Part shown: piece after piece, positions 1 through 64,000 of the stretch
How the letters are laid out: every line of letters begins with the position of its first letter
How positions within the stretch are numbered: position 1 is the first letter of the stretch
Source: Lycium barbarum
Taxonomy: Eukaryota > Streptophyta > Magnoliopsida > Solanales > Solanaceae
Assembly: GCF_019175385.1 (NCBI RefSeq)
Contig: NC_083341.1
Coordinates: 66,001,800 to 66,065,799, forward strand
DNA length: 64,000 nt
Direction of reading: 5' to 3'
Notes under the pieces: generated by a model
Databases searched by the model: none
Told to the model about the DNA's origin: nothing
What the model saw: the letters and a program-made list of their open reading frames with translations, nothing else
Made by a program: the position numbers and the translations under genes

Positions 1-2413
1 TCTACCTTTTTATTGTGTTATGAAGTTTTGATTGTGTTGTGGTATATAGAAATGTGTGGATTGTATGGGAAAATGGAAGTTTGCAAAGTGGGTTTGGAAT
101 ATGAGGTGTAGCCGTGTGTATATATAGGTGGTATACCCACAATGTGTTGAATTCATGTTATATTCTAATTGTGATTGTGATGAAATGCATATTGGGATTG
201 AAAGTTGAATGATTTAGTTGAAGTTGACAAAGAGGGTTCTTGGCCGTGTGGTATGTTGGATTTGGAATAAAAAAGAATTAAGTTGTTTAGTGTGTTAGTG
301 TGTTATTGTGATGTTTGTAATGTAAATGAAGTTAAAATGATATAAGTTTGTATTGAATTGGAATGTAGAAACTTATGTCGTTTTAGTATGATTGGCCGAC
401 AGTAAGGAAATGAAGTTGTTTGGTTGTGAATTATGATGATCATTGATGAATTTGGAAGTTGGAAACTTGTTATGAAGTTGTATGCCAAAGATTTGATGTT
501 TTGCATAAGTTATGACTTTGACGGAAAGTTGTATATTGTGTATATCGAGTGTGTAACTTGAGGAAAACGATATGAAATGCTTCAAGAACTATATGGTGAT
601 GATCTTGATTGTTGATGAATGTGAAATTATTGATATTAGTTGAAAGTTGGGTTGAAATGAAGATTATGTCAACTTGTTAGAAAAATGACTAGTTGAAGGA
701 TATTTGTGTTTTTAATGATTCATTGTTGATATTGATGTTGTCGTTTGGGTTGTTGGTGATTTATAGCCGAGTTGAATTCTCGGGGTGCTATATGTATAGG
801 GGAAGTGCTGCCGAAATTTCGGTAGACAATTATGCCTTAAGTTGAAACTTTGGTATTCATAGCTTACAATTGGTAAACTTGACCAATTGCAGTTTTTCGA
901 CGAAACGGGAAGTGAGTTTGGAAAGGCGTAAGGAGCGTGAAAGGTATGTAAAGCAACCCCAATTCTTCCCTTGGCATGCCCTTAGTGTGTTAGGGTCGGA
1001 TCCGGGCCTCGAAGGACCTCTTGGCCCTCGGAATCCGCAAGAGAAAATTTCAGTTTTTCCTTCAGTAGAATTGAACTACTTTGGTACACTTTTCTTGAAA
1101 TAATGCAACTTTGCTCCAAATTACTTGGAAAGTCATAGAATGCTTGTAGAACCTTCTTAGGTGATACCATAAGCTTAGAGGGCATAATTTGAGCCCGTCG
1201 CCTTATTTGTCCCGAGGCGGGCCCACTATTCCCTGTTTTGCCCTTAATGTATTAGAGCTTTCTTTTTAAGCAATTTTTGAGAGAAATGTTTTGATTACCC
1301 TACTAATCGCCTAACGAATATTGTTTTAAATATTCTATTAAATCTTATAAATTATTTTGACACTCGGAATGACTTCGGGAAGGTTATATTTCTGTACTTT
1401 ATTATGATATCCGAAATGCATATATTATGATTCCGTCCGACTTCATTGGATTTGTTTATCTTTGATATGCCTCTTCGAGTCTTTGAAAATATTTATGATA
1501 TTTTTAAATTGCATTAGTCTCTCACTACTCCATTCGTGGATGCCCCAATGTTTCCCACACTGAGCCCGGGCCAGGATATGTTGTCAAGCGTGATTCTCTG
1601 CATTGTTCGCCGCGTCCCGATGTGAGGGGGCAGGTATACGCGTACATGGGTGTGTGGAGTATGATGTGCCATGTCCGCCTATTCTGATCTGATCTGTTAT
1701 GGCCATTTTGATATGACATTTTATGATACGGGGTCACGCCCCTTTTTCTGATTCCTCTGTATTGTGGCACCAGCGTCGGGAGGGTGGCCACGTTCTGTCT
1801 GCTGAGTCCCGTGGCAGGGACCGGATATGATATGACATATGTTTCTGTACACATTCTGTCTGTTTTGGAAATATGCATTTGACACTCTGGATTTTGTACT
1901 CATTTTCTGAAATCATTATGATTTGACTTCTGTGATTCCGCTTTACATATTCAGTACATATTTCGTACTGACCCCCCTTTCTTCAGGGGGCTGCGTTTTC
2001 ATGCCGCGCAGGTACAGATGACAGGTTCGCTGATCCATCTGTTTAGGATCCCACTTCTGCTATTTTGGGGCGCTCTCTTCTTCAGAGCCCACTTTTTGGT
2101 ACAGTCTGTCACTGCTATCTGGATATGTACATTGTTCTGGGTATGACGGGGCCCTGTCCCGTCTTATGATTATGATATGTTCTGTAGAGGTCTGTGGATA
2201 TATCTGTGTGGGTTCTGTACATATGTTTGGGATACTTTGTTCTATGATGGCCTTATCGGCCTATGTGTGCCAAGTCTGCTTTTTATGCTAAATTCTGTAG
2301 CGTCCACTAATATTATTATTATATTATTTTGTTAACATGCTAATTTGGGTATCGGGTACGTATAGGTGCCCAGCTAGGGCACTGGTCGCGGCCCACGGGG
2401 TTGGGTCGTGACA
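1..2413 (+). mobile_element. 3' part of a long gypsy-type LTR (element runs off the left edge)
   Basis: No coding frame is recognisable. The end at 2395-2413 reads ...GGGTCGTGACA, the same terminus as the complete gypsy LTR ending at 21007, and the 400 nt before it have the same layout (double hairpin at 1952-1990, then a CAGGT-rich stretch). Directly after 2413 the pararetrovirus sequence starts in mid-gene, so this LTR landed in viral DNA whose left part lies outside the window. Whether it is a solo LTR or the 3' LTR of a longer element cannot be seen. Orientation comes from the TGACA end. Confidence 0.75.
1952..1990 (+). promoter_or_regulatory. Double hairpin in LTR (family 1)
   Basis: First stem CAGTAC/GTACTG (1952-1957 with 1965-1970, 7-nt loop), one spacer base, then a second stem of C and G runs (1972-1977 with 1986-1990) around a T-rich loop TTTCTTCA. 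It lies 423 nt before the LTR end. Equivalent structures with different stem bases occur at 20549, 28093, 34886, 38616, 50972 and 54217. The function is unknown; an R-region or leader RNA structure is an inference. Confidence 0.5.
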
Positions 2414-4577
2414 GAAGGAGAGGTTCATAACCTCAAACAAGAAATTTCCACCCTGAGGAGACACTAAACCACTCTAGATCATAGGGTCTCGCTACTTGAG
2501 GAAAAAGGAAAACAAATCATAGATACACCAGTTTATAATACTGTAGAGGACCTACCAGTTGATAACACCGTAGCAACTGTTCCTACGGAGGAAGGATAAA
2601 GTAGTGGTAATCCCAGTTCCGGTTTTTTGACAAAATTGGATATTATTACTTCTTTCAAATTTTTTATAAAAATTACTCGTCTAATTGATTACAATTTCAA
2701 AAATGATTTTACTGCTCTAGTTGATAGCGGAGCAGATTTAAGTTGTATTCAAGAAGGATTAATTCCTTCAAAATATTTTCAAAAAACTACTCATAGTTTA
2801 AGGTCTATTGGTGGCCAAAAAATGGGTATTACTTATAAATTACCCAAAGCTTATATTTGCCAAGACAATGTTTGTATTCCTGAAAACTTTGTACTGGTAA
2901 AAAATATTTCCAATCAAGTTATTTTGGGAACTCCATTCATCCATAAATTATTTCCTATTCCATGGATGGATGATAAAGGTTTTATAGGAACATATGATGA
3001 CAAACCCATTAAATTCGAGTTTATAATTGAACCTTTTTCAAGGATTTTAAATGAAATAAAAGATAGGTTGATGAATAAACATCAACAAATCAATTTTCTC
3101 AAACAGGAAATTTATACTCTTCAAATTGAAAATATTTTACAAAATCCTAAATTACAGGAAAAAATTGAGTTTATAAAAAATCAATTTTCTCTACAAATTT
3201 GTAGTGACCATCCTAATGCTTTTTGGGATCGGAAAAGACATATTGTCACTCTTCCATATGAAGAATCTGTTTTCTAAAAATAATATTCCTACTAAAGCAA
3301 GACCATGCCAAATGAATTCCGAATATTTGGAATTATGCAAAAATTAGATTTCTTCTCTCTTACAAAAAGGTCTTATAAGATCTTCGAAATCTCCATGGTC
3401 ATGCATAGCTTTTTATGTTAATAAACATGCTGAACAGGAACGAGAAGTCCCAAGATTAGTGATAAATTATAAACCTCTTAATAAAGTTTTAAAATGGATT
3501 CTTTATCCAATTCCTAATAAAAAGGATTTATTAGACCGTCTTCATAATGAGATTATATTTTCTAAATTTGATTTAAAAACAGGTTATTGGCAAATCCAAA
3601 TAGCCGAAGCAGATAAATATAAAACTACTTTTAATGTTCCAATTGGACAATTTGAATGGAATGTTATGCCTTTTGGACTGAAGAATGCCCCTTCAGAATT
3701 TCAAAAAATTATGAATGATATTTTTATGGCTTATAGCAATTTTATCATTGTTTATATCGATGATATTTTGGTATTTTCAAATACTATTGAAATGCATTTT
3801 AAACATCTTGATATATTCAAGAAAATCATTATTCAAAATGGTTTGGTTATATCTAAACCAAAAATGTTTCTTTTTCAAACAAAAGTCGGATTTTTAGGTC
3901 ATAATAATGAAAAGGGAAAAATTATTCCTATTAATAGAAGTATAGAATTTGCTTCTAAATTTCCTGATATTATTACTAATAAAACTCAATTTCAAAGATT
4001 TCTTGCAAGTTTAAATTATATTTCACCATTTTATAATGATTTGGCCCAAGGCACATCTATTTTATATGATAGATTAAAAAAGATTTCAAAATCTTGGACT
4101 GATGCTCACACGCAAGCAGTTCGAAAAATCAAAAAGAAAGTTAATAATCTTCCTTGTCTTACTTTAGCCAATCCTAACTAGCAAAACATTATTGAAACCG
4201 ATGCCTCTGATATTGGTTATGGAGGAATACTTAAACAACATTCTCCGAATGATAAACAAGAATATTTAGTCCAGTTTTATTCTGGCAAATGGAATAATAG
4301 TCAAAAGAACTATGCTACTGTAACAAAAGAAATTCTTGCTATAGTTAAATGTGTTCTTAAATTTCAAGGTGATTTATATAATCAAACGTTTTTTATAAGA
4401 ACTGACTGTCAAGCAGCTAAATTTATGTTTAATAAAGATTGCAAACATGATGTTTCTAAACAAATTGTTGCCAGATGGAAAACTCTTTTAGTACCATTTG
4501 ATTTCGAAATTTATTATAAAAAGGGATCAGATAATAGTCTCACTGATTTTCTCACTAGAGAATATTTAAGTTCATAA
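2414..4577 (+). pseudogene. EPRV segment A: protease - reverse transcriptase - RNase H, broken
   Basis: Starts inside the coiled-coil end of the coat region and runs through an aspartic protease (active-site DSGAD kept, near 2730), a reverse transcriptase with the catalytic YIDD (about 3753-3764) and an RNase H (TDASDIGYGG near 4198), ending at TAA 4575-4577. Compared with the copies at 15212-17700 and 7663-9543, in-frame stops are visible near 2596, at 3275-3277, near 3344 and near 4179; each looks like a single-base change. The longest open parts are 2627-3277 and 3459-4181. The first of these has no real ATG, being an internal piece of a polyprotein. It cannot give a complete enzyme. Confidence 0.9.
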
Positions 4578-4599
4578 CTGTCATTTTCTCATTTGCAGG

Positions 4600-5251
4600 A
4601 TGAGACCCACATTGACACCTCCCTCTAATAAAGGAAGGGGAAGAGGACAAAAAGGAACGGGCAGAGGCACTGTTCTTGCCCAAATGGGTAACAACAGGCT
4701 AATAGCCGATAATATTGCAGAACCTTCTGGTAATACCCAGAAACAAATCACTTATGTTGAATATCTTTCTTTTATAGAAGCACGGAAAAAAAGGGATAAT
4801 ATGCCTCCATCATATTCCAGTGCTCTCGTAGTTGATGATAATGAGGACACTGATTCATACGAAGAAAATACTCATCGAGAGTTAATAATTCTCCTTGAGA
4901 ATGATGATCTCCAATGAAAAGATAAACCTTGGCAAATAATGCAAAGGTATTTTGATACAGCGTCATACGCTACTCCGACTTATAAATATCGGATGAATTA
5001 TGAAATAATCCTTTCATATACAAGGTAAGCTGAATTTCAGCATTTTTATCCTTCTAATACCAAAAAAGTTTATAACTTTTCAAAAATTATTATAAAAAAT
5101 ATCTTTTCTCCAAATGAATGGGGAATAAGTCCGTTAAAGGATAGCGTTTATACACATCCTGAACAAAAGGTCCCAGTTAAAATTAATTACTGGGATTATG
5201 TTGAAAGCTTTAATAAAGCTTTTTTATATGAGAATCCTCATAGGAAACACT
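4600..5251 (+). pseudogene. EPRV segment A: 5' part of last ORF (TAV-position protein)
   Basis: ATG 4600 lies 22 nt after the RNase H stop, as in the other two copies. The N-terminus is basic and Gly/Arg-rich (RGRGQKGTGRG), followed by an acidic stretch. A TGA at 4915-4917 replaces a Trp codon found in copy B; homology then continues without a start to about 5251, where the sequence jumps to the opposite strand of another viral copy. In caulimovirids a gene at this place may encode a translational transactivator or inclusion-body protein. I see no motif that proves this, so the function is by position only. Confidence 0.75.
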
Positions 5252-5255
5252 CATA

Positions 5256-5439
5256 GTTTCTTCAGCAGTTTTAACTACTTGTTTGAGACCTATTTTCTCA
5301 AAAGTACCCATCTGATATATTAATCTAGGTTTTATTTTAGGAATCGTCCATTTATTAAGGAGATCAAGTTCTTGAGGAGTATCATATTCCTCTTTCTTAC
5401 TGCTTTTTAACAGTTCTTTTTCTATTTATAAAATTCATG
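5256..5439 (-). pseudogene. EPRV segment B: N-terminal fragment of movement protein
   Basis: Minus-strand ATG at 5439 lies 46 nt downstream of the primer site (5485-5498). About 61 codons match the start of the intact frame at 30811-31860, with a small indel near 5405-5410. The fragment is cut at the inverted junction with segment A (5251-5256), where both partners share a short TCATRG string. Because the same segment also contains the C-terminal part of this gene at its other end (11523-12285), the integrated molecule is circularly permuted. Confidence 0.85.
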
Positions 5440-5484
5440 ATATGAAATCGCTGAATTACATCACCTATTACTACTGGAATACCA

Positions 5485-5498
5485 TGGCTCTGATACCA
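5485..5498 (-). promoter_or_regulatory. EPRV primer-binding site (tRNA-Met), segment B
   Basis: The minus strand reads TGGTATCAGAGCCA, the complement of the 3' end of plant initiator tRNA-Met, as used by caulimovirids for minus-strand DNA synthesis. It lies between the viral intergenic region and the movement-protein ATG. A perfect 14-base match is kept here; the copy at 31907-31920 has one change. Confidence 0.9.
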
Positions 5499-6221
5499 TT
5501 AAGAGAGCAGGATCACGCCGCCACATGATACTATCTAGGTAACAACAGTTTTACTAGGTTACTAACCCTGGAGTTGGGGTTGTCCCTACCAGAACAAGTC
5601 CAACAAACGCCTTAAACGCCATCCCTCGGCTAAGCGGGCTAACAACAGGACCACCGCCTGGTCATGGACAGTCCGCCTGGGTCAGTCTCTACCTAACCTT
5701 GAACATCATGTTTTGGCTTCGACCATGATGCATTAAAGCATTATTACCATGATCTCAGTAGTCTAGTGTGACGTAATTCAACGGAGTATTTAGCCTATAA
5801 GGCTAAACATGAACTGAATTATAAATAAAATAAACAAAAAGGAAAATAAAAATTATACCTTAAATACGAAGGTTGTGCTCAACAGAAGAAGATTTATAAA
5901 AACAAACTTTTATTTATAATAGAAAGATTTACAAGGGAGAGAGTGGGAGAGAGCTTCTGCTTGAGAGATCCAAGACTTGCCTTCTTCCTAAGAAGAATGA
6001 TCCTTATATAACGGATCATGAGTACTAAACAACAAAATCAAAAAGTAAATGGCCGACAACATTATGGCCAGATAAAAAGAAAGGCGGAAAGTAAAAAGAA
6101 AAAGTGGCCGAAAGTGACCAAAGTGGAAAACATAATTATTACAATACAAATAATTATAGTTGCTTTATAAAAGCAGATTCCTTCTTTATTAAAGTAGTCG
6201 CCTAGTGGCGGGTCCCACCAA
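5499..6221 (-). promoter_or_regulatory. EPRV intergenic region, segment B: promoter, poly(A) signal and leader
   Basis: Minus strand, between the last-ORF stop and the primer site. TATATAA is at 6004-6010, followed downstream by a hairpin (arms CATTCTTC/GAAGAATG type), a CT-rich stretch, and AATAAA at 5909-5914, about 95 nt after the TATA box. A poly(A) signal shortly after the promoter is the normal caulimovirid arrangement, where the first one is bypassed to make terminally redundant RNA. The rest of the region shows no long ORF. Confidence 0.8.
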
Positions 6222-7640
6222 TTATTTCATCAGTGTCTTACCCTTGTCCTTTGTAGAGCTGGAAGATTCTTCCGTTTTGCCAATGAATTGGGCCGCAAAT
6301 TGTGAAAAGTCCTCGGTATTATCTAGACTTTGAGATTCTCCTGCTATGACTTGGGTATTATAGTCTTCTTCTTCTTCTTCTTCTTCATTATCAGTGGTAT
6401 GACCAACAGACGCCATTGATGTATCCGAAATAGCTTCCATATTAAGATGCCGCATTAAATTAGACTTAAATTCTTCCACATATGTGGATATAAGCTGTTC
6501 TGGGGGAATTACCCCTTTCTTCATTTGGATTTTTCGAGCAATGTGCTCAAAAGGACTGGAAACTTCCTTTTGTCTGGAATTAATGGAGTCCTTATAATGT
6601 GCAATGGTGGTTTTAATCTGATTTATTAAATCTTGTCATGGGATAGTGCCATCTTTTGATTTTTGAACCAATTTTTTCCAGAATTTTGTATAAAAAATTC
6701 TGTTTAAGCAAGGCATATTTTGCGGAGTATTACCCACTTCAACGGACCATTTCATAATCCATGGAATAGAAAATTATATGAAGATGTACATATTAGAAAT
6801 TTCTTCAGAGAAAGTAATATTATTTTCCAAATCTATAATTTTTGGAGAAACATCAACCCATTCAGTATATAAACTCTTGAAGGGTTCTGGTAAAGATTTG
6901 ACCGTTGGACCATAATGGATCTACCATTGATAAAACCAATTAGGAATGCCCTGTTTATAAACATTGGCACAGATTTTTATAAACCATGAGTGTTTCCTAT
7001 GAGGATTCTCATATAAAAAAGCTTTATTAAAGCGTTCAACATAATCCCAATAATAAAAATTAACTGGGACCTTTTGTTCACGATGGATATAATCCCTATC
7101 CTTTAACGGACTTATTCCCCATTCATTTGGAGAAAAGATCTTTTTTATAATAATTTTTGAAAAGTTATAAACTTTTTTGGTATTAGCAGGGTAAAAATGT
7201 TGGAATTCAGCTGATCCTATATATGAAAGGATCATGTCATAATTCATCCGATATTTATAAGTCGGAGTAGCGTATGAAGCTGTATCAAAATAACTTTGCA
7301 TTATTTGCCAAGGTTCATCTTTCCATTGGAGATCATCATTCTCAAGGAGAATTATTAACTCTCGATGAGTATTTTCTTCGTATGAATCAGTGTCCTCATT
7401 ATCAACAACTACGAGAGCACTGGAATATGATGGAGGCATATTATCTCCTTTTTTCTGTGCTTTTATAAAAGCAAGATATTCAGCATAAGTGATTTGTTTC
7501 TGGGTATTACCAGAAGTTTCTGCAATATTATCGGCTATTAGCCTTTTGTTACCCATTTGGGCAAGAACAGTGCCTCTGCCCGTTCCTTTTTGTCCTCTTC
7601 CCCTTCCTCTATTAGAGGGAGGCGTCAATGTGGGTCTCAT
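6222..7640 (-). pseudogene. EPRV segment B: last ORF (TAV-position protein), broken
   Basis: The first 239 codons (7640 to 6921) are open: a basic Gly/Arg-rich N-terminus, an acidic patch and a Trp/Tyr-rich core. A TAG near 6921 replaces a Trp codon of copy D. Further damage follows until a clean 100-codon C-terminal frame (6524-6222) with an acidic Glu run and a Ser/Lys-rich tail. The whole would be about 450-470 residues. ATG 7640 lies 23 nt after the RNase H stop. No catalytic motif is seen. Identity as transactivator/inclusion protein is positional inference. Confidence 0.75.
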
Positions 7641-7662
7641 CCTGCAAATGAGAAAATGACAG

Positions 7663-9543
7663 TTATGAACTTAAATATTCTCTAGTGAGAAAATAAGGGA
7701 GACTATTATATAATCTCTTTTTATAATGAATTTCGAAATCAAATGGTGCTAAAAGAGCTTGTCATCTGGCAAACATTTGTTTAGAAACATCATGTTTGCA
7801 ATCTTTATTAAACATAAATTTAGCTGCTTGGCAGTCAGTTTTTATTAAAAACTTTTGATTATATAAATCACCTTGAAATTTAAGAACACGTTTAACTATA
7901 GCAAGAATTTCTTTTGCTACAATAGCATAGTTATTCTGACTATTATTCCATTTGCCAGAATAGAAACTGCACTAAATATTCTTGTTTATCATTTGGAGAA
8001 AGCTGTTTGAGTATTCCTCTATAGCCAATTTCAGAGGCATCAGTTTCTATAATTTTTTGCCAGCTAGGATTGGCTAAAGTAAGACAAGGAACATTATTAA
8101 CTTTCCCCTTGATTTTTTGAACTTCTTGCGTGTGACCATCAGTCCATGGTTTTGGAATCTTTTTTAATCTATCATATAAAATAGATGTGTCTTGGGCCAA
8201 ATCTTTATAAAATGGTGAAATATAATTTAAACTTCCAAGAAATCTTTGAAGTTGAGTTTTATAAGCAATAATACCAGGAAATTTAGAAGAAAATTCTATA
8301 CTTCTATTAATAGGAATAATTTTTCCCTTTTCAATATTATGAATCTGACTTTTGTTTGAAAAAGAGACATTTTTGTTTAGATATAACCAAACCATTTTGA
8401 ATAATGATTTTCTTGAATATATCAAGATGTTTAAAATGCATTTTAATAGTATTTGAAAATACCAAAATATCATCGATATAAACAATGATAAAATTGCTAT
8501 AAGCCATAAAAATATCATTCATAATTTTTTTGAAATTCTGAAGGGGCATTCTTCAGTCCAAAAGCCATAACATTCCATTCAAATTGTCCAATAGGAACAT
8601 TAAAAGCAGTTTTATATTTATTTGCTTCAGCTATTTGGATTTTCCAATAACCTGATTTTAAATCAAATTTAGAAAATATAATCGCATTATGAAGACGATC
8701 TAATAAATCCTTTTTATTAGGAATTGGATAACGAATCCATTTTAAAACTTTAATAAGAGGTTTATAATTTATCACCAATCTTGGGACTCCTCGTTCCTGT
8801 TCAGCATGTTTATTAACATAAAAAGCTGTGCATGACCATGGAGATTTCGAAGATCTTATAAGACCTTTTTGTAAGAGAGAAGAAATCTCATTTTTGCATA
8901 ATTCCAAATATTCAGAATTCATTTGGCATGATCTTGCTTTAGTAGGAATATTATTTTCAGAAAAAAATTCTTCATATGGAAGAGTGACAATATGTCTTTT
9001 CCTGTCCCAAAAAGCATTAGGATGGTCACTACAAATTTGTAGAGAAAATTGATTTTTTATAAACTCAATTTTTCCTGTAATTTAGGATTTTGTAAAATAT
9101 CTTCAATTTGAAGAGTATAAATTTCCTGTTTGAGAAAATTGATTTGTTGATGTTTATTCATCAACCTATCTTTTATTTCATTTAAAATCCTTGAAAAAGG
9201 TTCGGTTGTAAACTCGAATTTAATGGGTTTGTCATCATAGGTTCCTATAAAAACTTTATCATCCATCCATTGAATAGGAAATAATTTATGGATGAATGGA
9301 GTTCCCAAAATAACTTGATTTGAAATATTTTTTACCAGTACAAAGTTTACAGGAATACAAACTTTGTCTTGGCAAATATAAGCTTTGGGTAACTTATAAG
9401 TAACACCCATTTTTTGGCCACTAGCAGACCTTAAACTATGAGTAGTTTTTTAAAAATATTTTGAAGGAATTAATCCTTCTTGAATACAACTTAAATCTGC
9501 TCCGCTATCAACTAGAGCAATAAACTCTTTTTTGAAATTGTAA
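7663..9543 (-). pseudogene. EPRV segment B: protease - reverse transcriptase - RNase H, broken
   Basis: Read on the minus strand: protease (DSGAD kept near 9495-9510; a stop shortly after it, near 9450), reverse transcriptase (YIDD kept at about 8470-8481) and RNase H down to a stop at 7663-7665. Breaks seen against copies A and D: an extra A in a homopolymer near 8525 shifts the frame between the 8922-8515 and 8549-8337 pieces, and about 8 nt are missing near 8340-8345. Longest open pieces are 9410-9057, 8922-8515 and 8518-7943. Non-functional. Confidence 0.9.
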
Positions 9544-10881
9544 TCAATTAGAAGAGTAATTTTTATAAAAACAATTGAAAGAAGTAATAATGTCCAATTT
9601 TGTCAAAAAACTGGAACTGGGACTACCACTACTTTCTCCTTCCTCTGTAGGAACAGTTGCTACGGTGTTATAAACTGGTAGGTCCTCTACAATATTATAA
9701 ACTGGTGTATCTATGATTTGTTTTCCTTTTCCCTCGAGTTGCGAGACCCTATGATCTAGAGTGGTTTGGTGTCTCCTCAGGGTGAAAATTTCTTTTTTGA
9801 GGTTATTAACCTCTCTTTCTAAGTCTTGGGTGGTTGTCGGTGTACTTATGATATTCCGGCGTTCTTGGAGGAGTTGCTTAACTCTAGCCATAGTATAAGG
9901 TCCTGTAGGTTCTCTAATTTCTACAGCAGTTGGTTCTTCTTGGGGCTGCTGTTCTGAACCTATTTGGTCTATGATTTGGGACCTAAGGTTTGGATCCGCA
10001 ATATATTTAAGGAGGTCAACAAGGTTATTACTGTCTAAAACATGAAGACTGACTTCGCTAAATTGAGAAACAAGTTTATAAAACTCATCGTCTTCCTTGG
10101 TTTTGACACAAGGTTTCCCTATTCGGCATGGTTGGCATTCATCATCTAAACTGGTTGAGAAATAATTCTCTTCGTCTAACACCCTAATATCTTCATCTGA
10201 AGAGGGGTTGGAAGAGCTATCACTCTCGTTACCAGAATCATCCTCTAGTTCTAGGTCTGAATTTAACAAAATTATATATAAATATTCTCTAAGGTCATCA
10301 TCTATGTTAAGGGATTTAATCTTGTCCATAACCTTACAGTTCTTATAAAAATAACCTACTCTGCCACACTTATAACAGGCTTTTGAGTTTTTGGATTTAA
10401 TATTAATGACCAGGGTATAAACTGCATTAGCAACAGGCGCCTCATGACCAGGTTCCTGCTTAACAGCGGTTAAAATAGAATGACGCTGTGTTGGAGTTAA
10501 ATAATTATCCCACCAACCTTTTAATTGGAAAATGAAACCAGCTATAATCATATCTGCAATAACTTTTTTAGTATTTTTATGGACTTTGCAGATAGTGATG
10601 TACATTAACATCCTATGAATAGTACAATAAATCTGACGTTCAGTACAACCGTCAATATTCCATTCATATATTTCCTTACCACTATAACTGTTGGAAATAA
10701 CATGTTCATGTTCCTCTAATAAAACATCTTGAGGAGTTGGTCGAGGATAATAGTACATCCTCTGAGTAGGCTTAACAGCATAGTATTCATCAATTTTATT
10801 AATATATGATGCTATGCGAGCCTTATAATCAATATCAGATAAATATCCATCATCCTCTTCTATTAAAGGACTGAGTTTCAA
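9544..10881 (-). pseudogene. EPRV segment B: coat-protein frame with in-frame internal deletion (445 codons)
   Basis: An unusually long surviving frame. From the N-terminus: an acidic region; a coat core with the caulimovirid-like KGWWDNYLT string (about residues 122-130); a zinc knuckle near residues 173-186; an acidic Ser-rich segment; a coiled coil (about 345-385); and the lead-in to the protease. Against copy C/D about 520 nt are missing between the coat core and the knuckle, at a short ATT repeat, and the frame is kept. The knuckle has Tyr where CX2CX4HX4C needs His. I infer that no working coat protein results, although the frame is open. Confidence 0.85.
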
Positions 10882-10898
10882 ACCTTTAAACTTTTCAT

Positions 10899-11523
10899 CT
10901 AAAATTTTTTGTAAATCTGATAAGGTTTTAATTTAAAATCATGAATCTCAGGAGGAGGCTGTATACTTGGAGTAGCAACAACTTCCTTCTGTTTTTCTTT
11001 ATCAGAAGTAGAGGTCTTATGAAGACAAGCTAAAAGTTTATCAACCTTTTCATGTAGTGAAAATATTTGTTCAACAAAAATATTCATATAAATATTGGAA
11101 TAATTTTGTTGCCTTACCATATTATTAATATGTTTAGTTATGACAGACAAACTATCGCTTTCAATCAATTTTGAAAAAGCTGCAAAATGCAAAGTTTTAT
11201 CATCTTTGCCTATTTGAAAAGATTGTTGTGAAGGAAATACAGTATGAACGACTTCTCCACTGGATAATTTATAATCTCTTTCGAGAACAGAAATATAATT
11301 AGCAATATATTTTGCCATAAACCAAGGCACAAAAGATATAATCTTATTTTCTTTGGAAAGATCTTTATAAAAGTCTTCTTGGAAAATTATTGTTTCCTCA
11401 GGTTTAAAACTTTCAAAAAAACCATTTTCTAAATGGTTCCCATTTGGGAGTATAGAACTCTCTACTAATTTGTAATCTTGCGGGTGATCCCTAACTAAAA
11501 TCAATTTTTTGGACTTGATCCAT
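10899..11523 (-). pseudogene. EPRV segment B: ORF2, frameshifted
   Basis: The natural start is ATG 11523-11521 (minus), which overlaps the movement-protein stop by one base (TAATG), exactly as in segment E. A one-base expansion of an A run near 11416-11422 (7 A here, 6 in E) puts the first about 35 codons out of frame with the rest; the remainder is open to 10899. The protein has aromatic-rich blocks and a possible helical region, but no family motif that I recognise. By position it may be a virion or N-terminal coat component. Confidence 0.7.
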
Positions 11524-12285
11524 TAAATACTTGGAAAATCCATATCTGACGCAGTTAATTTTGGGTCTTGAATATCAGTGACAATATTATCCTGGTTAAT
11601 TTTCAAATTACTAATTCTATTAGGATCAGTATCTCTAATCTGAGAAGTAGATGCTCTTGATGGAGACTGCACAATATAATCAAGAGGAGATATATAAGAT
11701 CGACAAGAAGACATAGATCTAGGTAGACTAGATCGAACACTATTATGTTCATTATCTTCTAGAGCAGGTGTAGGTTCATGAAATCTCAATTTTATTGTCC
11801 CGTGTGGGATCTATTCAATTTATGAAATTTTAGTAAAAACATTTTGAGGAGGTGTTGCTCCTTCAATGACCCACTCTTTAGGGAAATCTATTTCATCCCA
11901 CTTGATAGGTCTTCGAGTCATAATTTTGGATTTACCAAAATTAGTTTCTATTAAAATAGTTTCATTTTTGAAATCCATGATTTTATACATAGGATTCATA
12001 GTATATAATGGTTTATAATATATTTTATAACAGATGCATATTACCTCTGTACCTGCCATATAATCATAACCATGAAATTTGATACTTAGTATTAAAGCAT
12101 CTAGAGAATTGTCATCTTGCAAGGATACCTGCAAGTTAGGATAAGCATTGAAATAAACTGGATCATAAGCCAAACTTGTTTGAACTATCCCTATGAGGGA
12201 TTTTTTCCAGTTTCTATTTGTTCCATCTCTTAAAGCTGCTATAAATCTTTCTGGTAAACCTCCTAACCCCTGCCCTAATAAATTT
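11523..12285 (-). pseudogene. EPRV segment B: movement protein, C-terminal two thirds
   Basis: Homologous to residues of about 104-349 of the intact frame at 30811-31860. Open pieces are 12173-11820 and 11789-11523; between them a substitution makes a stop near 11818. The upstream end at about 12265-12285 is the inverted junction with segment C. The stop is TAA overlapping the ORF2 ATG. This is the caulimovirid 30K-type movement protein family, which enlarges plasmodesmata; here it is only a relic. Confidence 0.85.
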
Positions 12286-12559
12286 CAGAAATTGAACAGA
12301 TCCCAGATGGGACGGTTAAATTACGATTTCATGAACCCACACTTACTCTAGAAGATAATGAACATAATAGTGTTCGTTCTAGTTTACCTAGATCTGTGTC
12401 TTCTTGTCGATCTTATATATCTCCTATTCATTATATTGTGTAGTTTCCGTCAAGAGCATCTACTTCTCAAATTAGAGATACTAATTCTAATAGAATTAGC
12501 AATTTGAAAATTGACCAGGATAAAATTGTAATTGGTATTCAAGACCTAGAATTAACTGC
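12286..12559 (+). pseudogene. EPRV segment C: C-terminal movement-protein fragment
   Basis: Plus-strand match to the end of the movement-protein gene, starting head-to-head with segment B at about 12285 and interrupted at 12559 by a solo LTR. It contains several in-frame stops, for example TAG near 12442. The last five bases ACTGC are the target duplication of the LTR and recur at 13955-13959. Confidence 0.8.
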
Positions 12560-13954
12560 TGATGTGCCGTGAAATTACGGGATATTCGATGCTAATTTCT
12601 TAAGCTTTTGTAACTCTTCAAGCACTTTTGGTGTTACTTTTCGTGTATTTATGTCGTTTTGTAGGATAAGATGTCCGGAGAGCATAACAGAGCAAAATGG
12701 ACCAAAATGAAACAAAATAGAGCAAAACAAGCCAAAATAAAAGAAGCGTGTCCTGCGAGTCGCAGGTCACACATGCGAACCGCATGTTCTGCAGCAAGTT
12801 TGTACAGAGATTTTGGAAATTTGAAGAAATTGGATACAGCATCTGCGAGCATCACCTGCGAGACGCAGGTACCACCTGCGAGACGCATCCATGACTGCAT
12901 GTGCTGCAAGTCATCTCAGTACATTGCAAAACCTGCGAGAATTTTGTACAACCTGCGAATCGCAGGTTGAACATGCGATACAACCTGCGAGACGCACGTT
13001 ATGTACGCAGGGTATTTTTGTCCAGATTTTGTTCCCGTTTTGGCACTTCTATAAATAGAATGCTAGGGTTTGTAAAACTCATCTTTGGCCATTTCATACA
13101 AGTTTTGGAGACTAGGTTCCTACACCACACTTTAGGGTTGAAGATTTGAAGATTTGGTTAAGCATTTCTTAAACCTTTAATTCATTTCTTCAATTCTTTG
13201 CTTTGTATTGTATATATAAGTGTGTAGTATTTATTCTCTTCACTTGAATCTTGTTTATGGAAATATTCTATGATTAAAGTGTTGGATGAAACTCTTGTTT
13301 TGCTTATGTATTGAATGATTTTTATTGCTATTGAAGTGGGTCTTTGTTGATTTAATTAATCTTGTTCTTTAATGTTTCTTAAGGGATTAGCTAACCCTAA
13401 GACTCGCCCATTTACTTTGATTGAGCTCGGAAGAGGAAATCTAGGTTGGGAAAGATTAATTAACAAGAATTTAGGTCGTTAAACCCATCTAATAACTTGA
13501 GCTAGGAATAGGAAAGTTACTTGAGATTCAATTGGTTGTGCTTGATATCACACTCTAAGGCTTGGAAAAGCTTAGAGTGAAATTCATTGATTTGGTTGGA
13601 AGACTTTCAATGAGATTTTAGAAACCATTATCTATTAACATAAACCCGCTCTTAGTTGTAAAATCATAAAATACATTGGATCGTTACTTGAGAGTTTCTT
13701 GTATCCATGCTTGTAGTCATTGATCATTTTACTTGCTTTCTAGGTTAGTTTACATTTTCGCATTAGTTATAATTTTCTCAAAAACCAAAATATTATCTAT
13801 CGTTTGGCTTAGCTTGGTAAGTGAAAGTTCCTTACTTTCTTAATCGCCTAGTATATTGTTCCCTGTGGGATCGACCCTGACTCATAGTTGGGCAAATTAT
13901 ATTGCATACGACCGTGTACACTTTCTCTTTGAGGAGTGGATTTGGACGTTATCA
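12560..13954 (+). mobile_element. Solo LTR (1395 bp) in the EPRV
   Basis: Begins TGATGTGCCG and ends ACGTTATCA, flanked by the 5-bp target duplication ACTGC (12555-12559 and 13955-13959); removing it restores continuous viral sequence for a few bases. No internal region is present, so it is a solo LTR left by recombination. It has an array of CCTGCGA-N-TCGCAGG type palindromes at 12752-13000. The orientation and superfamily are not certain; the segment near the right end resembles LTRs of Tat/Ogre-type gypsy elements of Solanaceae. Confidence 0.85.
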
Positions 13955-14016
13955 ACTGCGTCTGATAAAACTTTGCATTTTGCAAATATTATATCTTTTG
14001 TGCCTTGGTTTATAGC
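13955..14016 (+). other. Scrambled EPRV junction with most of ORF2 deleted
   Basis: After the LTR target duplication, about 8 bases of ORF2 start are followed by an ORF2 piece (TGATAAAACTTTGC...), then by a piece that lies further upstream in the normal gene order (ATATCTTTTGTGCCTTGG), then by the coat-protein start. Order and spacing do not match copies B or E, so at least two deletions or template jumps occurred within about 60 bp. Confidence 0.7.
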
Positions 14017-15790
14017 AGAGGATGATGGATATTTATCTGATATTGATTATAAGGCTCGCATAGCATCAGATATTAATATAATTGATGAATACTATGCTGT
14101 TAAGCCTACTCAAAGGATGTACTATTATCCTTGACCAACTCCTCAAGATGTTTTATTAGAGGAACATGAGCATGTTATTTCCAACAGTTATTGTGGTAAG
14201 GAAATATATGAATGGAATATTGACGGTTATACTGAACGTCAGATTTATTGTACTATTCATAGGATGTTAATGTACAGCACTATCTACAAAGTCCACAAAA
14301 ATACTGAAAAACTTATTGCAGATATGATTATAGTTGGTTTCACTGGCCAATTAAAAGGTTGGTGGGATAATTATTTAACTCCAACACAACGTCATTCTAT
14401 TTTAACCGCTGTTAAGCAGGAGCCTGGCCATGAAGCACCTGTAGCTAATGCAGTTTATACACTGGTCATTAATATTGTTGAACATTTTTCAGGAAAATGG
14501 ACAGATAATAGTGAATCTATCTATACCATGCTTCAAAATCTTAGATGTAAGACCCTAACCTAATTTAGGAGGTATAAAGATGTTTTTCTTTGCAGGGTCA
14601 TGGAATTGCCAGAGAGTAATGACTCACTGGAAGTCCAAATTTATAGATGGACTCCCTCATCTTTTTGCAGAAAGAGTTAGAAAGGCTCTTAGAAAAGGGG
14701 ACAGAAGTATTAATTATGATTCTTATACTTATGGTAACCTAATTGGTACTTGTATGCAGGAAGGATTATCCATATGTAATGAAATTAGGCTTAACCAGCA
14801 AATCAAGTGTCATGGTCTTAATGAAAGACAACAATTAGGAGAATTTTGTGGACAGTTTGATATGGACGTTCCACAATCTTATAAGAAGCCTCATAGGCAT
14901 AAAAAGAAGCATAGAGACTCCCAACAATGGAAGGAGAAGCGCTTGCAGAAAAAAGCTAGGCGCAAAAAGACTTTCAAAGAAAGAAAGGATTTTATTAAAT
15001 CCAAAAACCCAAAAGTCTGTTATAAGTGTGGCAGAGTAGGTCATTTTTATAAAACTGTAAGGTTAAGGAGAAGATTAAAGCCCTTAACATAGATGATGAC
15101 CTTAGAGAATCTTTATATAAGATTTTATTAAATTCAGACCCAGAACTAGAGGATGATTCTGGTAAAGAGAGTGATAGTTCCTCCAACCCCTCTTCAGATG
15201 AAGATATTAGAGTGTTAAATGAAGAGAGTTATATCTCAACCAGTTCAGATGATGAATGTCAACCATGCCGAATAGGGCAACCTTGTGTCAAAATCAAGGA
15301 AGACGATGAATTTTATAAACTTGTTTCTCAATTTAGCGAAGCCAGTCTTCATGTTCTAGATGGTAATAACCTTGTTGACCTCCTTAAATATATTAAGGAT
15401 CCAAACCTTAGGTCCCAAATCATAGATCAAATAGGCTCAAAACAGCAGCCCCAAGATGAACCAACGGCTGTAGAAATTAGAGAACCTACAGGACCTTACA
15501 CTATGGCTGGAGTTAAGCAACACCTCCAAGAACCCCGGAATATCATAAGTACACCGGCAACCGCCAAAGATTTAGAAAGAGAGGTTCATAACCTTAAGCA
15601 AGAAATTTCCACCCTTAGGAGACACCAAACTACTCTAGATTATAGAGTCTCGCAACTTGAGGGAAAAGGAAAACAAGTCATAGAACCACCACCAGTTTAT
15701 AACTCTATAGAAGACCTGCCAGTTGATAACACTATAGCAACTGTTCCTATGGAGGAAGGAGAAAGTAGTGGTAACCCCAGTTCATGTTTT
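14017..15790 (+). pseudogene. EPRV segment C/D: coat protein region, broken
   Basis: Contains the full coat region missing from copy B: acidic start, KGWWDNYLT core (14354-14380), a middle part of about 170 codons, a Lys/Arg-rich block (about 14875-15000), zinc knuckle (15017-15055), acidic region, then coiled coil (about 15560-15660). Breaks: TGA near 14132, TAA at 14561-14563, a frame change near 14620, and loss of one base inside the knuckle (near 15052) that removes its last Cys from the frame. From 15212 a frame is open again through the acidic and coiled-coil parts into the protease. Confidence 0.85.
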
Positions 15791-17700
15791 TTGACAAAAT
15801 TGTATATCATTACTTCTTTCAAATTTTTTATAAAAATTACTCTTCTAATTGACTACAATTTCAAAAGAGAGTTTAATGCTCTAGCTGATAGCAGAGCAGA
15901 TTTAAGCTGTATTCAAGAAGGATTAATTCCTTCAAAATATTTTCAAAAAACTACTCATAGTTTAAGGTCTGCTAGTGGCCAAAAAATGGGTATTACTTAT
16001 AAATTACCCAATGCTTATATTTGCAAAGACAAAGTTTGTATTCCTGAAAACTTTGTACTGGTAAAAAATATTTCAAATCAAGTTATTTTGGGAACTCCAT
16101 TCATCCATAAATTATTTCCTATTCAATGGATGGATGATAAAGGTTTTGTAGGAACCTATGATGACAAACCCATTAAATTCGAGTATATAACTGAACCTTT
16201 TTCAAATATTTTAAATGAAATAAAAGATAGGTTGATGAATAAACATCAACAAATCAATTTTCTCAAATAGGAAATTTATACTCTTCAAATTGAAGATATT
16301 TTACAAAATCCTAAATTACAGGAAAAAATTGAGTTTATAAAAAATCAATTTTCTCTACAAATTTGTAGTGACCATCCTAATGTTTTTTGGGACAGGAAAA
16401 GACATATTGTCACTCTTCCATATGAAAAAACTTTTTCTGAAAATAATATTCCTACTAAAGCAAGACCATGCCAAATGAATTCCGAATATTTGGAATTGTG
16501 CAAAAATGAGATTTCTTCTCTCTTACAAAAAGGTCTTATAAGATCTTCGAAATCTCCATGGTCATGCACAGCCTTTTATGTTAATAAATATGCTGAACAG
16601 GAACGAGGAGTCCCAAGATTGGTGATAAATCATAAACCTCTTAATAAAGTTTTAAAATGGATTCGTTATCCAATTCCTAATAAAAAGGAATTATTAGACC
16701 GTCTTTATAATGCGATTATATTTTCTAAATTTGATTTAAAATCAAGTTATTGGCAAATCCAAATAGCCGAAGCCGATAAATATAAAACTGCTTTTAATGT
16801 TTCAATTGGACAATTTGAATGGAATGTTATGTCTTTTGGACTGAAGAATGCCCCTTCAGAATTTCAAAAAATTATGCATGATATTTTTATGGCTTATAGC
16901 AATTTTATCATTGTTTATATCGATGATATTTTGGTATTTTCAAATACTATTGAAATGCATTTTAAACATCTTGATATATTCAAGAAAATCATTATTCAAA
17001 ATGGTTTGGTTATATCTAAACCAAAAATATCTCTTTTTCAAACAAAAGTCAGATTTTTAGGTCATAATATTGAAAAGGGAAAATTATTCCTATTAATAGA
17101 AGTATAGAATTTGCTTCTAAACATCCTGATATTATTACTGATAAAACTCAACTTCAAAGATTTCTTGGAAGTTTAAATTATATTTCACCATTTTATAAAG
17201 ATTTGGCCCAAGACACATCTATTTTATATGATAGATTAAAAAAGATTCCAAAACCATGGACTGATGCTCACACGCAAGCAGTTCGAAAAATCAATGGGAA
17301 AGTTAATAATCTTCCTTGTCTTACTTTAGCCAATCCTAGCTGGCAAAAAATTATACAAACTGATGCCTCTGATATTGGCTATGGAGGAATACTCAAACAG
17401 CTTTCTCCAAATGATAAACAAGAATATTTAGTCCAGTTTTAATCTAGCAAATGGAATAATAGTCAAAAGAATTATGCTACTGTAGCAAAAGAAATTCTTG
17501 CTATAGTTAAATGTGTTCTTAAATTTCAAGGTGATTTATATAATTAAAAGTTTTTTTTTATGTTTAATAAAGATTGCAAACATGATGTTTCCAGACAAAT
17601 GTTTGCCAGATGGCAAGCTCTTTTAGCACCATTTGATTTCGAAATTCATTATAAAAAGGGATCAGATAATAGTCTCCCTGATTTTCTCACTAGAGAATAA
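15791..17700 (+). pseudogene. EPRV segment C/D: protease - reverse transcriptase - RNase H, broken
   Basis: The protease active site is changed from DSG to DSR (15887-15895), which should inactivate it. A stop TAG at 16268-16270 ends the upstream frame. The reverse transcriptase is open at 16475-17107 with YIDD at about 16915-16926, then a one-base loss near 17083 shifts the frame. RNase H (17203 onward) has a stop near 17440 and a deletion near 17550. The frame ends at a premature TAA (17698-17700), two codons before the position of the normal stop. Non-functional. Confidence 0.9.
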
Positions 17701-17734
17701 TTAAGTTTATAACTGTCATTTTCTCATTTGCAGG

Positions 17735-18650
17735 ATGAGACCCACATTGACGCCTCCCTCTAATAAAGGAAGGGGAAGAGGACAAAAAGGAATGGGCAGA
17801 GGCATTGTTCTTGCCCAAATGGGTAACAAAAGGCTAATAGCCGATAATATTGCAGAAATTTCTGGTAATACCCAGAAACAAATCACTTATGCTGAATATC
17901 TTGCTTTTATAGAAGCACAGAAAAAAGGGGATAATATGCCTCCATCATATCCCAGTGCTCTCGTAGTTGATGATAATGACGACACTGATTCATACGAAGA
18001 AAATACTCATCGAGAGTTAATAATTCTCCTTGAGAATGATGATCTCCATTGGAAAGATGAACCTTGAAAAATAATTCAAAGGTATTTTGATACAGCGTCA
18101 TACGCTACTCCGACTTATAAATATCGGATGAATTATGAAATGATCCTTTCATATACAGGGTCAGCTGAATTCTAGCATTTTTATCCTGCTAATACCAAAA
18201 AAGTTTATAACTTTTCAAAAATTATTATAAAAAAGATCTTTTCTCCAAATGAATGGGGAATAAGTCCATTAAAGGATAGGGATTATATCCATCCTGAACA
18301 AAAGGTCCCGTTAAATTTAATTATTGGGATTATGTTGAAAGCTTTAATAAAGCTTTTTTATATGAGAATCCTCATAGGAAACACTCATGGTTTATAAAAA
18401 TCTGTGCCAATGTTTATAAACAGGGCATTCCTAATTGGTTTTTATCAATGGTGGATCCATTATGGTCCAACGGTCAAATCTTTACCAGAACCCTTCAAGA
18501 GTTTGTTTATATACTGAATGGGTTGATGTTTCTCCAAAAATTATTGATTTGGAAAATAATATTACTTTCTCTGAAGAAATTTCTAATATGTATTTCTTCA
18601 TAGAATTTTCTATTCCATGGATTATGAAATGGTCCGTTGAAGTAGGTTAT
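17735..18650 (+). pseudogene. EPRV segment D: last ORF, 5' part (split by gypsy insertion)
   Basis: ATG 17735 starts the same Gly/Arg-rich protein as at 4600 and 7640. A TGA at 18065-18067 replaces Trp, and further stops and a small indel near 18308 follow. Homology runs without a gap to 18650, where the 9.9-kb gypsy element sits; the gene resumes at 28554-29062. Joining is proved by the GTTAT duplication and by the uninterrupted sequence in copy B. Confidence 0.85.
18646..18650 (+). repeat. Target-site duplication GTTAT (left)
   Basis: GTTAT directly precedes the 5' LTR and recurs at 28554-28558 after the 3' LTR. Copy B of the virus has one copy of this stretch at the matching place (6728-6738, minus), as expected for a pre-insertion site. 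Confidence 0.95.
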
Positions 18651-18784
18651 TGTTACACCTCGGAAGTTTTCCCGTACTGGTATGATGACTGTATGGTGTT
18701 TCACTAAGTCGGGAATGGCTGATTATGAAATCTCGGAAAAATAATAAAGTTGCAGAGAAATTCACTGCCAGTGGTCGTATATGG

Positions 18785-19050
18785 CACTATACGGACCGTA
18801 TAGTGGTTTACGGACCGTATAGTGCACTCGTCCTTCAACCTGCCAAAAATCTCAACTTTCTGGAAATTGTTGAATATGGTTAAATACGACCCAGTTTACG
18901 GCCCGTAAACTGGTTTACGGACCGTAAACCAGGTCGTAAACTGCCCTGTCCACCAGCCAAACTCTCTGCTTTTGGAGAATGCTTAAATACGTTCACTGGG
19001 ACAGACCGTAAATCAGAATACGGTCCGTAAACTGCACATTACGGTCACTG
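18785..19050 (+). promoter_or_regulatory. Array of short palindromes in the U3-side of the LTR
   Basis: Perfect inverted repeats with a single central base: CACTATACGG/CCGTATAGTG (18785-18794, 18796-18805), CCAGTTTACGG/CCGTAAACTGG (18891-18901, 18903-18913) and GGTTTACGG/CCGTAAACC (18912-18920, 18922-18930), plus single and half sites to about 19050. All share the core TACGG-N-CCGTA. The array is repeated in the 3' LTR (26330-26590) and in the related solo LTR (35700-35990, minus). It could be a binding site for a dimeric protein or a source of RNA hairpins. Confidence 0.7.
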
Positions 19051-20548
19051 TTCATCCCGAAAGAAACTCATTAAACATTAGCTTTTGAGTTATTAAAAGG
19101 AACTTAGGCCTCATTTTATTTCATTCATTATTCATGCAACTCAGGAGACCTCTAGAACTTTCCAAATATTTTCTCCACAAGAATTCAAGAGAATCACAAG
19201 GAACATCAAGATCAACACCACCAAGCTTATGAAATCAAGTGTAAGAACACCATAAAAAATCATCCAGGTCAAGAAATCCCACCAAGGGTGGAACTAGGGT
19301 TTTAGCTAAGTGAAGAATCTCAACTTAAGGATTGTTCAACCTTCATCCAAGGTAATTTTTATGATTATTCCATATTGTTTGGAGTATTGGAAAGCATAGA
19401 CACTTGAAATGTAGAAGAACATAGAAATGGGTTATTAGTGAGTGAATAGTGGAATTGAACTATGAATATTGAAGTGTCGTGAATACAAATACGTTATAAA
19501 TGATGTTTATATCATGAAACAAGCATTAAATGCATGAAAACACAAGGATAAGCTAGAGGTAGGAATAAGGGGAAATTGGGGAAAATGGTGGATTTTGCCA
19601 ATTGTATGTAAATGACGAATGTTGAGTACGATATTGAGAGTAGTATCATAAATGTTGGGAGTGATATGAAACATGAGAAAAATGGAATGAACGATGGAAG
19701 CGCTGTACGACTTTTCCTAGAAATTGCGATACGTTCTTGTAGTTGGTCTATTAATGTTGATATGAATTCTTTATGAAGGTAACGACGCGATATTGAAGGA
19801 GAATGAGTGAGCGATATCTTAGCTAAACGACCAAGGTATGTGAGGCTAGTCCCTTCTTCCTGATGGCATGAATCTTGTAGCACGAAATTCCTATTCTCTT
19901 CATGAGTTCTTATAGTCCGAAAGGCTAAGAGTCTAACTCCTTAATGTCTATATAAGATGAGGAATACGATATGATGATGCTAGTATAATAATGATGTTAA
20001 TTATCGCTTACACTCACCTTATGTACTAGTTCCTTCAAGGTGAGGCAGAGTATCAATAGTTATTCCATAATGGAATCGGGGGATCACGACCTTACGTCAC
20101 CCCGATAGAATAAAGTTGATCTTGAGCCTTATGCATGTATTACAATGAGATAAGTATTTTATGATGAGTATATTATTATTATGAGCATTTTATGATAAGT
20201 ATGACATGAGCATTTCACACCGTGCCTAGTTGGCCGGGCAGTCACCGCCAAGACGGGCAGCTATACGGATACACCATGACCTTCGGGCGTGGGCAGACAC
20301 CACTAGTGGGCGGCATGAGATGGTACCCCGGACGCGGGAGGCCTGGACGCGGGCTAATAATATTGATTATCACACCGTTCCGACATGGACGGGCAGCTTG
20401 CATATGATGCATACATGTTATGAGGATGAGTATGAGTAAGATGGCACGCATGATTTCCTTTATGATTATCAGACAGATCCAGATATTTCACGTTGATGTT
20501 ATCACTATGTTGTTGATGTTTTCTTTCATTGTTTATGCTTCTCATACT

Positions 20549-20585
20549 CAGTACAACATTCGTACTGACGTCCTTTCTTCGGACG
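20549..20585 (+). promoter_or_regulatory. Double hairpin in gypsy LTR (family 2)
   Basis: CAGTAC/GTACTG (20549-20554, 20562-20567; loop AACATTC), one base, then CGTCC/GGACG (20569-20573, 20581-20585; loop TTTCTTC). It lies 422 nt before the LTR end, the same place as the structure at 1952-1990, whose second stem is made of C/G runs instead. Confidence 0.6.
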
Positions 20586-21011
20586 CTGTGTTCATGCCCA
20601 CAGGTAGACAGGGAGGAGAGCTTGGCCCAGATCCTCAGTAGCAGTCAGCTGGTTGAAAGCACTCCATTGTCCGGAGGTGCTTAGGATTATCCTTTTGGTA
20701 TATATATGTATATTTTTGGGCACGACGGAGTCTTGTTCCGTCCATGAATATACAGTATGTTAGTAGAGGCTCGTAGATACGCAGTGTGGGTTAGATGGTC
20801 TCACAAGACGTTTTCATATGCATGTTTATATTTGATGGCCGAAAGGCAATTGTATATAAAGTATTTATGTTTGTTTAATTATGATTATCCTACAACTGGT
20901 ATGTAAATTGATAAAAGAATATTAAATGAGCAAGATAAGTAGTAGAGTGAGCGGTGCTCGGTAACTAGCTCCGGGTACCCGTCGCGGCCCCTAGTTGGGT
21001 CGTGACAGAAG

Positions 21012-21025
21012 TGGTATCAGAGCAG
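21012..21025 (+). promoter_or_regulatory. Primer-binding site of the gypsy element
   Basis: TGGTATCAGAGCAG begins 4 nt after the LTR end and matches the 3' end of plant initiator tRNA-Met over its first 12 bases. It primes minus-strand cDNA. Confidence 0.9.
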
Positions 21026-21199
21026 TTCGTCCTAGGAAGTGTCTACGAGCCGTGTCTAGTAGAGTCTTGTTTATGGTGTGTTGCGCGCCACGCTAATAAA
21101 CAAGAGGCTACAGGGCATTTAGGAAAATGACCATCCTTCTTCTCATGAAATCGTGCGATAGAGCCATGCTTAGGATTATGTTGTTCCTAAAAGTGCGTT

Positions 21200-24100
21200 A
21201 TGGTTTCAGAAAATGCCGCCAAAGGGAAAAGCTACAGCTGCCCAGAAGGACAAAGCTACGACATGTGGCAGGCGGAAAGAGAGCCTCCGGCAAATGTAGA
21301 GGAAAGCGAATCGCAAAGTGAGGTCGCGCCCAATGTAGAAGAGCAGGGAGGAGCCTCAGCTCCGATTCCTCCACCGGGTGCTTCGGGTCAACAAGTGTCC
21401 GAGGCCATCCATTTATTGACACAATTGGTTGCCGCTCAGGCACAACGACAGGATGCGGGTCCAAGGGATCGTTCAGCTAGCACGAGAGCCCGTGACTTTA
21501 TGGCCTTAAATCCTCCAGAATTCTTTGGGTCAAAGCCAGATAAAGATCCGCAAAATTTTATCGATGAGATGTTGAGGACTTTAGAGATTATCCATGCTTC
21601 CGAGATCGAATCCGTGGAGTTGGCTTCTTATAGACTCCGCGATGTGGCGGTGTTATGGTATAAGAATTGGGTGATAACAAGAGGAGAAAATGTTCCACCT
21701 CCCGTGTGGCAAGAGTTTGTAGATGCCTTTATTCGTCACTACTTGCCACCCGAAGTCCGCCGAGCTAGAGCGGACAAGTTCCTGAATTTAAAGCAAAGGG
21801 GTATGAGTGCCCGAGAGTATAGCATGCAATTCAACTCATTGGCTCGATATGCTCCGACTATGGTGGCCGACATGGGAGACAGAATCTATAGATTTGTGAG
21901 TGGTCTGGGGCCACATTTGTACAGAGATTGTTTGACGGCCTCCTTGCAAGACGGGATGGATATTTCCCGGATACAGGCCCATGCTCAGAATCTCGAGGAA
22001 CGACAACGACAGCAAAGAAGTTATCGTGATGGTGACAGAAGACAAGGTAAGAGGGCTAGGTCTATGGGAGAGAACAGTGAGTATAGAGAGGGATCGATAC
22101 AGACACATTCCAGGCACTCAGGTCAATCCGCGACTAGTGCGCCTCCCAAATTCTTAGACGGAAGGTTCGATCGCTCTTTCCAGTCAGGGCAGGGTCAGAG
22201 TTCGAGGGCCCCAAGTTCTCAGTATCAGGGAGATTTTAGTCAGAGGAGGCCTCCAGTACCGCGGTGTAGCCAGTGTGGCAAATTACATTCCGGACGGTGT
22301 CGTCAGGGTTCGGATGCTTGTTATGCTTGCGGGCAAGTTGGTCACATGATGAGAGATTGCCCCTCAGCAAGAGATAGAGTGGGGACTCAGCCTACAGGTT
22401 CAGCAGCGGGTTCTTCTTCAGCACGCCCGACAGCCCAGACCCCTCAGACTACAGCATGGAGAGGCAGAGGTAGAGGGGGAGCATCTACTTCAGGTGTTGT
22501 TCAGCCCCGTGTGTATGCTTTAGCGGGGCGACAGGATCTTGAGTCTTCCCCAGACGTTGTCACAGGTACCTTAACTCTATTTTTCCGTGATGAATATGCT
22601 CTGATTGATCCGGGTTCTACCTTCTCATATATTACTCTGTATATTGCTGATTGTGTTGGGGTGAGACCCGAGCCAATTAAACCTTTCGAAGTATTCACTT
22701 CGGTCGGTGATCCTGTAATAGCGAGGCAAGTATATAAGAACTGTGTAGTCATTATACGTGATCGTCAGACAAAGGCTGATTTGATTGAACTTGAGATGAT
22801 AGATTTTGACGTAATTATGGGTATGGACTGGTTGGCGTCATGCTATACTAATGTTTGTTGCCGGACAAAGGTAGTTCGATTCAAATTTCCGGGAGAGCCC
22901 ATACTCGAGTGGAAGGGTAATACAGTTTCCCCAAAGGGTAGGTTTATTTCCTACCTTAAGGCGAGAAAGATGATAGCCAAGGGTTATGTTTGTCATCTAG
23001 TTCGGGTTCATAACACGGAAGTGGAAGTGCCAGCTTTCCAGTCTGTCCCGGTAGTGAATGAATTCCCAGATGTGTTTCCCAACGAGTTACCAGGCCTTCC
23101 TCCAGAAAGGGAAATCAATTTTGCTATTGATGTAGTACCCAACACCGAGCCTATTTCTATTCCTCCCTATCGAATGGCTCCAGCAGAGTTGAAAGAGCTA
23201 AAGGCACAGTTGAAAGACTTACTCAAGAAGGGTTTTATTAGACACAGTTCATCACCGTGGGGAGCACCGGTCTTGTTCGTGCGAAAGAAAGATGGGTCGC
23301 TACGAATGTGTATCGATTATAGACAGTTGAACAAGGTGACTGTGAAGAACAGATATCCCCTTCCCAAAATCGACGACTTGTTCGATCAATTACAAGGTGC
23401 TAAGTGGTTTTCTAAGATAGACCTAAGATCGGGTTATCATCAAGTGAGGATCAGAGAAGAAGACATGCCCAAGACAGCCATCAGAACGAGGTACGGCCAT
23501 TACGAGTTCCGAGTAATGTCGTTTGGGTTGACGAATGCCCCGGCAGTGTTCATGAATTTGATGAATAATGTGTTCAGGCCGTTCTTAGACCTTTTTGTGA
23601 TAGTGTTTATCGACGATATCCTGGTATATTCTCGCACAGAGTCAGAACATGCAGATCATCTAAGAATTGTTCTTAGCGTTCTTCGAGATCGGGAATTGTA
23701 TGCAAAGTTTTCGAAGTGCGAGTTTTGGCTAAAATCCGTGGCATTTCTAGGTCATGTTATTTCAGATGATGGTATCCGAGTCGACACTCAGAAAATAGAA
23801 GCTGTGAAGACTTGGCCAAGGCCTACGACACCTACAGAAGTTCGTAGTTTTCTTGGGTTAGCAGGGTATTACAGGAGATTTGTAGAGGGTTTCTCATCTA
23901 TTTCAGCCCCATTGACGAAGTTAACTCAGAAGTTGGATAAATTCCAGTGGAATGATGCCTGTGAGCGTAGTTTCCAAGAGTTGAAAAACAGGTTGACCTC
24001 AGCGCCAGTGCTAACACTTCCAGAATGGTCCGATGGCTATGTCGTATATTGTGATGCCTCCGGTGTGGGAAAAGGATGCCTATTAATACAGCATGGGAGA

Positions 24101-24277
24101 GTCATTGCATATGCCTCGAGACAGTTGCGAAGGCATGAACAGAATTATCCGACTCATGATCTCGAATTGGCCGCGGTTATCCACGCCTTAAAAATATGGA
24201 GGCACTACTTGTATGGTGTACGTGTTGACATCTATACGGATCACAAAAGCCTCCAATATATTTTCAAACAGAAGTAG
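21200..24277 (+). CDS. Gag-pol polyprotein, N-terminal 1025 codons (GAG, PR, RT, RNase H)
   Basis: Residues about 90-280: retrotransposon GAG. Zinc knuckle [14 protein letters not shown] at 374-387, preceded by another Cys-rich CX2C stretch. Aspartic protease site LIDPGST at 468-474. Reverse transcriptase with FIDD at 803-806. RNase H with DAS near 952-954, ending at TDHKSLQYI. The frame is ended by TAG (24275-24277) where related elements normally have a sense codon; translation would otherwise continue into the next piece. The start is uncertain: ATG 21200 gives the open frame, but ATG 21213, in another frame, begins a MPPKGK-like start common in this clade, so a small indel may lie between them and about residue 35. 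Expression would need stop read-through. Confidence 0.88.
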
Positions 24278-25988
24278 TTGAACCTGCGGCAAAGGCGATG
24301 GTTAGAATTACTAAAGGATTACGATGTGAACATTCTATATCACCCAGGGAAGGCGAATGTAGTGGCAGATGCACTTAGCCGCCGATCGATGGGTAGTTTA
24401 TGTGGAGTTCCTTCGGAAAAGCAGGAAATGGTTCGTGAGCTCCATCAACTAGCAAGTCTCGGCGTACGTGCGACTGATGCAGGAGATGCAAGTATTAGCA
24501 TCAATGACCCCACAGTTTCATCATTGAGTCTAGAGGTGAAGGGACGGCAATATGAGGATTCCCAGCTAAGTCATTATCGAGATCTAGCTCACAAAAAAAG
24601 AAAAGTCTCCATTCGAAGTTTCCATAGAAGGGGTCCTTAGATATCGGGGCAGGTTATGCGTACCGGATGTGGCAAACTTACGCCAACGGATTTTAGAGGA
24701 AGCACATTATTCCCGGTATTCTATTCATCCAGGTGCAACAAAGATGTACCATGACCTTAAGTTGCTATATTGGTGGGATGGCATGAAGCGAGACATAGCA
24801 GGGTTTGTAGCCCAATGTCCAAATTGTCAGCAAGTGAAAGCCGAACATCAAAAACCAGGAGGTTTATTGCAAGCAATGGAAATTCCTACGTGGAAATAGG
24901 AAGAAATTAATATGGATTTTATGGTAGGATTACCCCGTGCGCGAGGGAAGTATGATTCTATATGGGCGATCGTGGACAGGCTCACAAAAGCAGCTCATTT
25001 TCTCCCCGTCAGGACTACATATTCAGCGGAAGACTATGCTAAATTGTATCTCAAGGAGATTGTACGACTTCATGGTATTCCTTTGGCCATTATCACGGAT
25101 AGAGGAGCGCAGTTCACAGCCAAGTTCTGGAAGTCCTTTCAAGAAGGTCTAGGTACTCGAGTTAAGCTCAGCACGGCGTTCCACCCACAGACCGACGGGC
25201 AAGCCGAGCGCACTATTCAGACCTTAGAAGATATGCTACGAGCATGTGTGCTAGACTTCGGTGGTAGTTCGGACGAGCATTTGCCTCTTATTGAATTTTC
25301 CTATAATAACAGCTATCATTCCAGCATTCAAATGGCCCCGTATGAAGCCTTATATGGAAGAAAATGCAGATCTCCAATTGGATGGTTTGAAACCGGAGAA
25401 GTACAATTGATAGGCCCCTACTTAATCCAACAAGCGGTTGAAAAGGTTAAAGTGATTCGAGACCAACTATTAACAGCTCAAAGTCGCCAAAAGTCTTATG
25501 CGGACAACCGCCGACGGGATTTAGAATTTCAAGCTAATGATTGGGTATTCTTGAAAGTCTCGCCAATGAAGGGAGTAATGAGGTTCGGCAAAAAGGGGAA
25601 ATTGAGCCCAAGATACATTGGACCTTATCTAATCATCCGCAAGGTGGGAAAAGTAGCCTATGAGTTGGACTTGCCTTCAGAGCTCGAATCTGTACACCCA
25701 GTATTACATGTTTCGATGCTCCGCAAGTGTATTGGAGACCCCACGAGGATTGTTCCGATTGATGATGTACAAGTGACAGAGAAGTTGACATACGAAGAAG
25801 TGCCCATTGCTATTTTGGATAGACAAGTGCGAAGGCTTCGGAATAAAAAGGTTGCTTTAGTCAAAGTTCTGTGGCGAAACGATAATCGGGAAGAAATGAC
25901 TTGGGAAGCGGAGGAGAAGATGAAATCTATGTACCCCCATTTGTTCCAATCCCCAGAAGAGATTCAAGATGAGACGTCGACGATATGA
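24278..25988 (+). pseudogene. Pol, RNase H end and integrase with chromodomain-like tail; one frameshift and one stop
   Basis: Continues directly from the TAG at 24275. 24278-24640 holds the RNase H end ([14 protein letters not shown]). A frameshift in an A run near 24593-24599 moves the reading to the 24669-24899 piece, which has the integrase zinc-binding H-H-C-C part (ending CPNCQQVK). A TAG at 24897-24899 stands where a Trp codon is usual. The last piece, 24912-25988, carries the catalytic core (IVDRLTK, ITDRGAQF and the Glu of the QAERTIQTLED region) and a C-terminal region ending EEMTWEAEEKMKSMYPHLF, typical of Tekay/Del chromoviruses. The DDE residues are all present. Confidence 0.88.
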
Positions 25989-26180
25989 GGTATGAATGTT
26001 TTAATTTTATGTTTTTGGTCGTGTGTGGCCGTAAATGTGTTGAAATTGTGATATAGCCCTGTGAGGCGATGATATTATGGGTCGTTGTGGTAAATTGGTA
26101 GTGCCAAATTACAAAGGAAACTCTGGCAAAAAAAAAATTCTAGAATCCCCGAGTGTCGAACATTCGAGGATGAATGTTCC
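25989..26180 (+). other. Gypsy 3' untranslated spacer
   Basis: Noncoding, between the integrase stop and the polypurine tract, with a poly(A) run at 26129-26138. Confidence 0.8.
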
Positions 26181-26195
26181 AAAAGGGGGGAAGAA
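26181..26195 (+). promoter_or_regulatory. Polypurine tract
   Basis: AAAAGGGGGGAAGAA immediately precedes the 3' LTR; it is the primer for plus-strand DNA synthesis. Confidence 0.9.
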
Positions 26196-28553
26196 TGTTA
26201 CACCTCGAAAGTTTTCCCGTACTGGTATGATGAGTGTATAGTGTTTCACTAAGTCGGGAATGGTTGATTATGAAATCTCGGAAAAATAATAAAGTTGCAG
26301 AGAAATTCACTGCCAGTGGTCGTATATGGCACTATACGGACCGTATAGTGGTTTACGGACCGTATAGTGCACTCGTCCTTCAACCTGCCAAAAATCTCAA
26401 CTTTCTGGAAATTGTTGAATATGATTAAATATGACCCAGTTTACGGCCCGTAAACTGGTTTACGGACCGTAAACCAGGTCGTAAACTGCCCTGTCCACCA
26501 GCCAAACTCTCTGCTTTTGGAGAATGCTTAAATACGTTCACTGGGACGGACCGTAAATCAGAATACGGTCCGTAAACTGCACATTACGGTCACTGTTCAT
26601 CCCGACAGAAACTCATTAAACATTAGCTTTTGAGTTATTAAAAGGAACTTAGGCCTCATTTTATTTCATTCATTATTCATGCAACTCAGGAGACCTCTAG
26701 AACTTTCCAAATATTTTCTCCACAAGAATTCAAGAGAATCACAAGGAACATCAAGATCAACACCACCAAGCTTATGAAATCAAGTGTAAGAACACCATAA
26801 AAGATCATCCAGGTCAAGAAATCCCACCAAGGGTGGAACTAGGGTTTTAGCTAAGTGAAGAATCTCAACTTAAGGATTGTTCAACCTTCATCCAAGGTAA
26901 TTTTTATGATTATTCCATATTGTTTGGAGTATTGGAAAGCATAGACACTTGAAATGTAGAAGAACATAGAAATGGGTTATTAGTGAGTGAATAGTGGAAT
27001 TGAACTATGAATATTGAAGTGTCGTGAATACAAATACGTTATAAATGATGTTTATATCATGAAACAAGCATTAAATGCATGAAAACACAAGGATAAGCTA
27101 GAGGTAGGAATAAGGGGAAATTGGGGAAAATGGTGGATTTTGCCAATTGTATGTAAATGACGAATGTTAAGTACGATATTGAGAGTAGTATCATAAATGT
27201 TGGGAGTGATATGAAACATGAGAAAAATGGTATGAACGATGGAAGCGCTGTACGACTTTTCCTAGAAATTGCGATACGTTCTTGTAGTTGGTCTATTAAT
27301 GTTGATATGAATTCTTTATGAAGGTAACGACGCGATATTGAAGGAGAACGAGTGAGCGATATCTTAGCTAAACGACCAAGGTATGTGAGGCTAGTCCCTT
27401 CTTCCTGATGGCATGAATCTTGTAGCACGAAATTCCTATTCTCTTCATGAGTTCTTATAGTCCGAAAGGCTAAGAGTCTAACTCCTTAATGTCTATATAA
27501 GATGAGGAATACGATATGATGATGCTAGTATAATGATGATGTTAATTATCTCTTACACTCACCTTATGTACTAGTTCCTTCAAGGTGAGGCGGAGTATCA
27601 ATAGTTATTCCATAATGGAATCGGGGGATCACGACCTTACGTCACCCCGATAGAATAAAGTTGATCTTGAGCCTTATGCATGTATTACAATGAGATAAGT
27701 ATTTTATGATGAGTATATTATTATTATGAGCATTTTATGATAAGCATGACATGAGCATTTCACACCGTGCCTAGTTGGTCGGGCAATCACCGCCAAGACG
27801 GGCAGCTATACGGATACACCATGACCTTCGGGCGTGGGCAGACACCACTAGTGGGCGGCATGAGATGGTACCCCGGACGCGGGAGGCCTGGACGCGGGCT
27901 AATAATATTGATTATCACACCGTTCCGACATGGACGGGAAGCTTTCATATGATGCATACATGTTATGAGGATGAGTATGAGTAAGATGGCACGCATGATT
28001 TCCTTTATGATTATCAGACAGATCCAGATATTTCACGTTGATGTTATCACTATGTTGTTGATGTTTTCTTTCATTGTTTATGCTTCTCATACTCAGTACA
28101 ACATTCGTACTGACGTCCTTTCTTCGGACGCTGTGTTCATGCCCACAGGTAGACAGGGAGGAGAGCTTGGCCCAGATCCTCAGTAGCAGTCAGCTAGTTG
28201 AAAGCACTCCATTGTCCGGAGGTGCTTAGGATTATCCTTTTGGTATATATATGTATATTTTTGGGCACGACGGAGTCTTGTTCCGTCCATGAATATACAG
28301 TATGTTAGTAGAGGCTCGTAGATACGCAGTGTGGGTTAGATGGTCTCACAAGACGTTTTCATATGCATGTATATTATTTGATGGCCGAAAGGCAATTGTA
28401 TATAAAGTATTTATGTTTGTTTAATTATGATTATCCTACAACTGGTATGTAAATTGATAAAAGAATATTAAATGAGCAAGATAAGTAGTAGAGTGAGCGG
28501 TGCTCGGTAACTAGCTCCGGGTACCCGTCGCGGGCCCTATTTGGGTCGTGACA
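26196..28553 (+). repeat. 3' LTR of the gypsy element
   Basis: Nearly identical to 18651-21007 over its full length, with the same palindrome array (26330-26590) and double hairpin (about 28093-28130). It is followed by the right target duplication GTTAT at 28554-28558. Confidence 0.93.
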
Positions 28554-29062
28554 GTTATACCCCGCAAAATATGTCTTGCTTAAACAGAATTTTTTATACA
28601 AAATTCTGGAAAAAATTGATTCAAAAATTAAAAGATGGCACTATCCCAGGACAAGATTTAATAAATCAGATTAAAACCACCATTGCACATTTTAAGGACT
28701 CCATTAATTCCAGACAAAAGGAAGTTTCCAGTCCTTTTGAGCACATTGCTCGAAAAATCCAGATGAAGAAACGGGTAATTCCCACAGAACAGCTTATATC
28801 CACATATGTGGAAGAATTTAAGTCTAATTTAATGCACCATCTTAATATGGAAGCTATTTCTAATACATCAATGACGTATGTTGGTCATACTACTGATAAT
28901 GATGATGAAGAAGAAGAATACTATAATACCCAAGTCTTAGCAGGAGAATCTCAAAGTCTAGATAATACCTAAGACTTTTCACAATTTGCCGCCCAATTCA
29001 TTGGCCAAACGGAAGAATCTTCCAGCTCTACAAGGGACAAGGGCAAGACACCGATGAAATAA
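28554..29062 (+). pseudogene. EPRV segment D: last ORF, 3' part
   Basis: Resumes the gene broken at 18650. It is open from the junction to a TAA near 28970-28972 (Glu codon in copy B), then continues in the same frame to ATG-AAA-TAA at 29054-29062. It contains the acidic run and Ser/Lys-rich C-terminus. The preceding GTTAT (28554-28558) is the right copy of the target duplication. Confidence 0.85.
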
Positions 29063-29771
29063 TTGGTGGGACCCGCCACTAGGCGGCTACTTTAATAAAG
29101 AAGGAATCTGCTTTTATAAAGCAACTTTAATTATTTGTATTGTAATAATTATGTTTTCCACTTTGGTCACTTTCGACCACTTTTTCTTTTTACTTTCCGC
29201 CTTTCTTTTTATCTGGCCATAATGTTGTCGGCCATTTACTTTTTTATTTTGTTGTTTAGTACTCATGATCCGTTATATAAGGATCATTCTTCTTAGGAAG
29301 AATGCAAGTCTTGGATCCCCCAAGCACAAGCTCTCTCCCACTCTCTCCCTTGTAAATCTTTCTTTTATAAATAAAAGTTTGTTTTTATAAATCTTCTTCT
29401 GCTGAGCACAACCTTCGTATTTAAGGTATAATTTTTTATTTTCCTTTTTGTTTATTTTATTTATAATTCAGTTCATGTTTAGCCTTATAGGCTAAATACT
29501 CTGTTGAATTACGTCACACTAGACTACTGAGATCATGGTAATAATGCTTTAATGCATCACGGTCGAAGCCAAAACATGATGTTCAAGGTTAGGTAGAGAC
29601 TGACCCAGGCGGACTGTACATGACCAGGCGGTGGTCCTGTTGTTAGCCCGCTTAGCCAAGGGATGGCGTTTAGGACGTTTGTTGGACTTGTTCTGGTAGG
29701 GACAACCCCAACGCCAGGGTTAGTAACCTGGTAAAACTGTGGTTACCTAGATAGCATCATGCGGCGGCGCG
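29063..29771 (+). promoter_or_regulatory. EPRV intergenic region, segment D: promoter, poly(A) signal, leader
   Basis: TATATAA at 29274-29280, a short hairpin with GGATCATTCTT/AAGAATG arms just after it (29282-29305), a CT-rich stretch (29330-29350) and AATAAA at 29370-29375. It matches 5499-6221 on the other strand. It ends at about 29771, shortly before the primer site would start, where a minus-strand coat fragment is joined tail-to-tail. Confidence 0.8.
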
Positions 29772-30175
29772 ATCCAGCGTACAAATAACATTAGCTACAG
29801 GTGCTTCATGGCCAGGCTCCTGCTTAACAGCGGTTAAAATATAATGACGTTGTGTTGGAGTTAAATAATTATCCCACCAACCTTTTAATTGGCCAGTGAA
29901 ACCAGCTATAATCATATCTGCAATAACTTTTTCAATATTTTTATGGACTTTGCAGATAGTGTTGTACATCAACATCCTATGAATAGTACAATAAATCTGA
30001 CGTCCAGTATAACCGTCAATATTCCATTCATATATTTCCTTACCACTATAACTGTTTGAAATAACGTGTTCATGTTCATCAATTTTATTAATATCTGATG
30101 TTATGCGAGCCTTATAATCAATATCAGATAAATATCCATCATCTGCTGCTATTAAAGGACTGAGTTTTAAACCTT
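29772..30175 (-). pseudogene. EPRV segment E: coat-protein N-terminal fragment
   Basis: Minus strand; matches the first part of the coat region up to just after KGWWDNYLT, then is cut at the junction with segment D (about 29772-29780). About 85 nt near 30078 are missing compared with copy B, shifting the frame. Confidence 0.8.
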
Positions 30176-30811
30176 TAAACTTTTCATCTAAAAGTTTTTC
30201 TAAATCTGATAAAGGTTTTAATTTAAAATCATGAATCTCAGGAGGAGGCTGTATACGTGGAGTACCAACAACTTCCTTCTATTTTTCTTTATCAGAAGTA
30301 GAGGTCTTATTAAGGCAAGCTAAAAGTTTATCAACCTTTTCATGTACTGAAAATATTTGTTCAACCAAAATATTCATATAACTATTGGAATAATTTTGTT
30401 GCCTTACCATATTATTAATATGTTTAGTTATGACAGGCAAACTATCGCTTTCAATCAAATTTGAAAAAGCTGCAAAATGCAAAGTTTTATCATCTTTGCC
30501 TATTTGAAAAGATTGTTGTGGAGGAAATACAGTATGACGACTTCTCCAAAAGATAATTTATAATCTCTTTCGAGAATAGAAATATTATTAGCAATATATT
30601 TTGCCATAAACCAAGGCACAAAAGATATAATCTTATTTTCTTTGGAAAGATCTTTATAAAAGTCTTCTTGGAAAATTATTGTTTCCTCAGGTTTAAAACT
30701 TTCAAAAAACCATTTTCTAAATGGTTCCCATTTGGGAGTATAGAACTCTCTACTAATTTGTAATCTTGCGGGTGATCCCTGACTAAAATCAATTTTTTGG
30801 ACTTGATCCAT
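30176..30811 (-). pseudogene. EPRV segment E: ORF2, frameshifted
   Basis: Starts at ATG 30811, overlapping the movement-protein stop by one base (TAATG). 104 codons are open (30811-30500); a single-base loss near 30534, compared with copy B, then shifts the frame. Homology continues (30482-30279 open), with a TAG near 30281. Unknown function; no recognised motif. Confidence 0.75.
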
Positions 30812-31860
30812 TAAATACTTGGAAAATCCATATCTGACGCAGTTAATTTTGGGTCTTGAATATCAGTGACAATATTATCCTGGTTAATTTTCAAATTACT
30901 AATTCTATTAGGACCAGTATCTCTAATCTGAGAAGTAGATGCTCTTGATGGAGACTGCACAATATAATTAAGAGGAGATATATAAGATCGACAAGAAGAC
31001 ATAGATCTAGGTAGACTAGATCGAACACTATTATGTTCATTATCTTCTAAAGCAGGTGTAGGTTCATGAAATCTCAATTTTATTGTCACATTTGGGATCT
31101 GTTCAATTTCTGAAATTTCAGTAAAAACATTTTGAGGAGGTGTTTCTCCTTCAATGACCCACTCTTTAGGGAAATCTATTTCATCCCACTTGATAGGTCT
31201 TCGAGTCATAATTTTGGATTTACCAAAATTAGTTTCTATTAAAATAGTTTCATTTTTGAAATCCATGATTTTGCACATAGGATTCATAGTATATAGTGGT
31301 TTATAATATATTTTATAACAGATGCATATTACCTCTGTACCTGGCATATAATCATAACCATGCAATTTGATACTTAATATTAAAGCATCTAGAGAATTGT
31401 CATCTTGCAAGGATACCTGCAAGTTAGGATAAGCATTGAAATAAACTGGACCATAAGCCAAACTTGTTTGAACTGTCCCTATGAGGGATTTTTTCCAGTT
31501 TCTATTTCTTCCATCTCTTAAAGCTGCTATAAAGCTTTCTGGTAAACCTCTTAAGGTTAAAGGTTTGAATGCAACCTGTACTAACTCAATATGCATAAAT
31601 CTATGGGTTACCCTATAAGGGGCAAGATCATTGTCAGATAATAGTCTAAATGTAGCATGATCACTATCTACAGTCATAGTTTCTTCAGTAGTTTTAACTA
31701 CTTGTTTGAGACCTATTTTCTCAAAAGTACCCATCTGATATATTAATCTAGGTTCTATTTTAGGAATCGTCCATTTATTAAGGAGATCAAGTTCTTGAGG
31801 AGTATCATATTCCTCTTTCTTATTGTTTTTAACAGTTCTTTTTCTATTTATAAAATTCAT
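30811..31860 (-). CDS. EPRV movement protein, intact frame of 349 codons (segment E)
   Basis: The only complete viral frame in the window. It resembles caulimovirid 30K-type movement proteins: the central part with YRVTHRFMHIELVQVAFKP (about residues 82-100), followed by the LRDGRN string near 114-119, is the recognisable block. The C-terminal third is Ser/Pro-rich and probably disordered. ATG 31860 lies 47 nt after the primer site, and the stop overlaps the ORF2 ATG. It is flanked by broken genes and has no promoter directly upstream, so expression is doubtful. It is most likely an old integrated copy that happens to lack stops. Confidence 0.85.
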   Translation of the reverse strand: MNFINRKRTVKNNKKEEYDTPQELDLLNKWTIPKIEPRLIYQMGTFEKIGLKQVVKTTEETMTVDSDHATFRLLSDNDLAPYRVTHRFMHIELVQVAFKPLTLRGLPESFIAALRDGRNRNWKKSLIGTVQTSLAYGPVYFNAYPNLQVSLQDDNSLDALILSIKLHGYDYMPGTEVICICYKIYYKPLYTMNPMCKIMDFKNETILIETNFGKSKIMTRRPIKWDEIDFPKEWVIEGETPPQNVFTEISEIEQIPNVTIKLRFHEPTPALEDNEHNSVRSSLPRSMSSCRSYISPLNYIVQSPSRASTSQIRDTGPNRISNLKINQDNIVTDIQDPKLTASDMDFPSI

Positions 31861-31906
31861 GATATGAAATCGTTGAATTACATCACCTATTACTACTGGA
31901 ACACCA

Positions 31907-31920
31907 TGGCTTTGATACCA
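31907..31920 (-). promoter_or_regulatory. EPRV primer-binding site, segment E (one mismatch)
   Basis: The minus strand reads TGGTATCAAAGCCA, one change from the tRNA-Met complement found at 5485-5498. A second primer-site-like string, TGGTATCAGAGCTA, lies on the plus strand at about 31951-31964, making an imperfect inverted repeat. Confidence 0.8.
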
Positions 31921-31974
31921 TTAAGACAGCAGGATCGCGCTGTCACATGATGCCTGGTATCAGAGCTAGGTTAA

Positions 31975-31988
31975 TCATTATCATTATG

Positions 31989-32084
<96 letters not shown>
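31975..32084. repeat. Inverted microsatellite (ATT)n-(AAT)n
   Basis: A run of ATT (about 31988-32028) passes directly into a run of AAT (about 32029-32082), so the block is a perfect AT-only inverted repeat with arms of some 40 nt. Reading frames of Leu/Ile runs across it are artefacts. Confidence 0.9.
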
Positions 32085-32085
<1 letters not shown>

Positions 32086-32160
32086 GGATGAAAGCAATAG
32101 AAATAGAGAGATAAGAGATGAGAACTTTCTTATTCATCCAAGTGTGTTCAAGTGTACAAC
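32085..32160 (-). repeat. Partial duplicate of the copia LTR
   Basis: About 75 bp match 32317-32392 inside the copia LTR almost exactly and are separated from it by a second microsatellite. It is probably a local duplication or slippage product. Confidence 0.8.
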
Positions 32161-32210
32161 CATTATCATTATCATTATTATCGTTGTTATTATTATTATT
32201 ATTATTATTA

Positions 32211-32284
<74 letters not shown>
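32161..32284. repeat. Compound microsatellite (ATT/ATC)n then (AAG)n
   Basis: Imperfect ATT/ATC repeats up to about 32241, then a pure AAG run to 32283 that abuts the copia LTR. Confidence 0.9.
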
Positions 32285-32614
32285 TGGAAGATCAAGCTAA
32301 AAGGGTAACGATATAAAAGGATGAAAGCAATAGAAATAAAGAGACAAGAGATGAGAACTTTCTTATTCATCCAAGTGAGTTCAAGTGTACAACCATTACA
32401 TTCAATCCTACTATTTATAGGAATACATTGAGAGGGTGTGTCATAAACATGGGTAATAACATTTGGGGGCTATAGAAATAAAGTGTGGGAGTAGTGGTCA
32501 TGAAGTAATGGGAGTTTCTTCTTCAAGAGTTATGAACATGGAGGAGGTGAGACATAATGGTGAAGAGTAGTGGGGGAAACTACATGGACATCCACATTAA
32601 TATATTTCATAACA
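32285..32614 (-). repeat. 3' LTR of the copia element
   Basis: 330 bp; minus-strand start TGTTATG at 32614, end TTCCA at 32285. The flanking purine-rich AAGGGAGAG (minus, 32615-32623) is the polypurine tract. Confidence 0.85.
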
Positions 32615-34465
32615 CTCTCCCTTGGATGTCCATAGATGATGTGTCTCGTGAAAACCTTACTAGGAAAAATCCAGTGGGGAAAAATTCTAGTGAAGAAAAA
32701 AGAGTACAAATATCTTTGTAATACGCATTGCTTGCTGCCTCATTAAAAACCTTGCAAGAAAAACCCAGTGGGACAAAATCTCGGCTAAGGAAAAAAGAGT
32801 ACAGCGTGTATTATACTCCCCTTGATTAAAATATTACTTAATTCTTGGAGACGCCGCATCCAAATCTTTTATACTGGCTTCTCAGATGTCGAGGTTGGTA
32901 ATGCTTTAGTGCAAACATCCGTCAAATTATTAATCAAGCGTATTCGTTGAATATCTATTTCACCTTTCTGCTGAAGATCATGTCTGGAAAAAAAAATTGT
33001 GGTGAAATGTATCGTATTTCGTCTCCTTTGATCTATCTTTCAATTTGAGTTGTGCAAGCTTCGTAAAATATTGTTAAAATCTTCATTTCCAAATGAACAT
33101 CATACTATTGCAAAATGTGTTGAATTATTGATCTTAGTCGGACACGCATTCCTGACTTGCTTTATAAGTAGCTATCACTTTGGCAGGACTTGAATAAGTA
33201 TCAATAATTGATTGTCATATAGAACGTCATAATGTGACAGTATCCTTCTCACATGAAAATCGGTAACTTGATTGAAGATCAAACTTCATGTAACAATAAA
33301 AATAATGCCCTGCATTTTACACAACCAACAAAACCTTGACAATATTTATTAGGATAAACAAATCTATATCAATAATCTCTTTTGTAGTATATAATAGTTC
33401 ATGATCCAATATACCCATCATTTTGATGAGGTCTAAATTATACTTATTATATCTAGCGATATCACAATCATCGGGGTACTCAATGGAATCGCACCATATA
33501 AAGATTTGCTGAAGCTTTATTTTCGTAAACCTTGTATGCTTCAGAACAATTTAAATCCCTATGGATTTATTTTCATTGTATTTATAGCCATATTGACAAC
33601 AATTAATTATACGCATTTAAAATTTTCATGTATTTCCAGACTGATAAGAAATCCCATTGCATCAACCGCAGCAGATACATACATCTCCATACAATAATGT
33701 AAGGACTTTTGTGAAAAACCTTTATGCCACAAGGCACAAGCCATACTTTATATTTACGATTTTTGTTTCTCATTTTACTTTTCGCACAAGAACCCATTTG
33801 TACCCCACTAACATTATACCTTGAGGTCCTTGGACTATAGGTCCAAAACATCATTTTTTCAAATAAAATAAAATATACTTGAACTATGTATTTTATTTGG
33901 CCAATCATTATATCTGTCCACATTTGACAGATTTGAATTCAAGATCCTCATCACCATCTAATGTTGAGCGCTACATTATTTCAAAGATACCGGTTCCAAT
34001 ACGATATAACTTATCGAGATCTCTTTAATTTCATCATTTTCAGGTACCTGAACCTAACCAAAGGTTGTTTTGACATATTATGTCGTGGTGCTATTTTAAA
34101 GCACTTGCGTCATTAGCATGTCCATCTGGATCATTTGCTCCCCTCCTTCAAGGAGTTTTATCTTTGGAACCGATCAGTCTATCGCCATAGACTCATGTCC
34201 TTCAAGGACTTTAATTCTAATTGGAATTGGAGCATTTGCAGCTAGAATATAATATTCACTTTTGGGTCAGTAAATGCGTCTTGGCAGTTAACTTGAATTA
34301 TCCTTTCAACGAGGATCATATTAGTGATAATTCATTACATATGCCTTATTTTTCAGCCGCTTATCATCCCTCCCCCTAATGTTAGGAAATCTAACATTTG
34401 CTCCCAACATTATTTGAGGACCCATCTTTATGCGTTGTGGTAGAGCACTTAAATCATATACCGCA
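32615..34465 (-). pseudogene. Copia pol relic (RT/RNase H end)
   Basis: Noncoding now. Minus-strand reading near 33950-34465 gives broken matches to copia pol between integrase and RT (a MGPQ-type string and an ISISYV-type string before the NNIV region). The 32640-32830 part has the repeated ACCCAGTGGG-type strings common at the 3' ends of these elements. Confidence 0.6.
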
Positions 34466-36119
34466 TGTCACGACCCAGCTAGGGGCCGCGACGGGTACCC
34501 GGGGCTAGCCACCGAGCACCACTCGCTCTACTACTTATCTTGCTCATTTAATATTCTTTTATCAATTTACATACTGGTTGTAGGAAAATCATAATTAAAC
34601 AACGTAAATACTTTATACACAATTGCCTTTCGGCCATCAAAATAATATACATGCATATGAAAACGTCTTGTGAGACCATCTAACCCACACTGCGTATCTA
34701 CGAGCCTCTACTAACATACTGTATATACATGGACGGAACAAGACTCCGTCGTGCCCAAAATATACATATATACCAAAAGGATAATCCTAAGCACCTCCGG
34801 ACAATGGAGTGCTTTCAACCAGCTGACTGCTACTGAGGATCTGGGCCAAGCTCTCCTCTTTGTCTACCTGTGGGCATGAACACAGCGTCCGAAGAAAGGA
34901 CGTCAGTACGAATGTTGTACTGAGTATGAGAAGCATAAACAATGAAAGAAAACATCAACAATATAGTGATAACATCGATATGAAATATCTGGATCTGTCT
35001 GATGATCATAAAGGAAATCATGTGTGCCATCTTCCTTTGCTCATACTACTTTCCATGTTTTATATTAACCCCCAACATTCATAGCATTACTCACAATATC
35101 GAAATCAACAATCGTCGTTTACGTATATTTAGCAAAATCCACCATTTTCCTCCAATTTCCCTCATAATTATCCTTATGACTCGTCCTTGCATTTTCATGC
35201 GTTTAATGCTTGTTTCATGATGTAAGCATCATTTACAACGTATTTGTATTCACAACACTTCAACATTCATAATTCAATCCCACTATCATTCATTTATGGC
35301 ACTATTCACTCAGTAATGGTCCATTTCTATGTTCTTCTACATTTCAAGTGTCTAAGTTTTTCAATACTTCAAACAACATAGAATGATCATGAAACTTACC
35401 TTGGATAGTGGTTGAACAACCCTTGAGTTGAAATTCTTCACTTAGCCTAAACCCTAGTTCCACCCTTCTTTAGAATTTCTTGATTTAGAAGATACTTTGA
35501 TGTGTTCTTACACTTATTTTCATGAATTTAGTGGTGATGATCTTGATATTCCCTTTGATTCTCTTGAATTCTTGTGGAGGAATAATTTGGAATGTTCTAG
35601 AGGTTTCTTGAGTTGTGTTGATGAATAATGAACTGAATTGTAGTCCAAGCCCCTTTTAATAATCCCAAAATTTGATATTTAATGAATTCTCGTCGGGTGA
35701 ACAGTGGTCGTAAATTGCAGTTTACGGACCGTATTCTGATTTACGGCCCGTCCACTGTGGACGTATTTAAGCATTCCAAGAAACATAAAGTTTGGCTGAG
35801 GATTATGGCACTTTACGACCTGGTTTACGGTCCGTAAACCAGTTTGCGGGCCGTAAACTGGGTCGTATTTAACCATATCAACGCTGGGCAGAAAGTTGAG
35901 ATTTTTGGAATGATGGAATACGATTGCACTATACAGTCCGTAAATCACTTTACGGGCCGTATAGTGCCATATACGACCACTGGCAGAAAAATTTTCTCCA
36001 ACTTTATTATTTCCAAAAATGCAAAATTAGTCATTCCCGACTTAGTAAAACACCATACACTCAAGTCCTTCATTGTTCTACTCATCACACAAGTACGGAA
36101 AAATTTCTGAGGTGTAACA
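34466..36119 (-). mobile_element. Solo gypsy LTR (same family as 18651-21007), internally deleted
   Basis: Minus-strand start TGTTACACC at 36119 and end GGGTCGTGACA at 34466. Target duplication CCGCA at 34461-34465 and 36120-36124. The length of 1654 bp, against 2357 bp for the intact LTR, shows internal loss. Palindrome array at 35700-35990 and double hairpin at 34886-34923 are kept. Confidence 0.92.
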
Positions 36120-36124
36120 CCGCA

Positions 36125-38187
36125 CATTTAAGTTTTTAGATGAGAATTATTTGGTTCCTGATCCTGAACCAATCGTGATAGGGGAACTTTTTATAACTTG
36201 TTAGCTTGGTGTGTACAAGTGCTGCTACATATGACATAACACATCTCATACCAAATTTCCTTTTTTGGAAAGTTTGTTCTCATAACCAATTGGTTAGCTA
36301 TAATTAGAGGCATACAATTTCTGCAAAATCAACTTAGATATAAATCAGCATTATACTTTCATAGTTTGGAACGGTGCTCTAAATCTAATAATTTGAGCAA
36401 ACAACCTTGCAAAAACCAAATTGCAAGTCGATATCTAAGCACATGTGACCATGCCATAAATGCATCTATTAAAATCATATAATAGTAAACTGGTCCACAT
36501 GGCAAGTGACTGGGCCCATGTATATATCATCTTTCATACGTTCCAAAATCAAGGGATACAATCCCAACTTTAGCTGGTATAACAATCAATTTGTCGTCAT
36601 GAGAACAAGTAGCATAAGAGAATTCGTGAAGAACCTTTAATTCCTTCAATATATATAACCACAAGAATTCTCAATTATTTTTGCATCACATTTGAACCGG
36701 GATGGCCAACCGGTTATGCCAACATCCGTAGCATGTGATTCCATCATGCTTGTATTTATGTCGTACAAATTCGGAGGAAAAAGGGGCAACATTTCACATA
36801 CATTTTGTTTACCCGCTATGATTGCAGTTATATGAAGGTATTAAACCTTCCCATAATTTATAGTCTCATTATAATTCATTTTTGCCCAATTCCTTTCAAA
36901 CCTAAAAAGTTTCTTTTGAGACTTACTACAACGCCAACTTTATGAGCAATTTCATTCCTCCGGGTGGTAAAAAAATTAGCTTTTTCAAAGTTCCCAATTA
37001 ATTATGTACTATGACATATTTCATAATACCATATGTATGGTGAACATCTCCTTTTAGGGAGTAAATTATTACCATTATGATCATGGCCAAAACATTTATA
37101 GGCAAGATTTATTTCTTGCTTTTACCCTTTGGTGATTCATGATAAGACATACCACAATATTTGTGACGTACTAAAAGAACATGACCAAATGACCATTTAT
37201 GCCAAAATATTCTTTTTATTTCTCTCAAACCTCTCGTAGAGGTGAGTTGTAGTATTTATCCAACCATACATGAGTATGTCTTTATCCATAATTATTACAC
37301 ATTTTACTTTGAAAAAATAGGCGAGCATTCACGATGCTTATCACAAGTCACATTCTCTTCAAGGAATGGACTATAATCATATATACATGTTTTATAAATT
37401 TTCATTATAAGCCCATTGTCTTTATCATATTCATAAACCAACCTCAACATCACCTTGAAACTGTATTCCTTTCTTTTGACGGAGGATTTATAAATTGTCA
37501 TCAAGGTAGGTCGCACGACAACCTCATGCCTAGTGATCATTCATACCATGTTGAGGCAAAAATTACTTTCACTTTTTGAAGGGCCATTTTGAGAACCCAT
37601 AGTGTTCTTCCTTTTATAATAACCATAATGATGACTATTTTTATTTTGGCATTTGCCATGCCCAAGTTCATTTGTACAACCATAATAATTATTTTGTCAT
37701 CTTTCAGACTTATCATGTACTGCCACCACATTCACTTCATGGAATGGAGCAACGTGGGACGGGCTTCATAATTTTTCATTAAAAGTACATTGTTTTGCCT
37801 TAGTCATCATTATATCATCAATATAGTGCATCGGGACTCAAACCCAACGTCTTATCCATATAAAGGTGTGTTAGGCCATAAATCGATGGGACTTGAACTC
37901 AACATTTTATATTATAATCAATTAATCATAATGCACCATAACTCAACCCCGATGTCTTACCTTCTTGGTGTGCCGGAACTCGACTCCATCGTCTTAATTA
38001 CCCTCAATCAATGACATAATATCGGCCAAAGTGCATCGACTTCTTCATATTTCAATCTACTAAAACAACAACTCATACTGCCAATCATAATCATGCATTA
38101 CAGAAGTACAAACTAGTATCAAAATGAAAAGTTTGATAACACATTGATGCATGAAATAATTAGTACTTATAGAACTTCTCGAGGTCT
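36125..38187 (-). pseudogene. Copia gag/integrase relic
   Basis: No usable frame. The longest piece, 37540-37304 (minus), has a weak copia pre-integrase-like look (RPTLMTIYKSS). Repeated Tyr/His/Gly codons near 37600-37720 suggest a decayed GAG. Assignment is mainly from position between the LTRs. Confidence 0.5.
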
Positions 38188-38615
38188 TGTCACGTCCCAA
38201 AATACCCGCTAGACGTGATTGGCACCCAGCAACCACCACCCGCCAGGCGAACCATATATCATACTCTTAACTATTTACAAAAGCACTAAAAGAAAATAAG
38301 TGCAGGTCCAACAACATTATTAATGATAAAAATGTGAAATAGTCGCCAACCAAATCCATAATCGATTTATGAAAACCAATCAACGCTAAGATAAAAAGAA
38401 TCTCTAGCCCACATCACACGCTAAGACCATGGAGCATCTAACAGAGTTACATGAGTTTGAGTGTCGGGCATGTAAACCCAAAATAAAAGAAATAACTAGA
38501 AATAAACAGAATAAAGCTGAAATGGTTGCCTCCACGAACAATGTGGTGGCTCACCTCAGCAACAGAATCCACTCACGAAGTCTTCAATTACCAGCCTCGT
38601 TCTCAACGACAGTAT

Positions 38616-38662
38616 CTGCATGGACATGCAGGTAAGGAGTGAGTTATACATAAATATAACTC
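38616..38662 (-). promoter_or_regulatory. Double hairpin in solo LTR (family 4)
   Basis: Perfect 8-bp stem GAGTTATA/TATAACTC (38641-38648, 38655-38662, 6-nt loop) and a palindrome CTGCATG/CATGCAG (38616-38622, 38625-38631). The pair is 428 nt from the LTR end, as in the other families, but the first stem has a wholly different sequence. Confidence 0.5.
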
Positions 38663-38904
38663 AGTAAGATCCTCGACCCGCCACTTCAAATACCCCTGGA
38701 ACAAGTGTTCGAAAATACAAACACACAACAAGCACAAAAATATTATGCACATGAATATATCATTATATAATAGCAACCAAGGTCCAAACCACTGTTTATC
38801 AAATATATTATATGTCTCAACACAATTTACACTACGAACCGTCATAAGTGGCAGTTAAAGAATTAGTCAACACTATGAATCCACGGCAACATACACAATG
38901 TGCC

Positions 38905-39010
38905 AAATATGTCAGGAAGCATACACAATGCTAAGGGGAGCATATACAATGCCTCAATATCATCAAGAAGCATACACAATGCTAAGGGAAGCATACACAA
39001 TGCCCCAATA
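38905..39010. repeat. Short tandem repeat, unit about 50 bp
   Basis: Two main copies of a unit that itself has two GCATACACAATGC-type half-units separated by CTAAGGG; the units end CAATATCAT. It lies inside the solo LTR. Confidence 0.75.
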
Positions 39011-40337
39011 TCATGGCTCACAGCTATATCACATCACAAAATAATTTATAAAGAGAGTTTTGGATTATTTGAAAATAAAGTATATGTGGTTGGCCTTAAG
39101 GACTACCGATTCTACTAAGCACACGCTCGCCCCAACACATGGACCAGGCAGACAAAACATATTTTTAAAACGGGTTTTGAAAAGCAAGTACCCAAAGCTT
39201 AAAGTCTCACTTACCTCGCTAATGACAAGTTCCACTTTGCAAAGTCTAGAACACCCACCAAACGGCCTCCAATGACCTCAATCTATGCAAACATATTGAT
39301 TAACAATGTCAATTATACTAGTCGGGGTTAAATCTCAATATCCCTTGCTTTCAAGTAAAGAACCAACCCTTAATATCTCACACCTTAAACCATGGATTAG
39401 AGGTAAAAGTATCTTAACTTCACTGCTCGAACATAATTAGTGAAAATCCTGCCCAATATATTAACACTAGTTTTCCAAATAATAATCAAACTGTGTAAGA
39501 AAATTAAGATGGCTTTCAAAACATGCAGCGAAACAGCATGCCGAATAGTGATTACGAATGGCCAACCCACAGTGGAATAAACTTTTAAAGTTCTCCATAA
39601 TCATTACCATATTATATGACCCTCTCATTATTAATCAATCATTGGTTCATTATAGGTCTTCTAACTGGAAAAAAAATGGTAGAAAACCAAAGCTGCATCA
39701 AGAGAAAAAAATATATGGTTTTTTCCTTCTTTTACGTAGCAGCTTTCTAGGTACTATTTTCTATCTAATTCCACTGTTTCACCAAATCCTTTTGTTTCCA
39801 AACCATCATTCTAATAGTGAGTAATTATTAATCCCTCATTAATGCACTTCCACAAAAGCATCACAACACCTGTAATTTAAAATTCAATGCTAACGGAACC
39901 AAGTACTCTTAATACCTGAATAGGTTAATCGTTGTTGTGCACTTGCCGTCCGTGAATCTCCCAATCTCTCTTGAGTTTACTTCTTTTCCCCTTTCTTTTC
40001 TTTTAAAAACTACAGCCAACAACTACCCTAATTTTCTACTCCATAAATCCTAAAAACTGACCAGCAACCAGAATTAGACAATGGGCTTGGCCCACTCCTT
40101 TAAAAAAAAAATTGATAAAAATAATATAAATAATCTTTAGGCTAAATTACCAAATAACCCTTATTTTAAAATTGGGTTATTACAGGTCTCATATATAGGA
40201 CTTAATAGTTAGTAATTGCCGGTGATATCAACTCTGCCTTCAAAATCATTAGTCTTGTTCTTAAAAGAAATTGTATTAATTAAGGATTCAAAATGAAACG
40301 TTGGCTTTCTTGCCATTAATGGTAGAGACTAAACTCT

Positions 40338-40670
40338 ATGAATGGTAATACTTTATTACACTCAAATATCTTCACTGATTGCAGGTCACTTCTACTTCAA
40401 CTGGGGAACCCATCGCTGCACCACACCCCCCGGGAAACTAATATGGTTGCAGATCTGCTGGCGGAATACGGAAAGAAGTCTATGGGACCTTATATGAAAA
40501 GAAACAATCCTTACGTTTTTGAAGCATCTCCTTCTTTTGTAACTACTACTCTAGATAGAGATGCTTGTGGAACTGTTTCATATAGATCAGTTCCTTAGTA
40601 TGTCTATGGACGAACCTTAATATATAAATAAAATCCTTCCGTTTAAGCAAAAAAAAATAAGAAAAAATAA
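40338..40670 (+). mobile_element. 3' tail of a LINE (non-LTR retrotransposon) with RNase H remnant
   Basis: The frame 40338-40598 reads like the end of the RNase H domain of plant L1-type elements: TDCRSLLLQLGNP, then a PRETNMVADLLAEYG string, where Asp-Cys and the REXNXVAD motif are typical. It is followed by a short 3' UTR and an A-rich tail (40650-40670). The 5' end is truncated, as usual for LINEs. A 15-bp near-repeat AAAATGAAACGTTRG lies at about 40289 and 40710 and may be a target duplication, though it does not abut the tail. Confidence 0.65.
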
Positions 40671-41450
40671 AGATTACTGTTTGTTCAGAAACCAAAATTA
40701 AACAACAAAAATGAAACGTTAGCAGCCAAGAGATTAAAAGAAAATAAGACCTGAAATGTATCCCATGCTTCAGACATGAAGGTAAATATGCAATCTACCG
40801 CACAGTACTTGAAAAATAAGTATTGCCATCTTTTGTTGTGCAAAGATGACCATGAAAATAGTCTAACCACATATCTCTCGGTATCAGTTGAAATTTAGTA
40901 AAAATGTCAATAACATGCAATTAGAAACTAAACCACTCCCAGGAAAAGAAAACTTAGTAGATGTGCCTTTCGGAGGACATAAAGAGTGTAACATAAAAAG
41001 AAATTCTCCAAACATGTCTCCAACACTTAACTTAAACGAAGTATGATAATATTTAGAAAATTTTTAAGATGATGCAAAGAGTCCACAACCAACATGAGGA
41101 TGCAGTAAAATTGGAACATATTACCATAATCACGTATCCGAAAAGCAAATAGTAATTTTTATTTTAAAAAAAATTACCATGTCAATATGATATATACCAA
41201 TATGCACCTTCCACATAAAATTCAATGAGTAATATAAGAGAATTTGGAACGTATTAAATGATTGAGAGTTACAGAACCAAACCTCATACCTCCCTGGCCC
41301 ATAAATGGAATTCATGGACAAAGATTAGCCAACCATTAGTATCTATCTTTTGGTTTCCTTGGAGGCTGAACAGCACGAAATTTAGCTCAACTCCTTTAGG
41401 AAAAAGACTATGCCATCTCACTTGGTTAGAGACTTGTGCTGATATCGTAT

Positions 41451-41780
41451 TGTAAAATCAAGCTAAAAGGGTAACAATATAAAAGGATGAAAACAATAGA
41501 AATAGAGAGACAAGAGATGAGAACTTTCTTATTCATCCAAGTGTGTTCAAGTGTACAACCATTACATTCAATCCTACTATTTATAGGAATACATTGAGAA
41601 GGTGTGTCATAAACATGGGTAATAACATTTGGGGGTTATAGAAATAAAGTGTGGGAGTAGGGGTCATGAAGTAATGGGAGTTACTTCTTCAAGAGTTATA
41701 AACATGAAGGAGGTGAGACATAATAGTGAAGAGTAGTGGGGGAAACTACATGGACATCCACATTAATATATTTCATAACA
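41451..41780 (-). repeat. 5' LTR of the copia element
   Basis: 330 bp, highly similar to 32285-32614. The next minus-strand bases after 41451 contain a weak primer-site match (GATATCAGCAC). Confidence 0.85.
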
Positions 41781-41852
41781 AACAAGTGTTTGTTCTTTAG
41801 TTCATATACTTAATTGAATGAAGATGCCAAGAAATATGGCTCATGAAACTTA

Positions 41853-42090
41853 CATTCCTCCATCCCAATTTATATAACACTCTTTCTGTTTTAGTCAGTC
41901 CAAGACAAATAAAAACTTTCTATATTTAGCAATAATTGAACTCTAAATTTTCATTTTATCCTTAATGAAATGATTTCTAACCACAAAAATATTTTTGGCT
42001 TGCTTAGACCACAAAATTCAAAAGTCTTCATTTCTTAAATTTTGTGTCCAATCAAATACCCTCATATAAATTGGGACGGATCGGAGGGAG
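41853..42090. mobile_element. Stowaway-like MITE (238 bp)
   Basis: Terminal inverted repeats of the CTCCCTCCGTCCCAATTTAT type: the left end has CCTCCATCCCAATTTATATAAC, given here by its positions 41857-41878, and the right end the mirror at 42065-42090. TA target duplications at 41851-41852 and 42091-42092. No coding capacity; it depends on a Tc1/mariner transposase. Confidence 0.85.
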
Positions 42091-42122
42091 TAACATTTTA
42101 TGCTTTTTTTCCTCCAAAAGAG

Positions 42123-42957
42123 ACTAACATCTTTAATTAATTTACAAGCTGCCCTCTACGGAGTGGCATTGATGCCAAGTTATGGGCTGCCATGAACCAA
42201 ATTAAACTTGAAGACCATAACATCTACTTAACGATCTGTGATATTCTAACTTGAAATGGGTTTATCCTAAACTAGAAAAGTCTTAATTAGGACATCAATT
42301 ATATTCATGTATAAGTAGAACCTTCATTGAGTGGACATCCACCAAATACATTGGATTCATAACAAGAACCCATTTATAAGAAAGGAAAGACTATTCTAGT
42401 TGGCCTTATACTATCGACCAATCCAATCCAAAATACACATATATGTCCAAACAGTTTATATATAAAACAAACAGAATGGGGACCAAACAAGGAAAAAAAA
42501 AAAAAAGCGTCGCCTGAGAGATTCGAACTCTCGCGGGGAAACTAACATCTTTAATTAATTTACAAGCTGCCCTCTACGGAGTGGCATTGATGCCAAGTTA
42601 TGGGCTGCCATGAACCAAATTAAACTTGAAGACCATAACATCTACTTAACGATCTGTGATATTCTAACTTGAAATGGGTTTATCCTAAATTAGAAAAGTC
42701 TTAATTAGGACATCAATTATATTCATGTATAAGTAGAACCTTCATTGAGTGGACATCCACCAAATACATTGGATTCATAACAAGAACCCATTTATAAGAA
42801 AGGAAAGACTATTCTAGTTGGCCTTATACTATCGACCAATCCAATCCAAAATACACATATATGTCCAAACAGTTTATATATAAAACAAACAGAATGGGGA
42901 CCAAACAAGGAAAAAAAAAAAAAGCGTCGCCTGAGAGATTCGAACTCTCGCGGGGAA
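42123..42957. repeat. Recent tandem duplication, two copies of about 418 bp
   Basis: 42123-42540 and 42541-42957 differ by about one substitution and the length of one A run (14 against 13). The duplicated unit holds 3' flank, terminator and the 3' part of the tRNA-Ser gene; the breakpoint is inside the tRNA at the variable arm. Confidence 0.95.
42508..42542 (-). pseudogene. Truncated tRNA-Ser copy (3' end only)
   Basis: The 35-nt 3' end (variable arm, T arm, acceptor 3' strand) plus its T-run terminator, created by the tandem duplication. It lacks the 5' half, anticodon and A box, so it should not be transcribed as a tRNA. Confidence 0.9.
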
Positions 42958-43006
42958 ACCCCATGTACTTAGCAGGCACACGCCTTAACCACTCGGCCAA
43001 AGCGAC
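42925..43006 (-). tRNA. tRNA-Ser(GCU)
   Basis: 82 nt on the minus strand: 5' acceptor GTCGCTT pairs with AGGCGAC plus discriminator G. A box TGGCCGAGTGG, anticodon loop CTGCTAA with anticodon GCT, a long type-II variable arm (ACATGGGGTTTCCCC region) and B box AGTTCGAATCT. There is no intron. A run of 13 T follows within 3 nt, a strong Pol III terminator. Cloverleaf pairs appear intact, so this is probably a working cytosolic gene decoding AGU/AGC. Confidence 0.97.
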
Positions 43007-43051
43007 AGGTGTTGCTTGAGCTGGTCGTGTCGTTTATTTGTTCATATTATT

Positions 43052-43477
43052 TAGAGGTGTCAAATAGGCGGGTCGATCCAAATTTGAGCGGGTCAAAATG
43101 AGCCGAATTAATATATTTACGGGTTATTGACCCACCAAAAAGTTACTTGAGCTGAAAAGGGTAGAGCCGAAATGTGCTAAAATGCGGGTCATAATCCAAC
43201 CTGCCCTATTCTTACTAAGTTTTAATTGCTTTACTTATTCTTTTATAATATTTTAGTACCTTATATTTTTTATTATTATTATTATTATGACTATATATAT
43301 AACATATCAAATAAGAAAAATTAAAAAGATTTTGAAAAGATTTCTCATGAGTTAATTTGGACTACATATCAGCCCAACTTTTGATGGGCTGAAATGAGCT
43401 AAGCTAATAAATGAGCAGGTCCCAAACTTGAACGGATTGAGCGGGTTAGATTTCACTAGCTAATTTTGCCACCTCTA
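43052..43477. mobile_element. hAT-like MITE (426 bp)
   Basis: Ends TAGAGGTGTCAAATA (43052) and its near-inverse ATTTTGCCACCTCTA (to 43477). The flanks do not give a clear 8-bp duplication. There is no coding. It contains an ATT microsatellite (about 43267-43288) and GGGCTGAAATGAGC-type internal repeats. Confidence 0.6.
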
Positions 43478-45739
43478 GTATAATCATCGTTGAGGGGTAA
43501 ATGAACAATCAACAACTGCTCAAAAATATAACAATGTGTTAATGTTTTCGCAGTATTTAGATTTGAATTAAGGAATCAATGCGCTGCTAGTGCTCTAAGT
43601 TTCAATCTTCATGTCTTCTCGTCTTCTCGTCTTCTCATGTCTGTTCTCAGCGACAGATGTAGAGTGTATGTTATGAGTCCATCTAGATTTAGCAATTTTG
43701 GCTCAAATGTATAAATTAGTTATTTACATTGCAAAATCATCATACCACTTTGATTATGAGTCAATCTAAATCTAGTAGCTTTGGCACAAATGTGTGTTAG
43801 ATATTTTCTTTTTTAATTTCTTTCCTTGCGGCTTCTCAATTTCATTGTGTTCTTTCATTCTAATAAACTGAAGTACTTTGGTGTTACATATTTTTTTTTC
43901 ATTTAACTATCTTCTTCAATCTCTTTGTCGGTGTTGAAATGTACTTGCAATGGTTGACCCGCGATTATTAGTGATTCAGGCTTCATGTAGGCAAGTTGCG
44001 GCTTGAAATACTGTGGACGGGCTTTTTGGAGTTAGCTCACCCTAACAGCGGAATTGAATCAGAAAATAAGACAAAATAGGCTCTAGAAAGAACTTTCTTT
44101 GAATCAACTATTATTGATATTAGCTCAGGGACTCTGGTGCTTAAACTGTAGCTTGGAGCAATTTATCAAATTCTAGGCGCGAAATGGATGCAAAAGCTAT
44201 TCATAATTTTCTATATTTTATTATAATTTCTCAAGAATTTATAAGATTCTCCTACTATTCTAGAAGAAATCATTTTTAGAAGATCATTGGACAACGGGAT
44301 TCATGACTATTGTCCAAAATTAAGAGTTTGTGGCATTAGTTATTGGGATGTGGAGAGGAAGAAAGAACGAAAGAAGGGGTCGTTGTCAATATTGGAGATA
44401 TTTGGTTCATAGATTGTACTATATGTCACATGTCAATAGTTAAGTATATATAGTACTGGACAAAACCAACGTTTTAAAAGGCAGTTTCAGTACTCGCTTA
44501 GGGGTGAGGCACTGGTAAAACGTTCCGAGGCTCACGTGCGAGGCTTACGCCCTAAGCGCCAGACTGTACGCCCTAAACTCGCATAACGCCCAACGCCCAG
44601 TGCTCACCTAACAGTTCTTACATAAATTATATATTGAATTCTTTAATTAAAATCGTTGACCCTCATAATTCTTTAACAAATGAATACTACTTAATAGTTT
44701 TTCATCTATACAAATAAGAAGATTAGGTGTAACTTAAATAAAAAGTCGTAGTATTGCAGATTTACTATTTGAGAACATCATGAGAGTGAATATTACTTAA
44801 TATTTTTTTAAAAAATACATAGGCGAATTTTAATATTTTCACTTATCATTGGTCTTTTGTCCTATGCATCAAAATTATCACATTTATTATTTCGCTATTT
44901 GAAAGTAATTTTATTTTTATTCTTAAAGAGTTACGTTTTAATTATAATACTGATAAAATTTATTAATTAATTGCTTATACTTTAAAGATATTATTTAAAG
45001 GTAATCAGATTTTTTATATCAGAAAAATATTTTTTCACTTTTATTTACTTTTAAACAAATGGATTTTGGGTCCACTTTGAAACATATTCGAGTCCCTATC
45101 CGTATCATTTACCTAAATCCTAGGTTCCAACTTATAAGGGTTTCAATATCAACACAAATGTATTTTTCACATGTTCATACAAAACTAATGTAAACATATA
45201 ATGAGCCGAAGGAAAAGAAAGTTTAGCTTTTTGGTCCAAATCCTTTAGCAATCCTATTCCAATAGATCTTCTACACTCTTTCTAGTTCTTCGTCCGAAGC
45301 TCCAAACACTCCAAAGCTCTAAGCATCTGATTTTTTTACTTCGTCTTTAAGCTTTGCTTCATAGATTCGCTTTATTTGTACCTCGCACAATGAAGAGAAA
45401 AGTAGTTAGTTAAAATGATACGCCACCCCATAGGGTGATGTTTATGAACATAATAATAATATCCCTCAGACTCGCATTAAACTTTGAGAGCTTTGATTAC
45501 GGAGGCTCAGACTCATATTTCCGAATGTGGCAAAGGAATCTGAAACATGTCTTGGCTGCAAACTAGTGGCCATTCTAGTTGCCTCGCCAAACGCATGTTG
45601 GTTCCTGCCTCGTGATATTATTATGAGGTGATTATCGCCTAAACCGAGGGATAACCTTTCCGCAAAGGCATGGCCTCAAATTAAATCTTCTCATCGGCCC
45701 CAAGTGTAGTGTATGTTCAAATCAGCGAATTCATCAAGT
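43478..45739. other. AT-rich region without recognisable genes
   Basis: No conserved frame. 44466-44610 has repeated GAGGC/GCGCC-rich strings after AACGTTTTAAAAGGC, which look like the end of an old transposable element, but I cannot define its borders or class. Confidence 0.5.
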
Positions 45740-46262
45740 GTAGAAATCTATTTCTCATAAAGATGTAGCATCTGTATATCAGCCAAAAATGTTGCAGTCA
45801 AATGTAGCAATAATGCTTCGAACTTCAATAGAAGATAGCAGCCATTTTGCATTAAAAGGCAGCAACATTGATCCCAGGGATGCAACAGCAAATGGCCCCA
45901 AATGTGTCTCACGAATGTGGTATTTTCAGCCTCAAAATGCACCAGAGCCATAGCAAACATCATGGCAGCTCAAATGTAATATTTGTTCTCATCAAAATGT
46001 CTCAACTGAATACCCAAAATGTAGCAAAGTTTGCCTTAAAAATGCCATATAGCAAGCTGGGCATGATGCATGTAAACAGTAGCAGAGTAGCAGAGCATGA
46101 TGAGTCTCAAAATACATCAAAAGCAGCAAATATATTTTGAGCACAACACCAGCAGGTAGCAGCAGTGTCCTCAAGGATACAACAACAACAATAGCCTCAA
46201 AGGTGCAGGGATAATCTGCCTCAAAGGCACAATAGCTCACCAAAATGCAGCAGCAGGTCACA
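45740..46262. repeat. Degenerate short repeat region (GTAGCA/GCAGCA and CTCAAA units)
   Basis: Irregular copies of roughly 20-25 bp combining AATGTAGCA or ATGCAGCA with CTCAAA. The frame at 45868-46140 is an effect of this composition. It may belong to the end of the Tat-like LTR to its right. Confidence 0.5.
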
Positions 46263-47386
46263 AATGCAGCAACATCATTTGAGATTTGAGACTACCCTCA
46301 AGTCATGCCAAGAAAGAGGGGAGAAGGATGAGTATTTGTACACAAAGGTTGTAACAATATCATCATTTTGGTTTAAATTCTAATGAAAACAAATTAAGGT
46401 GACAGAGAGTCAAAGTCTCAAAGTTTTAGGGAACTAATGGGCACATTCAAGAATGTTCAGGAACAGTTTTAGAACACAAGTATTAACTCTCAAGGTAAAG
46501 AATCTGGGAAAGCTTAATTTCTTTAAAAGATACTTTAAAGCATAATCTTGGCAAATAACAGGGACAACAACCAATTTAATCATAGTACCATATTCATGAA
46601 ATCCTTAACAGTATATTAATGTTGTGAAAAGACAAGGTTTCAATCCTTAACTTCTTAACCTATGTGTTTTTAACTAAAGAAAGGCAATCCCAAAAGATCT
46701 ACAGCATACTTCAAAAAAAACCTTCTTTGACATGGGCCTATCCAAATAATCATGCTTCAATCTTTTTAAACAAATAGTAAGATAATGACTATTCATAATA
46801 TTGTTCACCAGTAATATCTTGTCCTCACAACTTAAAGACATGGTTATATTACACCATCACAATCTAAAGTAAGCTAGGATATGACATAACAACAACAACA
46901 TAGTATAAATAAAACTCAACCAAACAGGATCCCATTTCTACAGATATTTCAACTTCCATATTTCAAGACACTTAAACCAAAATCACATTTACCTCTTCAC
47001 ATGAATATGAAAAGGCATTGCCATCCAATATTGACACTAAGCTATAGACAGGGACCTGATATGACAGCTAAGGAGAAACTATTGGATTCACCTAATCAGA
47101 CTTAAGAACACTTAAACACACTTCAAAACAGCCTGTTCTTCAGCACACTTTACTGGATTAGCTTATCTACAATTACATGCTTGCTTAAGAAATCACAACT
47201 GGAAAAAAACTGGGCAACTTAAATACTGAGGCAGAAACACCTTAACTACGCAGATTCAGAGTTAGTTATTATTAAGTAACCTTTCAAACGTTGTAAAAGA
47301 ACCTTCCAGACTAGTTTGTCAAAACAAAGGAAGAAATTGAGAAGGCAACTGAACTATGTTATGATCAAATTATTAAGGACTAATTC
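46263..47386 (-). mobile_element. Tat-like LTR A, left part (probable)
   Basis: The part from 46300 resembles 55590 onward in LTR B, though weakly, and the AATTC duplication shows it was joined to 51418-53526 before the solo LTR came in. The left border of this LTR was not found. Confidence 0.5.
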
Positions 47387-48362
47387 TGTAACGACCCATT
47401 TGGTCATTATAGTCTTTTCGATACTTTTGACCCGTCCCTGAGCTTGTTCATCTCACATTTGACCCAAGGGGATCGTTGACACGCTTCCCGAGGTGTTTTG
47501 GAAAGATTTGGGTGACTTTTTGGGAAATTTGGGCTTAAAGCGAAAAAGAGTTGACTCAAAGTTGACTTTTGGGTAAATGGACTTTTTTCTAGAAAACGTC
47601 GATTCCGACAGGTACGGATGGTCATTTAGAACTTGTGCGCATATTTGGTTCGGTTCCCAATGCACTCGGGTGCATTTTGGGACTTGGGTTAGGAAGTTGA
47701 AGTTGATGTTGAGCTATCAGGGGCTGACTAGGTCACTGAGACCCCCGATGGGAATTTTGAGGCCACGAGTGCGTTCATAGCGTGTTTTTATGTATGTCTA
47801 CATATGTGGTATGTGAGCAGATGGCCTCGGGTGATAGTTGGGATTTCGGGTTGAGATTGTGATTTTTGGGAAGTTTTCTGGTTTTAGTGCCCTGCTATAG
47901 CTGCACTAGTACCGCAGCAGCAGCAGCACTGTAGCGGTGACCATGCCGCAAAAGCAGCCCAGTGCATTGATTGGCTAACCTCCGCAGCGGTCTGAGGGAA
48001 CGCCGAAGCGGGATCGTCACATCGGTCTCGTTGTCGCAGAAGCAGTATCAGGCAGATAGATTCATTAAATGAGTGGCACCAAGTCCCTCATTCATTATTA
48101 TTTCGACTTTAGAGTTATTGGGAGCATTTCAAGGTGATTCTTGGGGTAAATGTTTGTGGTAAATCCTATCTTCTTTGCTATTCCATTTTCCTTAATCACA
48201 TTAGGATTTCATTATCATGCTAGTTCACTAAGAGTTTAAGAATTAAAGAGGGTTCAATGAGTTCTTCATTCTACAGTCTTGATTTAATGATTGGGTTAGC
48301 TTAATTAAGCATGAAATTGATGACTAGAATCTATTATTACATGATTCCTTACTAATTAGAGG

Positions 48363-49687
48363 TAGGGCTGTTCACAGTTTTGGTTAAAACCAAAACCAAA
48401 CCGAAAATTTAACCAAACCGAATAAAAAAACCGACATTTGGTTTGGTTTGGTTTGATTTGGTTTTAAATTTTAAAAACCGATAATATTTGGTTTGGTTAT
48501 GGTTATATTAAAAAATAACCGAATAAATAACCGAACCAAACCGATAAATTATATACATAAATTTTATAATTATTTATATGTATAATATTAGTTTTTCATA
48601 AATAATTATAAATATTTTATACCTTTTAATCATTAATTTGATTTTTGGTCTACTTATTTCACATGAATGTTTAAGGCCCATGTTTTAAAGAATATGTCCA
48701 AGCCCATGTCTTTAAGTCTTTTAACTCTTTAAGTGTTAAGTGTAAACCTACTAACAGAAGCTCATGTTAGAATCTAATGTCTTTAACTTAAATTTTTAGC
48801 CTTTCTTTGTCAGCCATTTGATTTTAGGTTGTTTCTTTTTTTTTTTTTCGAATTTATACCTTTCTTTTTTCTTGTCTGAATGAGTCCTAAACTTCTAATA
48901 TTTTTCATATGAAAAGGACAGAGGTTGTAGATTTAGAGGTTTCTATAGAAGATACTTCAGTAACATCAACATTTGCTGCAACTCAAGCACATGGTAATGC
49001 CCTAATACTTCTTCCGTGAGTAATCCTCCTAAAAGGCAGAAACGAACAACTATTTGTAGTCGAGACCCTAGCCCTGGGGATAATGATAGAAAAACATCTG
49101 AAGTTTGGGATCATTACACAAAGTGTTTTTAATAAAATGGGAGAATTGAGGACAAAATGCAAGTATTGCCCCAAAGTTTTTTTATTTCATATATTTTCAT
49201 TTTAATTTTAGGTAGTCTTTATGTTTAATTAATATGTATGTTTGTAACAACAACTAAAAGCTCTTATGCTCTATTTTATTTCCAGGTATGTGTATTAAGA
49301 TGACAAAAATGGTGCAGCCACTACTTAGTTTTTAGCTCTATATGTAATAGTTTAGCAACTTTGGGTAACTTGAGTATGACACTATCACTAATAGTGAAAA
49401 TATTTCTATAATGTATGTTCCACCTTAAACGATAAATAAAAGTTATCGTTTGAACCAAAAAAAAAGACATGTCTTTTTCAACTTTTTAATGTTTTACTGA
49501 TAAGTCTCATGGCTGCTAGTCATAAACCGAAAAATCCAACCAAACCGAACCAAACCGACAATAACCAAACCGGTGGTTATTATTTTATTTGGTTTGGTTA
49601 TGGTTTTAGACATTTAAAAACCACCTAAATTGGTTTGGTTATGGTTTTAATCAATAACCGACCCAAACCGAACCATGAACACCCCTA
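48363..49687 (+). mobile_element. hAT deletion derivative (1325 bp)
   Basis: Terminal inverted repeats TAGGGCTGTTCA and (reverse of the right end) TAGGGGTGTTCATG. An exact 8-bp target duplication ATTAGAGG is at 48355-48362 and 49688-49695. Subterminal regions are rich in AACCGAACC/GGTTTGG repeats on opposite strands. Only a remnant of the transposase is left (48911-49180), so it needs a helper. Confidence 0.9.
48911..49180 (+). pseudogene. hAT transposase N-terminal remnant (BED zinc finger)
   Basis: Broken reading gives a KRQKR basic stretch, then SEVWDHYTK (49098-49125) and, after a stop and a frame change, a CKYC pair (49158-49170). The W-X-H-Y/F followed by CX2C is the start of a BED finger as in hAT transposases. 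The catalytic domain is absent. Confidence 0.65.
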
Positions 49688-50971
49688 ATTAGAGGCTAAA
49701 TTATGGAATTGGAAGTTAGGGTTTATACCCAAATTTGGGGGTTTTTCCTAGAATCCGAATTTCAGTAATTTGTTGGTTCTTCTAGCTTGTAATTGATGGA
49801 AATTAATCACCTAGAGCTTAATTTCATGTTGAGACCTATAGATTCCTAATTTCACCTTTCTAGCTCATAAACCCCATTCCATAGGTTGGGGATTTAGGTC
49901 TTAAATAGAAGTGGGTTTGGATTGATGATGTTCTTCTTGATTCTAATTGCATATTTCGGATATGATTAGACTTCCATTATCACGAGGCTCAAAGGAAAGG
50001 AAAGACTAAGGTGTGATTGTAGGAGACTTTGTTGTTCGGCCTTCCAGGTAGGTTACGGTTTACCCTATGGTGAGACTTCGATTAGCGAAGCATATATTTG
50101 AACGATATTGTCGAAGAATGCATATAAACCTTCGGGTATAAAGTTGGGTTGGATATTGCCTCAGGTTGGGCCTTGTTATATGATTGGGGCTAGCCACCCT
50201 ATTGTGTTGTGACTTATCTTGTTCTAATTGTTGTTGGCTCGTTGCCACGTGGAGATAGTAGATATTGGTGATAGTAATATATCTTTATGATGATATTGTA
50301 GCACTTTACTTGTAGCTGTTTTGAGACGAGGATTGTGATTCTATTGTGGCTTATTGTGTAGTCTTTTATTGATATTGTTGGTGTGCCTATGTGTGGTATT
50401 GTTGAGATTGATTTGATTATTGACATTGAACTCATACATTGCACGCATTCTCATCCTTCATGATATACTGTTGATACATTGATGATATACAAGGAAACAC
50501 TGTTATGAGCTGGGCTCAGTTGGATGAGAGTGACGTGAGGACCGATGTCCGATGTTTATCCCGGAATCGAGGTATGAGTGCTGGTAGCGATTGCTGAGGT
50601 CTTTGCCGGAATCGTGAGGATTAGTACATGGACTTCGTTGGTGCCCCATGAGTTGTGTTGTCGAGATTTGATGTTCCATCATCAGAGTACATGTGTATCG
50701 GTGCATATGCATTGCATCCATATTTCATATATTATTGCATTGCATTGTACCTTTGGCTTCTTGTGATATTCTTGTGATATAGTTGTGATATACGGATTCG
50801 GATTGAATGTACTGAGTTTTGACACAGTTGGGTTTAGATGCTATAACATAGGTGATGACTTGTACTTGGTTACTGGTTCGTGTTGACTTATACCTTGTTG
50901 ATTTACCTGTTTATCTTACTTTATTGTCTTGGTATATATTAGTTAATCTTAGTCGAACTATAATACCTACC

Positions 50972-51024
50972 AGTACGTGTTGTTTGTACTAACCTGCACT
51001 TGCTGCATTCTTTTATGAATGCAG
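50972..51024 (+). promoter_or_regulatory. Double hairpin in solo LTR (family 3)
   Basis: AGTAC/GTACT (50972-50976, 50986-50990) and a perfect 8-bp stem CTGCATTC/GAATGCAG (51003-51010, 51017-51024; loop TTTTAT), 388 nt before the LTR end. A TATATATTA string lies about 35 nt upstream (50932-50940), which would place the first hairpin near a transcription start. Confidence 0.55.
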
Positions 51025-51417
51025 AGTATCAGGTGGGATCGACGTCTACCCCTTGTGGCAGACAGTTCGAGGCTGCTGATTCGAGTCTGTTGGCATGTGG
51101 ACGCTTCGCTACCCGAAGAATCTTCTTCTATTATGTCTCACTTTGCTATTCTGAGACATTATTGAGACTATTGATGTATTATTATTACTTCCAGACTTAT
51201 AGATTTTAGTTAGATGCTCTTGTATGACCAGACCAGATACTAGGGTGATTTTCGATTTACTTCCACACTTTTTATATATTCATATGTCAGACTTACGTTA
51301 CTTTATCTTCTTCCGCTATTTATACTGTGTTTATGAATGTTAGGTTAATGGTTCGCCTACCAAGGTTGGATAGGTAGGTGCCCGCGCGACTTTGTGAAAT
51401 TGGGTCGTGACAAATTC

Positions 51418-53526
51418 TTATAAAAAGTTTGGACGCGAAAGCAGCAAAATATGGATTAAAACTTTAAAACTCAAAACTGTTTTGGCAGCATGGAATCTAA
51501 AAGGGCATTCAACATAAGAATGAGACTTAACTGAAACAAAACCTTGAGAAAACATATATCGATACTCTGACAGGTAACAATCTTACAACACACCTTTTAT
51601 TCCTATTTTTGCATGTGGTGAGCTAGCTAAAACATATGAATGGAAAGATTCTAACTCGACAGCCCTCCTTCTACTCTTGAGGAAAAGAAAGCATAACCAA
51701 GTAAACACATTCTAGAAGCCAAGTAAAGCTAAATACTCACAAAAAATTAAGTAAAGTTAAATACTCACAAAAAATTAATCAACTAACTAGGCTGAATCCA
51801 AAACAAACAGAACACAGAACCAAACAGATGGGATACCAAGAGAAAAGCACAAGAACAGAGCTAAAAATGAAAACGATTGAGAAATTATTAGACTTCCAAT
51901 GCTTTACTCTTCCAAATATGCCATATCAATAGCCAGAGGTCCTAACAGGTTCAACGCCACCATTCACACATAAATTTAGGATCACATGAAAGGGAAAATA
52001 AAGAACCAGACTTCTTATTTGTATAGCAAAACTAAAGGCTAATCACTTGAACAGATGTATTACTATCCAAAGTCCACATCGAATAATGTGTAGAGATGTT
52101 TTCTACTAACTGATGTTCAAAGGAAACAGGAAATTCTTAACATTAATCACATAATCCTACTAATTAAATTAGGGATATAGCTACAGATTTGATTCAAACA
52201 GAACCTAATAGGGAAGAAAACTACTTCTTTCAAAATTCATTCTCAAAAAAAAAAAAAAAAAGTCATCAAAAAAAAAGTCATCAAATACATTCTCAAAAAA
52301 CTACTTCTTTCAAAACAAAGTTAAGACTAAAACTAAGCTATCTCAAATTCGAAGGAGAAAGGCGACAAAACTAAATAAATACAAATAAGATTTACACGAG
52401 GACGAGGATTACCTTTTTGCCGAGCAGCGACAGGGGCAACGAGAGTCGACGAACATCCTTTCACCCATATCAGATTCCGATGAATCGGAAGCAATTTCAA
52501 AAATTTAACTACGAGCAAGAAACTTCCTCGAAACTCAAGGCTTAGCCGAGTTTCTAAGTGTTTCCACTATTGCGGGTGTAAAAACCCATTTTTAGGTGTG
52601 AAAACCCATTTGTTGTGTCAACCCGTCTCTGAACTGAGAAATGGGGGGTTCTATTTATAGAACCCCAAAACTGATTTTGGGTTCCAATTGAATGATGTGG
52701 GACTTCTTCACAGAGTGAAATTCGTTCAATTTAATTTCAAATCCGCATCTTTTTGAAAAGATTCTAATCTTTTCCTTGGCAAAGGAGGGAAACATCAAAA
52801 GAAATTAAAATCAGATATTACCGTTCAGGCTTAGGGAAAACAAACAAAAACCATAAAAGCTATGCCAAAAATGCAGGAACAAATGCTGATGACGCGGAAA
52901 CTCACTGTATTTTTAGCCCAAAATGGCTTTCGCGTGCATAGAGGTCGAAGGAGACAATGACATTGCTTAGCTGTAGACTTAGGGTTTGTTTGGTTGCTGA
53001 TTTGGGTAAATGAAGAACAAATGGTTTTGGGAATTAAAATGAGAGATTGGGCTGGGTCTTTTGATTTGGGTTGGGCGAATATTGGTGAAATTTGGGCTGA
53101 ACACTGAGCTAAAAAAATGGCTAACAACATAACTAAAACTTTTCTAATTAATCAATTTGAGACGAATTAATTATTTGATTAATTAATCAAGCTTCTTGAC
53201 TCAACAAATTCAAACACTTATTTTTTTAATAATGGACTAATTATAGTAATTACTTTAGTTGAAAATACGTACTTAATTAGAAATACTTGTTTTTTTATGC
53301 AACTTGATTTTCAAATCGGTAAAATCGACATAATCTATACTAAATGTTATATGTAAAATATACAAAATATGTATTAGGGATTTGCCAATGAAAATAGCAA
53401 AATATCACCAAAAGCTATTTTAGGAAGCATTTTTAATTTTCTGAATAATTCTTTTACTCCGTTTGCATTTCAAGAAGCTTGCCTAGTTAATTTAAATTTT
53501 TGGAGGTCAAAAATTAGGTGTCAACA
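51418..53526 (-). mobile_element. Tat-like LTR A, right part
   Basis: The minus-strand start TGTTGACACCTAATTTTTG at 53526 is the terminus seen in LTR B at 59500. The 400 bp next to this end are clearly similar to 59090-59500. TATAAATAG (minus) at 52651-52659 lies in a 9-bp inverted repeat. It inserted in the leader of the minus-strand gypsy element (53527-53737). No coding capacity. Confidence 0.75.
52645..52666 (-). promoter_or_regulatory. TATA box inside an inverted repeat, LTR A
   Basis: GGGGTTCTA (52645-52653) and TAGAACCCC (52658-52666) flank TTTA; on the minus strand this gives TATAAATAGAACCCC. The same arrangement is in LTR B at 58523-58542. It is a probable LTR promoter. Confidence 0.7.
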
Positions 53527-53737
53527 ACAGGCATATCTGAAATCGCAGTACGTTATTAGAAAAGAAATCCTCTTGGTACGGCTCTAACGCATGATCATAG
53601 ATAAGAAAGAGGGACAATCTTCCTAAATGCCCTGCAGCCTCCTATTTATAAGTGTGGTGCACGACACATTATAAACAAGACTCTGCTAGACACGGCTTGT
53701 AGACAGCCCTAGGACGCAACTGCTTTGATACCAAGTT
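53527..53737 (-). other. Leader and primer site of a minus-strand gypsy element
   Basis: Minus strand, directly after the LTR end: TTGGTATCAAAGCAG primer site (53719-53733) for tRNA-Met, then a leader very similar to 21026-21215 of the complete gypsy element, reaching the start of gag, where LTR A interrupts it. The rest of the element is not found in the window. Confidence 0.8.
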
Positions 53738-54472
53738 TGTCACGACCCAAACTTAGGAGCCATGACGGGCACCCGGGCCCTACTTGCCGAACACCTCTAA
53801 TCATACTTTCATATCATGATCATAGACACAGGGGTAGACCGCGAGGGTCATCAAATGAAAATCTGCTAAATCATATAAGAAATATGCTGACAAGGGATGA
53901 GCCCGAAAGAACATACTATATAACCATGCTGGACAAAAACTATGCAAGCCAACAAGGGCATCATGAAATACTATGCATGAAAAATGTAGGCTGAAAGGAC
54001 CAAACAACGTCTAACTATACCATGACTGTCTACAAGCCTCTACTGGAGTGTATCACATAACAAGGTGGGGAAACGGCCCCGCCATAGCCATGTGTATATC
54101 AAAAATATCGTACCAAAACAAAACTAGACTACAACTCCAGAACAAGAGGAGTGCTCCCATATCAGCTAAACAGCAACCTCCAGGGCGGATCGTCAACCTG
54201 CGAGCATGAAACGCAGCGCCCCCAGAAAAGGGACGTTAATACAGAGAAAGTACTAAATATGTAAGGCATAAAAGTAACATGAAAGAGACGTAAGAGTAGA
54301 TAGGATAAAATGAATGCAACCTGTATGTCTGAACTGCCTCTGTGGGCCAATGATATGCATAAATATTTTGCATGTATGCATGAGTTCATACATATATATA
54401 TGCGTATATAACGCCTGTCAAGCCTATGTGAGCATCCCATCGTATCATATCGGCCTCTGTGGGCATCATCAT
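53738..54472 (-). mobile_element. Gypsy LTR, minus strand, part next to the primer site
   Basis: Ends (minus) GGGTCGTGACA at 53738. The LTR is continued at 59506-61161 after removal of LTR B; the total of about 2.39 kb is close to the 2.36 kb of the complete element. Double hairpin at 54217-54254. Confidence 0.85.
54217..54254 (-). promoter_or_regulatory. Double hairpin in minus-strand gypsy LTR (family 5)
   Basis: Minus strand: AGTAC/GTATT (54250-54254 with 54238-54242, one G-U pair, 7-nt loop), then CGTCCC/GGGGCG (54230-54235 with 54217-54222, one U-G pair, 7-nt loop). Both stems pair in RNA but not perfectly in DNA, as expected if the RNA fold is what matters. Confidence 0.5.
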
Positions 54473-54970
54473 TGTTACAGTTCACTTTTACGCGGGTGCA
54501 TAAAAGCTACTAAGAGATTGTGGACTCTATTGGATTTTTGTAATTTTTAGAGTCACCTTCTAATTTTATAAAGGAAATTAGGAAAACCGAGTTAAAAGGA
54601 TTAGTCAAACAAGAGGTATATCCTTTTTAAACCAGAGCTCTCGAGATAAGGGTTTTGGTGATCCCCTAGGAAAAGTTTTAAGCACCCTAGTATTAAGGAT
54701 CCATAGAATACGGTTAACCTTTAAGCTTCAATGTGTGATTAGTTGTGATTACTTGCTAAAATGTTTTCTTTCTAGCAAAAAACCGTCATGCCAATAATAT
54801 TATAAACTCCATTTTTTGGCAAAAAGTCTTTAAGGAAAAGAAATTTTTTAGGAAAAAGGTTTTATAAGGGTTAAAGTCATTTCATTTCCGAACCAAAACG
54901 CACTTAAAATTTTCTCTTAAGTAGAGTTTCTACTAACTTGGTCCAATGTCATGATTTGAATCCTTATAAG

Positions 54971-54998
54971 TTTTTTTTATATATATATATATATATAT
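54971..54998. repeat. (TA)n microsatellite
   Basis: A TA run after a T run, inside LTR B. Confidence 0.9.
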
Positions 54999-57900
54999 GG
55001 AGTATATCTCCTTTGAAAATAGCATAAGTTTCTATAAGTATAAAAAGAAGAGATTTTATTTATCTTATTTTTCAGCTCATTCAGGTCAACCATGTTCTAC
55101 TTTGGATTCCTTTCTCGAACTTGTGTTTAAATAAAAAATAGAATTCCTCTTGTTCATTTAGCTTTATGTGGGGCTTAGCCAAAAAATAAACTTAAACCGT
55201 TTTCATCTTATCCAAACAGTTCCTTTTTTTGAAACAATATATCCCTTTTCATTCCTCTCTTGTGCCAAATTTTACAAGTCTTCTGAAAGAAATAAAAGAC
55301 CATCTATTTGAAAATTGTTTCAACTAAGTTCTAACTATGGGTTTTAATAATACACAAGCATTTCACAAGTACATACACATATATAAGAGAAAGAAAAAGA
55401 AAATGGGCTTGTGGGTGTACCAAGCTCACCAACCATAAACTTATGTCATTTTCACCCATGACTGGGCCTTCAATACATGTGGTGCGACTCTATCTAATGC
55501 ATGTTGGGCTTCCGGCCCAACGGGATAATGCGGAGGAGAAAATGCATAAGTCCAATTAGACCCTCGGGTGCGTTCATGCGCCAAAAAAGAGGAGAAAGAT
55601 TAGTATCCAACTGTGACAAAGCTATTATTTGAACTAAACACCTAAAGAATTCAATTAATGCAACATGAATTCAGGCTCAAATGGAACTCAAGCAATTAAT
55701 AATAGCACTTATCATATAAGAGGGAACTTAGAACAACTTCCATCCGTAAGCAAGAAGAGGCTATGATTTTAGTCTTTCACTTATTATTCATTAGAGGGAA
55801 CTAAACAGGACTTCTGTTAACAACACATGTAACTTAAGCTATTGTTTCTATTTCAAGAAAAAAGAAATCAAATGTTGAAGTAAATAAGTTATACCCGAAG
55901 CTGATTTTATAGAGATCTTCTAAGAAAATAGGTGAGCTAGAAATAAGTAGAAGGAGAAGTCGCTGCCAACCTATCAGCTTTCGAAACAAGTCTTAAATTG
56001 GTATTTAAAGATAGGGCAGGCTGAATATACTATTTGAACAAATAGCGAATCACACCTTATTAATATTTCTAAGACAAAGGGTTAATCTCATAATGAATGG
56101 ACACTTTAGGTTACTCCATGAATGCTAAAAGAACAGATTTGTCAAGACATGATGATTAGCTAACCAACATTTGATGTCTTAATCCCTTGAAGGAGGATTA
56201 AAACACAGCCTCTAATTATGCTTAACACATTTGAAAGCTTTTGGACTCTATATAAGTATCTAGAAAAAACAATCAATTATCACTTAGGGACACCACAAAT
56301 GAAAAAGAGTTGAAGGCGATTTGTTGTTTTACTAAAAGAAACAGAGAAAGATAAGCAGTGAAGGCTACCTAATTACTCCTCTTAAGGATTAACGTACTAA
56401 AAAATGAAGAGTAAGGCAGAGGCAAATAGATCTAGAAAATGCTTAGTTCCCTATACTGGTTCCTAAAACAAAGTGCAGAATAGTGAAGGAGAAAGGAGGA
56501 AACAATTTGATGAGTTAAAAGAAACACATTCAGAGAGCAAAATCAGTTATGGATCAGCTGAGCATTTTTTAATTACTAGGTAAGTTACCACTAGCTTACT
56601 TTCAGGGGAACATGCCACTCTTTAGCACACAAACCACACACCAATTTCAATGAAGGATTTTACAACAGATTAAGAGGTAGAATATCGTATTTACTTTAAG
56701 GGAGATTCTCGATTCTTAACATGGCTAAAGTTATCTTTTGGTACCCAAAACATGTCCATAATAGTCCTTAAGAATCATTTTTGTGAGAATAAGTTAACTA
56801 GCCAGGGAAAGCTAACCCTCCAAGCCACATTTGATGTCAACAAAGGGCATCAACCAGTAGTTTAGGCATACTAACTCTTTAGCAACACACTTTCCAGAAT
56901 CCCGCAACAAAGGAAAAAAGCTGGTTGGATTCAACAAGTTCCTATTTAAACTAACCAATGACACTATTTAAAGAAATATAGACAAATCAAAACCAAGTGA
57001 TGGAAGGAAAAATAATTAACCAACTCTTCAAGTCCTTAATTGAAACTTAAATCAACCCTGAAAGGTGGAAGGAACTTACTATTAAGCTAGTGAAGATAGA
57101 CAAGTTCAAACTAGGCTTTACTAGACAAAATAAGAACATAAACTGACTTCCAATTTCAAATTATCTTGCAACCTTTTTACTAAATCAAAAAAGTATATTT
57201 TGTTACTCTTCTAGGTGAACAAAATTAAACATGTGAGCAGCCAATATTAGCCAGATCAAGATATAACCAACACTTGAGACAATTTCTCAGCGGCTAAAAT
57301 AGGAACTGATGTAATCTGAAATTTCTTAACTGCTAACTAGGCATTTAGAAATAATTCTTAGTTAGTCAAAACAACTAGCTAAAACTGAAAGAAACACAAA
57401 TTTTGGAACGATGCATTATCCCAGCACAAGGGCAGATCTAACAGTCTTTTAAAGGGGAACGATTCAAATCAATCAGCACCTATAGGAAGCTATTTTAAGC
57501 TCAACCAGCAGCTATAACAAACAGTTCACAAGGCCCTTTATTTAAAACAAAACAGAGCCAAAATTATATAATTAGAACTAACTTACATCCATACTAAATG
57601 AATGAGCTACAAACACGCTAATCACTCACCGACTAACATTAATTACTCAATAACCACAAATATCACATAATAATCAGAATTAAAGGCTGAAATTGAAAGG
57701 GAAAGGATTGAGGATTACATACTAAAGCAGAAACAAAATTAAAACAGAACTAAGCTACAGGAATTTGAAAACAAACAGAACTAAATGAAAACAATACTAA
57801 GATGAGGAAGAGAATTACTGTCTAAATTAAACGAAAACAAACTAAGTTAACCTACGCGAATTCAAAAACAACAGAACTGGAAAATAGGATTGAAAGGGAA

Positions 57901-58014
57901 CCTAAACAACTCAAAACTTAAAAAAAAAAAAAAAAACTGCATCATATGAAATAAACATTTAAGAGGAATCTAAACGTCTAAAACGAAAATGAAGCTAAAC
58001 AAATTTACTTGAAA

Positions 58015-58252
58015 CCCTCAGGGGTTGGCCCGGTGGTAATTGGCTTGAGCCTTGGGGTTTGCTCCCTTTCAAGGTCTCAAGTTCGAAACCCACTGGGTGC
58101 AAACAATTTCTGAGGGCCATCGGACTGGGGTAAAACCCTGAATTACCCGTGGTGCACTTGCGGGAAACTCCTTGCCGAGGGCCTGTGCACCCCCGGGATT
58201 AGTTGGGGCTCAAAGAGACCCGGACACCCGGTGCTTAATCAAAAAAAAAAAA
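58015..58252 (+). mobile_element. tRNA-derived SINE (238 bp)
   Basis: Pol III A box-like TGGCCCGGTGG (about 58026) and B box-like AGTTCGAAACCC (about 58080-58091), a GC-rich body and an A tail of 12. Target duplication TTACTTGAAA / TTAATTGAAA (58005-58014, 58253-58262; one mismatch). It resembles SINE families described in Solanaceae; I cannot assign the family. Confidence 0.85.
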
Positions 58253-58522
58253 TTAATTGAAACACAGAACTAAAGAAAATAAGAATACTAAGACAAGAAG
58301 GAAAGTTACCCTTTTGCCTAGCAGTGATGGGGGCAACGAGAGTTGAAACGATCACCTTCGACCTTTGAACCACAAGGAACCGACTCGAACTCCAAAAAAT
58401 TTTAACTTGTTCCGACGATTCAAAAACTTAGCTTACAAGAGGAAATTTCTTGTCTAAAGCTGAAAATTGAAGAGTTCAGAACTTGGGGGTTTAAAAACTT
58501 ATCCTCCCAGAATGAAGAGAGA

Positions 58523-58542
58523 GGGTTCTATTTATAGAACCC
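58523..58542 (-). promoter_or_regulatory. TATA box inside an inverted repeat, LTR B
   Basis: GGGTTCTA (58523-58530) and TAGAACCC (58535-58542) flank TTTA. The minus strand reads TATAAATAGAACCC followed by a CT-rich stretch, a likely transcription start for the LTR. Confidence 0.7.
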
Positions 58543-59505
58543 CAAATGTTGGGTTGAGGAAAAATAGCGATGTGGGACAAGTCGGATTGCTCATGAATCC
58601 ATTTGAACCTGAAATTCATTAGTAATAGGTTTGAAATCCGAATCTAATTAGTACAAGGAAGAAAAAAAAATTCAAAAAGAAAATAGAGGAAAGGTTACCG
58701 TTTGAGCCATGGAGAAGAAAACAAATTGCAATAAAAATCTTACCCAAAATGGTGAATCAAAGGCTGCTATGGTGAAAACGCGTGCTGAACTTTGCCAAAA
58801 ACGATCGTGAACAGCTGTGGCTTACGTTGAAAAAAGCCTTATGGATCGTTTGGGTCTGTTGGTTCTTTTGTTTGGTAAATTGACGGATCTGGTGGTTTTT
58901 GGGAAGTAAAAGAATTAGTGGGTCGGGTCGGGTAGGCATCAATTGGGCTGAAGATGATAGAAATAAGGGGGCTGGAATTTGGGATAAACAAAATGGCTAT
59001 AGCTTAATTCAAATACTAACCCGTTTTGTGAAAATTTGCCAACTCTACTTCAAATTGGAAATCAATTCTTTTAAATCAACACCAAATCTTTTAAAATTTA
59101 GCCCAATTGAAACAAGATTGAGATGAATTACTTATCAATTAATTACTTAAGCTTTTTGACGTAACAAAGTAAAATAATTAATTGCAAAATAGATTAATTA
59201 TAGTAATTAAGTCATGAATGACTTTAGTTGACAATTAAAGATACGTACTAAATTAAACACTTGTTTTTTGTCATAAATTGATTTTCAAATTGATAAAATA
59301 GACATATTTAACGCTTAAACTTATATGTAAAATACACATAATATATTTAAGGGTATTTTGCCAAATGAAATGGCAAAATAGACCAAAACTATTTTAAACA
59401 ATATTTTTGATCTTCTGAATAGTTATTTTACTTTATTTGAAATTCAAGAAGCTTGACTAGTTAATTTGAAATTTTGGAGGGCAAAAATTGAGTGTCAACA
59501 ATCAT

Positions 59506-61161
59506 TACCATCATCATCATCATCATGTGACCAGTTGGTAGGGCGTATATAACGTTGTCACCTTCCCCATACCCCATACATATATATAATACATAATATA
59601 CGCGTATATAATGCTTGAGAGGTCACAAGTCTGTACATGTGTGTGTGTGTGTGTGTATATATGCATGAATATGATAAGAGTATATCCTGAATCTGTCGAA
59701 GTGAACGTAATGTTGTTACACCTCCGAGCATCGTTATGAGATGGCATTTTCATCAACAAGTGACTCTATGAATCATACTGAATCTGAAGAAAGACTTTCT
59801 AAAAACAACATTATAGAACATGGAACATCCCTAACTTCTAAGAATAGAATCATTATGGTTTAGCGTTATGTTTACGTTCCGTTCATAAGGATCATGCCAA
59901 AAGAAGAAAAGTTAGCCTTAACATACCTCAAGTCATCAAGCAACCCTACAACGAGCTTATCACAACTAGAGCGCCAACCCTATAACAAAGGAATGCATAT
60001 ACAACTTAGATGGCGCTAGTATATCATGTATACCAAACGATAGTTCGATTCTAAAACGAAACGGGCATCATTTCCCCTTGTTCCTTAGTCACAACAACAT
60101 ATGCAGCAACAAACAACAAAAACAAGAAGAAGCTCATGCAAGCCCCTTATACTCGCTTCAGCAAGTATTATAAGATATACCTCAAACGACCCAATATACA
60201 CTTCGGATACGACATTTATACACTTCTCCTCTACATACCTTTATAAAATAAAACCATCACAACATGACAACAATCTCAACTACCATCTAATTACAAGGAA
60301 TTATCTCAATAGCACAACAACAACATGATCAAACAGTCCATAAACTCAACATGGTCTCTAATCCATATTTGAACTCCCTTTCACACTTTCTTCTTTCCAT
60401 CAAATTGTTTAAAGGCTAAACAATGCAATAAATATGGAGATGAGATGATAATTTACCTTAACCACTCAAGAACACTTCAACCCAGAAGTTACTTCACACT
60501 TAAGTTCTCTCCAAAACCTCTACAAGGAGAAGAACTAGCATCCAATGCACAATCCGAAGTCTTTAGCAGTTAATTCTCACTTTAGGTCTTGGATTTACCT
60601 TGAAAAAGCTTGGATATGAAGGAGAGGGTTTTTGGGAGTATTTAGGGTCTGTTGGTGCTGAAAAATGAGGGGAAAACGAAGTGGGTCAAATATATACAAT
60701 TTGGAACATTTCCACCACCTTCATTGTACGCCCTCCATGTACGGGCGTACTTCTATGTACGTCCTGTACTTGAGTCACGTACTTGGACCCTCAGGTACAG
60801 GACTTACATTTTTTTACAGGATGTACATGATCCCGTACTTCTCAGATTTGTGATCTATTAGTTGCATTGGAAAGAAAACTCTCTAAACTTGAATTTACAT
60901 AGGTTATACATTCCATAACTCCTCATATGATAGAAGACATACCTCCATAAAGTTGGACCAAAATCCTGTCCAGAATTTTGCCAAGTTTGTTCCGATTTTC
61001 CACGAACTTAATTCCTTCGATTCACTTGACCCCGAAACCTTTAAATATTTACTTAACATTTGTTAATGGTCTTCCTTAACCTTATAGGAGTTCCATGGCC
61101 TCTCCGGCTTACGTTATTTTACTTACCACACAAATGACGCAAAAATTTATGAGGTGTAACA
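59506..61161 (-). mobile_element. Gypsy LTR, minus strand, remaining part
   Basis: Continues 53738-54472. The minus-strand start TGTTACACCTC at 61161 is the same as in the complete gypsy LTR. A palindrome-like array built on GTAC (for example GTACGGGCGTAC) lies at 60725-60845. A (GT)n run is at 59638-59656. Confidence 0.85.
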
Positions 61162-61166
61162 AAAAC

Positions 61167-62431
61167 ACTGGACAAAACTAGAGGGAAGGGATTCCAACCC
61201 CTACCTCTCCACCTTATTAGTTGTCGACTATTATATTGTTGGACTAATTTGTACTACTATAGAAATTTTAAGGAGAAAAGGATAAATTCACATTTAAACT
61301 TGTCTCAAAAATTCACTCGCACATCCTAAGTTTACGAATGACCCAATTATAATCTCATTCAAAATGGAACTAGCTACACCCTCCTTGTCCCTGAACCACA
61401 TAAGCTACTGGTAAGGGTAAATTTCACAATGATTACTAAACTATCTTTTTATTCATTAAAGTCACATAACTTTATTTTGCCACACAAAAATCACAATACT
61501 CTCACTAATATAACAGAAAAATCACAATAGATGAAAATATAATCTACTGATGAATGTATATATATTTTTGCTGGTTTAAATTGCCACATCACATATTTCA
61601 TATTTTAACTTATTTTTTAATCTGATGAAAACCGGAGTACCTTACTTGAAAAAAAGGGCCAATCATACAAAATCCACTTATATAATACATAAATGATTTA
61701 GAAAGGACCCCCGACAAAATTGTGTGGGTTTTATTAATAAAGTTGTAACCAATTGTTGTTTGAAATTTAGAGTACTAAGGCGGCATCTGATGATTTGAAG
61801 TTAAAGTTTTATTTGGACATGTAATTTGGGTTTCTTCAATTGTATTTTTTCTTATAAATATGAAAATTCCACAATTTGTGAAAACTATCAAAACTTCTTC
61901 AATTCTTATACAATCTTACAAACCATAATTCGTAACAAAGTTAACACGCTACTAAAAGACATTTCTAAAAAATACAGCATCTATTAACCGAACTTTAGTT
62001 CAATTAAAAGAAAATAAAGCATGAGTTTTAGTGTAACTACTCTTTAATTTAATCCTCCAAGTGGTACAAACAATCTCTTCACGTCGAGCATGCATTTCCG
62101 ATCAGATGACTGAGAAGACTGACCAACATTGTTACTTTGAGTCAAGTTTTACATTTAAAAAATATATCTACCAACTTATAAATCATTTTTTTTACAAAAT
62201 ATAAACTTATGATCAAGTTTTACATTTTAAAAAATTGAAATCACAATTTGGAATCCCAAATTCTACCTTTTGGAGAATTTGAGATTTGAAATCATGATAG
62301 GAAGTTAAGTTGAAATTTTATGCAAATTTAATAAATAAATACTAATTTAAAATCAAAATATGAAATCACGCTTTCAAATTCTATGGTCAAACGCCTACTA
62401 GGCCAAACTTCATTCGAAAAAAATTGGAAGT
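61167..62431. other. Spacer with a MITE-like block
   Basis: No coding frame. About 61781-62402 starts with AAGGCGGCATCTGATG and ends with GTCAAACGCCTACTAGG; such GGCGTTTGRCCA-type ends and the ATTTCAAATT repeats between them are common in MITEs of Solanaceae. No clear target duplication was found. Confidence 0.4.
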
Positions 62432-63343
62432 TGTTATACCCCATTTTAATCGGGTCAAAGTAGAGTACAACATATTGGTGATTCCTAATTATTTAACTTA
62501 AGAAGTCGCCACCTAATTATTTTTAAAGGAGAGTTAGGACACCTATTTCAACTAAGTAAATGCTAAAAATTATCTCCGATTAATGGTCTACTTAACTAAT
62601 GTGATTCTAGGTAAGAGTTCTTAGTTATCCTAAAGGGAAGGGGTAAGGCATCTTTTAAGATCCGCTTAAAATGGTTGACCGGCCAAACTTAGGTTAATTA
62701 AGAAAATATAAGTATAATATATGAAGAATTATGACAACGAAATAATGATTGAAAAACCCGTAAGACTGATTGAATAGGTAATTAAACTTCAAAGTGATGA
62801 CGAGTAAAGCTTAGAAAGGATTTTGATGAAAGCCCATTTTACATTTCAACATCTGAAGACTTGTAGCAAAACACTTGTTTGGGAATTTAATTTTGAAGAA
62901 AGTATTTTGGATTCTGAACATATCATATTTCTTCTAAAGGTCACTTTGCCATAGCTGAAAGATAAAAAAAAATACTCAAATGATATCCCCAAAATAACGA
63001 GAAAATGTGTATTGAAATGAAAGTTATTTTAACCAAAATACCATGATACAATTATACTTGAAACGAGACAAGGTAACCTTCTTATCCAAGCGTCTCCATA
63101 ATTAACCCAAATATGACTTGACTTAATTAAAAATATGCTTATCTAAATATAAGTAAGTACATTATCTTAAAATATTTCCATGAGGCTAGGTGATCATTTT
63201 GGAAAATCAGATTTAGGCTACTGACTCAAGTGAGCAAAACAGGGTATTTACGTAGGATGTTAACTATTAATCCTATGTTAAACGTGAGATTCAACATGCA
63301 GTTTCAAACTCGAGAACAACCCCAAACACAAATAAATTAACAG

Positions 63344-63387
<44 letters not shown>

Positions 63388-63419
63388 ATATGAGATGTAT
63401 CGAGTCCAAGCACGGGTAT
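62432..63419 (+). mobile_element. Start of another LTR (Tat-like), interrupted
   Basis: Starts TGTTATACCCC followed by a GTCGCCACCTAATTATT string at about 62506, typical of LTRs of Tat-type gypsy elements. It contains a (TA)n run at 63347-63381. Cut at 63419 by the next LTR; its end is outside the window. Confidence 0.6.
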
Positions 63420-64000
63420 TGTAACGACCCTCTCGGTCGTTATGGAAAATCTAGGATCGCCCTACCAAATAGAACCTTTCCAAGGGTAGAATGAGCTAAT
63501 AGAAACTCAAACGTAGAAGTCTAAGAACTGGAAAATTGGCTTGTTTATGATTATTGTTTGGTTGTGTTGAGTCCATATGGTGTTTTTACATTAATGTGCA
63601 TGTTTTGTTTATGTTTGTGAGGCCTCGGGTGAAGTGTTGAGTGGTAGAGTGAAAAACTGTGAAAATCAGCGAGCTCACTGGTTTAGTGGTACCGCTGCAG
63701 CGGGACTGCTGTAGCGACGGACCTCTCTCCGCCGTGGTCAGTCGGGTTTTGGGTATGTCCGCTATGGCGGGCACTAGACCGCTATAGCGATGGCGCTATA
63801 GGGGAACCATGCCCGCCACAACGGAGGAGAGTTTACCGCTACAGCCGGCACTTGCAGCTATAGCGAGACCGCTGCAGCGACGGATTGATCACCGCAGCTG
63901 TCGACGGGGACATAATCCCATTTTTTAAACACTTAGTTCAGAATTCTTTATTCATAAAACTCCAACACAATTTCCAAGGAGCACCTAGGGCGAAATTCTA
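63420..64000 (+). mobile_element. Start of an LTR (TGTAACGACCC type), runs off the right edge
   Basis: Starts TGTAACGACCC as in the solo LTR at 47387. It contains a dense array of CCGCTATAGCGG / CCGCTGCAGCGG palindromes (63692-63895). The putative left target duplication GGTAT (63415-63419) cannot be checked. Confidence 0.75.

Follow-up and report, generated by a model that had tools for sequence, protein, structure and literature searches.

A block of short hairpins at a common place in the LTRs of Lycium barbarum chromovirus-type retrotransposons, a candidate cis-acting RNA element

Gypsy-type chromoviruses make up large parts of plant genomes. To our knowledge, hardly anything is known about the RNA signals that serve the packaging and copying of their transcripts. 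In the 5′ leaders of retroviruses, poly(A), dimerisation and packaging hairpins are arranged in a row. Structured RNA also occurs inside plant LTRs, namely in the retrozymes, which are LTR elements bearing a hammerhead. Furthermore, ENE motifs, which grip the poly(A) tail by U-rich internal loops in the 3′ UTR, are known from plant LTR retrotransposons (Evade/Copia93), where they raise mobility (PMC12501189). According to Benachenhou et al. 2013 (PMC3601003), models of LTRs revealed residual conservation in long R regions that was tied to stem-loops, and LTRs of plant Metaviridae could not be modelled.

Here, we describe a block of short predicted hairpins (H1, H2 and H3) in LTRs of five families, A to E, within a window of 64,000 nt (64 kb) of the L. 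barbarum genome. Like the ENE of Evade/Copia93, the block would be an RNA structure acting in cis in a plant LTR retrotransposon; unlike the ENE, its U-rich stretches are hairpin loops and not internal loops. In the folds of the five LTR ends, H1 to H3 appear as simple hairpins with hairpin loops, and no U-rich internal loop opposite an A-tract, by which an ENE is recognised, was seen. By analogy, the block resembles a retroviral 5′ leader in that short hairpins, one with a conserved loop, would stand in a row in an LTR-derived RNA; it differs in that its host is a plant element and in being known here from sequence and predicted folds. With retrozymes it shares the location of structured RNA inside a plant LTR, but it is without a hammerhead at Rfam thresholds: neither a hammerhead nor any other Rfam ribozyme reached the gathering score in the window or appeared in the family B LTR end (E up to 5). 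The only Rfam match at gathering score in the window is a tRNA, and three matches in the family B LTR end are all far below threshold. The models of Benachenhou et al. 2013 likewise capture conserved LTR parts, and the block is not described in the available text (PMC3601003); nor did our literature search find a description of it.

The best preserved carrier is a full-length chromovirus-type element of family B on the plus strand, whose 5′ LTR (18651..21007, TG...CA) and 3′ LTR (26196..28553) are 98.9% identical and which is flanked by the 5-bp target duplication GTTAT (18646-18650 and 28554-28558). Its gag-pol frame (21191..24277) comprises gag, zinc knuckle, protease, RT and RNase H, and its integrase part lies at 24900..25988. 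Pfam models for gag, RVP_2, RNase H and rve were matched in B and A, and RVT_1 in B; the domains of these two carriers follow the Ty3/gypsy order (gag, protease, RT, RNase H, integrase). Two Chromo matches, with E-values of 0.00017 and 0.00023, score 21.9 (in the B integrase part) and 21.5 bits, under the Pfam cut-off of 25.1. We take the carriers to be Tekay/Del-like chromoviruses. Family C retains only decayed RT and integrase likeness, and the copies examined have no long frames.

In the LTRs of families A, B and E, folds and coordinates give three abutting hairpins on the LTR sense strand: H1 is set off from H2 by one or two unpaired bases, and H3 follows H2 without a gap. Their stems are CAGTAC/GTACTG (H1), CCCCC/GGGGG or CGTCC/GGACG (H2) and CTGYG/CRCAG with the loop UUCAUGCC (H3). 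In family A (plus strand), H1 is located at 1952..1970, H2 (C-run/G-run) at 1972..1990 and H3 (CTGCG/CGCAG, loop with TTCATGCC) at 1991..2011. In the 5′ LTR of the family B element (plus strand), the corresponding positions are 20549..20567, 20569..20585 (CGTCC/GGACG) and 20586..20603 (CTGTG/CACAG); the cluster recurs in its 3′ LTR (28094..28148, plus) and in a second B-type LTR copy (34868..34922, minus). Family E carries H1 at 54238..54254, H2 (CGTCCC/GGGGCG) at 54217..54235 and H3 (CTGCG/CGCAG) at 54198..54216, all on the minus strand. The CAU-bearing H3 loop may resemble the anticodon arm of tRNA-Met. At the end of H3, A, B and E read CAG|GT, which brings splicing to mind, and C and D have no GT there.

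A sequence-only reading of this DNA had described two hairpins in a row. All its stems were found in place and on the proper strand, and its distance of 388-479 nt between the second hairpin and the LTR 3′ end was confirmed in all families (A 423, B 422, C 428, D 388 and E 479 nt), the cluster as a whole having a common place 441-517 nt 5′ of the LTR end. Both hairpins of that picture are thus present, but the third one, H3, in A, B and E had been overlooked. Non-corresponding hairpins had been compared: the "second stem" of family C (CTGCATG/CATGCAG, 38616..38631, minus) and of family D (CTGCATTC/GAATGCAG, 51003..51024, plus) matches H3, not H2, in its position and its CTG...CAG ends. The first hairpins of these families lie at 38641..38662 (C, GAGTTATA/TATAACTC, minus) and 50972..50990 (D, H1 with AGTAC/GTACT, plus).

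Families A, B and E are not independent cases, since their blocks are related (71-77% identity over 74-81 nt). In this block, family D is probably related to them as well, because 11 of 21 D copies have the exact CAGTAC...GTACTG as H1. Family C shows no such likeness to the A/B/E block; its 30 segments are devoid of GTAC, and the family keeps two hairpins at the same LTR place.

Further hairpins, HX and H4, follow 3′ of H3 within about 200 nt. HX was located at 2067..2090 in A (from folds), 20658..20681 in B and 54132..54156 (minus) in E, and H4 at 2145..2163 in A (GACGGG/CCCGTC; folds and genome-wide pattern), at 20724..20742 in B and, as a region seen in folds, at 54064..54083 (minus) in E. 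Folds also gave a downstream hairpin in D (GTCTCA/TGAGAC, 51135..51157, plus) and hairpins at the LTR 3′ end in A (2385..2412, plus) and B (20981..21006, plus), the latter adjoining the primer-binding site. HX and H4 vary between copies with pairing mostly kept. In 100 rows, the outer pair of H4 is G-U 50, A-U 28, G-C 15, G-A 6, C-A 1 and A-C 0 times, a standard pair thus missing in 7; the prevalence of G-U together with the absence of A-C favours one strand.

The strength of the folds was assessed in 75-nt windows against 150 dinucleotide shuffles in each of the five families. The lowest z-scores of the cluster are -4.2 (A), -3.0 (B), -2.9 (C), -3.7 (D) and -3.5 (E); in A, B, D and E they mark the deepest fold minimum of the last ~600 nt, and in C a different site reaches -4.1 (LTR ends were taken 17 nt short in E and 4 nt short in D for z-scores and folds, and positions shift accordingly). 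Two consecutive hairpins are not rare as such: tandem pairs of at least 11 bp arose in 88 (A), 111 (B), 91 (C), 101 (D) and 92 (E) of 150 shuffles per family of the 600-nt LTR ends (59-74%), and in 158 of 180 tile-strands elsewhere in the window (600-nt tiles, both strands). It is their place that stands out. A tandem pair whose first hairpin begins 430-515 nt before the LTR end is present in 5/5 LTRs, but in only 10-23% of 400 shuffles each, and other start windows, from 60-145 to 340-425 nt, hold a tandem pair in one of five LTRs each; LTR ends were up to 7 nt short in both tests, with a corresponding shift of positions. In the comparison with shuffled LTRs, which the earlier reading had named as a possible refutation, tandem hairpins as such are therefore ordinary, unlike their shared place.

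The block is also the best conserved stretch among 23 diverse LTR ends, where for 20 of the 23 the search pattern fixed 17 of the ~65 block positions. In the genome, the block pattern has 80,275 matches, compared with 16 for a control pattern. The sequence core common to the E copies, like that common to the B-type LTRs, begins upstream of H1, ~575-630 nt from the LTR end, subject to a shift by the 32 nt by which the E LTR end was short in this comparison. Two block patterns gave no match in viral contigs, and one pattern gave a single match in bacterial and archaeal genomes, in Flavihumibacter, which is taken as chance. Loop lengths vary among copies. A coding role was considered and rejected: an open frame runs through the block in single copies, but the stretch from H1 to H3 measures 21-25 nt and occurs in all three remainders, so the block is not coding.

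Covariation was analyzed in 55 unique sequences, on which the search had imposed no letters other than CATAYT, TTCATGCC and GGT; they derive from the 66 rows with complete H1, shorter rows starting inside H1 having been dropped. H2 is paired in 265/274 cells, with 48 double-change cells against at most 32 in shuffles, and H3 in 264/275 cells, with 18 against at most 11; H1 has none. Under a tree-based null, two of the 16 proposed pairs covary (H2 pair 2, E 0.0009; H3 pair 4, E 0.024), but over all pairs no E-value falls below 0.1 (0.105 and 2.9 for the same two). The covariation is thus real and modest, being confined to one H2 and one H3 pair among the proposed pairs. H3 pair 5 changed via an A-C mismatch. 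H2 pair 3 has a purine at 446 places, with one compensated case among the 100 listed (18 scored by script, the remainder by eye). For H1, 35 variant rows with letters were listed, 18 of them with a complete H1 region; one of these 18 is compensated, and the same broken pair is found in four related copies. That both stem sides change together, as the sequence-only reading had it, consequently holds for H2 and H3, where selection on pairing is supported from few independent changes, but not for H1, which is held by sequence without covariation. G-U pairs, cited there as a further sign of selection on the fold, lose this meaning, because the inferred single changes in H1 to H3 lead to G-U 23 times and to A-C 16 times, as the decay of dead copies would give. 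Within families these G-U pairs look like such decay, and as a strand test the two counts are not decisive.

We consider it the best explanation, with a probability of about 45%, that the block is a sense-strand cis-acting RNA element of Tekay/Del-like chromovirus LTRs which acts in the handling of genomic RNA. Its predicted structure, its place, its conservation and a modest covariation are documented. H2 and H3 would be maintained by base pairing; the likely contact points for protein or RNA would be the parts kept by sequence, namely the stem of H1 and the loop UUCAUGCC of H3. The block would most likely lie in the R or leader part of the transcript, with one copy close to each end of the genomic RNA. 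As to its job, selection for packaging or dimerisation may be the first candidate and transfer during reverse transcription the second; poly(A) control, dimerisation, packaging and strand transfer are not distinguished by the data.

The fixed sequence of H1 lends itself to a different explanation, somewhat doubtful in our view, namely a DNA element. Proteins would bind the inverted repeats in the LTR promoter, the conservation would stem from this binding to double-stranded DNA, and the hairpins would arise as by-products. H1, with its CAGTAC/GTACTG common to A, B, most E rows and the above D copies, consists of two inverted GTAC sites, which we take to be the core bound by plant SBP/SPL factors, and the block may be upstream of the transcription start. 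H2 and H3, however, alter their sequence and yet stay paired, loop lengths vary, the H4 outer pair favours one strand, and the family C segments lack GTAC altogether.

Where transcription starts also bears on a third view, which we regard as unlikely: that the block belongs to U3. Its transcribed copy would then be that of the 3′ LTR alone, and would act like an ENE in protecting or processing the 3′ end of the RNA. The fixed spacing between the block and the LTR 3′ end fits R and U3 alike, since the measured LTRs are similar in length (C ~1.85 kb, A at least 2,014 nt, B 2.36 kb). The A and C values come from comparing both LTRs of one element, those for C being the aligned LTRs of four pairs with 1,858, 1,862, 1,857 and 1,784 nt. 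TATA-like letters between HX and H4 in family B would set the start downstream of H1 to H3, and ENE motifs have a precedent in plant LTR retrotransposons (PMC12501189). But H4 would straddle such a start, a TATAWW scan of the 23 LTRs shows no peak (at most 5/23 LTRs in any 20-nt bin), and the folds lack the ENE-type loop. The most specific version of an RNA element, in which H1, H2, H3, HX and H4 form one five-hairpin domain, a packaging/dimerisation or reverse-transcription leader signal of one of the most abundant groups of plant retrotransposons that lets defective families such as C ride along via cis hairpins, appears distinctly unlikely. That chance hairpins without function spread passively as a few successful families multiplied is quite improbable, for although tandem hairpins are ordinary in shuffled LTR ends and variation within families resembles decay, the place is common to all five LTRs, the block is the conservation maximum of the LTR end and compensated pairs occur between subfamilies.

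Matched by its pattern about 80,000 times in a single genome, the block offers a concrete place to seek chromovirus RNA signals and a marker for LTRs of this group that have little other sequence in common. It also suggests, in testable form, how elements that have no long frames might still have spread.

Families A, B and E, three of the five LTR families with a hairpin cluster near the LTR 3′ end, share a block in which H1 (CAGTAC/GTACTG) is followed after 1-2 bases by H2 (CCCCC/GGGGG or CGTCC/GGACG) and H3 (CTGYG/CRCAG), end to end. In the remaining two families, a first hairpin is separated from an H3-like hairpin by a spacer of 12 nt (D) or 9 nt (C), and 11 of 21 D copies carry exactly the CAGTAC...GTACTG H1 of A and B. 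In all three pairwise comparisons among A, B and E the top match was the block (E-values 2e-8 to 9e-6); A and B have a further 94-nt stretch in common downstream (E-value 4e-4). In 23 diverse LTR ends it was the best conserved part with up to 1.77 bits, followed by 1.36 bits at GTAGAGG, a ranking to be read with caution as 20 of these ends were selected through matches fixed at 17 block positions. Searches of the genome (1.67 Gb, 164 contigs) with the pattern GTACTGAC-12..40-TTCATGCC gave 80,275 matches compared to 16 for the reversed control, and a second block pattern gave 90,734 compared to 36, with some places counted twice.

Downstream of H1-H3 lie a conserved GTAGAGGCTCGTAGA stretch and two further hairpins. 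HX (CTCC...GGAG or CTCT...AGAG) was matched in 20 of the 23 LTRs, in one of them (L076) at a different position, and H4 (GACGGG/CCCGTC in A) in 13 of 23 with the pattern used; genome-wide, the H4 pattern had 31,787 matches and its control none. The LTR itself ends in a hairpin with two pairing forms, ...CGGCCC/GGGTCG... and ...CACACCC/GGGTGTG..., located at 2385-2412 and 20981-21006 and also present at the genomic loci L074-L076, L078, L080, L083-L085 and L087-L089. For the majority of these copies the two arms vary together; the outer one is formed by the terminus of the LTR itself.

The sequence-only reading had emphasized tandem hairpins at a fixed LTR place. Shuffled LTR ends, and also other parts of the window, often contain tandem hairpins, but the place that the LTR hairpins share is not chance-like: the pair occurs there in five of five LTRs, compared to 10-23% of shuffles for each LTR. 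These five are not independent, since A, B and E count as one origin at this place and D may share it, so that a product of probabilities overstates the case. By local folding z-score the block stands out in four families (A, B, D and E) and ranks second in depth in C; downstream of it comes another structured site (z −1.5 to −4.1).

Joint variation of both stem sides, also claimed by that reading, holds for H2 and H3 and fails for H1. Among 55 unique sequences, H2 occurs as CCCCC/GGGGG, CGTCC/GGACG, CGCCC/GGGCG and, less often, in other forms; for H3 the forms are CTGCG/CGCAG and CTGTG/CACAG. When the 3′ partners were re-dealt, the observed pairing was reached in none of 2,000 trials for H2 and H3 and in all 2,000 for H1. 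Against a tree-based null with substitutions replayed along the tree, H2 pair 2 ranked first and H3 pair 4 third among all column pairs. Both have support over the 16 proposed pairs (E-values 0.0009 and 0.024) and neither over all 1,953 pairs (0.105 and 2.9); H2 pair 3 reached 0.09 and 11.4. Few events were inferred: at H2 pair 2, G-C turned once into C-G and once into A-U; pair 3 of H2 went from U-A via U-G to C-G; pair 4 of H3 changed a single time, from C-G to U-A; and pair 5 of H3 passed from G-C via A-C to A-U. Places with a purine at H2 pair 3 are rare (446), and by eye one of 100 listed was compensated. H1 with an altered fourth base is likewise rare (685 places, control 3), with compensation in one of 18 readable cases and one same uncompensated form in four related copies. 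In 100 rows, the outer H4 pair was G-U in 50, A-U in 28, G-C in 15, G-A in 6, C-A in 1 and A-C in none, and the adjacent pair was standard in 93. These H4 states are those tolerable to a sense-strand RNA, a pattern that may rest on two old events.

G-U pairs had been taken as a sign of selection on an RNA fold, an argument that did not survive. Stem variants in 30 family-E copies include A-C mismatches and one-sided changes, and on the tree 23 inferred changes create G-U and 16 create A-C; within families, G-U pairs therefore look like decay rather than evidence of selection.

The block is carried by a full-length element, B (18651-28553, plus strand), with LTRs of 2,357 and 2,358 nt (98.9% identity), a target duplication (GTTAT) and a primer-binding site of Met type, TGGTATCAGAGC, which we take to correspond to tRNA-Met. 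Its frames encode gag, zinc knuckle, protease, RT, RNase H, integrase and a sub-threshold chromodomain; in a family-A copy elsewhere in the genome (L071), two frames together hold gag, protease, RNase H, integrase and an equally weak chromodomain. Both elements, of families A and B, are presumably Tekay/Del-like. A second B-type LTR (34466-36063, minus strand) lacks a stretch and has one piece partly inverted relative to B, in which 19700-20435 has no match, and appears to have arisen by recombination or rearrangement. Family C, with LTRs of about 1.85 kb, a primer-binding site resembling that of B and 96-97% identity among the matches listed, is amplified but has no long reading frames in the copies examined, L070 (no frame of 150 aa) and L072 (no sense-strand frame above 82 aa).

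Other features of the window include rearranged copies of a pararetrovirus-like element (2413-18650 and 28554-31951, both strands) with an RT (16271-17107, plus) and a movement-protein domain (Pfam MP; 30811-31920, minus); the B element sits beside and between them. Long ATT/TAA/AAG microsatellite runs (31973-32280), a 300-nt direct repeat of 99% identity (42120-42419 and 42538-42837, starts 418 nt apart) and a tRNA-Ser (GCT) gene (42924-43006, minus) were also found.

H1 starts 441-517 nt before the LTR 3′ end. As the measured LTR lengths are similar (B 2,357 nt, C about 1.85 kb, A at least 2,014 nt), this constant distance alone cannot separate R from U3. Homology among the 30 E copies is near-complete over the last ~600 nt and sparser beyond, and identity between the two B-type LTRs is 95% in the final ~575 nt and drops to 80% upstream of that. 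A conserved core of ~600 nt beginning upstream of H1 would suit a stretch of promoter, R and U5 in which the block is transcribed. No peak emerged from a TATAWW scan of the LTRs.

Apart from a tRNA, no Rfam match reached the gathering score in the window, with three weak matches in the B LTR end, and the block was not described in the portions available of the literature searched, including PMC3601003, PMC3485330 and PMC12501189.

Stems of H2 and H3 held by pairing, together with H1 and the H3 loop held by sequence, would be typical of an RNA signal that binds protein or RNA, the constancy of the H3 loop being partly by construction as it doubled as search anchor. Family C retains two hairpins at the same LTR place despite its lack of long frames in the copies examined, as predicted for a signal required in cis; C shows no sequence likeness, however, and may be a chance case. 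A position in the leader would be the first guess for the block, and because of this, handling of the genomic RNA would be the first choice of role, with packaging or dimerisation ranked above strand transfer.
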